Positions 1 to 64,000 of a stretch of 64,000 nucleotides of DNA are shown here, piece by piece. A program made the position numbers and the translations under genes. The notes under the pieces were generated by a model. That model was not told the DNA's origin. It was given only the letters and a program-made list of their open reading frames with translations, and ran no database searches. This DNA is from Imbricaverruca yamaguchii (lineage: Eukaryota; Arthropoda; Thecostraca; Neoverrucidae), in NCBI GenBank assembly GCA_034440575.1, contig JAOTOL010001563.1:1-64000 (forward strand), given 5' to 3'. Numbering within the stretch: the first letter of the stretch is position 1; the number at the start of each line of letters is the position of its first letter.

Positions 1-190
1 GGACTTGCAGGAGCAGCTGGCTCTCTCGGATACCAAGTTGGGCAACATGATCAAGGAAGATGAATCTGCGTGCATCCGTCGTCGTCGATCACCGAGCTGA
101 TCCGCTGCATCCGCTCCCAGGCGGACAGCCCCTCATCACCGGCCTGGCTGCCAAGGACATGACGGCCATGCAGCTAGGTCTGGCACACGG
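1..190 (+). CDS. NOP58: NOP58 exon (NOSIC region), frame-disrupted
   Basis: Encodes the stretch from [18 protein letters not shown] through an [19 protein letters not shown] segment to [19 protein letters not shown]. These pieces lie in three different frames: frame of base 2, then base 60, then base 85, then back to the base-60 frame by about 132. At least three 1-base indels are therefore present relative to the family. The donor after CAC-GG or CAC-AG leaves phase 2, which joins correctly to exon 2. Because the rest of the gene is intact, consensus sequencing error near the window edge is the simplest explanation; genuine decay is possible. Three further partial copies of the exon end follow downstream, so the donor actually used is uncertain. 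Confidence 0.7.
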
Positions 191-3100
191 GTGGGTGTTA
201 GACGGCCTCATCCCCACTGGCCTGGCTGCCAGAGACATGACGGCTATGTGGCCGGAGTCTTGGCACACAGGTGGGTGGACAGCCTCATCACCGGCCTGGC
301 TGCCAAGGACATGACGGCCATGCTGCGGCTGGGTCTCGCACACAGGTGGGTGTTGGACAGCCTCATCACTGGCCTGGCTGCCAAGGACTTGACGGCTATG
401 TGGCCAGGTCTGGCACACAGGTGGGTGGTAGGTCCTGCATGTGGGTGTGGGTAGCGGGTCTTGTGGTCCTGGCTACGCCGTCGTTTGGCTCTAGGTGTCA
501 AGGTTTGCCAGTATCTTCCGGTTTTGGTCGGTCTCAAATTAGTCTGGTGTTTTTTTTAAGTTGATTTACCGGCTTAGTGTGAAATTGTGGGGTACCAGGT
601 GGTTCGGGCTGGGGTTCCCGTCGTTTGGGTTTTAGCTCGTTCAATCCATGCGCGGGGCACAAACCCCAGCGTTGGAAAAGTGGCCCTTTTTTGGAACTTT
701 TGCAATCAAAAGATTATACACTCCGGAAAAAATACACTCCTTGCATTGCTGGATGAAGACATACTTAACTAGCAAGACAGCTAGATGTCATTATACAATA
801 GTGATAACTTGGGTGGAGAGGAAAATTAAGTCATACTGGGTCCCCCTACCACATGAAGTTTCCAGTATAATTGAGGATAATACACATTTGTTATTTCGAG
901 TCATCTGTAGGCACATTCAAGAGGAGGCAGGAGTAAAGCCAAAAATGAGATGCCAGCCAGATTAGAAGAATATCAGTTTGCTAGCATGCACAAGTACAAC
1001 ATATGTCAATGGATGGCAAAATATGGATCACTGCAGTCTGAATATGATCTTAATGCCACTGAACATTCCATATTTCACAACATTCCATCTTCCATATCAT
1101 TCCATAACATTCCATTTGTGCATGTGCGATTTATGGTGAGTGCAGGTGAATTAATAAACAGCCACCAGTGCATCCATGTGTATGTTCTCCATTTGTGGAC
1201 AAACCTCAGAACAGAGTCCAGATGTGCTCAGAAGAATGTATGGATGAACACCAAGAGCTAGAGTGGCATCCACACAACTGGTAAGCCACAAAGTGTAGCA
1301 CTTCCCCCAAATCTCCAAAATACTGGTGGATATGAGCCATGTTTTGCTACAGCATAGGAATTGTCATGGGCACTATTACTTTTCCACACATGTTTTACAC
1401 ATTTTGCCTCCATGAAGCATACAAAGGTATTAGGTTTGGCTAAGTTATGCTAGATTTTTTTTTTTGTAAGTTATCCATTCATCAAATTCCTTTCGGAATC
1501 ATTCAGGAATATATAAAAAAGTTTTTGAATTTTAAAAAACACTCGGGCTAGCATAGGCTGTTTGGTTAGCATAGGCCATTTACTTTTAATTTCTTAATTC
1601 ATTTTAATACTTTTAATTAATTGCTTATAAAAAATTTATTAAAAAAGATTTTCTTGCATCCAGTTAGGCTGCAGCTTTTTCTTCATTTATAACATCACAT
1701 TTCATGGTATATTTCCCAACCAAACCCGAGCCACTTTTTTGGTGTCATTTTGCTACCCAACTGCACTTGCCAAAAAAATGTGCAGTCACATCATGTAAGT
1801 ACCTACATTATGAACATATTCATAATCATTGCACGAAAAAATAAATTTCAAGAAATCAAATCACCTTAAACTGCAAATTTGTCCATTCAGAAAGTCAGAC
1901 CAGAAATGTTAAGAGTATAATGGTATTCAATGGAGAATATGGACAGGATGCACCTAATAATTCCTGAACATTTCATGAAAGCACAAATAATGCTTGAATG
2001 CATGCATATCTATAATATCTGCAGTCAATGTGCACTGAAGAGGCCCAGCCCCCATTTTGAAAGAAAAACATTCACGCTTCAAAATTAAAGTGAAAGTGAA
2101 AACAAAATTTTGAAGTGAAAACAAAATTTTCCAGACAAAAGCAAAGCAATCAGTTTTGTTCATTTCTACGCTTGTCGGCAAAACATCGCAGCAATTAATA
2201 TTATCATGTCCTGCTCCTTGTATTATCTGAAGATTTCCCGTCACACAACACAAGCTTACAGCTTTGGTTTATCCAAATCAATAACTCGAATTACCGCGAA
2301 GATATTTGATATAGGTAAGTAGGTAGGTACCTACATAGTCAGATAATACAACCTCTAATACCTCGAGCCAAACACGCAGTCAATTCCTTCCAGATGGCAG
2401 CGAAAAACTTTAAAGAAAATCCTTCATTGAATAAAAAAAACCACTACGCTCCGCTAACCAAATATAGGAATTCACCTTCACCAGCCCGACCGGTTCGTTC
2501 TTGGATTCAATGAGTTCACCGCTCTCCATCTCCCACTCCGGCCGGAGCTATTTGAACCATTGCCACGAAAAGCCATGGATAATGCATTTCTTCTTGGTTC
2601 CTTGGAGAATGATATGTTCCGCATCAATTGGGATGGATAAAACTGTTCATATTTATATTATTAAGCAGTCAGGAGCGATGTACATAAAAGATATCGGAAG
2701 GATTTTCCACATGAAAATTGCCTGAATGGTACCAAAACGTTCCTAAAACCTGCTAACACTTTGCTCCAAAATGAAGACCCATAGAACCAGAAATTTCACC
2801 TTCTTTCGATTTCATGACTTATATTGTTTCCGAATTTCATCAACAAGCGGGAATAGTTGCATTCATGCCACTCCGACCGCGAGGTTTCCCCCACTCCGGA
2901 CAAATTCAGATTTACGTGTGTTGACCTAATTCTCTACACTCTTATAAGCCTCATTCTGATCCAATGATTAATTTCTTCCCACAGTCCTGATTATTATTAA
3001 TTGAGAAAAAAGTTCCCTGTAATTCTCTTGGCAATTTTCTCTAACTTATTTTTATTTTTGGTATTTCATAGCAATCATGGCGCGAAATGAGACGCTAATT

Positions 3101-6100
3101 TCCGCTCGTCCGTGACGATAGTCTGTTTTACAGCAGCAATTTGCCCGCCCGTCTAGTCGCTTTTCATCCTTCCAAATCATTCCTTGCTTCTACTAAACAT
3201 TCCAGACATGAACTAAAAGTGCATTGAAATACATTTAATATTAATAAGGATTGACTTCAATATTTTTTTCAGCTTTCTCATTTGAAAAAAAAAAGAAAAT
3301 TTCATCGTGGAGAGAATAAAATATTTTAGACGGATTGTTTTAGTATAACTTTCCTTCAACCATTATATATTCCGAAACCCATATCCCGAAGTAACATTTT
3401 AGACCCTCCCATTTTAGACCCAGCGGTGCACGAACGTCCTGCTCTCGAGGTATGTTGTGAATTTGTATTAGTTATGCGGTGTTGGTACCTATGCTAGGAG
3501 TGGCGGGTATTGATATATAAACTTGGTTGACATCGATTAAGTATACTTTTGTGTTCATTTTCTCTACCATTGCTCAGGAAGTTGCCTTATAAGTCATTCA
3601 CGTAACGTGGATGACTTCAGACGACGATGTGTGGTGGACCCCATCTGGTTGTCTGTGAGACACTAGGATAAGAACCTAACAAATTACTTAAAGGCGTTTT
3701 ATTCTTGAGGAAGAAGAATTATCGGGTTATTTTACGACGCATTCAACCGCAAGGTCGCATAGCGCCGCCACCCTATATCACACCGATTGGTCGTGGGTGG
3801 ACTGCAAATGCCGCCGGCCGTGAGATTCGAGTCCCACGCTCCACCATCTAGGCTACCGAGGCCCCTGGGTTTTTTGTTCTTCATTCCAGGAGACATCACT
3901 GCATTTTCAAAATTTATACACTTCGTTATATATAAAATGTATATACTCCGTTACTTGGTGCTTCAACATACACCCCATAATTTGGCAAACTAGGAAATTA
4001 TACACCCCATAACATAGTGCCTCTCAAGATTATACACTCCATACTTTGGCAAGCCAAAAAATTATACACTCGAATCCAAGACTGAGAAGTGAAAATCCAA
4101 CACTGCCTGTAGCCCATGGCCCTTGAAACATGAAGCTAAAGTCTCGGAATCATGGTCTGGGCTTCTCGATAACGATATAAACCTTTTTTGTCAAAATTAG
4201 AGGGCGTGTGGCGATTTGTCCCGAGAACATCCAATAATGGATCTTACGTCTGGCAGCACAATTCCAAGTGCAGGCTCATCTGCTCCGCCTCTGATCCGAT
4301 CTCTGATGCAGTATCAGCTTATAGTATTGATGTTTGTATCATCATCATAAATATAGGTATCTCTCAAAACCAATGAAGTGGGCCGCGGTAGCTCAGTTAG
4401 TAGAGCGTCGGACTCTTGATGGCAAAATTCTGGGTTTGAATCTCACAACAGACGGCATTACCAAGTCTACTCACGCCCAATCGGCGTGAGAGGTTGGTGA
4501 TGCTATATAACCGAGCGGCTGAATGCGTCATAAAAAAACCAACATTCTTCCTCTTCAAACTTCATGAAAAGGTAGCCATAAATACACTATCAACTTCAAA
4601 TTGAGTTTGATGAACTACCAAAATGTGGTAAAGTAGTCTAGGGGCAAGTTGCTCGTCTCCCAATCAAAGATTGTGGGTTCGAGTCTTACCCGTCCCTACC
4701 CTTGGCCCGCGACCAATCGACGCGAGGGGTTGGCGACGCGATATGACTGAGATGTCTACGTGTCGTAAAACCAATAACCGATAAGCTACACAAATGTTAT
4801 CAAGGACATTATTTCCATGGCGACTTTGGACATCCGCATGTACTCGTTTCAACATCTCGCACATAACGAAAAACCAGTATTTTAACAGTGCTGAGTCATA
4901 TTCAATTGAATATTTAATTCCCTGGCATCTAAAACATACCTTGGCATATCGAGGAAATGGGCACCCGTACATTGTGCGCATCCCACGTCTGGTCTCGTAA
5001 GGTGTTTTGTGTAGGTGGAGACTGATCTTTGAGTCAAGTTGGGAATGTATGGGCAGCCAGGTGTGGTGCTGGATCAGGTCCAGAAGCAGAAGAGATATGT
5101 GGAATATGAACTGTATGCAGTGAAATATTTTCAGGGGAAGATACGGTGGGTGGAAGATACGACTTACCGAATATTGAAGTGACATTCTTTCCACGTAAAA
5201 TTTATAATATCCTGCTTATAGATGTGTGTTTGGGCAGTGTATTTGTGCTTAATGCGGTGTTATGGTCGTAACTTCAAAATGATCATGCACATGCTCATTA
5301 TGGAGAGTAGAACGCCCACATCCCATAATAGAGTTCCAAATATTGATACTACCCGCAATGCAGTGCCTTTTACTATTACTCCTGGACACAAAAACGCCGT
5401 TAAAGATAACCATGACTTTACCTTGTAGCACCTTACAGATGCAGACAAATTGTGAATAGCATGTAAGTTCATGTAAGTTTTGACATCCCAGTATTCATTT
5501 TTTAAAAAACATTTTTTGACCGCCCGCCCTCGCCTGCCTGTTCCAGTCTGGTGTGTTGTGTACCGTCCGCCCGTCATGTGCCGACTCGCCTGCCTGTTCC
5601 AGTCCGGTGTGTTGTGTACCGTCCGCCCGTCATGTGCCGACTCGCCTGCCTGTTCCAGTCTGTCGCGGTACAAGCTCAAGTTCTCGCCGGACAAGGTGGA
5701 CACGATGATCGTGCAGGCTGTGTGTCTGTTGGATGAGCTCGACAAGGAGCTGAACAACTACGTGATGCGCTGCCGGGAGTGGTACGGCTGGCACTTCCCC
5801 GAGCTCAGCAAGATCATCACCGACAACATACCCTTCATCAAGGCCGTCAACATGATGGGTGAGTGGCGACACCGAGTGGCGCCGAGTGTCCGTGGTCGGC
5901 AGGGTGGTGGGCCGGTGAGCGGATTGGGAGTCGCTAATTATGTTTCATTGGGTTCAAGATGAAGCACAACTTCCGATAACTCAGACAATACTCGTTCTAC
6001 CTCTTGGGTGCTCATTTTTTCTCCAATTTTACAAGGTTTGCACCATCATATGAGCTTTCCCTATACCCTGTTTGCAAGATGATAGAGTACATCCTTGAAT

Positions 6101-9100
6101 TGGATTGAAGGCATTCTGATAGGTTGTGTTGCGAATGTGCTTAGACGTGTGTTGAATGTTCGGTGTATAGTCGTCAATTTACTTGCGGTACCATGCAGTA
6201 TTTATATAGCAATGTTTTTTTAGTAGTATATTTATACAGCAGTATTTATTGTAGCTGTGCTTTTAGCTGTACCAACACTGGATTATATGATATGGTTTCA
6301 TAGCTACGGGTCGCCGGTATGTCATGTACAAATGTACAGGTTTTATTGATGTGCTACTTCTTTTTAACTCTACTACCAGAGGTGTTCATTTTTGATGATT
6401 TTATGAATCATTGCATTTTTATCGAATAAACTAACCTACTGTAAAGCCAACGAGTATAACATCAACTATAAATAAGCTTGCTCATATCCCCTGAGAGTGG
6501 CTACTATTCGTTTCTTCAGTATCATCCACTGGCACAAGTGGTTACTCTCTATGTGTTTAGTACCATACACTGACACTGCCTTTCCTGGGACACAATTAAT
6601 GTTCACACATCTTCAATAGCATTCACTTACCTGCAGCTATCCCTTGGGAAATGGGTACCCACTGTGCATTTAGCAGCACCCACAGACCTGCCCTTATCCC
6701 CTTGGAAGTAGCTTCCCTTCCATATTTTGGTTGGTTGGCTGGTTGGTTGGTTGATGATGATGAATTGGGGTTTAGGGGCGTGTCAACTGCCATGGTCATC
6801 TTGCACTATTGGTTGGTTGGTTATTGGCTTTACAATACATCGACTGTTAAGACATGTAGCGTCGCTAATCTCTGGCCGATTGGTCGCGGGCGAAGGGTAG
6901 CGACAGGTGAGACTCGAACCCACAACCTTTCAATTGTGAGACGAGTAACTTACCCCTAGGCTACTCGTTCCCCTTCCATATTTTGTGAATGCAGGAAGTA
7001 TAGTTCGCGGGGTCTGCTTTCAGGGATGAGGACAAACGCGTTGGACTTGGACTTCTCGGATTTTCTCCCGGAGGATGTGGAGGATAGCCTGAAGAAGGCT
7101 GCCGAAATATCGATGGGGACCGAAATCTCTGACTCTGACGTTGACAACATCCGCCATCTGTGTGAGCAGGTGTGTAGCGCGCCGCCTCCGTCCCCGACCG
7201 TCCGTGGTGCTCGGTGGCACCGTGCTGCAGATGTCGGCACGTCACATCGTGACAATCCGGCCCACGGTTGCCCGCGTGCTAATGATTTGCTGATTAGTAT
7301 TTCAAACAGCCTCCTCGAATTTACTAAGTACTCAGTAAAAAAGCAAATTTACGCAATGCTTTGGTCTGATCACTTGTTTTCATTTGCGTGGGCTGGACAC
7401 CAACAACACTAAATGTTCATTGTGTGCAACATATCACACAAAATTTGGCTTGAAGAAGCATCTGTTGGTTCTGATTTTCCATATGCAGCCGATCAGCTAC
7501 GCTGGCTTCGAAGCCGGTGCATAATCGGTTATGTAAACTAGGCGCCGCATGACCAACGCAGTCGATGCGCCCCTAAGCCCAAACAATGAAAACACATAGC
7601 CGGTTATTCGGCCACGCAGGCGTCAACGCGGGCCTCTGTGCGCATTGTGACGTAGCCCTCTGTGCCCTGCCGTAGATTCTGGAGATCACCGAGTACCGTG
7701 CTCAGCTGTCCGAGTACCTCAAGAGCCGCATGGCCGCGGTGGCTCCCAACCTGAGCGTGCTGGTGGGCGACATCGTCGGCGCCCGGCTCATCTCTCACGC
7801 CGGTCTGTCCAACATGTCACCACCATAGTCGTGTTGTAGATGGGTGCCGGTCTGTCCAACACGTCACCACCATAGCCGTGTTGTAGACGGGTGCCGGTCT
7901 GTCGAACACGTCAATACCATAGTCGTGTTGTAGACGGGTGCCGGTCTGTCCAACACGCCACCATAGCTCGTGTTGTAGATGGGTGTCGGTCTGTCGAACA
8001 CGTCACCGCCATAGTCGTGTTGTAGATGGGTGCCGGTCTGTCCAACACGTCACCACCATAGCCGTGTTGTAGACGGGTGCCGGTCTGTCGAACACGTCAA
8101 TACCATAGTCGTGTTGTAGACGGGTGCCGGTCTGTCCAACACGCCACCATAGCCGTGTTGTAGACGGGTGCCGGTCTGTCCAACACGCCACCATAGCCGT
8201 GTTGTAGACGGTGCCGGTCTGTCGAAACACGTCATGTGTAACACGTCACCACCATAGTCGTGTTGTAGACGGGTGCGGTCTATCCATCGTTTGTCGTGTT
8301 GTAGACGGGTGCCGGTCTGTCGAACATCGCCCACCATAGTCGTGTTGTAGATGGGTGCCGGTCTGTCGAACACGTCACCACCATAGCCGTGTTGTAGATG
8401 AGTGCCGGTCTGTCCAACACGTCACTACCATAGTCGTGTTGTAGATGGGTGGCGGTCTGTCCAACACGTCACCACCACCACCATAGTCGTGTTGTAGACG
8501 GGTGCCGGTCTGTCGAACATGTCACCATCACCGCCATAGTCGTGTTGTAGATGGGTGCCGGTCTGTCGAACACGTCACCACCATAGTCGTGTTGTAGACG
8601 GGTGCCGGTCTGTCGAACACGTCACTACCATAGTCGTGTTGTAGACGGGTGCCGGTCTGTCCAACACGCCACCATAGCCGTGTTGTAGACGGTGCCGGCT
8701 GTCACGTACCACCTAGCCGTGTTGTAGACGGTGCCGGTCTGTCGAACACGTCACCATAGCGTGTTGTAGGGTGCCGGTCTGTCGAACACGTCACCACCAT
8801 AGTCGTGTTGTAGACGGGTGCCGGTCTGTCGAACACGTCACCACCATAGTCGTGTTGTAGACGGGTGCCGGTCTGTCGAACACGTCACCACCATAATCGT
8901 GTTGTAGACGGTGCCGGTCTGTCGAACACGTCACCGCCATAGTGTTGTAGATGGGTGGTGGTCTGTCGAACACGTCACCATCATAGTCGTGTTGTAGATG
9001 GGTGCCGGTCTGTCGAACATGTCACCCCCATCACCGCCATAGCTGTGTTGTAGACGGGTGCCCGTCGGCAGCTGCCACGCCGCTCTGTGACACTGACGCC

Positions 9101-12100
9101 ATCCCTACCATACAAGTTTATACTGGTGTCCAGCAGCTGTTCAACACTGACGCCATCCCTACCATACAAGTTTATACTGGTGTCCAGCGGCTGTTCAACA
9201 CTGACGCCATCCCCACCATACAAGTTTATACTGGTGTCCAGCGGCTGTTCAACACTGACGCCATCCCCACCATACAAGTGTGCATTAGTATCCAGCAGTA
9301 TTTCCCACGCAAAAGATTGCAAACGTGCAATTACGGTGCAACAAATATTCACTGAATAACTGAAGTGGAGCACCCATATTAGAGCAGTGCCATAGTACCC
9401 CTTGCATTTGCACGTGACGTGTGTGCTGTCTGGTACCTGTGTGATGGATATTATGTAGCGGTAGCTTATCTACGTGATGCCTTACCTGCCCGGAGGTGAC
9501 GTACATGTGCGGTGGTGACCAACGTGTGTGGTGAAACTTTTCCTGTGGTGGCACCTCTCCTGCATGGGAGTACTTTCCCTTGTGTTGTGGTGACTTACAT
9601 GTGAGTGAGTGATAACTCATTGTTGTCCTGCGTCGGCCAGGCTCGTTGATGAATCTGGCCAAACACCCGGCGTCAACGGTGCAGATTCTTGGCGCAGAGA
9701 AGGCGCTGTTCCGTGCGCTCAAGACCAAACACGACACGCCCAAGTATGGTCTCATCTACCATGCCCAGTTCGTGACGCACGCCTCCACCAAGCTGAAGGG
9801 CAAGGTGAGGTGGCGCTGCTAATGCTGACGATCCCAGGATGGTGTGTCATGCCTAACGCGTGTGACCCGGGCATGAAACAGGGCTGGTACCACTCTTGAC
9901 CCTGGGATTACTCGTGAGCTGGCATTGCTCGTGACCATGGGGTGGAGGTATCGCTGGTTACGGTCGCCACCTGGAGATGAGCGCTGAGTTGGCAATACTC
10001 GTCACCCTGGGGTGAAATTACACTGGCTACGGTTGCCACCCAGAGGTGAGCACAGAACTGCAAATACTCGGGACCCTGGGGTGGGCCGGCGCTTGTTGCG
10101 GTCGCTACCCTGAGGTAGATTGGGTGTGCTGAGCGTGGACTGCCCCGTACTATGCTAAGCGGAAGTTCTTCATCGTCTTTATGATAATAGGAATTATCTT
10201 AGGCTTTTTGACCACCCTTTTACCGATGCCCAATTCTCAACTTATCTTGTTTCATTCTCGATGCTGGATAGTGCCGAATGGGTTTCCCGTCTCGGGTACC
10301 AGGGCGTCGGCAGCTCAGTGGTTAAGCTGAGCGCCTGACAAGCTAGAGGTACCCCAGGTTGGATTCCCCATGGCACCCGTCCTTTCTGCCAGGGTGAGAG
10401 GCAGGCGACGCCATATGGCCTCAGCTGCTAAGTGTGTCGTAAAGTCACAACCACCGTCTGCGTCTCGGCGGGTTCACAGTTGAGGCCGCTGGGCGCAAAA
10501 TGGCCCTAGATGTCGACGCGCCCTTAGACTCCAATCCTGGGCGCTAAATGACCAACCATGGTCGATGCGCCCTAAAACCACAATCACACACACACACATA
10601 AGACTCCAATCCACCACCACAGTTGAGGCCACCACACAGTGTCCGTTGAGGTGGTCCCAGCCGGTGAGATCCGCCCGCCTTGGGCGCCGACTGACGGGCC
10701 TCGTGTGCGGCCAGGCGTCTCGCATGCTGGCCACCAAGGCGGCGCTGGCGTGCCGCGTGGACGCGCTGGGCGAGGATCCGCCCGCCTGGGGCGCCGACTG
10801 ACGGGCCTCGTGTGTGGCCAGGCGTCTCGCATGCTGGCCACCAAGGCGGCGCTGGCGTGCCGCGTGGACGCGCTGGGCGAGGATCCGCCCGCCTGGGGCG
10901 CCGACTGACGGGCCTCGTGTGCGGCCAGGCGTCTCGCATGCTGGCCACCAAGGCGGCGCTGGCGTGCCGCGTGGACGCGCTGGGCGAGGATCCGCCCGCC
11001 TGGGGCGCCAGGGCGCCGACTGACGGGCCTCGTGTGTGGCCAGGCGTCTCGCATGCTGGCCACCAAGGCGGCGCTGGCGTGCCGCGTGGACGCGCTGGGC
11101 GAGGATCCGCCCGCCTTGGGCGCCGACTGACGGGCCTCGTGTGCGGCCAGGCGTCTCGCATGCTGGCCACCAAGGCGGCGCTGGCGTGCCGCGTGGACGC
11201 GCTGGGAGAGGACGCCAACGCCAACGCCCAGCTGGGCGTGGAGCACCGGGCGCGCCTGGAGGCTCGACTGCGCATGCTCGAGGAGGGAGGCAGCCTGCGC
11301 CTGTCCGGCTCGGGACGCAAGTCGGCCAAGTTTGACAGCTACCAGAACAAGAGGTGAGCGGATGGCACCTTCTCTGAGCACCTGCCGCAGGCGTTGGTCA
11401 ATGCGCGTTGTAAGATGGCTGAATAGCTGTGCGAGTCATGCGGTCCTGCCAGTGGGAGTGTGCAAGCGTTAAGCGTCAGAAATTTTTCGCGAAATACGGT
11501 CAGTGAGTGTAGTTATGCCATTTATTGACCACTGAATCGACATGCTCCCCCAAATGAGTATCGGTATCGCGCTTGTTTGTGACTTGTTTGTGAAGTATTT
11601 GTGAATATCATGCGTGTCTTTGAATCATTCATACCTCGTTTATAACTATTTCTTGTACAAGTGTCATGCTTATGCTCATAATAACGATTGCGGGATCCGG
11701 GATTGCGATTACGAACATTCCGTAGCGCAATTCCAGACGAAGGGATTACCTATGATGTGCTATGTTATCAAATGCCAGTTTATAGCATGTGTGTTTGTAT
11801 CGTTATCGTTTATTATATCAGTGTCACCGAATTAGGTACATCTCGGAACACGCAAAGCCGGAACAGTAATGTAAGTTATTTCTTCAAAACTGGGTTTGCA
11901 GGACTTTATATCTCTAACACAAAGCTGTGTGGTGGTGGCAATATCAACCATCAATTTCGCCGCTTTTCATACTTGACATCACTAAGAATTATTTTAATTC
12001 TCTTAATAGTGGGCAAGCTGCAGTAGGTTTGTTGGTAAACTTCCTATTGTATGATGCAAATGAGACATGATATTTTCAAAAGATGACTTTGTTGTGAAAA

Positions 12101-15100
12101 TGCCCATGAATGTGCATAATGTAATATGTATATATGCAGTATGTATGTAGGTATGCACCCATGCATGCATACATACATACATACATGCATGCATGCATAC
12201 CTACAGTGGATAGAAACTGTGGCATTTTGTATTGTGGGCGTGTTGTGTATCACTTTCCATGTGATGTAATTTGTAGAGTTGTCGCCGACTAATCAGCAAG
12301 GTGTCGCCACCTGGTCTCGGATCTGAGCGCCCCGTCCCCTTCGCGCATATGAGGTGTTGTATTTGTGCTGTCTTGATGTGGGTGTCTGCCACTGTTGTAC
12401 TGTATGTGTGTTGTATTTGTGCTGTCCTGATGTGGGTGTCTGCCACTGTTGTACTGTATGTGTAGTATGTGTGCTGTCTTGATGTGGGTGTCCGCCACTG
12501 TTGTACTGCATGTGTTGTATTTGTGCCGTCCGTATGTGGTTGTCCGCCACTGTTGTACTGGTGTGTTGTATTTGTGCTGTCCTTATGCAGGTGTCTGCCA
12601 CTGTTGTACAGTATGTGTTGTACTTGTGCTGTCTTGATGTGGGTGTCTGCCACTGTTGTGCTGTATGTGTGTTATATTTGTGCTGACTTGATGTGTGTGT
12701 CTGCCACTGTTGTACTGTGCGTGTTGTGTTGTGTGTGCTGTCTTGATGTGTGTGTCTGCCACTGTTGTACTGTGCGTGTTGTGTTGTGTGTGCTGTCTTG
12801 ATGTGTGTGTCTGCCACTGTTGTACTGTGCGTGTTGTGTTGTGTGTGCTGTATTGACGTGTGTCCGATATCCTGCCGTTGGTGACACGTCCATGGCGCTG
12901 TTTCCAGTGAGATAAAGCAGTACCCGGCGGCGGCCGACTCGACCGTGCCCAGCTCCGTGAAGCGAAAACTCCAGGACGGCGAACAGGGCTTCCCCAAGCG
13001 GGTGAAGTCGTCAGGTAGGTGCCGCCCCCGGGCTCGCTCAGCCGGCCGGTCCACACCCGGGGCATTCGCCGTACCCGGCCAGTCCACACCCGGGGCATTC
13101 GCCGTACCCAGCCAGTCCACACCCGGGGCATTCGCCGTACCCAGCCAGTCCACACCCGGGGCATTCGCCGTACCCGGCCAGTCCACACCCGGGGCATTCG
13201 CCGTACCCGGCCAGTCCACACCCGGGGCATTCGCCGTACCCAGCCAGTCCACACCCGGGGCATTCGCCGTACCCAGCCAGTCCACACCCGGGGCATTCGC
13301 CGTACCCAGCCAGTCCACACCCGGGGCATTCGCCGTACCCAGCCGGTCCACACCCGGGGCATTCGCCGTACCCAGCCGGTCCACACCCGGGGCATTCGCC
13401 GTACCCAGCCAGTCCACACCCGGGGCATTCGCCGTACCCAGCCAGTCCACACCCGGGGCATTCGCCGTACCCAGCCAGTCCACACCCGGGCATTGCCGTA
13501 CCCAGTACACATAAAAATACCCAGCCAGTCCACACCCGGGGCATTCGCCGTACCCAGCCAGTCCACACCCGGGGCATTCGCCGTACCCAGCCAGTCCACA
13601 CCCGGGGCATTCGCCGTACCCAGCCAGTCCACACCCGGGGCATTCGCCGTACCCAGCCAGTCCACACCCGGGGCATTCGCCGTACCCAGCCAGTCCACAC
13701 CCGGGGCATTCGCGACCCAGCCGGTCCACACCCGGGGCATTCGCCGTACCCAGCCGTCCACACCCGGGGCATTCGCCGTACCCAGCCAGTCCACACCCGG
13801 GGCATTCGCCGTACCCAGCCGGTCCACACCCGGGGCATTCGCCGTACCCAGCCAGTCCACACCCGGGGCATTCGCCGTACCCAGCCGGTCCACACCCGGG
13901 GCATTCGCCGTACCCAGCTGGGTACACTGAGGCACTGGGCTAAACTTATGCCAGACGCTGATAATTTTAGCTTCGGTTGTCGCTCATTGTGAAAGAATAA
14001 TGCCGCCGTATCGCCCTTGAAGACGATTGCGTTAGTTTTCAGGCGAGGCACTTGGGCACCCAGTTTATCTCAATTGTTATTTTTCGGGTGCTAATCTTGC
14101 TTGTGGACGAAATTATAAAGTGCATAAATAGTTCCTGCATTCTGCAACTTGCAGTTATATTTTCCGGCTCGCAATATTTGCCATTTTGGTATAAGATGCT
14201 TTCAACTAACTCCTCAACACAACTATCATGTCTACAGAGAGAAGAGGGGAGTAGCTATGGGGAACCCTGCAGCTGCAGCGGTGGCGATTTTGTACCTGGA
14301 CCGTTTTGAGAGGGAAGTCTTTGAATGTGCTGAAATTCGACCTCTTTTTGTCCCGGCACTTAGATGACTATGGTTGCAAGGTAAAGCGTCACCTCGCTTT
14401 CGTGAATTACGTGAATAGCACACATCATAATTAAGTGTACTTTTGACATGACTGGGGAGGGGGAGGGAGCCATTCCTATGATGGATACCCTGATCACTCT
14501 CCGAAAGTAACCCCAAGTATGTGTACTCGACATAATTGTACATCAAGCCAAAAATGCCTGAATAATTTTAGATTACATATCGGCCCACCCTAAGCACACC
14601 AAGTTAAACTTAGTGAGGTCACAATTCATGCGGGCAGCGAGGTTGTCTTCGGACGAGTCTGCGAGACTACAGAGTTTCAAAGTGATCTCAGATCTTTAAA
14701 AGAATCGGTTATCCTCTTGTGTTCATCAATAGGATTCAGAGGTAGATTGAAAAGGGGTTGCATTTGGTACGAAAGGACAAAAAGGCGAAGTTCAGTGTGA
14801 AGCTTCGTATCGGTTTAATAGCACATTGAAAACAGCTTAGTAGACTCTCACTGATCCCCCTGCCCCGATGGAAACCGAACGTGCTATACTTGTTTAGTTG
14901 TTTAGGCCGATGCTATACTATACTTGTTTACTTGTTTAGGCCGATGCACTGGCAATAGTGTGGTGTATGAAATTGTAAGTCGTGTGGTGCTAGTTATATC
15001 GGCAAGAGCAAACGACCTGTGCGATTGCGATTTAATAAAAAATGTGCGTAGTTTTTTTATAAATAGAACACCCGATACTCCACTGGGGGACTATGCTAGA

Positions 15101-16063
15101 TCGTGTCACCCTAATGACAATCCTTTTGGCATGCAGATTTTACACACAAAAACAGGGACCATGCTAACAGAGGTAATTTATGAGTCGATCTGTGTTAGGG
15201 CTATGAAACCAGCTACGAACAGCAGTGTGGCATCGTGGTATTTGTTATGATGCTGTGACGATGTAGCATTGCAAATGGCAGTGTCGTATATCGAAGCCGC
15301 ATGTGCTGCATAACCGACGCAGTCGATGTGCCCTTAATATCAAATAACTCGAATGAAGCCGCATGTGATGTTGATTGCACTGCTTGAATCGTTTCGTTTG
15401 CCGGATGCCTGGTCCCAGGCAAGATAAAACATGTGTGGCACTGATTATAAGTTTAATTTTTCTAGGTAATGATTCTGATGAAGTGCCGTGCATGACAGCT
15501 CAATTTCTGTAAAATAGAGTAATTGTTTGGAAATATCTTTCCAATACAGTACAGCACAAGGCAGTCAGATTAAATGTAACAGTGGTGACTCAACTAAGGG
15601 AAACTGAGGCGGTGAATGGATGCGTGAATATGATGCTGATGATCTGCACTCTTCTTTTTAAGATTCTACATCGAAAACCGAGCCGGAGGAGATGGACGGC
15701 TCTTACGTTGAGGCTACCAGCGGGAAAAAGAAGAAAAAGAAGAAGCATCTGGAGACGGCTGGCGACGTTTCTACCTCAGATGTGATGATTAAAACAGAGG
15801 ACAGTGATGAGGGTGAGCCCAAGAAGAGGAAGAAGAAGAAGAAGCAGATGGAAGCCAGTGCCACTGGGGAGGCTTCCATGTTGAAAACTGAGGACGAAGA
15901 GGTGGCCACACCTCAAAGTAAGAAAAAGAAGAAGAAGAAGGTTAAGAGCGAGTCCCATGACAGTGACATGGGTGATCTGGACACGACTCAGGAAATGGAA
16001 GAGGCCACGAGCGAGAAGAAAAAGAAGAAGAAGAAGAAGGTCAAACATGACCCAGAGGATTGA
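1..16063 (+). CDS. NOP58: NOP58, box C/D snoRNP core protein (3' eight exons, 5' end outside window)
   Basis: NOP58 (Nop5) is a nucleolar core protein of box C/D snoRNPs, which guide 2'-O-methylation of rRNA; it dimerises with NOP56 and bridges snoRNA and fibrillarin. Exons in order: up to about 190, 5659-5858, 7024-7169, 7676-7802, 9641-9804, 11151-11353, 12908-13014 and 15663-16063 (stop TGA). From exon 2 on, all phases join exactly and give 449 residues before the stop. Family hallmarks seen are [37 protein letters not shown], the Nop-domain core [11 protein letters not shown] and a Lys-rich KKE-type tail. NOP58 rather than NOP56 is favoured by [17 protein letters not shown] and the [18 protein letters not shown] stretch. 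Upstream exons encoding roughly the first 100 residues are outside the window. Introns hold SINEs, minisatellites and a Penelope-like element. The first exon in view has apparent frameshifts. Confidence 0.93.
120..430 (+). repeat. Tandem partial copies of the NOP58 exon 3' end with donor
   Basis: Four successive copies of the segment encoding [13 protein letters not shown] to LGLAH each end in CACA(G)G followed by GTGGGTG. Exon-like ends fall at about 190, 270, 345 and 420, a period of 75-80 bp. Each unit thus carries about 60 bp of exon end plus the splice donor and some 15 bp of intron. Copies differ by substitutions, for example GGAC for GGTC and ACTTG for ACATG. Confidence 0.85.
431..1369. 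other. NOP58 intron 1, 5' part; no gene recognised
   Basis: Mostly unique intronic sequence that turns AT-rich after about 650. Short open frames at 648-965 and 950-1261 show no recognisable domain and look like chance. The phrase attatacactcc at about 712 recurs in the degenerate repeat at 3900-4080. Confidence 0.5.
1370..1850 (-). repeat. AT-rich dispersed repeat, minus-strand copy
   Basis: Read on the minus strand this is colinear with plus-strand 32560-33060 and with parts of 44690-45660. Shared landmarks in order are TGTGACT, GTTGGG-AGCAAAAT, GTTGGGAAATATA, TGCAGCC, and CTTCATGGAGGCAAAATGT. No coding capacity is visible. It is an unnamed AT-rich transposon-like family. Confidence 0.65.
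1851..3728. other. AT-rich intronic sequence of NOP58; no gene seen
   Basis: Low-GC sequence with short homopolymers and no ORF with recognisable motifs. The frames at 1954-2253 (minus) and 2501-2725 (plus) have no family signature. Confidence 0.45.
3729..3868 (-). mobile_element. tRNA-derived SINE, minus strand
   Basis: The minus strand reads from a tRNA-like head (A-box-like GTAGCCTAGATGGTGGAG, B-box-like GACTCGAATCTC) into the body motif CGACCAATCGGTGTGA and a tail ending near GTCGTAAAATAACCC. Body and tail are shared with the SINEs at 4380, 4633, 6806, 57947 and 60056, so this is a retroposon and not a tRNA gene. Confidence 0.75.
3900..4080. repeat. Degenerate AT-rich tandem repeat
   Basis: Four to five imperfect copies of a 45-50 bp unit containing AATTATACACYCCATAAY and TTGGCAA. 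No coding function seen. Confidence 0.55.
4380..4541 (+). mobile_element. tRNA-Lys-like SINE
   Basis: The head GCGGTAGCTCAGTTAGTAGA followed by GGACTCTTGATGG and GGGTTTGAATCTC resembles a tRNA-Lys gene with A and B boxes, but the acceptor stem does not close. The body has CGCCCAATCGGCGTGAGAGG and the tail is GCGTCATAAAAAAACC. The same architecture recurs at 60056. An internal Pol III promoter is implied by the boxes. Confidence 0.8.
4633..4782 (+). mobile_element. tRNA-derived SINE, TAGGGGCAAGTTGCTCG subfamily
   Basis: The head has GTCTAGGGGCAAG (A-box-like) and GTGGGTTCGAGTC (B box). The body is GCGACCAATCGACGCGAGG and the tail GTGTCGTAAAACCAATAACC. Nearly the same element lies at 57947-58106 (plus) and 6806-6970 (minus). 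Weak flanking similarity (CTACCAAAATGT and CTACACAAATGT) may be a diverged target-site duplication. Confidence 0.8.
4790..4880. repeat. Dispersed repeat shared with 54140-54235
   Basis: Both places share TTTCCATGG, then GTACTCGTTTC, then ACATMTCRCAC and an AACGAA block in the same order and spacing. The parent element is not recognised. Confidence 0.5.
5521..5675 (+). repeat. 56-bp tandem repeat carrying the NOP58 exon 2 splice acceptor
   Basis: CTGCCTGTTCCAG followed by TC occurs three times, with candidate exon starts at 5547, 5603 and 5659, an exact 56-bp period. Only the third continues into the coding sequence TGTCGCGGTACAAG. The first two are decoy acceptors with full polypyrimidine context. 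Confidence 0.9.
5659..5858 (+). CDS. NOP58: NOP58 exon 2 in window
   Basis: The acceptor TTCCAG precedes phase-2 entry. It encodes [20 protein letters not shown], then a helical [12 protein letters not shown] stretch, ending in NMMG with donor GTGAGT. This is the strongest family signature of the NOSIC/Nop coiled region and matches the NOP58 class. It leaves phase 1. Confidence 0.95.
5859..6714. other. NOP58 intron; nothing recognised
   Basis: Moderately AT-rich sequence with no recognised repeat or ORF until the SINE composite at 6730. Confidence 0.4.
6730..6970 (-). mobile_element. tRNA-derived SINE with an ultra-short retroposon in its tail
   Basis: Flanked by a 15-bp target-site duplication CCCTTCCATATTTTG at 6715-6729 and 6971-6985. 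On the minus strand the SINE head (TAGCCTAGGGGTAAGTTACTCG, shown in two parts by its boxes) leads to tail GTCGATGTATTGTAAAGCC and AATAACCAACCAACC. Next comes a divergent ultra-short element (AGATGACCATGGCAGTTGAC, then ACGCCCCTAAACCCCAATTC), then a second AACCAACCAACCA block. The repeated AACCAACC blocks look like the duplication of a nested insertion. Confidence 0.8.
7024..7169 (+). CDS. NOP58: NOP58 exon 3 in window
   Basis: Enters in phase 1 after TTTCAG. Encodes [39 protein letters not shown]. The AAEISMGTE block is diagnostic of the Nop family. Donor GTGTGT; leaves phase 0. Confidence 0.95.
7533..7594 (+). mobile_element. Ultra-short GGGCGC-stem retroposon, copy 1
   Basis: Contains GGCGCCGCATGACC, then GCAGTCGATGCGCCCCTAAG, then a short A/C tail. 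Flanked by CATAATCGGTTAT (7520-7532) and CATAGCCGGTTAT (7595-7607), a 13-bp duplication with two mismatches. Lies in a NOP58 intron. Confidence 0.75.
7676..7802 (+). CDS. NOP58: NOP58 exon 4 in window
   Basis: Begins after GCCGTAG in phase 0 with [15 protein letters not shown] and runs through [20 protein letters not shown] to A. It ends in G followed by donor GTCTGT; phase 1. The donor and preceding bases form part of the minisatellite unit that starts here. Confidence 0.93.
7788..9068 (+). repeat. 47-bp minisatellite containing the NOP58 exon 4 donor, about 27 copies
   Basis: The unit contains GTGCCGGTCTGTCSAACA, then CGTCACCACCATAGTCGTGT and TGTAGAYGG. The exon 4 3' end reads ACGCCGGTCTGTCCAACA, the same motif, so the first unit overlaps the exon and every unit repeats the donor GTCTGT in similar context. 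Many units have small indels (for example near 8250, 8300 and 8700). The long open frames across the array are artefacts of the repeat. Confidence 0.9.
9084..9295 (+). repeat. 54-bp tandem repeat, four copies
   Basis: CACTGACGCCATCCCYACC, then ATACAAGTTTATACTGGTGT, then CCAGCRGCTGTTCAA recurs four times; the last copy has GTGTGCATTAG in place of the middle. Intronic in NOP58. Confidence 0.85.
9641..9804 (+). CDS. NOP58: NOP58 exon 5 in window (Nop-domain core)
   Basis: After acceptor CGGCCAG it encodes [20 protein letters not shown], then [20 protein letters not shown] and a [15 protein letters not shown] end, then donor [17 protein letters not shown] is the most conserved segment of the RNP-binding Nop domain. 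Enters phase 1, leaves phase 0. Confidence 0.96.
9805..10300. other. NOP58 intron 5, 5' part; nothing coding
   Basis: Loosely repeated phrases such as ACCCTGGGGTG and GGTTGCCACC at about 55-60 bp spacing suggest a decayed tandem array. No element recognised. Confidence 0.4.
10302..10456 (+). mobile_element. tRNA-derived SINE (GGCAGCTCAGTGGTTAAG subfamily)
   Basis: The head GCGTCGGCAGCTCAGTGG and TTAAGCTGAGCGCC (A box), then CCAGGTTGGATTCCCC (B-box-like). The body GGGTGAGAGGCAGGCGACGC leads into CATATGGCCTC, with tail GTGTGTCGTAAAGTCAC. The shared tail groups it with the other SINEs here despite a different head. Both flanks carry CGTCTCGG, a possible short duplication. Confidence 0.7.
10488..10617 (+). 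mobile_element. Ultra-short retroposon copies 2 and 3, nested
   Basis: The outer copy (TGGGCGCAAAATGGCC, then GATGTCGACGCGCCC, then TTAGACTCCAATCC) is flanked by CACAGTTGAGGCC at 10475-10487 and 10618-10630. Its tail is interrupted at 10538-10600 by a second copy (TGGGCGCTAAATGACC, then GGTCGATGCGCCC, then a CA-rich tail). The inner copy duplicates AGACTCCAATCC (10526-10537 and 10601-10612). Confidence 0.88.
10672..11210 (+). repeat. 107-bp tandem array of the NOP58 exon 6 acceptor plus first 60 bp of coding sequence
   Basis: The block GTGYGGCCAG, then GCGTCTCGCATGCTGGCCAC, then a GC-rich stretch to CTGGGCGAGGA occurs five times. Candidate exon starts lie at 10715, 10822, 10929, 11044 and 11151; spacing is 107, 107, 115 and 107 bp. 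Copies are nearly identical. Only the last continues into GACGCCAACGCC and the rest of the exon; the others run into TCCGCCCGCC and a TGA. The array is a homogenised tandem duplication. Confidence 0.93.
11151..11353 (+). CDS. NOP58: NOP58 exon 6 in window
   Basis: Enters in phase 0 after GCGGCCAG. Encodes [20 protein letters not shown], then [19 protein letters not shown] and the [16 protein letters not shown] end of the Nop domain; donor GTGAGC; leaves phase 2. Any of the four upstream acceptor copies could in principle be used, but only this one keeps an open frame. Confidence 0.93.
11354..12355. other. NOP58 intron 6, 5' part with dispersed repeat and ATGC tract
   Basis: Around 11506-11780 the sequence shares CACTGAATCGACAT, then AGTATCG, then a GGATTAC and TGTTAT block with 53500-53720, a dispersed unrecognised element. 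A palindromic ATGCATGC/ACATACAT simple tract lies at 12140-12200. No gene seen. Confidence 0.5.
12356..12850 (+). repeat. About 55-bp minisatellite, nine copies, before NOP58 exon 7
   Basis: The unit contains TGTGCTGTCTTGATGTGGGT, then GTCTGCCACTGTTGTACTGT and a short TGTGTTGTATT piece. The last diverged copy abuts the acceptor region at 12908, but no exon sequence is clearly included. Confidence 0.85.
12908..13014 (+). CDS. NOP58: NOP58 exon 7 in window
   Basis: Enters in phase 2 after GTTTCCAG, giving [19 protein letters not shown], then [17 protein letters not shown] and donor GTAGGT; leaves phase 1. It corresponds to the variable linker between the Nop domain and the Lys-rich tail. Confidence 0.9.
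13047..13918 (+). repeat. 33-bp minisatellite, about 26 copies, just inside the NOP58 exon 7 donor
   Basis: The unit is CACACCCGGGGCATTCGCC, then GTACCCAGCCAGTC. Variants are CGGCC for CAGCC and a few short units near 13490 and 13710. As 33 is divisible by 3, five reading frames stay open for hundreds of codons; these are not genes. The array starts 33 bp after the donor. Confidence 0.93.
14090..15252 (+). pseudogene. Penelope-like element remnant with GIY-YIG endonuclease
   Basis: In NOP58 intron 7. Successive frame-shifted pieces match the order of a Penelope-like reverse transcriptase. [20 protein letters not shown] (14245-14310) is the family's G-AMG-P motif. RHLDDYG near 14355 is the catalytic xx[22 protein letters not shown] lies near 14590. 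[17 protein letters not shown] (about 14990-15040) is the YIG half of [26 protein letters not shown] and an SSVASWYLL end precede the stop at about 15250. Several frameshifts and stops show it is dead. Same strand as NOP58. Confidence 0.8.
15309..15354 (+). mobile_element. Ultra-short retroposon copy 4 (5'-short)
   Basis: CATAACCGACGCAGTCGATG, then TGCCCTTAATATCAAATAAC. Flanked by GAAGCCGCATGTGCTG (15293-15308) and GAAGCCGCATGTGATG (15355-15370), a 16-bp duplication with one mismatch. Confidence 0.8.
15663..16063 (+). CDS. NOP58: NOP58 terminal exon, Lys-rich KKE tail
   Basis: The acceptor TTTTTAAG and phase-1 entry give [19 protein letters not shown], then four blocks of seven to eight consecutive Lys separated by acidic stretches, ending KKVKHDPED and TGA at 16061-16063. 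KKE/D repeats are the standard C-terminal tail of NOP56/NOP58, dispensable for catalysis and linked to nucleolar targeting. No stop or frameshift is present. Confidence 0.95.
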
Positions 16064-16539
16064 TACGTGGTACATCCGGTACCTTTCGCCACTTATATCT
16101 TGAGTGACGTCCTGAGATGACATGCCCTGCTTTTGCATTTGAATGTTTTGATTGTGGCGGAATTATCACTGTCGAAGTGCTTTCCGTGGGATCTGACGAT
16201 TGTTTTGTGAGATCGTCACAATGTGTTGATTGAAAACATTGATGATCGGAAGGAAATATAAAGAGCATAAGCTTTTTTGCGGGCGGCTGTGGATGTGTGG
16301 TTTTGGCAAATTACATCGATGAAGAAGTGGTTCCTTATTGCTAGCGAGGACTTATCCGGGCAAATGGCCGAACACGAGTGCACCAGCTGCTGTGCTGGCA
16401 GCGTGGGTGTGTCGTCACACATGGCCTGCGCGGGCGTAACCAAGAGACCGCATGCCGGCACCAGTCCGATGGATGGCACCGCACCGGACGGGTACGTGCG
16501 GCATAGGCCGACGGCAGGGGGGTTGTGAAACAATGTTAA
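16064..16539. other. NOP58 3' flank
   Basis: Holds the presumed 3' UTR; a weak AATATAAA lies at about 16254. No separate gene is supported. Confidence 0.45.
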
Positions 16540-17784
16540 ATGTTACACACGGCGTGACACAGACCACCTGCTCCGACGTACGAAACACGCTTTCTGCTAC
16601 CCCGCGGGTCCTCCTTCGAGGGAAAACACAAACTCTTGGTTATTTATCTCCCTTTCAAAGACGTAACGGATGTGGCCGGTTTGGAAGAGTTGTTCGGTGT
16701 GAGAGGTTGAAGGATGGAGGGTTGGAGGTGGAGTTTGCGGTGGCGGAGGAAGCTGAGAGAGCATTGTCGATGACTAAGTTTGTTTACAGTGTGCGAAATG
16801 GCAGCAAGAATGTGGACGAAATTATCCCAATATACGTAGAACCCCATACAATCAAGTACTCGTCGAGAGGTATCATCAATTGTTTTGACTTGAGAGATGT
16901 ACCAGAGGAAGAGATTGTGGATGGACTAGCAGAATTCGGAGTGATTGTTGCGAGAAAGTTGAAGGTGAGGAGTACAGAGATGGTCACAACCAGCAACATC
17001 ATACTAACATTTAACACGAGCGATCTTCCTCTTGAGATCCGTGTGGGATACGTCCGGGTAAAAATTTGTGTTTTCTTTCCCAACCCTATGAGATGTTTTA
17101 ATTGACAGAAACTCGGTCGCTGTATGACCAAAGCAGTCGATGCGCCCCTAAGCCCAAATAACCAACCAACTAACCAGAAATTCGGTCACGCAAACCAGTT
17201 TTGTCGCAATCGCCCTGCATGTGGCAGGTGCGCCTCCCGCGATCACGGTAGTGAGCATTACTCCTCCGAGACCACCCGTTGTGCGAACTGTGGCCCAGAA
17301 CAGGACTCCCACTCGTCGTATGACAGGATTTGCCCGATGTACCTGAAGGAGAAAGAAATTATTGCCATTAAACGCACGCAAAAAGTAACCTTCCGGGAGG
17401 CCAGAAATATATATGAACACACACACACACACCAGAATCACCTACGCATCAAAAGCCAAAAGTCATGCCGTGTTCCCACAACATGGCCCGACAAGGTTTC
17501 TGAGCTCATCTCTCAAATGCTCAGCTCGTCAATTCCCTACTTCTTTCCTTTGGAGTGCCCATTACGATACCAACAAGTAACAGGCAGCCAACCCAAGACT
17601 GCGTTGAGACCACCGAAATGCCCCCACCCCCCACCATAAGTAATCCTGCACATGACACAACCGACACGGCAGAGCGTGTTGCTTCGTCGCCAAGGGCCCA
17701 GGAAGTCGCAGTTACCCAACCCGTTACAAAGCGAGCTCCAGAAGAGTGGCATCGTGTTCATCGGACTAAGAAGCCCCTCCCCCC
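16540..17784 (+). pseudogene. I-clade LINE, ORF1 (gag-like) N-terminal part, interrupted
   Basis: Frames at 16600-17105 and 17190-17784 encode an RRM-like domain (about GRVVRCERLKDGGLEVEF to RVGYVRVKICVFFPNPMRCF). CCHC-type knuckles follow (CFNC/QKFGHANQFCR, CGRC-HYSSETTRCANC). Next come a Lys-rich segment and a Pro-rich C-terminal part (PPPPTISNPAHD). The first knuckle is split by an ultra-short retroposon and the Pro-rich part by the gypsy element. ORF1 resumes at 23298. RRM plus knuckles is the layout of I/Jockey-superfamily ORF1. Confidence 0.82.
17121..17174 (+). mobile_element. Ultra-short retroposon copy 5, inside LINE ORF1 zinc knuckle
   Basis: TGTATGACCAAAGCAGTCGA, then TGCGCCCCTAAGCCCAAATA, then ACCAACCAACTAAC. 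Flanked by CAGAAACTCGGTCGC (17106-17120) and CAGAAATTCGGTCAC (17175-17189). The duplicated bases encode the QKxG of the knuckle, so the host frame before insertion can be read directly and the insertion is certain. Confidence 0.92.
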
Positions 17785-17975
17785 TGTATAGTGCAGCGCT
17801 GCTTGCTAACAATTAGTGGCCGCAAGCCTGCTCAGCTGCCTAAAACAGCTGACTGTCGTCAGAGCCGAGCTGGCAGTCGGGTAAACAATCGTTGTCGTGT
17901 TTACATCGCTCTGCTATAATACAGCACAGTTATACAAAGTTAAACGTTCCCGGCCTTAATATCGATAACAGATCA
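17785..17975 (+). repeat. 5' LTR of gypsy element
   Basis: Starts TGTATAGTGCAGCG and ends ATATCGATAACAGATCA. Contains CTGCTATAATACAG, a possible TATA-like element, and a TATCGATA octamer at 17960-17967. Differs from the 3' LTR by T/C in GACTGYCGTC and A/G in TATACRAAG. Confidence 0.96.
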
Positions 17976-18000
17976 TGGCGCAGCCTGCAGGATTCGAACC
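17976..18000 (+). other. Primer-binding site, tRNA-Ser-like
   Basis: TGGCGCAGCCTGCAGGATTC and GAACC directly abut the LTR. The reverse complement ends GGCTGCGCCA and contains GGTTCGAATCC, as in a tRNA-Ser 3' end including CCA. tRNA-Ser as primer is inferred from the acceptor sequence. Confidence 0.75.
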
Positions 18001-18204
18001 TTGTGCTGAACTTTACTGATTGTGCTGTTATTTTGTGATTAATCTGTTTGTTTCCGCCGCCGCGTGGACCACCCTTCCGACAACGGAGCGCCGTCAGCGC
18101 CCCTACCGGCCGCTGAAGAAATCACTGCGGCGCCGTTTAACAAGCAAGGAAGAGAGCGGGTTCGAGCCCCGCCGGTCGCCGATCGTTTTACCGTCGCCGT
18201 CATC

Positions 18205-21200
18205 ATGGACGAATTTACTTCCGCACTGGTCAGCCTGACGGAGTTAATTCGCCAACAAGCGGAGACTGCCAATCAGCGAGAGGAGCGTCTGGAAGCGCTT
18301 GCTGCTAAGCAGGCTGCAGCTCCGGCTCTCAGAGCTTCAGCAGACGATGGCACGACGGACGGTAACAGACAGCAAGTTGCCACCCCGGCAACTCGTCCGC
18401 GGCTTCCCGCGTCAGCCACGCCGTCACCGCGTCTGTCTGGCGGTGCCAGTCTCCGGGAATTCTGCACCTGGAAGGAGCGACTCACCGGCTATAACATGCT
18501 GACCGGAGTGAACCAGCTGACACGGGAAGAACAGCGAGCGTCCCTATACACCCTGGTCGACGATGAATGGCATCGAATCATCAAGTTCGGACTGAACATC
18601 ACGGACGCTACAAGTCTCACCGACACTATCGCAGCGATGGAAAATCATCTGAGGAGCCAACGCAATGTAATCCTGGATAGACGCGATTTTTACCGACGAA
18701 ACCAGCCACCGGACGAATCATTCGACGATTATCTCATCGCACTAAAGGAGATATCGGGGTACTGCGATTTCTGCCAGCACTGCACTGAAGACCGACTCCG
18801 CGATCGCATCATCACTGGGCTGTGTGACGAAGCTGCCGTCCAAATTCTGCTGTCGGAGAAAACCCTCACGCTGCAGAAGACGGTGGACATATGCCGTGCG
18901 CGTGAAAACGCGTTCGCCAACGCCTCAGCCCTCACCAGCGATCGTCTTCACGCAGTATCAGCCTACCGGCGTGGCCTGCGGAACTCCAGCCGAGGCGCAC
19001 CAGCGAGCCGCCGAGCCGAGACAGCGAGCCCCGTCCGCGCTCGAGACACGACGCCTGTGAGACAGTGCCGTTTCTGCGGGGGCGAGTGGCATCAGCAGCT
19101 GGCCATGTGTCCTGCCCGCAATCATCGATGCTCCATATGTAACAAGCTGCATCACTTCTCCTCCGTGTGCCGGAGTGGCCAGACTCAGACATATCGTTCT
19201 GGACAGCGTGGAGACGGGTCTCAACAACCAGATCGTCAGCTACCACCGCAGCGCGGGCGACACCCGCGGCGGGAGGCGTCACCACCGCCCAGAGGACATC
19301 TGCGTCACCTGCACGGCATCCGCGTCCGAGGTCTATCGGCTCGACGGACACCGAAGGTCGACATCGAGGTACAACACGCCTGTGGACAAGCCGTCATCTC
19401 CTGGATACCTGACAGCGGCGCAGAGGTCTGCGCTATGAGCGTCCATCAGGCCCGGAGCATCGGCGTCAACATGAACAACCTCTCACCGCCACCGGATCGG
19501 CTGTTCGGAGCAGCTGGACAAGAACTGGACTGCAGAGGAACGTTCCAGTGCACACTCAGACTGGGTGCAGAGACCGCTTCGGCCGTCACCGTCTGCGTCA
19601 TCCCGAACGTCACCGGCGCTCTGCTGTCATGGAACCGATATGTCGAGCTTGGCATTCTACCGCCCGACTTCCCGAACCAGATAAGTGGCGTGGATACATC
19701 ACACCACCTGGGGGACAGCGGCAACATCAGATCGACCAGCAACTCAACCGGCAACCGCGTCCACAAGCTGGCCTCATCGGATCAACGCAGCCGCTCGACA
19801 TCACAGAACGGACGGCAATCCCTCGCTTCTTCCGAGCCGACACGAGCGAAGTACCCGATCTGGCAGGAAGAGCAAGGCGAACCATCCGTCGAAGTGAAGC
19901 AACAACACCTGAGCATGCTGAAGGACGCCTTCGCCGAGGTATTCGACGTCAACCGTCCACTTCGGGAGATGTTCGGCAGGCCGATGAAGATCGTGTTGAA
20001 CGATGACGCCCAGCCTTACGCCTTCACTGCTGCCCGCTCCATCCCATTCGCCTGGAGAGACAAGGCTAAAGAGCAGCTAGACAAGCTGCTGCAGGACGGC
20101 ATCATCTCCGAGGTCACACATCCAACAGAGTGGTGTCACCCGCTGGTCGTCGTGCCCAAGAAGCCTACAGAAGGCAGCAGCGAGGACACCACCGATGCCA
20201 GGATCTGCGTCGACCTGACGACGTTAAACAAGCACGTACGCCGTGGCGCACATCCTGCACCGTCATGCCATGACGCCGTCACAGGCATCGACAAGGACAG
20301 CAAATTCTTCAGCAAGTTCGATGCGAAGAATGGCTACTTTCAAATCCCCCTCGCCGATGAGTCAAAGGACCTGACCACGTTTATCACCCCGTGGGGCAGG
20401 TTCCGCTTCGAGAGATGCGTCCAAGGTCTCAGCTCTTCGGGAGATGAGTTCAACCGCCGAGGTGATGTCGCACTCGCTGGAATCCCCAAGACCTGCAAGG
20501 TGACGGATGACATCCTGTGTCACGACAACACATACTCATCCCACCTGAAGCACGTCATCACAGTCCTGGAGCGGTGTGCGGAGCACAACATCACCCTCAA
20601 CCCGGCGAAACTACAGTTCGCTCAGCCAACGGTGGAATACTGCGGATTCGACATCAGCATGGACGGATACACCGTGGATCAGCGCAAACTTCGCGCCATC
20701 TCTGAGTTCCCGGTACCACAGAATCTCACAGACCTCCGCAGCTTCATGGGGCGTGTCAACCAGCTGGCTTCATTCTCACCTGACACTGCAAGCGCTGCCA
20801 GCCCGCTGCGTGATCTACGCCGGCCCCGGAACCACTGGTGCTGGACCAGTGTCCACCAAGCGGCGTTCGAAGCTGTCAAAGCGGCGCTGGTGTCACCACC
20901 TGTCCTGGCATTCTTCAAGCCCGGCCTGCCTACAGCCCTCCACACTGATGCCACACGACTACATGGCCTGTCATATGCGCTTCTCCAGCTTCATGACGGC
21001 AACTGGCGCCTCATCCAGTGCGGCTCTCGCTTCGTCTCTGAAACAGAGTCACGCTACGCCGTCATCGAGTTGGAGATGACCGCCATCTGCTGGGCTGTTC
21101 GAAAGAACCACCTCTTCCTGGCTGGCCTGAAGGACTTCGATATCGTCTGCGATCATCGACCTCTCATCCCTCTGCTTAACCAGAAGTCACTCGCTCAAGT

Positions 21201-22806
21201 CGAGAACCCCCGTCTCTTCCGCCTGCGCGAGAAGCTGGTGCCGTACCACTTCAAGGCAGTATGGAAGTCCGGCAAGACACACTGCATCGCCGACGCCCTC
21301 TCCAGGGCACCGATCGATAACCCAACGGAGGAAGACCAAGAAGCTGAAGCAGACGTCCACCATCATCTCCGCAACATCGCACTAGCCAGTGTCCAGGAGA
21401 TTGACGATGTCGGTAGTTGTCACACGCCTGACCTGCTCATCGATGAACTCCATACCGCTGCCAGAAGCGACGATGAGTATCAAGAACTGGCAGGCATCAT
21501 CCTGACCAGCTTCCCTGACCAGAAAGCAGATCTGCCGCCCAGTCTCCGAGCCTACTGGCAGGTGAAGGACAACCTCTCCATAGACAACGGTATCATCCTG
21601 TGTGGAACGCGTCTCCTCGTCCCGCACAGCCTCAGACGGGACGTCCTCCGGCGACTTCAAGGTATCGAGCGTACAAAGCGCCGTGCTCGTCAGTCCGTTT
21701 ACTGGCCCGGTCTCAACCAGCAGGTCCATGAGACCGTCACAGCGTGCACAGCCTGCCGCAAATATCTGCCCTCACAGCAAAAGGAACCGATGCTGAGCGA
21801 TCCAGAGCCGTCCCGCGTCTTCGAGACGATGTCCGCCGACTTCTTCTCGCACGCGGGCAAATCCTGGCTGGTCATCGCTCACCGACTCTCGGGATGGCCC
21901 ATCGCCGTCTCCATCGACGGTGAACCGACTGCCGGGATCCTGGTCAGCCACCTGAGGCAAGTGTTCGTCGTCACCGGCGTCCCCAATCGCCTCAAGACCG
22001 ACGGAGGCCCACAATTCACGGCCCGCCACACCCGCGCATTCTTACAGCGATGGGGCGTGGTGCCCACCATCTCATCCCCGCACTATCCCCAGTCAAATGG
22101 GCATGCGGAGGCAGCCGTCAAGAGTGTCAAGCGCCTGGTGCAAAAATGCAGCACATCCGGCCGCCTCGACCTCGAAGAGTTCTCGCATGCCATGCTTGAA
22201 CTCAGGAACACACCACGAGAGGATAGCCGGTCGCCTGCTGAAGTACTCTTTGGCCACCCCCTGAGGAAAATGGTGCCGATGCACTACACCGCATTCGCAA
22301 GTCGATGGCGCAAAGCTGCTGATGAGTGTGATGAACGCGCTCATGCCCGGCGTGAAGCTGCGCGAGAACGATATGACGCAGCATCGCGGCCACTGTCTTC
22401 CCTGCAGATCGGCTCGCACGTCTCCGTCCAGAATCACGAGACAGGCCTCTGGGACAGGTCCGGCGTCATCGTCGCCGTCGGCCGCTTCAGGACGTACCTG
22501 GTCAAGTTCGCCAGCGGACGCCTTCTGTGGCGGAACCGGCGCTACCTGCGCCCGTGTCGCCCGCTCATCCCACCGACCGAACGCCGCGGCGATCCTGCAG
22601 CGACATCAACGTCCACCGGCTCAACCACAGCGACGTCTACCGCACCAACAACGGCGACGTACAGCTCTGCCGATCCATGCCCCGTGCCTGCGAAGCGAGT
22701 CCGCTTCGGTGACCGCCCCGCCGACCCCATTCCCCGTCGCAGTGGCAGACAGACGCGGCCCCCCGACAGACTTCAAGTCGATCCCAGTATGAAATCCTAC
22801 CTGTGA
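18205..22806 (+). CDS. Gag-Pol polyprotein of Ty3/gypsy element
   Basis: One frame, 1533 residues from the first ATG (MDEFTSALVSLTELIRQQ); the open frame extends 47 codons further upstream without an ATG. Order of domains: Gag capsid-like region with REFCTWKERLTGYN; two zinc knuckles, CRFCGGEWHQQLAMC and CSICNKLHHFSSVC; aspartic protease WIPDSGAEVCAMS; reverse transcriptase (ARICVDLTTLNKHV, FSKFDAKNGYFQIPL, then VTDDIL at the catalytic xxDD); RNase H (LHTDATRLHG, ELEMTAICWAV, CDHRPLIPLL, IADALSRAP). Integrase follows with DDE residues in SADFFSHAG, LKTDGGPQFTA and YPQSNGHAEAAVK, then a C-terminal SH3-like region. Oddities: the integrase zinc finger keeps CTAC but the first half reads VLRRLQGIERTKRRARQ without the usual two His. 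No stop or frameshift is present. Confidence 0.95.
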   Translation: MDEFTSALVSLTELIRQQAETANQREERLEALAAKQAAAPALRASADDGTTDGNRQQVATPATRPRLPASATPSPRLSGGASLREFCTWKERLTGYNMLTGVNQLTREEQRASLYTLVDDEWHRIIKFGLNITDATSLTDTIAAMENHLRSQRNVILDRRDFYRRNQPPDESFDDYLIALKEISGYCDFCQHCTEDRLRDRIITGLCDEAAVQILLSEKTLTLQKTVDICRARENAFANASALTSDRLHAVSAYRRGLRNSSRGAPASRRAETASPVRARDTTPVRQCRFCGGEWHQQLAMCPARNHRCSICNKLHHFSSVCRSGQTQTYRSGQRGDGSQQPDRQLPPQRGRHPRREASPPPRGHLRHLHGIRVRGLSARRTPKVDIEVQHACGQAVISWIPDSGAEVCAMSVHQARSIGVNMNNLSPPPDRLFGAAGQELDCRGTFQCTLRLGAETASAVTVCVIPNVTGALLSWNRYVELGILPPDFPNQISGVDTSHHLGDSGNIRSTSNSTGNRVHKLASSDQRSRSTSQNGRQSLASSEPTRAKYPIWQEEQGEPSVEVKQQHLSMLKDAFAEVFDVNRPLREMFGRPMKIVLNDDAQPYAFTAARSIPFAWRDKAKEQLDKLLQDGIISEVTHPTEWCHPLVVVPKKPTEGSSEDTTDARICVDLTTLNKHVRRGAHPAPSCHDAVTGIDKDSKFFSKFDAKNGYFQIPLADESKDLTTFITPWGRFRFERCVQGLSSSGDEFNRRGDVALAGIPKTCKVTDDILCHDNTYSSHLKHVITVLERCAEHNITLNPAKLQFAQPTVEYCGFDISMDGYTVDQRKLRAISEFPVPQNLTDLRSFMGRVNQLASFSPDTASAASPLRDLRRPRNHWCWTSVHQAAFEAVKAALVSPPVLAFFKPGLPTALHTDATRLHGLSYALLQLHDGNWRLIQCGSRFVSETESRYAVIELEMTAICWAVRKNHLFLAGLKDFDIVCDHRPLIPLLNQKSLAQVENPRLFRLREKLVPYHFKAVWKSGKTHCIADALSRAPIDNPTEEDQEAEADVHHHLRNIALASVQEIDDVGSCHTPDLLIDELHTAARSDDEYQELAGIILTSFPDQKADLPPSLRAYWQVKDNLSIDNGIILCGTRLLVPHSLRRDVLRRLQGIERTKRRARQSVYWPGLNQQVHETVTACTACRKYLPSQQKEPMLSDPEPSRVFETMSADFFSHAGKSWLVIAHRLSGWPIAVSIDGEPTAGILVSHLRQVFVVTGVPNRLKTDGGPQFTARHTRAFLQRWGVVPTISSPHYPQSNGHAEAAVKSVKRLVQKCSTSGRLDLEEFSHAMLELRNTPREDSRSPAEVLFGHPLRKMVPMHYTAFASRWRKAADECDERAHARREAARERYDAASRPLSSLQIGSHVSVQNHETGLWDRSGVIVAVGRFRTYLVKFASGRLLWRNRRYLRPCRPLIPPTERRGDPAATSTSTGSTTATSTAPTTATYSSADPCPVPAKRVRFGDRPADPIPRRSGRQTRPPDRLQVDPSMKSYL

Positions 22807-23085
22807 CCGACTGGGGGGAGGTGGGGTGATGCGAGAAGTGATATGTGTTTGGGAGAAAATGTACACGCTCTTCCACTGTGTCCTCACTTGAGTGATACGC
22901 TTGAGAAGTGAAACGCACCGTTTATTTCCTATTGTTCTCGTGCGATTTCTGTAGTGAGTTGTGTGTAACGTTGCTGAACCCGAAACGGCGTTACTCAAGC
23001 CTCTGGGTCTTTCATTTGTGTTTCAGAGGTCCGTTATTTTCATCGTTATAGCTAGAGGGCTCAATGAACCAACCGATTTTGACTC

Positions 23086-23094
23086 GGGGGGAGG
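23086..23094 (+). other. Polypurine tract
   Basis: GGGGGGAGG directly precedes the 3' LTR TG and would prime plus-strand synthesis. A near copy, GACTGGGGGGAGGTGGGG, lies 280 bp upstream at about 22810, just after the Gag-Pol stop. Confidence 0.85.
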
Positions 23095-23285
23095 TGTATA
23101 GTGCAGCGCTGCTTGCTAACAATTAGTGGCCGCAAGCCTGCTCAGCTGCCTAAAACAGCTGACTGCCGTCAGAGCCGAGCTGGCAGTCGGGTAAACAATC
23201 GTTGTCGTGTTTACATCGCTCTGCTATAATACAGCACAGTTATACGAAGTTAAACGTTCCCGGCCTTAATATCGATAACAGATCA
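23095..23285 (+). repeat. 3' LTR of gypsy element
   Basis: 191 bp, two differences from the 5' LTR; ends at CAGATCA followed by a run of twelve C. Confidence 0.96.
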
Positions 23286-23297
23286 CCCCCCCCCCCC

Positions 23298-23774
23298 ATG
23301 ACCTCCACTACACTCGAATCCTTACTCGCCATACCCACCGAACCCACTCGCATCCAGCCTTCCAAAACCACGCCAATTCCCCCACCCCCACCACCACCGA
23401 CCATCTCAGATCCAATGCTTGATCATGCTGTGGTGCAGGTGCGCCCTGGAGCCCCGGATTTAGGAGCACATGGTTGCACCGCCCGACATATCCCAACCCC
23501 CTCGACCTCCAAGCCTGAGGGCCAGCACCCACTGGCGACACCTCACTCCACGCCATTACCCGCAGCAGCCATGAGACCGCCGGAGACACCTTCCCGTCGA
23601 ACCGTGCACCCCCCAATATCCTCCCCATCCCCAAATCGCGCTATGAAGCGTGTTCTTCCCGATGCGGTGACGCCAAGTGAGTTTGGGAGCCCACATTCAC
23701 GCCCACGAAGCCAAGACCCCCGACTACAAGACCATGACTTGGCACTGACCATGTCACTCTTGGCCTTCTCTTAG
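23298..23774 (+). pseudogene. I-clade LINE, ORF1 C-terminal part after the gypsy insertion
   Basis: The open frame resumes with a Pro/Thr/Ser-rich tail (TPIPPPPPPPTISDP and similar) and ends at a TAG/TAA region near 23774. It continues the Pro-rich part seen before 17784. Confidence 0.7.
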
Positions 23775-23810
23775 CCTAGGAATTCCTCTTTCACTTACTG
23801 ATAAATGAGT

Positions 23811-26800
23811 AATATTCTACAGTGGAACTGTAGAGGTGTGTGAACTAGCATTGACGAATTACGACATATTTTGCACCGTCGTACACCGGTCGTAATATGC
23901 CTACAGGAGACCAAACTATCTCCTGGTGCTTCCTTTTATTTAAGAAACTACTCTGTTTTACGCAAGGACGTCGTCACCCACACGGTGGCACATGGTGGTG
24001 TGCTTCTTGCCGTCCACCACTCAGTCCTCTTCCAACAAGTACACCTGAGATCAAACATCCAGGCTGTCGCTGCTCGGATAATAATTAATCATCGTGTTAC
24101 CACCATATGCTTCATATACATACTCCCAGGAACAATCTTTCCACTTGCAGAAGTGCTGCAAGTGGTGAATCAGCTCACTCCCCCGCTGATTTTATGCGGT
24201 GACTTTAACGCACATCACCATGCTTGGGGCTCAGCGAATAGTACTGGTCGTGGACGTGCATTGGAACGCATAATCCGGAATTTTCCACTTGATATTCTTG
24301 ACACTGGAACTCCAACACACATTACACTGCAAACAGGACAGACCTCTGTGCTGGACCTGACGCTTTTCAGCCCTGAACTTTCTCCCTGTTTAGAGTGGTT
24401 GGTGGATGATGATCCAGGTACAAGTGACCATTTTCCCGCTTGGACTCGCTTTATTGATGGTGTGGAAGCTGGTCGACGATCCCCCAAGTGGATTTTTGAA
24501 AAAGCTGACTAGAGTTCCTTCCAGTCCGATGTCCGATGTGCGAGAGACTCGGCGAGTGCTCCGAAGGATTGGTTTCCATAGAGATGTTTACAACCACAAC
24601 GTTACAAAGTGCTCAGCAATATATTCCTCGTTCGTCGGGCACGCCACGCCGTGTACCAGTCCCCTGGTGGTCTGATAAATGCCAAGATGCATTACGTGCT
24701 AGAAAGAAGGCATTCCGTTTTTTCAATCGTGACAGCTGCATGGCGAATCTCGTAGCTTTCCGCAAGGCAAGGGCAAACGCGAGGCGCACAATTGCTGACT
24801 CCAAGCGACAACCCTGGAAAGCTTATATCAAGACGTTGAATCGTTCCACCTCCCTGTCATCGGTGTGGTCCCGCATCAAACGTTTCTCCGGAAAACTTAC
24901 CTGTCCCCCATTCCCCACACTGCACATAAATGGACAATACATTATTAATCCGAAGGATGTCGCTAACGAGATTGGATGGGCCTTCTCCGAACGATCGAAA
25001 AATAAAAACAGTAGACGTTTCTCGGAATACAAAGCCGGGTGTGAGGCACTAGCGCTTGCTTTTACAACAGATTCTATCCATTACAACAGTCCATTCTCTA
25101 TTTCCGAACTGACCGCTGCTATAAACACCCTTAGGAACGTAGCAAGACCCCGACACCTTACGCCATGACATTATTAAACATCTGCCGATTACAGCGTTAA
25201 ACACACTTCTGCAAGTGTTCAACGAAATGTCGGAAAGGGGAACAATGGTGAAGCTTTAAACACACTTCGCCATTGACATGGCGGAAGGCGCTTGTCGTCC
25301 CTATCTGCAAGCCAAACAAAACTGGAAAGGACCCACTTCATTATCGACTCATATCATTGACCTGTTCTCTTTGGAAATTGTTTGGAAAAAAATGGTGAAC
25401 TTGCGACTCATGTGGTTTTTTTAGAACGCAACCATTTACTCACCTCGATACAGAGTGGCTTCCGCAGACACCGTAGCACATTTGACCATATTTTAGCTCT
25501 TGATTCCGTTGTACGCCTGAGTTTCATGAAACGATGCCATAATGGGCGCTAAATGACCTTGTAGTCGGCGCGCCCTTAAGCCCAAATAATCAATCAGAAA
25601 CGATGTCATATCGCTGCCATATTTTTCGACGTTGACGGCGCTTATGATACCGCATGGCGTCATGGTATCCTCATGAACTTGCACCAAATAGGCATGAGAG
25701 GCCCGATGGGGTTTTTCTTGACGAATTTGTTAACAAACAGGACATTTCGGGTCGGAATATGTGGCTACCTCTCTGACACCTTCCAACAGATTGATGGGGT
25801 TCCGCAGGGAAGAATATTGAGTGTGACTGTTCGCCATTGCCATAAATTGTGTGGGTGATGCACTGCCAACATCGGTAGGACGAGCGCTATTCGTGGATGA
25901 TTTTACAGTATGGTTCTCCTCTCGTACGGTGCGGACGGTGGAAAGACAGCTCCAATTATCTGTAGTGAAATTGATGGAGTGGTGTGATAGAACTGGTTTC
26001 ACTTTATACACCTCAAAGACTACCGCTGTTCACTTCTGTCGCAAACGCCGTTGCACAGACCCAACGATAAGGATGATCGGTCGCCTCATACCTTTCCGAC
26101 CTGCAGTCAAGTTTCTGGGAATGTGGATGGATCGCCATGTTACGTATAAAACTCACATCACTGACTATCAACAAATGTACAAAAGGTCTTCAGGTAATGA
26201 GCACCGTTTCTAGGTGTTCATATGGAGCTGACAGATCAGTTTTACTTCTCATGTACAGATCGTTCGTGCGTTCTAAAATTTACTATGTATCTTTTATTTA
26301 TGACGGAGCCAGTGCCACATCCAAGCTCTGTCTTGAAGTGATCCACAATTCAGCCCTTCGCATCGTTACTGGATCCTTCCGCACTTCACCTGCTGCTAGT
26401 GTAATGGTAGAAGTAGACGAGACACTCCTTGCGCTACGCCGTAAGTTATTGGGCGCGAGATACGCGTGCAATGTTGCCCAAAACCGGAACCACCCAGCCT
26501 ATCGGTAGATATTCTCAGGGACATTGAGAGCACGTCACAGGGCCGAGCATGCATGGACTGCCGTTTTTTATTCGTATGGCCTCGATCCTTCGAGAATGTA
26601 ATATCAGGCCGCGTTTTGTAGCACGTTCCACCACGCCGAGCACTCCCCCTTGGCATGTTGTCCCAGCGAAAACTGACGCCACTTTGTCCTGCTCAAAGAA
26701 AGGACACGTAAACCCGGAGGAACTCCGCATGTTTGCATTGGAAAAAAACACATGAATATTACAACTTTTCACGCATTTACACAGACGGCTCAAAGTCGGC

Positions 26801-27437
26801 CTCTGGTGTCGGGTGTGCTTTTGTAAGTAGACAAGGTGTTCGATCTTTTTGTTTACCGACGCAAACATCGATTTTTACTGCCGAACTGTATGTCATTCTG
26901 CAAGCCCTCTATTTTATACAGAAAGACCGGTCCACAAAACACGTGGTTTTCGCAGACTCTTTGAGCAGTCTCCTAGCACTGAACACCTTTAACCAGGATA
27001 ACCGACTTGTTCGGAGGATTACCAAAGTCGTAAAATCCCTAGATGACGTCGGCAGAAATATCGTGTTCTGTCGGATTCCCAGCTATGTTGGTCTCGTGGG
27101 AAACGAAGCTGCCGACATTACCGCCAAACACGCCATTGGTAATGGCCGCGTGGTCCGTCTACAGCTCCCTCCAAGGGATCTATACCCCACTATATTATCA
27201 AATGTACGGTCAGAATGGCAACGAACCTGGAACTCCAAGTGTAGTAAGCTCAGTGTTTTAAAACCGACACTAGGAACGTGTCTATCCTCTCACCGAACGA
27301 AACGCGGGAAAGAAGTAATGCTCTGTCGATTGATGATAGGTCATACATTCGCAATACACAGCTACATGCTTACCGGTGACGACACCGACTTCTATGTCCG
27401 CGCTGCTCTTACCCGCTTACCGTGTGCCATGTTTTAG
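23811..27437 (+). pseudogene. I-clade LINE, ORF2 (endonuclease, reverse transcriptase, RNase H), degenerate
   Basis: Begins near ATGAGTAATATTCTACAGTG (ILQWNCRGV, then a stop). The APE endonuclease at 23870-24512 has VVICLQETKLS, LILCGDFNAHH and a TSDHFPAW end. A linker at 24536-25168 has PVPWWSDKCQDALRARKKAF. The reverse transcriptase at about 25270-26500 has WRKALVVPICKPNKTGK, IDGVPQGRI and the catalytic FVDDF. RNase H at 26760-27200 has IYTDGSKSASGVG, FTAELYVI, FADSLSSLLAL and GNEAADITAKHA. RNase H downstream of RT is typical of the I clade and relatives. Several frameshifts, stops and one retroposon insertion inactivate it. Confidence 0.9.
25542..25596 (+). mobile_element. Ultra-short retroposon copy 6, inside LINE ORF2
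   Basis: ATGGGCGCTAAATGACCTTG, then TAGTCGGCGCGCCCTTAAGC, then CCAAATAATCAATCA. Flanked by GAAACGATGCCATA (25528-25541) and GAAACGATGTCATA (25597-25610), a 14-bp duplication with one mismatch. Confidence 0.93.
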
Positions 27438-27653
27438 TTGGCTGTATACTAGGTCCTCTACGACGCAAGATTTTAGGGCGGTTGAATACCGACTCTTCTT
27501 TACGTATGCTTATGGGAAACAACTCTGAGCTCGTAGCGTCTGGGAATATTTTTACGTTCATTCGACAAGCTCGCCTTGACGTGATATACCCCCACCCGTG
27601 AAGATGGATAGCAAGATATCATAGCGGCACCGTAGATTGATTAAAATTCAGTA
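27438..27653 (+). other. Presumed LINE 3' UTR
   Basis: Follows the ORF2 frame directly and contains no other recognised feature; ends at the retroposon copy at 27654. Confidence 0.5.
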
Positions 27654-27711
27654 ATGGGCGCAAAATGACCCTTGATGTCGACGCGCCCTTAAACTCCAAT
27701 CCACCACCACC
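27654..27711 (+). mobile_element. Ultra-short retroposon copy 7 (ACTCCAATCCACCACC subfamily)
   Basis: ATGGGCGCAAAATGACCCTT, then GATGTCGACGCGCCCTTAAA, then CTCCAATCCACCACCACC. Nearly identical to 57582-57634. No clear target-site duplication; it sits at the apparent end of the LINE. Confidence 0.85.
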
Positions 27712-28167
27712 GAGGAAAAACGCTGTTTTATTTCTTCGACGGGGAAATGAGGGTTCGACTGCTTGTATCTATGTTTGACAGGAACATGGTGATAGCAGCT
27801 GGGCATTCGGGCCGCTGAATTGGAAAAGGAGAAATATTTTGGATCAAAGCTGCTGAAAGCCAATTCTTGCAAGTTGTGGGTGTGGCGGGTACAGACGACG
27901 GTCACGGTTTTACCCATCTGGCTTAAACTCGCTCCTGTACCGGTGGGATTGGACCCCACCAGGAAATTCAAGATAGCGACGTCACTGTTCCCCACGGTCA
28001 CGGCTCCTACAGGCCCAGGGCTGAGAAGGGCATGCCGGTCGTTAATGCCTACAAGCCCGGGATGAGAAAGGCGTGCCGATAGTCTAGACTGATTAGATTG
28101 TCATTGCTGGTGCGGGGTGCGTACATTACACCGAGCTGCGACATGAACAATTACGTAGTACCATCGT
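27712..28167. other. Intergenic, KXD1 downstream flank
   Basis: A 34-bp direct repeat pair lies at 28010-28082 (TACAGGCCCAGGGCTGAGAA and TACAAGCCCGGGATGAGAAA). Around 27930-27975 the minus strand has GGTGGGGTCCAATCCCACCG, a tRNA B-box-like stretch, perhaps another SINE. No gene. Confidence 0.4.
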
Positions 28168-28550
28168 CCATCGGACGACACGCCGGCGCCACATCATGAG
28201 TTGGTGGAGGACACGCTAGCGCCACATCACGAGTTGGTGGATGACACGCCGGCGCCACATCATGAGTTGGTGGAGGACACGCCGGCGCCACATCACGAGT
28301 TGGACGACACTCCGGCGCCACATCACGAGTTGGTGGACGACACGCTAGCGCCACATCACGAGTTGGACGACACGCCGGCGCCACATCATGAGTTGGTGGA
28401 GGACACGCCGGCGCCACATCACGAGTTGGTGGAGGACACGCCGGCGCCACATCACGAGTTGGTGGACGACACGCCGGCGCCACATCACGAGTTGGTGGAC
28501 GACACGCCGGCGCCACATCACGAGTTGGTGGACGACACGCTGGCGCCGTC
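28168..28550 (-). repeat. 33-bp minisatellite made from the 3' end of the KXD1 coding sequence, about 11 copies
   Basis: On the minus strand each unit reads GGCGCCRGCGTGTCGTCCAC, then CAACTCGTGATGT. The final KXD1 codons are GGC-GCC-AGC-GTG-TCG-TCC-ACC-AAC-TCG-TGA, so the array repeats the last nine codons and the stop codon into the 3' UTR. Some units lack 3-6 bp. Confidence 0.92.
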
Positions 28551-28807
28551 GTCGTCACTGTCGGACGAGCTGTGTGGAGGCGGCTCCGACTCTTGCCGCG
28601 GTCTGTCGGCGCTGCCGCCGGCGCCGGCCGCCGCCGCCGCAGACACAGACGCGTGGTAAGAGTGGCGCTTCAGCTGTGCAGCGGCAGGCGGCGGGCGGAC
28701 GGGCCGCTGCCGCCGCCGCACCGCGCCCGCGCCCGCGCCCGCCACCGCCGCCGCCGGCTGTGATGTCACCTCCTCCTCCTCGGGCAGTGCCGCCCGATTT
28801 GCGGCGT
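28518..28807 (-). CDS. KXD1: KXD1 exon 3, variable C-terminal tail
   Basis: The acceptor GTCCACCGCAG and phase-1 entry give DAANRAALPEEEEVTSQP, a low-complexity Ala/Gly/Arg/Pro stretch, then RPRQESEPPPHSSSDSDDD and the stop. The acceptor was chosen because it alone joins exon 2 in phase and sits after a pyrimidine tract. Exact acceptor not proven. Confidence 0.75.
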
Positions 28808-30278
28808 CTGCGGTGGACAGTTGACAGACAGTGGACAGGATCAGAACCACGGGCGGAGGAGACCAACGTCCCGGAACTGATATATTTAAGTGGAAAACTC
28901 ACCAGGCACCCAACAGGAAGCTGTATTGATAGGGGACAAGGCTTTCACGTCCTGAATTGATTTACATGAAGCTTCACAACAAACAACTGAATTGACTGTT
29001 ATTTATTTCATAATACTGGACTCCTGGCCTATGGGTCATCACAATCGTGCCAGCATGTGAACGTTCATCTACCAACATCGTTCTTTGTCCGCACTTTTCC
29101 CTATCATATTGCCAAACTGCTTCGATGGCATTCTGAGCTTTGACGTCCCCACCTGCTGCCTCCACTCTACGAGTTTTGGCGTCCTCACCTGCTGCCTCCA
29201 TCCACAGAGTGGAAAACATGCTAGTCCATGGGATTATATCCCAATGTTGTCGACAATATACACATGCTTGGTATAAGAGGTGCACAAGTACATCATTCTG
29301 TAAGCATACAACAAACAACTTGTTGTAGGGATTAAAACACCTTAAAGGCATAGCAAAAACAATAGCCAGTTGGCACCAATAGTACTCCCTAAATACCACA
29401 ACGGGTATTGAAAAAAAACATCCGAGGCATCGATCTCGCCAGCAAACTAACCGAACACCGTCCTCACCCGAAAACTGCTTCGGATATTGGCCAGCCAGCT
29501 TGGACTTCAGCTTCCTGATGCGCTCGAACACCTGACTGAGATCCTTCTTCATGTCGGTCAGCATCTGGACGTGTCGCTTGAAGTCGACCGTGGTGTTCTG
29601 CAGTCGCTGGGCCGACAGAGCGTTACAGTTGGTCAGCATGGCGTTGGTCTTCTCAAATCGCTGGAGCCTGAGGTGCCCAGGCACACGCGCAGACAGACGT
29701 CAGCTCGGCGACTGTCGATCGGAGAGCTATCACACCTCTAACGACATGCTCAAGTGAGTCGCGAAGAAAGACTACAAATCCGCCGCGTTGAGTCTGGGAA
29801 TAACACCAGTTTGATACCCCATAGGCTAGCATGCTCATCAGCTCTCCAAAAAGTAGGCACATGCAATAAATACAAAAACGCTAGAGCACAGGCAGTGTAG
29901 CGGATTCCAACTTCGCTCGGAATCGATTCCTTGGAATATCTGCCTACTGTAATAACTCGAGATAAGCATAAATACCACAGCCAGCTACAAGGGTTTTGCG
30001 CTTGATGTGATATTAGAGCTTTGGTGACACCCGTGCTCACCGCACACCCGGACGTGGCACGCAGACGGTGAAACTCACATGATCTTCTGCGAGCGTATGA
30101 TGGCCTCTATGTCCTCCCGACTGACGCTGCCCGCCAGCCCCTGCACGAACACCTCGGGTGCCGTGTAGTTCTGGAAACACTCGTAGCCCAGGTAGCCCGA
30201 GGCGAGCATCTCCGGACACGGCGGGTCGGCCACACCGTCTGCCGCGGACTTCTGCTGCTGCTCACACATGGTCTGCAC
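28518..30278 (-). CDS. KXD1: KXD1, KxDL-motif lysosome-positioning subunit (three exons, complete)
   Basis: KXD1 is a small coiled-coil subunit of the BORC complex (with a proposed link to BLOC-1) that couples lysosomes to Arl8/kinesin for peripheral movement; cytosolic face of lysosomes. Minus-strand exons 30278-30079, 29667-29468 and 28807-28518 join in phases 2 and 1 and give 229 residues plus TGA. The core matches the family: VSREDIEAIIRSQKIM, then LQRFEKTNAMLTNCNALSA, then MLTDMKKDLSQVFERIRKLK, including the name-giving K-K-D-L, then LAGQYPKQFS. The N-terminal 40 residues and the Ala/Arg-rich C-terminal region are not conserved; the end DSDDDGASVSSTNS is acidic and Ser-rich. Human KXD1 is about 176 residues, so this one is longer at both ends. 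The start is the first ATG of the open frame; a second ATG three codons later is equally possible. Confidence 0.88.
29468..29667 (-). CDS. KXD1: KXD1 exon 2, KxDL core
   Basis: After acceptor CACCTCAG it encodes LQRFEKTNAMLTNCNALSA, then QRLQNTTVDFKRHVQML and the KxDL motif MKKDLSQVF, ending KQFS and G with donor GTGAGG. Predicted to be a continuous coiled coil. Confidence 0.93.
30079..30278 (-). CDS. KXD1: KXD1 exon 1
   Basis: From MQTMCEQQQKSAADGVADP to EAIIRSQKI plus AT of the next Met, then donor GTGAGT. It holds the start of the conserved helical core. Confidence 0.85.
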
Positions 30279-30459
30279 TCATAGACCGACGAAGTGTGGC
30301 GTCATCATCACACTGATGACATCTCTGTGGACCGATGGCACTCAGCATCGCATCGTGTCCAAAGGGAGGTGTGCATGCTCGTCAAATATATGACGCAAGC
30401 CATAGCTATATTGTCAAAAATGCAAAAGGTATGAAGTCTGCTTCCCCAGGGCTCAAGTA
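30279..30459. promoter_or_regulatory. KXD1 upstream region
   Basis: Likely holds the KXD1 promoter and 5' UTR by position. No TATA box or recognised motif is seen. Confidence 0.3.
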
Positions 30460-30849
30460 ATGGATGTTGTTAACATATTGGCATTAATTATACATGGATG
30501 TAGTGAGGGACCAATGGTATTTGTACTTGTGTGCATTAATGATGTAGGTCAAGGCGGGACAGAGAAAACGATAGAAGAGTACAGTGCTTTGATAGGTAGG
30601 TTGGCAGAAAGTTGGAGATGTGTAGCGACATACATCCTTCCTAGGGTAGGTTCAAGCAGTGATTGGTATTCTATGACCATATTCATAGGAATAAATAATT
30701 GGATGGCCAAGCTTTGTGAAGAGCATGTGGTGCGGTTTTTGGATATGTGGGATGACCTGGAGAGGACAGACATGTATGCACTAGGTGGACTCCACCTGAG
30801 CATGCAGAGTGGAATTGCTAAACCACTGACAAAAGGAGGTTCTGTATAG
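30460..30849 (+). pseudogene. Decayed SGNH-hydrolase-like domain, probably from a retroelement
   Basis: An open frame of 129 residues. The order VCINDVGQGG, YILPRVGSSSDWYSM, IGINNWMAKLCEE, VRFLDMWDDL and MYALGGLHLSMQSGIAKPL matches the C-terminal half of the SGNH/esterase-like domain found in many metazoan retroelement ORFs. In the family the last block normally reads YxxDGLHL; here the catalytic Asp is Gly, and the GxND block has lost its usual Gly-Thr. It lies in an AT-rich island and has no Ser-containing N-terminal half. Confidence 0.55.
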
Positions 30850-32480
30850 ATGCATGGAAACCAAGAATGGCTTAATGAAAACATTTTTGAAGATAACTTG
30901 CAGGAATTTGAATTGAAGGGCTACAGCATATATGTTCATCAAAGGAAGCTGAAGATAGGAGATGGGATACTTTTGTACATGAGTAAACCCATTAAATGAT
31001 AGCATTGGTAGTGATGGAGTAGGATCTTTATGGTTGCAGATTTAACAGTTTCATAAATTTAATGAATTAATTATTATTTAGGTTAGGTCAATGTTTGGGT
31101 TGGATCAGCAACAAAAAGGCAAGGCCAGATAAGGAATACAATACATGCATTACTTACATGAATTTTTTATTATTTCGGAGCAGCACAATGCATTCCAAAA
31201 TATAAATATGTGGGTCAGGAAAGGGTGATGCAAAATATCTGAAAACACAACCCAATGTACATTACTTGGTAGCATAATAAAGGTTAGTTATCTAATTCAT
31301 AAATGACTTTACCTACATGAAAAGGTGCAATGTAAAAGTAATGTTGTGGGAGTAAATCATGAGGCTCAAAACAGGAGTAGTGACATAAGCATATCAGAAA
31401 TGAAATGCATACCAATAAAATACACCTATTTACTGCTCACCCAACTGGGTTATATAAGTATTCTTCCCATTAACTTAATTGTGGAATTTTTCAACAATGA
31501 TTGGAGAGTAAATCTGGTTTTTCATGTCATTAATTGCTGTCAATGCCCATATGCTAAATGCTAAACCTCAGTAAATTTTAGGGGCATGTGCCCAACAAAA
31601 AATGGAAAACCTATGACCTGCTCAGGCACCCATGTCTGCAGGTGTTGCTCAAGGCATGAACAAGAGTAATGCAGCAAATGCCTTAAGCCTGCTAAAACTG
31701 ATTATTGCACCATCCACTATGATGCAGTAATACAACCACCAATGTATATCCTCTCAGTACCCACAGGCTCAATACCACACTTCAGACAAGCTACCTCAGT
31801 TAGAATGACATGGTGCCAATACAGACTGCAAATTATGACACTATTCATGAGACTTTCTTGGTGAGGGGCAGGGGCCAGCAGTGTGGCTGGTGCAGCAATT
31901 GATGCTTGGATGGGTACCTGGTGGGGTTCTGCTGATCATCCATCAACACTTCACACAAAACTTTGAAAATCAGAGGAAGAAATTCACAACAATTAGATAT
32001 AACCACACAAATAAACAGGGTGACACATTTGTCTCAGTTGATACATGTCAATTTGCTTAGCACAAAAAAAATGTAATGATGGAGATTCAGCTCAGTGTCA
32101 TGGTCTGAAATAGCAGGTGAGATGTGCTGGGGGTTAGTTGTGCTTTAATCATGTCATGTGTGCATTTTCATATTGATCAATGTGCATTTTAGTTCAAAAT
32201 ATTGTCCACTGCTAGTGCACCTCATCAAGACATTTGCTATACTTTGCAGGCTGGGTGATGGTGGTACAAAAAAAAATATCCTGGGAGGGTTCATCAAAAT
32301 AGAAAGTTAAATAATTGTGTGAGGCACCAAGGCACAAGATCGTGATCTTCAAAGCATGTAAGTGTGTGAGGAAATACTTGAAGACTTCCCCACAAGACCA
32401 CAGATTACATCTTCACTCTGGCAACTCAATGCAACAATCATTTCCATTGCCCAATGGTGTCTGCCATTTTGTGGTAGTCT
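30850..32480. other. AT-rich island, no gene recognised
   Basis: Low-GC sequence continuing the island that starts near 30400. Short frames, for example 31325-31564, have no family motif. Confidence 0.5.
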
Positions 32481-33060
32481 TTTGCATGCTGTAACAATAA
32501 AGGGTAAATTTGCATTTTGAATTAATTTTAGATGTAATGGACTTTTTTCTCATAGTGCTTATGAATTTGCTTAACATTATGTGACTACTAATTTTATCCA
32601 CAACTGCATACTTCCCAGTTGGGAAGCAAAATATTGTTCCAAAAATGGGCTTGGAGTTGGGAAATATAGCATAAAAGTAATGCTCAAAAGAATGAAAAAG
32701 CAACATACCCTAGCAGCTTAGCTGATCACCTTGTGCCTATTCAAGTAAACAATTTTATGACGGCCATACTTGCCATCTCTCACAAGGTAGGATATGTTCG
32801 TGATGCATTATCTTTTTGAATGCTTTAAAAAAAAAAAAAAAATGAAACTAAAAATGTAGCTAAACCTAATGCAGCCTGAGCTGTTTTTGAATAAAAGTTT
32901 TTTATTTCAAATTTCTTAAGGGATTTTATTAAAAACTCACAACAAAAGCCCAACCTAACCACACTTAAACAAAGTTAACCCCTTTGCATGCCTCATGGAG
33001 GCAAAATGTATGCAAAGCTTGTCCTGTGGCTACCTTAAACTGCTATAACACCATTACCTA
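32481..33060 (+). repeat. AT-rich dispersed repeat, plus-strand copy
   Basis: Contains in order TTATGTGACTACTAATTTTA, CAGTTGGGAAGCAAAAT, GGAGTTGGGAAATATAGCAT, AAACCTAATGCAGCCTG, and GCATGCCTCATGGAGGCAAA. This is colinear with minus-strand 1850-1370 and with 44690-45660. It stops where the foldback element begins. Confidence 0.65.
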
Positions 33061-33249
33061 AAGTACTCTTTTATTTTCTGCCATAGTGTTGTTTACACTA
33101 GATATGTAACCGAATGTGCCGCATATAGGCAGGAGATGCCGCACTGGTGAAATATACAGCTGGATAGGATGCAACGTTTCGATGACGTCACCAACAGTCA
33201 CAATTATACGACTTATTCGCCCATCGGGAAACCGCACGGTTTTGCATCA

Positions 33250-34490
33250 TTACGTATGACTCAGGACAGCGTGAAACCGCCAATAAATAATCGCAGTACC
33301 TCCAGATCATCAGCACCTCTTCCCATAGATCCAGGGATCATATCCTGGTGGTATTTCCACATGGTGATGCAAAACACTGCATGAGGGCAGCAAGTAAAGG
33401 AGACTGTTGTACCACAATATGCATACGTTACGGCAGCGAGAAACCATTATGAAACCAGCGCGGTGGCTCCAGATCATCAGGACTTCTTTCGATAGGTCCA
33501 GGGATCATATTCTAAAGATATTTCCACATGACAATACCAATAATTGCATCACGGCACAAAGTAAAACAGAAGGTTATACCACACTATACATACGTTGCGG
33601 CAGCGAGAAACTACTATGAAACCATAGCAACGGCTTCAGACCATCAGTACCTCTTCCAATAGGTTCAGAGATCATATTCTGAAGGTATTTCCACATGGGG
33701 ATGCCAAGAACTGCATGAGGGCAACAACTAAAAGAGACTGTTTTATCACATTATGCACAAATTGCGGCAGCGAGAAACCACCATGAAACCATCGCAGCGG
33801 CTCCAGATCATCAGGACATCTTCCATTAGATCCAGGGATCATATTCTAGTGATTCTAGTGGTATTTCCGCATGTGGATACCAAGAACTGCATGAGGGCAG
33901 CAAGTAAAATAGAATGTTTTATTACATTATGCACACATTACGGCAGCAAGAAACCACCATGAAACCAATTCGGTGGCTCCAGATCATCAGGACTTCTTCT
34001 AATATATCCAGTTATCATATTTTGAAGGTATTTCCACATGGGGATCCCAAAAAGGGCACGACGGCAGAAGGGAAAAAGAGATGGTTATGTGTCATTATGT
34101 ATATGCAAAGAAGTACACGGTCGGACAGCGGGAAGCCACCATGAAACCATCGCAGTGGCTCCAGACCATAAGGACCTCTTCTAATAGATCTAGGGGTCAG
34201 CAAGTGGTATTACGCCGGTATTTTCACATGGGGATACCAAAATGTGCATGACGGCAGAAAGTAAAACAGAAGCTTATACAACATTATGAATATGCTAAGG
34301 CAGCAAGAACCACTATGGAACCATCGCAGTAAGTCCAGATCATTAGGACCTCTTCTAATAAATCCAGGGATCATATTTCGAAGGCATTTCCACATGGGGA
34401 TACCAAAAAGGGAACGACGGCAAAAGGTAATAGAAATGCTTATATCACATTATGTATATGAATAAAAGTTTACGGTCGGACAGCGTGAAA
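33250..34490 (+). repeat. Left arm: about seven tandem units of the foldback element
   Basis: The unit carries GGCAGCGAGAAACCACCATG, then GGCTCCAGATCATCAGGAC, then TAGATCCAGGGATCATATTC, then TTTCCACATGGGGATACCAA. Unit starts at about 33431, 33599, 33764, 33942, 34122, 34299 and 34476. Divergence between units is moderate. Confidence 0.85.
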
Positions 34491-34495
34491 CCAGC

Positions 34496-34860
<365 letters not shown>

Positions 34861-35299
34861 TGCGAGCGATAATTTTGGAAGGAGCTGGGAAATATATGAG
34901 CTGAAAGGTTCCAAATGGTCGGGGTTCCACGAAGTATGCTTGGGAGATGACAAGTATAAAAAATGCGTAGCAAAGATGCATTCGTTACTTGTTATGATGA
35001 ATTTTCAGTAAAGACGCAAACAAAAAATTTATAATTGACCATCCCAGGGAGAGTGGTACACCAGGGAAATCATTCCAGGGAGATGGCTTTCGTAATATTT
35101 TTCCTCTTTGCACACACGGCCTGATCTGTTGACATGACTATGACTGTTGGCAGGAGTTCCGGACCATGTACCCGGTGTGAGTGGCAGACGGACCGACAGC
35201 CAGCCCCTTCCAGCTCAGTGGAAACCCCAATACTTCACCGTCCTTCAGTAATGTATTTTGTCTGATCCTGCAATGCATGATGCAATGCAAGTAATGCAT

Positions 35300-36870
35300 G
35301 ATCCCTGAATTCATTTCAAGAGATAATGATGATCTGGAGTTGCTGCGATGATTGCATGAAGGTTTCTCGCTGCCACAACGCATGCATATTGTGGTGGAAC
35401 AGTCTTCTTTACTTGCTGCCCTCATGCAGTTTTTTTTTAAATCCCTATGTGGAAATACCAATCCCTGGATATATGGGAAGAGGTGCTGATGATCTGAAGC
35501 CATTGCGATGGTTTCATGATGGTTTCTCGCTGCCGTAACGTATGCATAGTGTGATAAAACAGTCCCCTTTACTTGCTGCCCTCATGCAGCTCTTGGTATC
35601 CCCATGTGGAAATGCCACTAAGATATGACCCTTGGATCTAATCGAAGAGGTCCTGAGGATCTAGAGCCACTGTGATGGTTTCGTGGTGGTTTCTCGATGT
35701 CGCAATGTATGCACAGTGTGATATATCAGTATCATTTACGTGCTGCCGCCATGCAGCCTTTAGTATTGCCATGCAGAAGTACCTTTAGAATACGATCACT
35801 GGATCTAATGGAATATGTCCTGATGATCTAGAGCCACTGTGATGGTTTCATGGTGGTTTCTCGCTGCCATAATGTGTGCATAATGTGATAAAACAGTCTC
35901 TTTTAGCTCCTGCCCTCATGCAGTTCTTGGCATCCCCATGTGGAAATACCTTTAGAATATAATCTCTGAACCTATTGGAAGAGGTACTGATGATCTGGAG
36001 CCATTACTATGGTTTCATAGTGGTTTCTCGCTGCCGCAACGTATGCATAGTGTGGTATAACCCTCTGTTTTACTTTCTGCCGTCATGCAGTTTTTAGTAT
36101 CCCCATGTGGAAATACCACTAGAATATGATCCCTGGATCTAATGGAAGATGTCCTGATGCTCTAGAGCAACTGCGATGGTTTCATGATGGTTTATCGCTG
36201 CCGTAATGTATGCAAAATGTGATAAAACAGTCTCTTACTTGCTGCCCTCAAGCAGTTCTTAGTATTCCCATGTGGAAATACCTTCAGAATATGATCTCTG
36301 AACCTATTTGAAGAGGTACTGATGATTTGGAGCCATTGCTATGGTTTCATAGTGGTTTCTCGCTGCCGCAACGTACACAGTGTGGCATAACCTTCTGTTT
36401 TACCTTCTGTCGTGAGGCAGTTTTTAGTATTCCCATGTGGAAATACCTTTAATATATGATCCCTCGATCCATCGAAAGAATTCCTGACGATCTGGAGCCA
36501 CTGCGATGGTTTCATCATGGTTTCACGCTGCCGTAACTTATGCATAGTGTGATAGAACAGTCTCTTTTACTTGCTGCCCTCATGCAGTTCTTGGTGTCCC
36601 CACGTGTCAATGCCAATAAAATATGATCCCTGGATCTATTGGAAGATGTCCTGATGATCTGGAGCCGCTGCGATGGTTTCATGATGGTTTCTCACTGCCA
36701 TGACGTATGCATATCGTGATAAAACAGTCTCCTTTACTTGCTGCCCTCATGCAGTTTTTTGCATCACCATGTGGAAATACCACCAGGATATGATCCCTGG
36801 ATCTATGGGAAGAGGTGCTGATGATCTGGAGGTACTGCGATTATTTATTGGCGGTTTCACGCTGCCCTGA
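35300..36870 (-). repeat. Right arm: about ten tandem units of the foldback element
   Basis: Reverse complements of the left-arm unit at about 166-bp intervals; GGTTTCTCGCTGCC marks occur at 35364, 35521, 35690, 35858, 36025, 36190, 36356, 36522, 36687 and 36857 (last two variant). The right arm has more units than the left. Confidence 0.85.
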
Positions 36871-37076
36871 GTCATACGTAATGCTGCAAAACCGTGCGGT
36901 TTCCCGATGGGCGAATAAGTCGTATTATTGCGACTGTTCGTAACGCCATCAAAACGTTGCATCCATATCCAGCTGTATATTTCACCAGTGCGGCATCTCT
37001 TGCCTATATGCGGCACATTCGGTTACATATCTAGTGTAAACAACACTACGGCAGAAAATAAAAGAATACCGCCTAA

Positions 37077-38598
<1,522 letters not shown>

Positions 38599-38604
38599 AA
38601 GATT

Positions 38605-38698
38605 CCGCTGCGGTGGCGACGCATATGCAGCGACGCATATGCAGCGACGCATATGCGTCGAGGCGGCGGCGGAGACATATGTCACCGCCGCCGCCTCG
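38605..38698. repeat. Hairpin cluster beside the GA tract
   Basis: GCGACGCATATGCA occurs in triplicate at about 14-bp spacing, the last as the palindrome GACGCATATGCGTC. Next comes a perfect 14-bp stem, CGAGGCGGCGGCGG (38659-38672) and CCGCCGCCGCCTCG (38685-38698), whose loop contains ACATATGT. Confidence 0.88.
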
Positions 38699-38775
38699 GC
38701 GTGCCCCGTAAACCACTCGCCTGGTCTGGGCGCAAGAGACCTGAGAACTTATTTATTCAGGTGAAGTAGGACCCC

Positions 38776-38830
38776 CCAACGCACGGTGCTGGTTGTGATG
38801 GGGAACCAACACGGCTTTGGTCTGCTTACG
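38776..38830 (+). mobile_element. LINE 5' UTR fragment (same family as 48092)
   Basis: CGCACGGTGCTGGTTGTGAT, then GGGGAACCAACACGGCTTTG matches CGCACGGTGCTAGTTGTGAC and GGGGGACCAGCACGACTCTTTG at 48096-48140. A short fragment only. Confidence 0.6.
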
Positions 38831-40359
38831 TTTGCAATTCCAGCTTACGTGAAGGTGAGGTAGGTAGGTATAAATCCATTTGTGCTCTTTTTGGTAATCA
38901 TCTTGAAATTTGCTCCATAGATCTCGCCCGAGTGAAGTTTGGGACTGAACGGAGAAGCTGATGTCAACGGCTAGAACAGATAGCGGAACGGAGAAGCTGA
39001 TATAAAAATGACTCTGCAATACTTTTGACAGGGTACCGATTAGCAGTAAGATGATCTGCTTGAATACAATCGGGATTGAGGAGCTTGGGAAGCTAGTTAG
39101 TGCGACGGTATTTACTACTTATAAAGGACGGCTCTGATTTAGCTGATGACAAAATTCGGTTGTTCCGTCAGATAGTGACAAAATTCAGTTGTTCTGAGAA
39201 TCGGTTGTTGAGATCAGGTGCATTCGGCAAAGCGAGAGCTAGCGTCAGCTGTAGCGGGGAAACGTTGGCTGTATGTCGAAGTGAGCGGACATTCCACTCC
39301 CCAGCCGACAGCTGGTTGCTAGCGTCCCGACAGCGGCCTGACATCGGCCCCACGTCAGCTGGGTGTCGGCTGCACGTCGATATGGTTCGGGAATTCCACT
39401 CTCCAGCTAGCAGCTGGCCACTGTCGGCATGTTCAGCGGGAATATACGACAGAATACGATCGGCCAGCTTGGCTGAGTGTGTCGCGGCAAAGAATCCCGG
39501 GTCCAACTTCATTTGCATTTTCAAACGTGTAAAAACGAACGGAAATATTCCAGAGACCACGAGTTAGCGTGTTAGAACTTCAGAACAAAATTCGGATCCA
39601 ATCCGAATTTGTATATTGGTGCGAGTCCCTGGTGTGAACCCTCACCTCACACGGGTGAGAGTTGACCGGATAATTAGCTTACCTACTCCCAATTGGTCAG
39701 AAGTGCCCCTGATACCATAAAGGAATTCAGGGTAGGTTCCGTCTGTACGCACAGTCAACGGGTGCGTTCTCAGCAGTGGTACAACCATAATTTTTAAGTG
39801 TGGTGGGTAAGAAAAGGCCATAGAAGAGACAAAGCGTTCAGCGCGCGAAGCGCAGCAAAATATTTAGCTTTACGTCGTGAAAATCCGAAGATTTCTCATT
39901 TCGTTTGGTGCATTATTGGTTGCTAAAGAGGGGGCGGGTCCCTGGGCCTCCCCTTGGCTGCACCTTTGGCACTCAATCGATCGGGTTTGGACCACATTTT
40001 TTACCAATGCGATAGACACACTTGCACTAGAAACAACCCGGCCGGGTGGCGGGCGCTTGACAGCGACCCCCGGCCGCTCCACGCTCTTTCATAGATTTCT
40101 CCGGAACAAGACAAGATTGTTGTGTCATAATGTGATTACGTACATCCTGAGCATCGAACCGTGAATGTGTGACGTCGCCAAAAACTGTGAGTGCCTTAAT
40201 CATCTGAAAACCGCTATATTAAATTTGAATACCTCAACGGATACTGATGCTTGTAATGTGCGAGGGCGAGCCACATTACCCCAGAGAATCCTCTGAACCG
40301 TGAGGCAAGATTCGTAATTAAGCCAAGTTCCCGATCCTGTAATCAAAATTTCATAATCA
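38831..40359. other. Intergenic, with a diverged direct repeat
   Basis: At 39290-39440 CATTCCACTCCCCAGCCGAC and AATTCCACTCTCCAGCTAGC form a diverged direct repeat with CAGCTGGxx. A short GTGAGG/CCTCAC hairpin lies near 39640. No gene supported. Confidence 0.4.
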
Positions 40360-40963
40360 GTGCAAGCATATGAGAAAACGGCAAAACAAACAGAACTATC
40401 GCCACGTCCACAAGCCGCAGAACAGCCACCAGTCGGCAACGCGCATACATACCAACATCAATCATTTCGCACCTCTTTACCCCGTCAACGCCGCCCCCTA
40501 GAACAGCCGCCGCAGCTGTCTGCCTGTCCGGAGGTCCGGACCGACCCCGGTCAGCCGTGCCCGGCCGCGGCCGGCGCTAAAGACAACAGCGCCGAGCCGC
40601 CCCCTGGCCTGGTCCGCCCCGCCGAATCGGTCCCGGTCGGACGCAGGCGACGCCTGAGGAAGAGAGGATGCCGGGGCGGACAACAAGTGAAGAGGAGAGT
40701 CATTGAACGAGCAATACTATCAGCTCAAAGGAGTGCTGCTCTGCATGCCACTCTCGGCACTGGGGAAGCCCCCGTCGTGTGGAGTGCCGTCCAACACCCT
40801 CAGCTGTACAAAGCACTGCGAGTGCAATGCCACTTCCACGGCGAACATTCAGCTGATGTCTCTTGCAGCCTCCGCGGTTGACGCTTTGTCAAACGCGGAA
40901 CGTTGGCAAAGTCGAGCAACGGAGACGTTGTCGCCGACTGTAAATCGGCCACGGGAATGTTAG
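40360..40963 (+). pseudogene. Possible ORF1 of the CR1/L2-like LINE
   Basis: A GC-rich open frame (40360-40881) with Pro/Arg-rich blocks (GRRRRLRKRGCRGG, QQVKRRVIERAILSAQRSAA) lies 200-600 bp upstream of the endonuclease on the same strand. It has no zinc knuckle or other signature. Assignment rests on position. Confidence 0.35.
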
Positions 40964-41099
40964 CTCGTTGACCAAACACCTGGGCTACATCAATCAACTG
41001 TTATCGACAATATCGATCGTTATGCGACAAGGTAGTATCCAGCAGACCCGTCATCTGAGGCGGTCACCCACAGACGCCAATAGAGTGACTGCTCCAGCC

Positions 41100-43990
41100 A
41101 TAATTTAGGACATATTAACGCATGGTTAACCCCGAAGCTTAACCTGGTCAACGACCTGCTTCAGGACCACGACCTGGACGTACTGGCGGTCTCGGAAACA
41201 TGGTTAACGCTGGAAGTACTGGACAGAGCGTTAGTTTTTCCTGGGTATTCGATAACCAGACGCGACCGGGAGACGCCCGCCGACCCCACCGCCGATAAGA
41301 TCCGAGGTGGAGGAGTTGCTCTGATCATCCGCGACTCACTCCGAGTCGTGAGTCTCAACATCGGGGGATCAGACCCACAGCTGGAGTCGCTCTGAATGTC
41401 AGTGGGCGGGAGAGGACGACGGACGGTGACCGTGGGAGTGACCTACCGATCCACCAGATCAGTCGCTATCTGCGTTACTGACCTGATCGAGCGCCAGCTC
41501 CGGGAAGCAGTCTCGCGAGGACATCTAGTGCTGGGTCTTGGAGACTACAACTTGAAGTTACTGGAAGGAGCATCATGTCGTTTTTTGTCCTCACTCAACG
41601 ACTTGAACCTGAGGCAGCTCGTGCGAGAGCCAACCCACCTCCTCCCCAGACCGTCTCTGCTAGACGTAGCCATCACAAACCTGCCAGAGGAGAAGGCGAC
41701 AGCCACTGTCCTACCTGAGCTGGTGGCAGATCACCTGCCGGTCTTGCTCAGGGGCGAGGTCAGGAGGCAGCGGAACAGACCACTGCCACCCATTACCAGA
41801 AGGCCGTGGGCGAAGATGAATTGGGACACACTCTGCCTGCACTTCATCGCCACCGATTGGCAGCCCATGTACGACCGCGCCGACATCGACGGCAAGCTTG
41901 AAGTCTTCATGCGCATCTGGAACGCAGCCGTGGACCTGCACTGCCCGTTGGTGACAAGCAGGATTCGGCACCCTGACTGTCGTGGCTGCGTAACGATCCC
42001 AGCATCGATGCTGCAAAAGAGGACTGTCGCGAGGCGTGCGAGTTGTGGAGGAGGAGCGAAGATAACGACACCGCACGCCAGGAGTACCGGAGATGTAAGA
42101 ACGGGCTCATGAGCGAGCAGATCAGGGCCAGGCGCGAGTTCTTGTGTGCAGACATGCTGACCGATCGGCGCTGATTCTGGAGCCGAATGAAGCATTTCGG
42201 TCTCCGTCCCGCGGCTGGCTTCCCAGGCAGAGACGACGACACCACGGCGAGGGCAGACAACTTCAACGCCCACTTCGCGGCGATGGGAGCCCGTATTGCT
42301 AAGGAGGTGGGACGAGCCGGCGACATAGAGCAGTGCCCACCAGACCACCCGGAGTGTGCGCCTCTGCTCTTGTGTTGTGTCCCGCCACGCTCCACAAGTT
42401 ATCGAAGGCCATAACCCGTATGATCTCGTCTCGAGCGGTGTGAGTTGATGGCGTGCCATTGTTTTCGGCCATGCGATGTTTTGCAGTGATCGGCCCGCAC
42501 CTGCTCCACCTTGTCAACACATCCATCACCTCACAAACCTTCCCGAGTGCTTGGAAAGTCGCCCGCGTCACTCCCATTCACAAATCTGGCACGCGAGATG
42601 ATGCGAACAACTTTCGGCCTATCTCGAATCTCTCCGTTCTCTCCAAAATCACGGAAAAGTTGTTTGCTCCCAACTTGTGGCTTATCTGTTGTCGAACAAC
42701 ATTCTGTCCCCGTTTCAGTACGCCTAATACCCCGGTCATTCGACGGAGGACGCCTTGCTCGACGCTGTCGAATGGATCTCTAGGGCCATCGACATTGGTC
42801 ACCTCGCGTCGTTAACGACGATTGACTTAAGTGAGGCCTTCGACAGCGTTGACTATGGCGTTCTCCTGAGTAAACCGGGGTGGTACGGCATCCCGTCACT
42901 GTGGTTCAAAAGCTACCTCTCCGATCGGAAGCAGATGGTCTCGGGCGGCTCCTCCACACTCCTCCTGACCCACGGTGTCCCTCAGGGATCTATCGTTGGG
43001 CCGATCCTGTTCCTCCTCTTCATCAATGATCTGTCCTCGTTCCTTCCCCACGGTCGCCTTGTGGTCTACGCTAACGACACCGACCTCCTAGACCACTCTG
43101 CTCCTGACGTCGTCAACCTCTCCCACCTTGGGTTGCGGGTCGAGGAATATCTCCATCCACCCCAAAAGTGGTTGCAGTCCAATAGTCTAAAAATGAACCC
43201 GGACAAGACCTGCTTCACCATTCTTGGCACCAGATCTTCTCTCGAAAAAAATTCAGGTTTTCACATCATGATCTCGGAAAATCTATCCACCCGGCCACAA
43301 CAGTGAAAGCACTCGGAGTATTCCTCGACCAGCAGCTGACGTGGGAGAAGCGCATATCCTCCATCATCCGGAAGTGCACCGCCATCATCGTGTCCCTCCT
43401 CAAATTCCGGCAGCACTTCACCCCTGAAGTCCTGAAGCTCCTCGTCCAAGTCCATGTGTTCCCCCATATCCTTTACTGCCTTTCCGTATGGCGTGGGGCA
43501 GATGCTTGCCGCATGAAGCGAATGCAGAAGTGCATAAACTTCGCGGCTAGGCCGGTCACTGTGAGACGGAAGCACGACCACATCTCGCCCTCTCTGCACG
43601 AGTTGGGCTGGGATAGGATTAAGGAGATGGTGCGACACCGTGACTTGCGCAGCGCACACAAAGCTATACACTGCGCGAACTGCCCGCCTGCCATCAAGGA
43701 AATGTTTGTTGAACGTTCGGTTGTGTCGGAGAGAAGCACTCGTGCTACCGATGCTGGGGCACTTCACTTGCAACGGTGTAGGTTAGCAGATACCCAGCGG
43801 GGCTTCTACCGCTCCACTCTCCAGTGGAATGCGCTTCCCGGTCAAGCACGCGATACAATCAGCCGTGCAACCTTCGTGCGTGCTATCAGCCTCAACCATG
43901 CAACTAGGTAGCTAGTTGCTTTACAATTGTATCTAACGTGATGGCAGGAATGTGATCAATTGACTAGGCGTTTCGTGAGTTCCACCATGT
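41100..43990 (+). pseudogene. CR1/L2-like LINE ORF2, degenerate
   Basis: The APE endonuclease begins GHINAWLTPKLNLVNDLLQ, then DVLAVSETWL (metal-binding Glu), a stop at 41395, LVLGLGDYNLKLL in place of GDFN, and LVADHLPVLL for the terminal DH. The reverse transcriptase follows: VARVTPIHKSGTRDDANNFR, PISNLSVLSKITEKL, TTIDLSEAFDSVDYGVLL, THGVPQGSIVGPILFLLFIN, and YANDTDL in place of the catalytic Y-A-D-D-T. The C-terminal part at 43303-43911 has KALGVFLDQQLTWEKRI and ends near a TAAATAAATGACTGAC tail. Absence of RNase H separates it from the I-clade LINE. Frameshifts and the active-site change make it inactive. Confidence 0.88.
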
Positions 43991-43999
43991 GGCAGTGCC

Positions 44000-44690
44000 T
44001 TAAATAAATGACTGACTATGGATGTTGGGCAGGTATCTTATTTGCTCCGCAGGTACATTGCAGACATTTTTTTGTGACGTGTTCCGAATTCTTTCCATTA
44101 CGTTTTCGCTTGTATATCTGCGTCACTTTTGTATATTTTTGTAATGATCAAGGAAGGAGGTCCCTACTCGCCGGGTTTCTGGAGGATTGGTGAGTGGTGT
44201 GTTATCAACACCATTTTTTCCCTGTTGTTGGGTTATCACTGATGGGAAAGTACCTAGTCGTAGGTGTTGACGCCTTTTATTGGGGTAGGGGGCTTGACGC
44301 GGCACTGTTGGGCGCTAACTTGTGAGGGCGAAATAAGACGTGGCATGTGGATGCTGTGATTTGGCTATCTCCGAATGCCAATATCTTGCAAAAGTCACGG
44401 GATGTAGGTACCTATGTGCATTCTAGCAATTTAAATCATTTGTTCATATAGTCATTCTTGAGTTGGTGGTGATGAAGTCATAAACCATGAAGTCATACAG
44501 TATTCAGACTTGATAAGAGCCACATGGCCTCATCTGGGCTAAGCCTGTATGGGGAAGATGCTATAAACCAGGACAGAAAGATGTTCAGCACCACATCCTA
44601 AATTCCAATAAAGCCATCCACCAAGACTCTGCACACATACCTCCCTACCAATATCTATCTAAGGTACCTACAATTTGTCTAGTTGTATTT
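44000..44690. other. Intergenic; no gene
   Basis: Falls in GC content into the second AT-rich island. Holds the diverged repeat shared with 37080-37200. Confidence 0.4.
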
Positions 44691-45660
44691 GTGGTAATTT
44701 TACAGTTTAAGGCAATTCTTGATTTCTTGGAATTTGTTTTTCTAATGCAATGTTCATAAATGTGTTTAGCATAATGTGCCACTCATCTCTGATGCCAATG
44801 CATATTTGTAGTTGGGAGGCAAATTACCACCCAAAGAAATAGTACTTGGAGTTGGGCAATATAGCAAAATGTAACAATGTGACCTAACCTAGCCTGCCTT
44901 ATTAATTTTTGCTTTGAAATGTTTTCTGAATTCTTGGAATTTATACTTCCAATGCAATGTTTATAAATGTGACTAAGGTGATAGGACAACTCATTTTTTG
45001 TGCAAATGTTTTTTTTGCAGGTTGTGGGCAAAATAACAACAAAAAGAGGCTTCAAGTTAGGTTATGTAGCATAAAAGAAATGTCTTAAAATAAAATAAAA
45101 TAGCATAACTTAACCTAACCTAGCCTAACCTTCCTCTGGAGAAGTATTCCCAAAATATATTTTGAGAATGTTCAAAGTTGTTTATTTCTGAAAATTTTTT
45201 AAAACTATCAAACCAAATGCAAGCTAACATAAGATGAACTGATTTTGAAGAGTAAATATTTGTACATAAAAAAAAATTATTTGAGAAAAAATCCAACCTA
45301 CAAAACAAACTAATGTACTTTAACCTAACCTGAACCATTTCTTTGCTTTGTGGAGGAAAATGTATGCACAAATTTGTATTGTTAACACCTTAAAGCATAT
45401 TAATTCTGCCTAACCTTTCATGCAAGAACTTTCATGGAAAATTCTTCAACCATCTTTTTCTAAAACATTTTACGATCAAACACCCAACCTAACCTAGTCT
45501 GAAGTGTTGTTGAACAAGCTATTTTTTTAAAGCATTTCTTTTTCTAACTTATAGCAGCCTAACCTAACCTAACTCATCCAACCCTAATCCTTTTGCATTC
45601 TTCATGGAGGTAAAATATGTAAAACTTGTCTGGTGTTTACTTTATATTAGATACCTTAGG
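44691..45660 (+). repeat. AT-rich dispersed repeat, several tandem-like units
   Basis: Two units of about 200 bp (TTCTTGGAATTTGTTTTTCT with AATGCAATGTTCATAAATGT; TTCTTGGAATTTATACTTCC with AATGCAATGTTTATAAATGT), each followed by GTTGGG/GTTRGGY-AATATAGCA-type sequence. CATGGAGG(T/C)AAAAT-type blocks follow near 45350 and 45600. AACCTAACCTAGCCTAACC phrases recur throughout. Same family as 32481-33060 and 1370-1850. Confidence 0.65.
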
Positions 45661-47690
45661 TATCACACCTATCACTACTCTTTGCCTGCAATGAATCAGT
45701 GTGAGAGATTGGGGATGTTACATGACTCAATGGCTGATGTGTCATAAAAGCAAAAACCACCATTACCACCATACCCTAGATACCTTAGATTACAATGATG
45801 TCCTATTTGTTTGGTAACAAGTGTGCAACAAAATATGGTTCTAATGAGTGTATGTGCCTACCTAGGCATGCCAGACCACAAACATGTGACAGGTCCCAAG
45901 GAAATTACATGCCTGAAGGACATGTTGGTCATCATAACCATGTTTTCATACCCATGATAGCAATTTAGATTGTGGAAGGGCAGTGGGACCCATGGCAACA
46001 AATAATATCACCTCTGTTCACTGACTGCCAGCATCAGAAGGTTTTCACACCAAATGTTTTGTCTACAAGGCTGGACCTCTGGGTTCAATGCAATTTTCAT
46101 TGAACCCAGATGCGAACAATTTATGACAAATGCAAATAATTTATGAATGATTCATAAATTGTTTGCAATGTGGATATAAACCTGAACCAAAGAAGGTATT
46201 TATGCAATGATAATTGATGTTTCTAATCCACTTGCATTTTAGGTCAGTGGCAGGTCTTTAGAATATGGGCTAAGGTTATGAGTCAGTGGTATGAATGAGT
46301 AAGAATGATGGAAATATTGGGTGTGTCCTTGTTCCAGATGTCACAAGGTGATGCTGGTGTGTGACTGCAGTCCTATCCTTGGTACTATCTGCTTCAATGC
46401 TCTGCATTATTTCCTGTCAGAAAGAAGGTTCAGCTTTAAAGATGTTCAGATGAGTTTCTTTATTAAAATTTATATGAGCATTTTCTAAGACTAAGAGTGA
46501 AAAGTATGTCTGTAGGTAGGCAGATAACTTTTGAGTTCACAGTTAAGCCTTAAGAAGCTGCATGTGCTCTTCATTTTTTTCATTGGGATGATAGGCTCTC
46601 AATTAAAAATGCAGGCATGCATTGGTATTATTGAGGAATACAGCTTAAGATCCAAGGTATGCAATATGATTTGAGACACATACCAGTCATGCAGTTGCAA
46701 AAATCCAGGCATGAATTGCACATGCAGATGTCACATTGCACATGCACATATCACAGACATGTATGCTTGCTACATGACTGATGTGGGTGATGTACCTGAA
46801 AGCTCCAAATGTGTATGTTTGTACCTACCTATGCAGGTACCTAGCTTCATTTCAGATGCAGTGATTTATATGAGATTGTGATGAACACAGGGTTTTCAGC
46901 TTATATGCTTTGTCTGTGAATCAATGCACATTGCACAGCTACAATACATGAACATGGCAACATATCAGTATGAGGGAATGACCAGTAAATTCATGTAGTA
47001 TTGTAGGGGGTCTATCACTGAGAATATGTAGAATATTATTTTGTATTAAGGTTTCAAAAAGTATCCCCTGGATAATGATGTACATCACATTTTGTGTTTG
47101 CTGTATTCATTGATACACAAAACAAAATGGAGGGAACAACATGTAATTTACCAGCCATTCACATTCACTAAGCAAGCTACAACCCCATTATGCATCCATA
47201 GTCAAAAAGCAATAAGCTGTGTGTTGTGTTGCATAAACTGGCTGATCTGATGGTTTTTCTAACTGGCCATACTAGGCATGAAATGATCCTAAAAATATGC
47301 TGCATTTTCATTGTGCTTTCCTTTTCCCCTCTTCTCATTGTCCTATGCTCATGTCATTGTTCATCCCCCATCCACACATTCTGTGGTATATCTGTGAGTG
47401 TGTCTGGATGACCTGGTGGTGCCAATGTGCATCCAAATTATCTGATGCACCAACTAAATTTAGCCAAGCCCTGCCATATTTTGCAAGGATCTTGAAGTGA
47501 TGTGAGTCTGTAGAAGATTCCTGATAGGGATTTATTGTAATGCATTTTATACCTATTCAGTATGTGTATGTCACAATGTCACCAAAGTGCTGAAATATAA
47601 AGTTACGAATGCAACATGAGCATGCTTGAAATTGCAAATCTGGTGTAATTGCCTTCAAGGTAAAATGCACAGCAATTCCTGTGTTTGCCA
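45661..47690. other. AT-rich island, no gene recognised
   Basis: Low GC, no ORF with a family motif (47226-47500 frames are chance). A GGGTTCAATGCAATTTTCAT / TTCATTGAACCCAG short inverted repeat lies near 46080-46110. Confidence 0.45.
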
Positions 47691-48091
47691 ACGAACGACG
47701 ACTTTCTTGTTTTGCAGCTACCAAGGCAGTGTAAATCTGATCTTTGTGAACAAACCTCTGCCCCCCCTCCGACGAGGCACCACCTTTCCGTGGTGGTGTG
47801 GGTGGGGGTGGGGGTGGGGGGGATTTCGAGCCCCAATGACCCAGCGACCCAGTCCATCGGTCTGCTAGTGAAGGGACAGGCTAGGAGTGTCTGTACTCGT
47901 CCTTTCATCCATTCCAATGCTCATCCAACCCCAACATCCACTTCCTTCACCTGGCCCTGCAATGGCACCTCTCCATACCATAAGCAGGTAAGACAACTTC
48001 CCCATCCTGGCCGCCAGCTTATTTTTACTGCGCTCGTATCGCCCCCTCGTCCAACCCCCTGGGATTATCAGAGGTCTGGAGGTTGAGATCC

Positions 48092-48660
48092 CCGTCGCAC
48101 GGTGCTAGTTGTGACGGGGGACCAGCACGACTCTTTGGTCCCGATGTCCCGGAGGTGCGGGCGGGCCCGTAGGGCCCCATACTGCCAAGTGACGGTCGCC
48201 TCGGGCTGGGGGCCTGGGTTTCTTCTCAGCCTGCCTGATCGGGCCGAGGTCAAGTGGTGGGTGGCGCTGACATGCGGTCGGGGTGGTGAGCCTCTCTCCC
48301 CCGACCGCGCAAAGGCGCCGCCTGCCCCGTGTAGCTTCGCGAACGTTTGGCGTCCTCCTGTCGTAGCAGCAGGCGTCCTTGCCCGGTAGGGCCCCTTGTG
48401 GTTGAACGTCACGCGGGCCGAGACAAAACACACATGGGTTTTTCTGGCTCACAAATATACCCTCGCCCTCGCCTTGACTCTGACGTTTCTTCGTTCCCGT
48501 CTTCTCCCTCACAGTCCCAAGCCTCCTCGGTGAGGCCTGATTTTGACGCAGTCCCGGCTAACCCTTCGGTTAGGGATTCTCGTCCCGTTGGGCCGACGCG
48601 ACCTAGCAGGACACCTGGACATGAAACCGAGGTAGAACTCGGTTTCATGTTCAGCTGTCT
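48092..48660 (+). pseudogene. 5' fragment of a LINE: GC-rich 5' UTR and start of ORF1
   Basis: The 5' block CGCACGGTGCTAGTTGTGAC is shared with 38776. A possible ORF1 start at 48434 gives MGFSGSQIYPRPRLDSDV, then a Ser/Pro-rich segment, open to about 48667. It stops without endonuclease or reverse transcriptase, and the end forms a perfect hairpin (48619-48650). Confidence 0.5.
48619..48650. repeat. Perfect 13-bp hairpin
   Basis: ACATGAAACCGAG (48619-48631), loop GTAGAA, CTCGGTTTCATGT (48638-48650). Marks the end of the LINE fragment. Confidence 0.9.
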
Positions 48661-48665
48661 TGTCT

Positions 48666-48709
48666 AGTTAGTTGGTTAGTTATTTGGGCTTTAAGGCGCT
48701 TCGACCATA
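48666..48709 (-). mobile_element. Ultra-short retroposon copy 8, minus strand
   Basis: The minus strand reads ATGGTCGAAGCGCCTTAAAG, then CCCAAATAACTAACCAACTA. 5'-short. No clear target-site duplication. Confidence 0.75.
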
Positions 48710-48841
48710 ATTATTCATTCGCCCCGAAGTGGAGAAGTTGCATAGAAGAATCGCCGAACAGACCTACTGCGCCAGCACCACAAGGCTGTGATCCTCCTGG
48801 TTCAGCAAGAATGCTCTGCACTAGATGACAGTCCACCAATT

Positions 48842-48897
48842 TGGGCGGTGTATGACCAACGCAGTCGATGCGCCCGTAAGCCCAAATAACCAACCAG
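48842..48897 (+). mobile_element. Ultra-short retroposon copy 9
   Basis: TGGGCGGTGTATGACCAACG, then CAGTCGATGCGCCCGTAAGC, then CCAAATAACCAACCAG. Flanked by a perfect 13-bp duplication CAGTCCACCAATT at 48829-48841 and 48898-48910. Confidence 0.94.
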
Positions 48898-48910
48898 CAG
48901 TCCACCAATT

Positions 48911-50150
48911 GATTTGCCTGCTAAGGGAATGTGGTCTGGCTATCATCTAGGAAGATTCAGGGGATGAAATCCCGGCGGCAGTAGCTGGAGTCGCAGCCGA
49001 CTGCGTCTTACCGGCTCGCTCTGTTGCCGTGCAAACATAAACTTCGTGCAGTTCCCTACGACAGCTCCATCCTGAGTAGCGCACGGTCGCCTCCCAAACT
49101 GCTGCTCCCGCAACACAGGAATCTGGACAGATTATGGATCCACCTCCACCTGCAGTTCCATTAACAGGCCAGCCAATCACGGCGCCTACAAGCCTTAAGC
49201 GGATGCAGATTTCGCCGCCGACCGAAGCGAATCGCAAGTTCCGTTCCCGCGCTGAGTCGCCCGTGATGAGGTACTCATCTCCACACGGACGTGTGTGATT
49301 GACGACCGCCCTAACCGGAACTATTTTAGATCGCAGCACGTCATATTCTTAAACTGCTTAAGCTGCAAAAAAAACATATTTAACTGGGACAGTATGTGAG
49401 CAGCTACACCTCAGTACAACACTGTTTTACCCCGATTTTATTGAGTTTTAAAGTATCAACTAGTTCTGAGCCCTACCTGACCAGCGCAGTCGATGCGCCC
49501 TTGAAACCCAAATAACTGACAATCCTCTGCACGTTTGCGTGCTGCGCTGATTCCGTGTGAAGAAAGTTTATGATTCCAAAGTATAAGATGCAGCTGTACA
49601 TGGAAGAATGTTCTACCTGCTATCTACTGCAGTATATTTTACGTTGTGGTTACTCATGGTAGTTTACTCAATCTACATAGCCTGACTTGGCATGAACTAA
49701 ACCAATATGTGATGTGCCAAACTATCTCGTCTATGGTTTGGTATGTCATCAGAGAAACACTGAAGACATCCATGCACAAGACCTGATACCTTGGTACTTT
49801 GCCACCGTGATCATTGACCTTAAAGCGACTTTTGATGGATGTCTGTCAGAGACGTCGCAGTCAGCCATATCATTCTGGACGACCTCACATGCGCGTAAGA
49901 CAAAAGCAGAGCTTTATGTATGAATGCAGAACCTTCCATTCGATGGAGGGTTCAGGTCCAGTTACACAATTTTTCCCATGATTCAGCATGTTCCTGGTAA
50001 TCCAACAAGGCATTCGTCACGTTGCGTGACAAATGCCTTATTGTTGTTGTCGTACTCTGCCTCATCAGGGACAGTAAGTTCCATTAAATGTGTACTGTAT
50101 GCATTCTGGGGGAGGAGCAGACATCAGAATATCGATCCTGCCAGATCGAT
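48911..50150. other. Intergenic region upstream of TM9SF4
   Basis: A retroposon copy lies at 49476-49520; otherwise no gene or element is recognised. Confidence 0.4.
49476..49520 (+). mobile_element. Ultra-short retroposon copy 10
   Basis: CCTGACCAGCGCAGTCGATG, then CGCCCTTGAAACCCAAATAA. 5'-short; no clear duplication. Confidence 0.75.
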
Positions 50151-50151
50151 A

Positions 50152-50159
50152 TATCGATA
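50152..50159. promoter_or_regulatory. DRE-like octamer upstream of TM9SF4
   Basis: TATCGATA, the core of the DREF-binding DRE motif of insect housekeeping promoters, lies 266 bp before the start codon, next to two further ATCGAT motifs (50130-50150). Function here is inferred from position only. Confidence 0.4.
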
Positions 50160-50424
50160 ATGTATTAATCCATCCAGCGTTACCCACTGCGTTTGTCCGT
50201 AGTAATTATCATAAGATCGTCTTTTTTTCAGGCTCGAGTCCCTTTCAACGCCACTAAATTATTTTCGAATACTGAGCAAATAGTGGTTGTTTCTTTGTCC
50301 GAGTGTCTGGTGCTGCTGGAAGAGTGGACGCGTGAGAGCGGGCGGCAGCTACCGCCGCGACAGTGGCCGGTGGTCGGATGTGGTGACATGCTCTGACTGT
50401 GTGCGCTCGCCGAGAGAGCCAGCC

Positions 50425-50650
50425 ATGCATGTGTCGGGGCTGCGGCTGGCCCTGACGGCGCTGCTCGCCTCGTCCGCCGTCGCCTTCTACGTGCCGGGCG
50501 TGGCTCCGGTCGAGTTCGAGGAAGGTGGAGTCATCAAGGTGCAGGCCATCAAGATGACCAGCTCGCACACGCAGCTGCCGTACGACTACTACAGCCTGCC
50601 TCTGTGTCGGCCCAAGAACGGCACGCTCGTCTACAAGTCGGAGAACCTCG
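50425..50650 (+). CDS. TM9SF4: TM9SF4 exon 1
   Basis: ATG at 50425 in context AGCCATGC. Encodes the signal peptide and [15 protein letters not shown] to YKSENLG; donor GTGAGT, phase 1. The predicted signal cleavage is after AVA. Confidence 0.94.
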
Positions 50651-53600
50651 GTGAGTCAAGGACGAATCTTAGCCGCCGCTCATGTCAGTGTGGAGGAGAG
50701 CATTCTGGGGTGCAGAGGTGCGGCGCATGCTGTAGTTGATGTTGACAGGTTGTGAGGAGATTGCCTGTCAGGATACCTGTTACCTTCTGGCGCGTGGTGA
50801 CCGGTACCGTGACCCCTGGCCGTGTTCTCAGGTGAGGTGTGGGGTGACGGTACAAGAACCCCCGGGCGTTGGGTGGCTGTGTGACCGGTACCGTGACTCC
50901 TGGCGCGTGTTCTCAGGTGAGGGCTGCCGGTACAGTGACCCCTGGCCGTGCTCTCAGGTGGGGTGCTGTGTCGTGACCGGTACCGTGACTCCTGGCCGTG
51001 TTCTCAGGTGAGGTGCTGCGCGGTGACCGGTACAGTGACCCCTGGCCGTGCTCTCAGGTGGGGTGCTGTGTCGTGACCGGTACCGTGACCCCTGGCCGTG
51101 TTCTCAGGTGAGGTGCTGCGCGGTGACCGGTACAGTGACCCCTGGCCGTGCTCTCAGGTGGGGTGCTGTGTCGTGACCGGTGCCGTGACCTCCTGGCCGT
51201 GTTCTCAGGTGAGGTGCTGCGCGGTGACCGGTACAGTGACCCCTGGCCGTGCTCTCAGGTGGGGTGCTGTGTCGTGACCGGTACCGTGACTCCTGGCCGT
51301 GTTCTCAGGTGAGGTGCTGCGCGGTGACCGGATCGTCAACACGCCGTACGAGGTACAGATGAAGAAGAACGTCGAGTGTCGCGTGCTATGCAACTCGGTC
51401 AGCAAACCCATTACCTGGATGCCCGAGGACACCAACGAGGTCATCGGACGGATACGCCACGCCTACTACGTGCACCTGTCAGTATCTGCTGCAGTCAAGC
51501 TGCAGATGGGGGGGGGGGGGGCTTGATTAGCTGTTGGGCCCCTAACACAGGTGGTCTGTGTCGATAGTTGGCATTGGTGGAGAGTACGCGTCTCCATTTC
51601 ATTATCGATATGTTCCCGGAGCATTCTGCACCCGGCACCCTGTCCATGGGAGCACGTGCATTCATTTGTGCGTGCATATGAATGCACATGTTTGGTGTTA
51701 CGTGTATGTGCACCAGGCCTCAAACTTGTCTGATCCATATGTGCTAACCCTATGCGGATTTGTCAAAGTTGTCGCCTACGGCCGCATCATCCTGTCTGGG
51801 TGGTCCGACCTCATATTGTCCGACCTCATATTGTCCGACCTCATACCTCGTAGTCCGAGTATCCTTACTCACTGTGTGCGACGTGTATCGTCCAGTCCTC
51901 GCAGCCAGGCTTATCACGACGGCGTGACAGTAGTATAACCTGCTGTGCGCCGACGATGTTCTGTCCACTGACTGTGCGTGCTGTGCGTGACGGTGCTCCA
52001 CAGACTGGTGGATAACCTGCGGCACGCCGACGATGTTCTGTCCACTGACTGTGCGTGCTGTGCGTGACGGTGCTCCACAGACTGGTGGATAACCTGCTGT
52101 GCGCCGACGATGTTCTGTCCACTGACTGTGCGTGCTGTGCGTGACGGTGCTCCACAGACTGGTGGATAACCTGCGGCACGCCGACGATGTTCTGTCCACT
52201 GACTGTGCGGGCGGTGCTCCACAGACTGGTGGATAACCTGCCGTGTGCCACCCGGTTCGAGATACTCGACTCGAAGGAGGAGCAGCTGGACCGCGGATAC
52301 CGGCTGGGCTATGTTGCCGACAACGGCGACGTCTACATCAACAACCACCTGCGACTGGTGCTCTACTACCACACCGAGGACAAGTGAGTGTCGCCCTCTG
52401 GCGCAGCCGCGCACAGCGATGAGACCAAATTGTCTCTTCTCTCCTTGCAATGGGCGCTACATGACCAATGTAGTCGATGCGCCCTTAAGCCCTAATAACT
52501 AACTAACTCTCCTTGCAACTTTGTCCTCATCTTCCTTCTTTAAGTTTTCCTATGACTGGTACGAGCACTTGCCTCCCCCGCCCCATTCATCCATTAGCGT
52601 TGGTTTGGACCCCTTGCGGACGCATGTCGACATCAGTCAGCAGGCGCTTGGCGTGTAAAAGAGGAAGTGCACGAACGGTGATCGACACGGACGGATGTGT
52701 GGAGTAGCGATTACGAGTGGAGCTGGCCGTGCTGTTTTCAGCCTGAGCTACCGCGTGGTGCGGTTCGAGGTGGAGGCCAAGTCGGTGGACTCGTCGCTGG
52801 TGGAAGCCGCTGACGACGGCTGCACCATCGGCAGCGAGCGGCGCCAGATGAAACTGGTTAAAGACGTGCGTACTGGCCCCACTGTCGTCAGTAGTGTGTG
52901 GTTAATGACGTGCGTACTGGCCCCACTGTTGTCGGTAGTGGTGAAGGACCTTCGTACTGGCCCCACTGTTGTCGATAGTATATGGTTGTTAAAGACGTGC
53001 GTACTGGCCCCACTGTTGTCGGTAGTGTGTGGTGGTTAAATATCTGTGTACTGGCCCCACTGTTGTCGGTAGTGTGTGGTGGTTAAAAATCTGCGTACTG
53101 CCGATCGCTGATTAGCGACACACCAGTCAGCCCCCTCTGGCTGAACCGAGACTACACGGTCAACTTAAGGCGTCCGTTATAGGCAGGCTTGCCAGTCAGA
53201 GACACGCCCGTATTTGCTGGTGATGGACTCGCAATGGTGTTTTGTGGTGTGTGACATTAACTTGTCATGTGTGACATTGTACTATGGTGTGTGACATGTA
53301 TGTGACCTGTTAGTGTGATCTGTGATGTGTGACATGAAGCCTATGATTGTGCGTGATCTGTGGCATTGAACCATGCATGGCATTGATCTTTGACTAATGC
53401 ACGACCTGTGCCATGTGATGTGTGATATGTGAACTTTGATGTGTGACCTATGCTATGTGACACACAGTGATCAATGCTTCGTGAAATAGAGTGAAATATA
53501 CCACTTTCTAAGCACTGAATCGACATCCCTCCCAACGAAGTATCGACGTCGTGTTTCGTGATGAGTTCATAAAGATTTCATGTTGAATTTCGAACATTCT

Positions 53601-56600
53601 TGTCGATAAGTGTCCAGCTTATATTCACCATTGCAGATTATAAGACACCAACATCTCTGAACACAATTACAGGTACAAGGATTACATTTTATGTAGTCTG
53701 TTATACAACATCAATTGAAAAGGTGTAGCGAGATTGCATGTGAGGTGGCACTGGTACTAGCCCCAGGATGTATGTGAGGTGGCACTGGTACTAGGCAGAT
53801 GAGTCATTCAGTGCGGCGACCTCGTGACCGGGTCAGGGCGGCCGGATACGTGACGTGGTGAGGCATGTGCGGGATGGGCCAATCATCGGTCGGGGGTGTC
53901 TAGCGCGGGAGCGGTGTCGAGTTGAGGTGGGAGGGTGTGAGCTGGGCTGGCCCAGTCTGGTTACTGCGAAGCGCTGAGGAATACACGGTCCTGACGTCAA
54001 AGTTTTCTCTTTGTGAACTATAAAAGGATGGGCATTTTGCATCGTTGTCACTAAAATAGTTATCCTTAGATTAGGTATCTCAAATCGAAGGAAAAATGCA
54101 CATATGAGTATGCTGTTGGATTGTGTTTGAAAAACCCATCAGTTATGCAAAGCGACATCGTTTCCATGGCAAATTTCGATATCCTGTACTCGTTTCGACA
54201 TATCACACCTAACGAAGAGCGATTATTTTACGCTGGTGACATATGATCTGTGATTTGTGAGATGCAACCTGTTACGTGTGGCATGTGATGTGTGACAGAT
54301 ATGGGTTGTGTTGTATGTGACATGTGAACTATGACGTGTGGGATGCAACCTATGATGTGTGACCTGTGACCTGTGATGTGTGGCCCAGTCAAAGACTTGA
54401 CCGTTATCTGCGTACTGTAATGCATGACCCAGGTTGAGGCTTGACTGTTTCTTCACTTACTGTGATGTATGACCCAAGTGGGGACTTGACTGTTGTTCGT
54501 TTGCTATGCTGTATGACCCAGTCAAAGACTTGACTGTTACCTGCTTGCTGTGCTGTGTGATCCAGGTGGAGCCTTAACTGCTTGTTGCCTACTGTGATGT
54601 GTGACCCAGGTGGGGATCACACTGTTCTAGGCTTCCTGTGATGTATGACCCATGTGGGGATCTCGCTGTTCTAGGCTTGCTGTGATGTATGACCCAAGTG
54701 GGGATATCACTGTTCTAGGATTGCTGTGATGTTTGACCCAGGTGGGGACCTCACTGTTCCAGGCTTGCTGTGATGTTTGACCCAGGTGTGGACCTCACTG
54801 TTCCAGGCTTCCCGTGATGTATGACCCAGGTGGGGACCTCACTGTTCTAGGCTTGCTGTGATGTTTGACCCAGGTCGGGATCTCGCCGTTCTAGGCTTGC
54901 TGAATGTATGCCCCAGGTGGGTATCTCACTGTTCCAGGCTTGCTGTGATATATGCCCCAGGTTGGGACCTCACTGTTCCAGGATTGCTGTGATGTTTGAC
55001 CCAGGTGGGGACCTCACTGTTCCAGGCTTCATGTGATGTTTGACCCAGGAGGGGACTTCACTGTTGTTCGCCTACTCGGTGGAATTTCGCAGCTCGATGG
55101 GAACTATGGTGTAGATTATGCAATACTGCACTGAGCATTGCTAATAATATTGTGAGAATAGTCTTCGACCTTATGCTCATTATAACTAAAAGATAAAATT
55201 AACTGTGTGTGAATTGTGACATGTGAAGTGACCTGTTTTGTGACATGTGAAGTGAAGTCGCACATGTGACATGTGTGACCTGTTTTCGGTGATGGGCAAG
55301 ATGTGAACTATCATGTGTGGCATGTGAACTGTGCTGCACAACCTGTGATTAGTGCTGTGTGAGATGTGAACTATGACGTGTGGCATGTGAACTATGTGTG
55401 AAATGTGACATGTGAAGTATGATGTGTGACCTGTGATTGGTGCTGTGTGAGATGTGAACTATGACGTGTGGCATGTGAACTATGTGTGAAATGTGACATG
55501 TGAACTATGTGTGACCTGTGATTGGTGGTGTGTCAGATGTGACAGATCGTCATATGACGTGTGACATGTGGCTCGTGGTGTGCGACCCAGGCGGAGACCC
55601 GAGTGCTGTTCACCTACTCGGTGGAGTGGCGCAGCTCGACTGTGCGCTGGGCGTCGCGCTGGGACATCTACCTGGCCATGTCTGGCGTGCAGATCCACTG
55701 GTTCAGCATCATCAACAGTGTGGTGGTGGTGCTCTTCCTCTCCGGTGAGTTGCTCTGGCAGTCCAGGCCGTCAGTCAGCCAGTCAGCCGGCTGTCAAAGC
55801 TGGCCATGGTGCAAGGGATGGCTGATTACCTAGTGGACCAGTGGATCGGGCTGGGAGATTGAAGACATTAAGGCCTGATCGGTCAGTCATGTGTTAGATA
55901 GGTCAGCACCCCGTCGATCCGCTTCCTGACCCTGATCGGTCAGTCGTGTGTTAGATAGGTCAGCACCTCGTCGATCCGCTTCCTGACCCTGATCGGTCAG
56001 TCATGTGTTAGATAGGTCAGCACCTCGTCGATCCGCTTCCTGACCCTGATCGGTCAGTCATGTGTTAGATAGGTCAGCACCCCATCGATCCGCTTCCTGA
56101 CCCTGATCGGTCAGTCGTGTGTTAGATAGGTCAGCACCCCGTCGATCCGCTTCCTGACCCTGATCGGTCAGTCATGTGTTAGATAGGTCGGCACCCCGTC
56201 GATCCGCTTCCTGACCCTGATCGGTCAGTCATGTGTTAGATAGGTCAGCACCCCGTCGATCCGCTTCCTGACCCTGATCGGTCAGTCATGTGTTAGATAG
56301 GTCAGCACCCCGTCGATCCGCTTCCTGACCCTATCCAGTGGATGCCTCGGCCTTTTTATCCCGTCCCCGGAACAAGGCTTTGTTGTACCCGCACTGGTTG
56401 TGGACAGTGCCAGCAAAAAGCCCGAACAGGGCTAGTTTTGCGCATACCAGTTGTTTCCCCTTGTTTTTAACATGTTCAAATCAGACAAAACTGGCAGACA
56501 ACATTCAATCATGGGTTTTCACCATTTTTTTTTGGCATATAGCCAATGCCTTGGATTCGCTACCGACCTTCGGCTATGTCAGGCTGATGATTTTGGTCCT

Positions 56601-59573
56601 AGTGGCACATTAGGGGTGATAGCCTCTCCATCATTCAGGATATAGTAATGGTTGAAGGATTTCAGTCTTGTTTTGTCTTGCTATGGCATCTACCCTTTAT
56701 AGACTAAACCCAGGTGTCTTCTGCAGCTCTCATTATGCCTTAGATCTGTATGTATTAATGTATTTATGTCTCACTAGCAGAGTAACAAACCCAGAATTAA
56801 ATACTAACCTGCTTTGAGCTCTTCTCATTTATTATCTTTAGTTATATTTGGTTATATCGTACTTTTTTTTCCTATAAACTAAATATTTCTTCCGCGAGTT
56901 TTCTAGTTTGATTGGTTCCAACTCCTCCAATATATGCCCTCTAATATCTTCCACACAAAAAATTGTTTGTTTGTGGTATTTCTCTACTTATTTTACATCA
57001 CATCGTCACACATCACAGTTGGTACCATCAGCCATGACTTTTGGGGTGTATCCAGAGGTGAAGTTTGATAACTATTGGTGGGGCCCAGTACATGAAGGGC
57101 ATGAGTATTGCCAACTTGGCTGGCATGGCCCACCCCATGAGGCCCTATCCAAAGAGAGCAAGAAGTTGGTGGAGGAGAGGCAAGGATGATGGGATCCAAG
57201 CCCCACCAAAAGTATCAGGAACTCCTCAGTGCGTGCAACCCATTTATACATGCAGAGCAGAAACTACGTCGAAGAGATGCAAGGCATAACATAAAATATG
57301 ATAAATATGGCTATAGCAAATACATTGACATAAGACATGGCTAATAAGACAGACACGGAACATAAAATCAGGTTTAGTTCTGTCCGCTCTTGTGACAAAG
57401 GTCGGCAAAGCTAGCTTTTCCGGCCGGTTTGAACGATAGTTAGAGCTGGCTGATGCCACCTGCTGGACAAGGCCTGGCAATCCTGATTGTGGACACCATT
57501 ATTGGTCACAATCAGACCCGTTTGTCACGTTTGATCACATTATTAAATGTCGATCAGTTCACACTGCCACGTGATGACTTCATGGGCGCAAAATGACCCT
57601 TGATGTCGACGCGCCCCTGAACTCCAATCCACCACCACGTGATGACTTCGAATTTGATTATCCGGCCAATATATATATGGAGATTCCACCGAGGACTAGG
57701 TTGAGTTTTCTTAGAACTATTGGAAGGCAAAAGTTTAGTTCATGTTCTCAAAACACACTTGCAGCATTGCAAACTGAACGCTTTTCAACGGCGTGGTCTT
57801 TGCAACGACCTATCCAGATTCATTACCAAATAAGCAAGCATCATTCTTCAAGATTTGGCTATTTTAGGGCATCAGGTTCTGGGCTTTCTATTATTCTCCA
57901 TACGTTATTTGATGTCAGATATGCTCTCGAGTTTTGGCATTTTGTCGGGGACGAGTTGCCTAGGGGTAAGTTGCTCGTCTCACAATCGAAAGGTTGTGGG
58001 TTCGAGTCTCACCTGTCGCTACTCTTCGCCCGCGACCAATCGGCGTGAGAGATTTGCTACGCTACATGACTCAACGGTCGATGTGTCGTAAAACCAATAA
58101 CGAACGTTTGGCATTTTGTCCAGGGATATTGTTCATCCGTGCAGTATTTATATTGAGAAATATGAGCGTCGCGTTGTGTGCTTTGTTCCCGATTCCACTT
58201 CGTCAAGGTGGAATGCGATATTGAGCATATTTGTCCCCATCTGTATGCGGTTATTTTGGCTAGATTCCTGTATGAGGGTACTTGGGGAAAAGTTGCCACA
58301 TTACACATCTCCAGTACCAGAAGTTCTGAAATGAAAACATCTGTTGGGGAAGTCTTGATACAAGCGCATTGCAAAAGCATTGCCATGCGACGTCATTTTT
58401 CTTAAACACCAAAATTGTGTGCGGTGTGAATCTCCTCGAGATGAACTTAATGTGCCTGGAACCACCGGAAGGCATTTCGAATCTGAAGCGATGCGCGCTG
58501 CTAGATCCGACTCGTGATGCGCCCCACAAGGCGTCCTACTGAAAACTACGACCTGTATATCCGCCCTCGAGTCTTGGCCGAGAACTAGACAACCGCCACA
58601 TGCACACCATAGCTCATAACATGCTGCCTCCGAAGACGTGTCAGGCGAGCAGATTCCCAAGGTGTGTTATCGAGAAGAGGAAGACATTGTTGAGCACCTA
58701 AATAGGCAGTGCAGACACAGGAGTTGACCGAGGTGCGCGGTGGTCGGAGGTTGTTAGATACGACATTTTGTGAGAGGAAATAATAAATGTGTGTGTGTGT
58801 AAATAACAGACTTACGGGCAAGGTTAGATTTATGTTTTGATATCCTAGATTTGGAGAGAAACCCGTAAATGGCATTCCAATTTGAGAGGTACTTTTTCCC
58901 CATATCTGACAGGATATGGGGAATCTCCATGTCCTACTTCCAGGATCTCCATGTCCTACTTTGCAGTCGGTTTCGTCGTTTTTATCAAGCAGCAATCAGT
59001 TTGCAGTGATGTTCACACAACTCACATAGATCTTTTGGCAAAAGGGAGTGAATGATTTACGGAAGGGAAAATGCTGTAGATGACTGAACGTCCAGTACAA
59101 CGTCGTGTGTCCAACCCTGCGCACCAGCGAATCACCACGGCTCCGCAGTGTGCGCGACTTAACGCTGAGCCGCCGCCACCGCCGGCAGCCATCCTCACCA
59201 TGATCATCATCCGTACGCTGCGTCGCGACATCGCCAAGTACAACCAGGACGACAGCATGGAGGAGGCGATGGAGGAGACCGGCTGGAAGCTGGTGCACGG
59301 CGACGTGTTCCGGCCGCCGCAGCAGGCCAAGCTGTTCTGCGCCTTCATCGGCACCGGCGTGCAGCTCTACCTCATGGCGCTGGTCACCATATGTGAGTGC
59401 TGCTCCCTGGCTTTGGGTGTTGCTCACTGGCCGTGAGTGTTGGTCACCACCTGCGAGTGCTGGTCACCACCTGTGAGTGTGCCGCTCACTAGAGGTGGTA
59501 AATGTAAGGACCGAAAGCCAGGTTAGCTTTCCGGCCAGTATTTGGTGTATATACCGGTGTTTGAACTCGTCTG

Positions 59574-59644
<71 letters not shown>

Positions 59645-62600
59645 TACAATAGTAATAATAATAATAATAATATTAATAATAATAATAATAATAATAGTTC
59701 TAGCATATGTGCGTGGGCGTGTGCGTGTGCGTGTGAATATTGGAGAACAATGGAGGACCACGTAGAGTGTTGAGCATGGAGGGGCAGTAAAATACTGTGG
59801 TATTGCAAGCTTAACACTAGCTTAATTGTGATGCTCATTTGGTCATTTTCCAGGAATTTCAGTCGGGAATAAAAATTGTTATACTGAATGTGAAGCTCTG
59901 TAAACCTCCATCAATGCAGTTCCTTTTGTAGGCACACATGCTTGTGCTCTTATTGCTGAATCATGTTTCTATGAATTCGGCAGTTGAACGTCTGTCGATA
60001 AATATTATAAGAAAAGGTTATAAGTTAGTGATCATAAGATATAATCAAGATAAGGGGCCGCGGTAGCTCAGTCGATATGGAGTTGGACCCTTGATCATAA
60101 GATTGTGTGTTCGAATCCCTCAACGGGCGGGATTACCGAATCCACCCGCGACCAACCGGCGTGAGGGGGCGGCGGCGCTATGTGGTCCACTAGTCAGGTG
60201 CATCGCAAAAGAACCCAAGTACTACTAAAGATCGAGATAAGGTGAAGGTAAATGAAACCATTGGCTGGCTCATTTGTTAAAGTAAGTAATTTTTGCATTC
60301 TGTCGCCGTATGCTGCGCCGGAACGCCCGGACTGTTCATCAGCTAAGAACACTGGAGTGCAACATGTCCAAGCATTAAAGCATAACATGCAAAGATCAGT
60401 CCAAGTACAAAGTGGCTCCAATATAAACATAGGACCCTTGTAGATTTTGAACACTGCTTTTTTGTGACATTCTGCATCTTGGACATTCTGTCACACTGTA
60501 CTGCAGTGGCTGTTCGGATATTTTGACACTTGGACATTCTGATTCTGTGCCATGACGTTACAACATGAAGGGACATGAGACAAAGGTATTTCTACAACAT
60601 TGGGCTTGGCTTTCCAGAACTGTGTGTATTAAAAAATAGATGAACTGAAAGCATGCCTAAGTAATTGCAATGCATACCCAAATAGATTATTCTAAAAAAT
60701 GAACAAAGATCAGTGAACAATGCATGAGTCGAAGTTTTGTTGGCTTAATTTTGCTGTTTCCGAAGATTGGGGATGTAATTAATGTGTTTTAAGAATAATA
60801 AACCAAATAAGGAACTAGAGTAACCTGCGTTTTGCGAATGTTAGAAACTATCCTGCTGTTGCTATTAATAGGCACCCGCCAATGCGAAAAGAAGTATTGA
60901 TCAGAAAGTTTGTTTTTAATTCATGGTCTGGGAGTACACGAAGTTTTCAAAGTTGGTGTAACTTATGTATGTGGCCCTAATTAAACAGAATATATAAATG
61001 GTGCTATTTAATATAGAAAACACATGTATTACAGCACCTGTTTTTTCACCGGGCTTCATTGCATTTTCACTGGGTATCAACGGGACTTGCTAACATCAGA
61101 TCGGCCGGGCCCTGACTTCGGTCCCAAAGTATTGGGAATTTTCCATATGTACTGGCCACCATGTGGAAGTGCTGCTTACTATCTCTGGATGCTGATTACT
61201 GTATGTGAGTATTGGCCATCCTATGTCTGTGTCAGCCGTCTCTGGAAGCCCCTCGTCTCCAGATATCCGTCACCCCGGGGCGCCTCTCGTCTCTGGATGC
61301 CCCTCGTCTCTAGATATCCGTCACCCCTGGGTGACACTCGTCTCTGGATGCCCTCGTCTCTAGATGCCCATCGCCTCTAGATATCCGTCACCCCGGGTAC
61401 TCCTCGTCTCCAGATATCCGGCACCCCGGGGTGCCCCTCGTCTCTAGATATCCGTCGCCCCTGGGTGACACTTATCTCGGGACGCCCTCGTCTCTAGATG
61501 CCCATCGTTTCTAGATGCCCATCGTCTCTAGATATCTGTCACCCCGGGTACTCCTCGTCTCCAGATATCCGGCACCCCGGGGTGCCCCTCGTCTCAAGGT
61601 ATCCGTCACCCCTGGGTGACACTTACCTCGAGATGCCATTGTCTCTGGATGCCCCTCGTCTCTAGACATCCGTCACCCTTGTGTGACACTCGTCTCTGCA
61701 TGCCCCTCGTCTCCAGATATCCGTCACCCCGGGGTGCCCCTCGTCTCTAGATATCCGTCACCTCTGAATGCCCCCGTATCGGCGTGCCCCTCGTCTGAAT
61801 GCCCAATCGCATCTGGACGCCTCTCGTCTCTAGATACTTGTTACGTCTGCATGCCCTTCGTTTCTGGGTACACCTCATCTCTGGATGCCCATCTTTTTTA
61901 GATATCCGTCACCCATGGGTTCCCCTAGTCTCCGGGTGCCCCTCTTCTCTGGCTACCCCGTGCTGCCATTCATCTTCAAGTGCTCCTCGTCTATGCGTTT
62001 TTATAAATGTGAGGACTAGCCATTTATCACCCACCCGGTTTGCAACAATCACCAAACTACTCTGTATTGCAGATTGATTGTTATGGACAGGCGTACTGTG
62101 GTGTAAGATACTGTCGTGCAGCCTGGCAGTTTTCTCTGGGGCACGAATATTGTCGCTGCCTCACCCTCGCTGGTCCGGTGACGATGTCAGTGTGACGTCA
62201 CGGTTCCGTGTGTCGGCAGTTTTCGCCACGCTCGGGATGTTGTCGCCGTCGTCTCGTGGTTCGCTGATGACGGCCGCCATCACCCTCTACAACTTCATGG
62301 GAGTGCTCGGCGGCTACTTTTCCGGACGGCTCTACAAAACTATGAAGGTGAACTGCCATTCAGGACTCAGAGTAAGTTGGATAGGCCAAATTCAAGGGCA
62401 AACCGTCGAGTTTATAGCGACGATGAAGTAGGAACCGACGGTGGCTCCAGACAGCAGTACTCTGGGCTGCATCTTCACTTGTTCATACGCCTCTCGCTGT
62501 TCGGCCAACTGCTGTGTTCACTTCCATACTGTACAATAATAGCCACCACCTGCGTGGATGTACTTGTTCTTCAATACAATGCAATAATATGCAAGACTAG

Positions 62601-63163
62601 GTCGTAACCTAAAGATTCAGCAACTGCAACACGAGACCGAAACGAAAATAGTACAGTCGAAGCTTGGATACTACCTATGTTGATTAAATTGTCTTGATTG
62701 TCCTGAGCTTACATGCATTTTTATGTATATTACATGAAGTAAATGGCCCGGTTGCCACTCAGTGCTGAGGTTTGACTGGAATAAATCGTGTTTTGTGCGG
62801 CTTAGAACTATGAACTAGTTTGTTGGCACCTCTTGCTTTGTGTTCAGTATCAAAGCCAATATCTGCGGATATTGTGTGTCGTGGTCGTGGTCACGGTCGA
62901 ACACGCTCTGGTGCGGTGTTTGCTCTGGCCGAGGCATGTTTGTCCCGTTCGACTGACAGACCATTGGCCGGCCGACAGGGCAAGATGTGGAAGTCGATGG
63001 CGCTGTGGACGGGCATGCTGTACCCGCTGATGGTGTCGTCTATCGTCGTGTTCCTCAACTTCTTCGTGTGGGGCAAGCACTCGTCGGGCGCCATCCCGTT
63101 CACCTCGATGCTGTCCGTGCTGGCCATGTGGTTCGGCATCTCGGTGCCGCTCGTCCTGCTCGG
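50425..63163 (+). CDS. TM9SF4: TM9SF4, nine-transmembrane endosomal/Golgi protein (first eight exons; 3' end outside window)
   Basis: TM9SF4 (nonaspanin) is a multipass protein of Golgi and endosomes that sorts membrane proteins, and in flies supports phagocytosis and adhesion. Eight exons join without a phase conflict and give 449 residues: a signal peptide ([20 protein letters not shown]), a luminal domain with [46 protein letters not shown] and [13 protein letters not shown], then TM1 around [20 protein letters not shown]. The cytosolic segment [14 protein letters not shown] and TM2 to TM5 follow ([43 protein letters not shown]). TSSxTQLPYxYYSLP identifies TM9SF4 rather than TM9SF2. Family length is about 640, so some 190 residues (TM6-9) lie downstream. 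The start is the ATG just before the signal peptide. Confidence 0.94.
50790..51335 (+). repeat. 50-bp tandem repeat carrying the TM9SF4 exon 2 acceptor, about 10 copies
   Basis: The unit is GTGACCGGTACCGTGACCCC, then TGGCCGTGTTCTCAGGTGAG, then GTGCTGCGCG. The genuine exon 2 edge is TTCTCAG followed by GTGAGGTGCTGCGCGGTGAC; each unit repeats both acceptor and first coding bases. Units alternate between GTTCTCAGGTGAGG and GCTCTCAGGTGGGG, a two-unit higher-order pattern. Confidence 0.93.
51309..51477 (+). CDS. TM9SF4: TM9SF4 exon 2
   Basis: Encodes [20 protein letters not shown], then [17 protein letters not shown] and [10 protein letters not shown]; donor GTCAGT, phase 2. The matching family block is [12 protein letters not shown]. 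Confidence 0.94.
51930..52245 (+). repeat. 77-bp tandem repeat carrying the TM9SF4 exon 3 acceptor, four copies
   Basis: GGTGCTCCACAG followed by ACTGGTGGATAACCTGC occurs with candidate exon starts at 52004, 52081, 52158 and 52225 (spacing 77, 77, 67). Only the last continues to CGTGTGCCACCC. Between them lies CGACGATGTTCTGTCCACTG and TGTGCGTGCTGTGCGTGACG. Confidence 0.94.
52225..52383 (+). CDS. TM9SF4: TM9SF4 exon 3
   Basis: Encodes [19 protein letters not shown], then [20 protein letters not shown] and [13 protein letters not shown]; donor GTGAGT, phase 2. Luminal domain. Confidence 0.94.
52451..52506 (+). mobile_element. Ultra-short retroposon copy 11, in TM9SF4 intron 3
   Basis: TGGGCGCTACATGACCAATG, then TAGTCGATGCGCCCTTAAGC, then CCTAATAACTAACTAA. 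Flanked by perfect CTCTCCTTGCAA at 52439-52450 and 52507-52518. Confidence 0.94.
52742..52865 (+). CDS. TM9SF4: TM9SF4 exon 4
   Basis: After GTTTTCAG in phase 2 it encodes [20 protein letters not shown], then [18 protein letters not shown]; donor GTGCGT, phase 0. The donor was placed after KD because this joins [13 protein letters not shown] in phase. Confidence 0.88.
52852..53110 (+). repeat. Tandem repeat carrying the TM9SF4 exon 4 donor, about six copies
   Basis: GGTTAAAGACGTGCGTACTG, then GCCCCACTGTTGTCGGTAGT recurs with 40-60 bp period; the first copy is the exon end itself. One copy (about 52986) repeats GTTAAAGACGTGCGTACTGG exactly; others are mutated (AATGACGTGCG, AAGGACCTTCG, AAATATCTGTG). 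An outlying remnant GTCAAAGACTTGACCGTTAT lies at 54389. Confidence 0.88.
53220..54235. other. TM9SF4 intron 4: TGTGACAT-rich low complexity and dispersed repeats
   Basis: GTGTGACAT-type phrases run at 53250-53460. Segment 53500-53720 matches 11506-11780, and 54140-54235 matches 4790-4880, both unrecognised dispersed elements. No gene. Confidence 0.5.
54360..55100 (+). repeat. Degenerate tandem copies of the TM9SF4 exon 5 acceptor and exon start
   Basis: About thirteen units of about 55-62 bp contain TGTGATGTATGACCCAGGTG, then GGGACCTCACTGTTCTAGGC. The genuine edge is TGTGCGACCCAG followed by GCGGAGACCCGAGTGCTGTTC. The last unit (55035-55095) extends deepest, with TTCGCCTACTCGGTGGAATT and TCGCAGCTCGATGG, a decayed copy of exon 5's TTCACCTACTCGGTGGAGTG and GCGCAGCTCGACTG. 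Confidence 0.88.
55190..55560 (+). repeat. TGTGACATGTGAA-type degenerate repeat
   Basis: Alternating GTGTGACATGTGAACTATGA and GTGTGGCATGTGAACTATG phrases, directly upstream of exon 5. Same low-complexity family as 53250-53460. Confidence 0.7.
55591..55744 (+). CDS. TM9SF4: TM9SF4 exon 5, TM1
   Basis: Enters in phase 0 after TGCGACCCAG. Encodes [20 protein letters not shown], then [20 protein letters not shown] and [12 protein letters not shown]; donor GTGAGT, phase 1. The end is the first membrane segment. Confidence 0.96.
55877..56334 (+). repeat. 57-bp tandem repeat, eight copies
   Basis: CCTGATCGGTCAGTCATGTG, then TTAGATAGGTCAGCACCCCG, then TCGATCCGCTTCCTGAC with few differences between copies. 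No exon sequence is included. Confidence 0.94.
56335..57566. other. TM9SF4 intron 5, no gene
   Basis: AT-rich. The frame at 56908-57189 ([20 protein letters not shown]) is of unknown origin. Confidence 0.4.
57582..57634 (+). mobile_element. Ultra-short retroposon copy 12
   Basis: ATGGGCGCAAAATGACCCTT, then GATGTCGACGCGCCCCTGAA, then CTCCAATCCACCA. Flanked by perfect CCACGTGATGACTTC at 57567-57581 and 57635-57649. Confidence 0.94.
57947..58106 (+). mobile_element. tRNA-derived SINE in TM9SF4 intron 5
   Basis: The head TGCCTAGGGGTAAGTTGCTC and GTGGGTTCGAGTCTC, body GCGACCAATCGGCGTGAGAG, tail CTACATGACTCAACGGTCGA and TGTGTCGTAAAACCAATAAC. Flanked by perfect 14-bp TTTGGCATTTTGTC at 57933-57946 and 58107-58120. 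The tail aligns with the ultra-short retroposons. Confidence 0.92.
59189..59392 (+). CDS. TM9SF4: TM9SF4 exon 6
   Basis: After CCGCCGGCAG in phase 1 it encodes [20 protein letters not shown], then the cytosolic [20 protein letters not shown], then TM2 start [20 protein letters not shown]; donor GTGAGT, phase 1. Confidence 0.96.
59375..59482 (+). repeat. Short tandem copies of the TM9SF4 exon 6 donor
   Basis: TGGTCACCATATGTGAGTGC (exon end plus donor) is followed by TTGCTCACTGGCCGTGAGTG, TTGGTCACCACCTGCGAGTG and CTGGTCACCACCTGTGAGTG. These are three copies of the last bases of the exon plus a donor-like GTGAGTG or GCGAGTG. Confidence 0.82.
59574..59696. repeat. (TA)n then (TAA)n microsatellite
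   Basis: About 65 bp of TA followed by about 45 bp of TAA/AAT. Confidence 0.95.
60056..60230 (+). mobile_element. tRNA-Lys-like SINE in TM9SF4 intron 6
   Basis: GGCCGCGGTAGCTCAGTCGA, GTTGGACCCTTGATCATAAG and TGTGTTCGAATCCCTC form the head, with CGCGACCAACCGGCGTGAGG in the body. Flanked by ATCAAGATAAGG (60044-60055) and ATCGAGATAAGG (60231-60242). Same family as 4380-4541. Confidence 0.88.
60243..61170. other. TM9SF4 intron 6, no gene
   Basis: AT-rich unique sequence without recognised features. Confidence 0.4.
61210..61975 (+). repeat. Degenerate CTCGTCTCTAGATATCCGTC tandem repeat
   Basis: Around twenty irregular units of about 33 bp containing CTCGTCTCTAGATATCCGTC and ACCCCGGGGTGCCC, with a second unit type CTCTGGATGCCC. 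Long-period higher-order copies are visible (61370-61440 against 61545-61600). Confidence 0.85.
62220..62347 (+). CDS. TM9SF4: TM9SF4 exon 7, TM2 end and TM3
   Basis: After TGTCGGCAG in phase 1 it encodes [20 protein letters not shown], then [20 protein letters not shown] and TMK; donor GTGAAC, phase 0. [10 protein letters not shown] is a family hallmark. Confidence 0.96.
62979..63163 (+). CDS. TM9SF4: TM9SF4 exon 8, TM4 and TM5
   Basis: After GGCCGACAG in phase 0 it encodes [20 protein letters not shown], then [20 protein letters not shown] and [13 protein letters not shown] plus GG; donor GTCAGT, phase 2. Confidence 0.95.
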
Positions 63164-63344
63164 GTCAGTGTCGCCGGCCGTGTCACGTGATTGCCGGCGC
63201 CAGTACGCGTGGCACGTCATCGTTCGTGACGTGTCACACGGCACAGCTAGTGCAGAAGTGACACGATGTGCCCAAATGCATTCTCAGATCGTATGCCTTG
63301 GCTAATTGGAAGCGAGCACCTAGGAAGAAGCATTGCAGCGGGCA

Positions 63345-63606
63345 GCAGCGTCTGCTGGCGAGTGGAAGCTGCTGACTGGCAGAGTACACTGGCGGGTGGA
63401 AACTGCTGACTGGCAGAGTACACTGGCGAGTGGAAACTGCTGACTGGCAGAGTACACTGGCGAGTGGAAACTGCTGATTGGCAGAGTACACTGGCGAGTG
63501 GAAACTGCTGACTGGCAGAGTACACTGGCGAGTGGAAACTGCTGACTGGCAGAGTACACTGGCGAGTGGAAACTGCTGACTGGCAGAGTACACTGGCGAG
63601 TGGAAA
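63345..63606 (+). repeat. 34-37 bp tandem repeat, about eight copies, in TM9SF4 intron 8
   Basis: TGGCGAGTGGAAACTGCTGA, then CTGGCAGAGTACAC, nearly identical copies. No exon sequence is included. The remainder to 64000 has no recognised content. Confidence 0.93.
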
Positions 63607-64000
63607 CTACCTGCTCGTGTAGTATGTCAAATTGACTGACCCCTGAGCGCTGGGCAGGGGGCGGGGTCCACACAACACTGACCGGCGGCCGTACCACATG
63701 ACCCGCCACACCTGGCGGAAGTCACGAGGGGCCGTCGGCCGGCCAGCGGCACACAGCCGCTGGTTCAGCAGCTCAGAGCCTCGCACCAGCCGCTGTCATG
63801 TGGCGGGCAGCGGCTGAGAAGTTGAAATATTATACAGCTATAATTTGGCTACCACCGTTTACGCTAAAGCTACCGCCACAAGCCAGGTTTACTACACTTA
63901 AGAGTACAGTATCCTTATCTTGGTATGTGGAAGGGCATGAACTCTGTTATGCAGATTTATTGATTCATATGTTACCAAGTACACAGACGTCATGTTGTGA

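Follow-up and report, generated by a model that had tools for sequence, protein, structure and literature searches.

The DNA analyzed here, referred to as the window, comprises the first 64 kb of contig C1330 (G000:C1330:1-64000) in a barnacle genome assembly of 767,457,503 bp and 1430 contigs. It carries three genes, NOP58, KXD1, and TM9SF4, whose models were reconstructed exon by exon and match Pfam families PF01798, PF10241, and PF02990, respectively. The joined exons of TM9SF4 and KXD1 form open frames, as do those of NOP58 from position 5659 on. The nearest named relative of TM9SF4 is from Amphibalanus amphitrite (84%), with the next matches at about 62–66%; those of NOP58 are from Pollicipes pollicipes (83%) and A. 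amphitrite (80%), both barnacles. The initial 19.6 kb of the window is also covered by a second contig, C201 (67,661 bp), apparently the other allele of this region, given 98.4–99.7% identity in six array-free segments. The segment originally called NOP58 exon 1 is the tail of a ∼306-nt exon truncated by the contig start. It contains two frame changes (window 11–190) close to the start of C1330; since the exon is open in a single frame in C201, these probably reflect a contig-end error.

The window also contains several other elements. A 1587-codon open frame at 18043–22803 includes reverse transcriptase, RNase H, and integrase domains together with a protease match too weak to pass the Pfam cut-off, and appears to be an LTR retrotransposon-like element. 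Segments at 23844–27434 (an endonuclease match, with weak RT and RNase H matches) and 42728–43303 (an RT match) look like pieces of non-LTR retrotransposons. A 167-bp satellite occupies 33167–36964 as two inverted blocks (592-nt arms, 84% complementary), flanking long GT and TC tracts. Six occurrences of the 12-mer GTCGATGCGCCC, all on the + strand (7561, 10561, 17136, 48864, 49489, and 52473), perhaps represent a dispersed repeat. No Rfam families at gathering score and no tRNAs were detected in the 64-kb window.

Ten tandem arrays with units of 20–107 bp are associated with exon edges in the three genes: four of donor type, five of acceptor type, and one of stop-codon type. All ten had been described in the original prediction, and each was found where it had been placed. 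The accompanying statement that every array includes its own edge needs qualification: eight copy 9–62 exonic nt, and the arrays at NOP58 exons 2 and 4 copy only 4.

Four of the arrays lie in NOP58, all on the + strand. A 78-bp unit is repeated in four copies at 131–427, with the true donor after position 190, and GT is present at the donor position in each copy (assessed partly by eye). The exon 2 acceptor array (5529–5662; exon 5659–5858) consists of three copies of a 56-bp unit, and the exon 4 donor array (7799–9031; exon 7676–7802) of a 47-bp unit with 25 donor copies, including the true one. At exon 6 (11151–11353), an acceptor array at 10668–11212 has a 107-bp unit and five acceptor copies, again counting the true one. 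The longest exon-side homology is 60 nt at exon 1 and 62 nt at exon 6; the exon 2 and exon 4 arrays, with 4 nt each, merely reach the edge. Two arrays on the same strand within NOP58 introns, neither containing an exon copy, provide a comparison: nine copies of a 52-bp unit at 12354–12863, and 25 copies of a 33-bp unit at 13045–13918, beginning 31 nt past a donor. Three + strand frames remain open for ∼210–330 codons across the 33-bp array, making it a trap for gene finders.

Five arrays, also on the + strand, are distributed among eight exons of TM9SF4. The exon 2 acceptor array (50818–51331, TRF interval 50881–51331; exon 51309–51477) has a 50-bp unit and 10 acceptor copies including the true one, mostly in alternating variants, with up to 23 exonic nt. 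The exon 3 acceptor array (51935–52241, TRF interval 51935–52217; exon 52225–52383) has a 77-bp unit and four acceptor copies including the true one, with 17–25 exonic nt. Donor arrays are present at exon 4 (52855–53100; exon 52742–52865), where a 47-bp unit occurs in six copies including the true one, three with an intact GT and a longest exon-side homology of 11 nt, and at exon 6 (59379–59489, TRF interval 59393–59489; exon 59189–59392), where a 20-bp unit occurs in four copies including the true one, with up to 14 exonic nt. The exon 5 array (54316–55065; exon 55591–55744) contains 15 copies of a 44-bp unit that resembles the exon start, 12 of them with an intact AG, and its longest exon-side homology is 9 nt. 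The array stops ∼525 nt short of the true acceptor, although a degenerate copy of the exon (39/52) is found at its end. In KXD1, on the − strand, 11 copies of a 33-bp unit including the true stop (28173–28547) repeat the last 30 nt of the coding sequence and extend into the 3′ UTR.

Splice edges were scored by taking a 30-base segment with the edge at least 6 bases inside it and seeking an ungapped copy within 1.5 kb. A local copy matching at 22 or more of 30 bases was present at 9 of the 33 splice edges in the window, and none of the remaining 24 had a copy above 20/30. Boundary-spanning units occur at 9/33 splice edges; in seven of these the exonic part is 9 nt or longer. Copies are located on the intron side at all nine scoring splice edges, and for the KXD1 stop a 30/30 match was located on the UTR side, as had been proposed. 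The nine splice arrays together contain 61 decoys with an intact dinucleotide; use of 60 of these is predicted to shift the frame or introduce a stop, and one would stay open in frame. The further expectation that the coding sequence is unchanged while introns lengthen and gain decoy splice sites fits this anatomy.

Comparison with C201 revealed copy-number differences in five of seven arrays counted. Window/C201 copy numbers for the NOP58 edge arrays are 4/4 (exon 1), 3/3 (exon 2), 25/21 (exon 4), and 5/4 (exon 6), and those for three intronic arrays are 3/2, 9/5 (12354–12863), and 25/34 (13045–13918); an eighth, intronic array (9892–10083) is of equal length in both. Two of the four edge arrays and one of the four intronic arrays thus show no difference in copy number or length, and the two kinds act alike between haplotypes. 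The haplotype differences indicate that the arrays are live VNTRs. Two unit variants alternate in the NOP58 exon 6, TM9SF4 exon 2, and TM9SF4 exon 3 arrays (the last assessed by eye), which suggests growth by two-unit blocks.

Whether edges carry more arrays than expected by chance hinges on the null: the count is above expectation under constrained or founder nulls and not under plain coverage. The edge score reached by 9 of 33 edges is also attained by 31% of intron positions. The original prediction had called for a genome-wide comparison of TRF units with shuffled edges. Within the window, six of 33 edges fall strictly inside TRF intervals versus 8.7 in circular shifts (P = 0.88), with the TM9SF4 exon 3 and exon 6 edges lying 8 and 1 nt outside; array ends, however, occur within 65 nt of 12 edges versus 7.0 in shifts (P = 0.03). 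Arrays cover 26% of the sequence at 1–50 nt from an edge, 36–37% at 51–1000 nt, and 5% beyond 1 kb, and they occupy 27.5% of introns versus 10% of the DNA between genes. The arrays therefore gather near exons, with no maximum right at the edge.

Since later copies cannot take in an edge and the founding unit can, the founder null reduced every array to a single unit. For the window, these units were assigned random positions within 22 kb of non-coding sequence; the array lists were hand-curated with one row per TRF array (26 in the window, 24 outside). Edge arrays accounted for 10 of 26 in the window, versus 1.5 expected under uniform placement (0 of 400,000 draws) or 3.2 when matched for GC (P = 1.7e-4). 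Requiring at least 9 exonic nt gave 8 versus 1.3 (uniform, P = 1.5e-5) or 2.9 (GC-matched, P = 0.0025). When the NOP58 exon 1 and TM9SF4 exon 5 arrays were omitted, GC-matched placement gave 6 versus 2.5 (P = 0.022), or 6 versus 3.1 with half the background (P = 0.066). GC was matched on complete arrays together with their exonic copies, and the figures for the window are inflated by its post hoc choice. GC content is 0.61 in coding and 0.46 in non-coding DNA. Non-edge arrays with units of at least 30 bp have a GC of 0.517 versus a background of 0.439 (P = 0.018), and all 16 non-edge arrays pooled are not significantly GC-rich (P = 0.16). An artefact driven by GC alone was rejected, as GC matching halves the window excess and does not abolish it.

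Further edges were scored elsewhere in the same genome, giving 9/72 versus 9/33 in the window (Fisher P = 0.09). Edges in these genes were modeled excluding junctions in protein gaps, except for seven VCP edges placed by eye. No edge scored among seven in TM9SF4 exons 9–12, where coverage is 58% and mostly due to one giant array. Intron 9 (L006-L007, G000:C1330:65701-73652) consists almost wholly of a single array, in which a 51-bp unit is repeated 156 times with 97% matches. Neither of two upstream NOP58 edges and none of 17 VCP edges scored. Hits were obtained in TM9SF paralogues on C1123 (4/16) and C1318 (2/6, after excluding a junction scoring 12 and retaining one scoring 26 that carries the acceptor hit at 23806) and in four proteasome ATPase genes (3/24, all three in a PSMC2-like gene). 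A candidate on C1410 (L017, G000:C1410:2156340-2157611), labeled NOP56-like from a match to NOP58 at 42% identity, was unsuitable for this test, since its 417 matched residues lie in a single open frame and the gene is apparently intronless.

In three of the nine outside hits the copies are in tandem, include 9 or more exonic nt, and retain an intact site; the remaining six are weak, abutting, or degenerate. The clear cases are the C1123 donor at 13952 and acceptor at 17825 and the C1318 acceptor at 23806; on C1123 the unit measures 55 bp at a donor and, repeated about 67 times, 36 bp at an acceptor, and the C1318 acceptor has a 66-bp unit. The strict count is thus 7/33 splice edges in the window versus 3/72 outside. 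Boundary copies that have degenerated and lost the decoy AG are located 135 nt upstream of the C1123 acceptor at 14513 (reverse complement of L011-L013) and 1016 nt upstream of the C1261 acceptor at 6052 (L026), and are possibly dead mirages. The founder null applied to C1123, C1318, and TM9SF4 exons 9–12 gave 4/24 edge arrays versus 1.14 (uniform, P = 0.024) or 1.72 (GC-matched, P = 0.087), and with at least 9 exonic nt 3/24 versus 0.98 (P = 0.07) or 1.51 (GC-matched, P = 0.19). Across 11 gene segments, 18/66 edges scored where minisatellite coverage was at least 20%, versus 0/39 in the rest (Fisher P = 1e-4); the 20% line was set after the data had been seen, and coverage refers to introns for window genes and to gene spans for the others. 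Edge hits and minisatellite density in these segments have a rank correlation of 0.52 (P = 0.10).

Arrays on the intron side of exon edges, differing between haplotypes, are thus observed together with similar arrays in pure intron. We favor, with a probability of roughly 0.65, the interpretation that these are ordinary minisatellites born near exons, among which edge-spanning ones are tolerated, making them a barnacle version of the amphioxus "mirages", over a process aimed at the borders. In non-coding DNA, chiefly less than ∼1 kb from an exon, the genome would found and expand tandem arrays, whose units measure 12–107 bp in these genes, presumably by slippage or unequal exchange, and a founding duplication would sometimes happen to take in an exon edge. 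The copy beside the exon body would preserve the frame along with the genuine splice site or stop; with that copy intact, the others, located in the intron or UTR, would be free to vary like any VNTR. Duplications disturbing the exon would be purged by selection, and decoys are assumed to be neutral, being either ignored or removed by NMD. Arrays with longer units may favor GC-rich DNA, and since exon edges are GC-rich, edges would be struck more often than the average intron; both parts are partly borne out by the GC comparisons above. Besides the points taken up below in favor of border seeding, this reading has against it the pooled non-edge arrays, which are not significantly GC-rich, the arrays that are equal in both haplotypes, and TM9SF4 exons 9–12, where no edge scored despite 58% coverage.

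A systematic process at exon borders, which the original prediction had suggested from this pattern alongside retention through purging of exon-side changes, is a less probable but not negligible alternative. Exon borders would actively seed arrays, through a GC step, nucleosome or polymerase pausing, or R-loops leading to slippage or to repair that duplicates edge segments, and introns would grow from their ends. The founder excess (2–7 fold in the window and weaker outside, at 4/24 versus 1.14 or 1.72), the concentration of arrays within 1 kb of exons, and the proximity of array ends to edges all point in this direction, and the drop in coverage to 5% beyond 1 kb tempers our preference for ordinary birth. 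Evidence against seeding includes coverage that has no peak at the edge, the circular-shift result, and the 0/39 edges scoring in minisatellite-poor segments. In addition, the excess shrinks to 5–6 versus 2.4–3.1 (P = 0.02–0.07) once questionable arrays are omitted and the null is matched for GC or background, arrays with at least 9 exonic nt outside the window are only 3/24, and the window was selected because of the pattern. A broader reading of similarly low probability is that minisatellites in barnacles arise several-fold more often at exon edges than in matched intron DNA and that introns lengthen at their ends through repeated duplication of their own splice sites; this would be a general mode of intron growth common to amphioxus and barnacles.

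Assembly error and intron creation are both far less plausible. The position of the window at the start of C1330 and the two first-exon frame changes missing from C201 could suggest that the arrays are artefacts, but the copies bear structured variants in the form of alternating units, the arrays of NOP58 are found again in a second contig, with different copy numbers in five of seven, and the other exons join in open frames; an artefactual origin is very improbable. Intron gain by tandem duplication of an AGGT sequence, which had been brought up as an established route, has a published model and cases (PMC4974935), and TM9SF4 exon 2 begins with GTGAGG, close to its own upstream donor GTGAGT. 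Donor and acceptor contexts of the 16 introns are, however, no more alike than mismatched pairs (7.9/30 versus 8.5/30 shared bases, P = 0.87), and every array copies a single existing edge rather than both. We regard this route as the least probable of all. In the sections of PMC4974935 available, tandem duplication crosses an intron-exon boundary as in the barnacle arrays; unlike those cases, the 16 barnacle introns bear no sign of having been created in this way.

The preferred reading, ordinary minisatellite birth with edge-spanning arrays tolerated, connects these genes with the mirage minisatellites of amphioxus. Mirages were introduced in PMC117041 and are described in the globin, Adh3, TnC, and PGBD5 genes (PMC3087553, PMC3902484), the latter source adding PGBD5 and citing troponin C. 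As represented in the available portions of these papers, mirages share with the barnacle arrays repeats that span exon-intron boundaries at 5′ and 3′ edges, cryptic AG or GT in many copies, and concerted unit variants; their units range from tens to about 160 bp, compared with 20–107 bp here. Haplotype length differences are reported for mirages and are found in two of the four barnacle edge arrays covered by C201 (25/21 and 5/4). The barnacle arrays thus have the structural features of mirages. They differ in occurring in an arthropod rather than a cephalochordate, in having several arrays per gene, and in including one that repeats a stop codon into the 3′ UTR. According to the same partial texts, splicing of the amphioxus globin mirages was tested by RT-PCR, and somatic instability has been reported for the Adh3 mirage. 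Human genes in segmental duplications also carry minisatellite-type repeats at exon-intron boundaries, but the excerpt of PMC2812944 available describes transcripts supporting new introns or altered exons, whereas the barnacle coding sequence is unchanged. No report of mirages in barnacles was found in the literature searched; no barnacle genome study appeared by title among matches for barnacle tandem repeats and introns, and the available parts of the barnacle genome papers examined did not contain the wording "tandem repeat" or "satellite". As far as the literature searched extends, the occurrence in an arthropod, the density, and the stop-codon version are new.

For annotation of such genomes, these arrays are a warning that tandem decoys can adjoin true exons. 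What had been an oddity of a few amphioxus genes is extended to an arthropod, where it can be dense. Such genomes provide natural experiments on the choice made by the spliceosome among up to 25 near-identical sites and on the growth of introns by copying of their ends.
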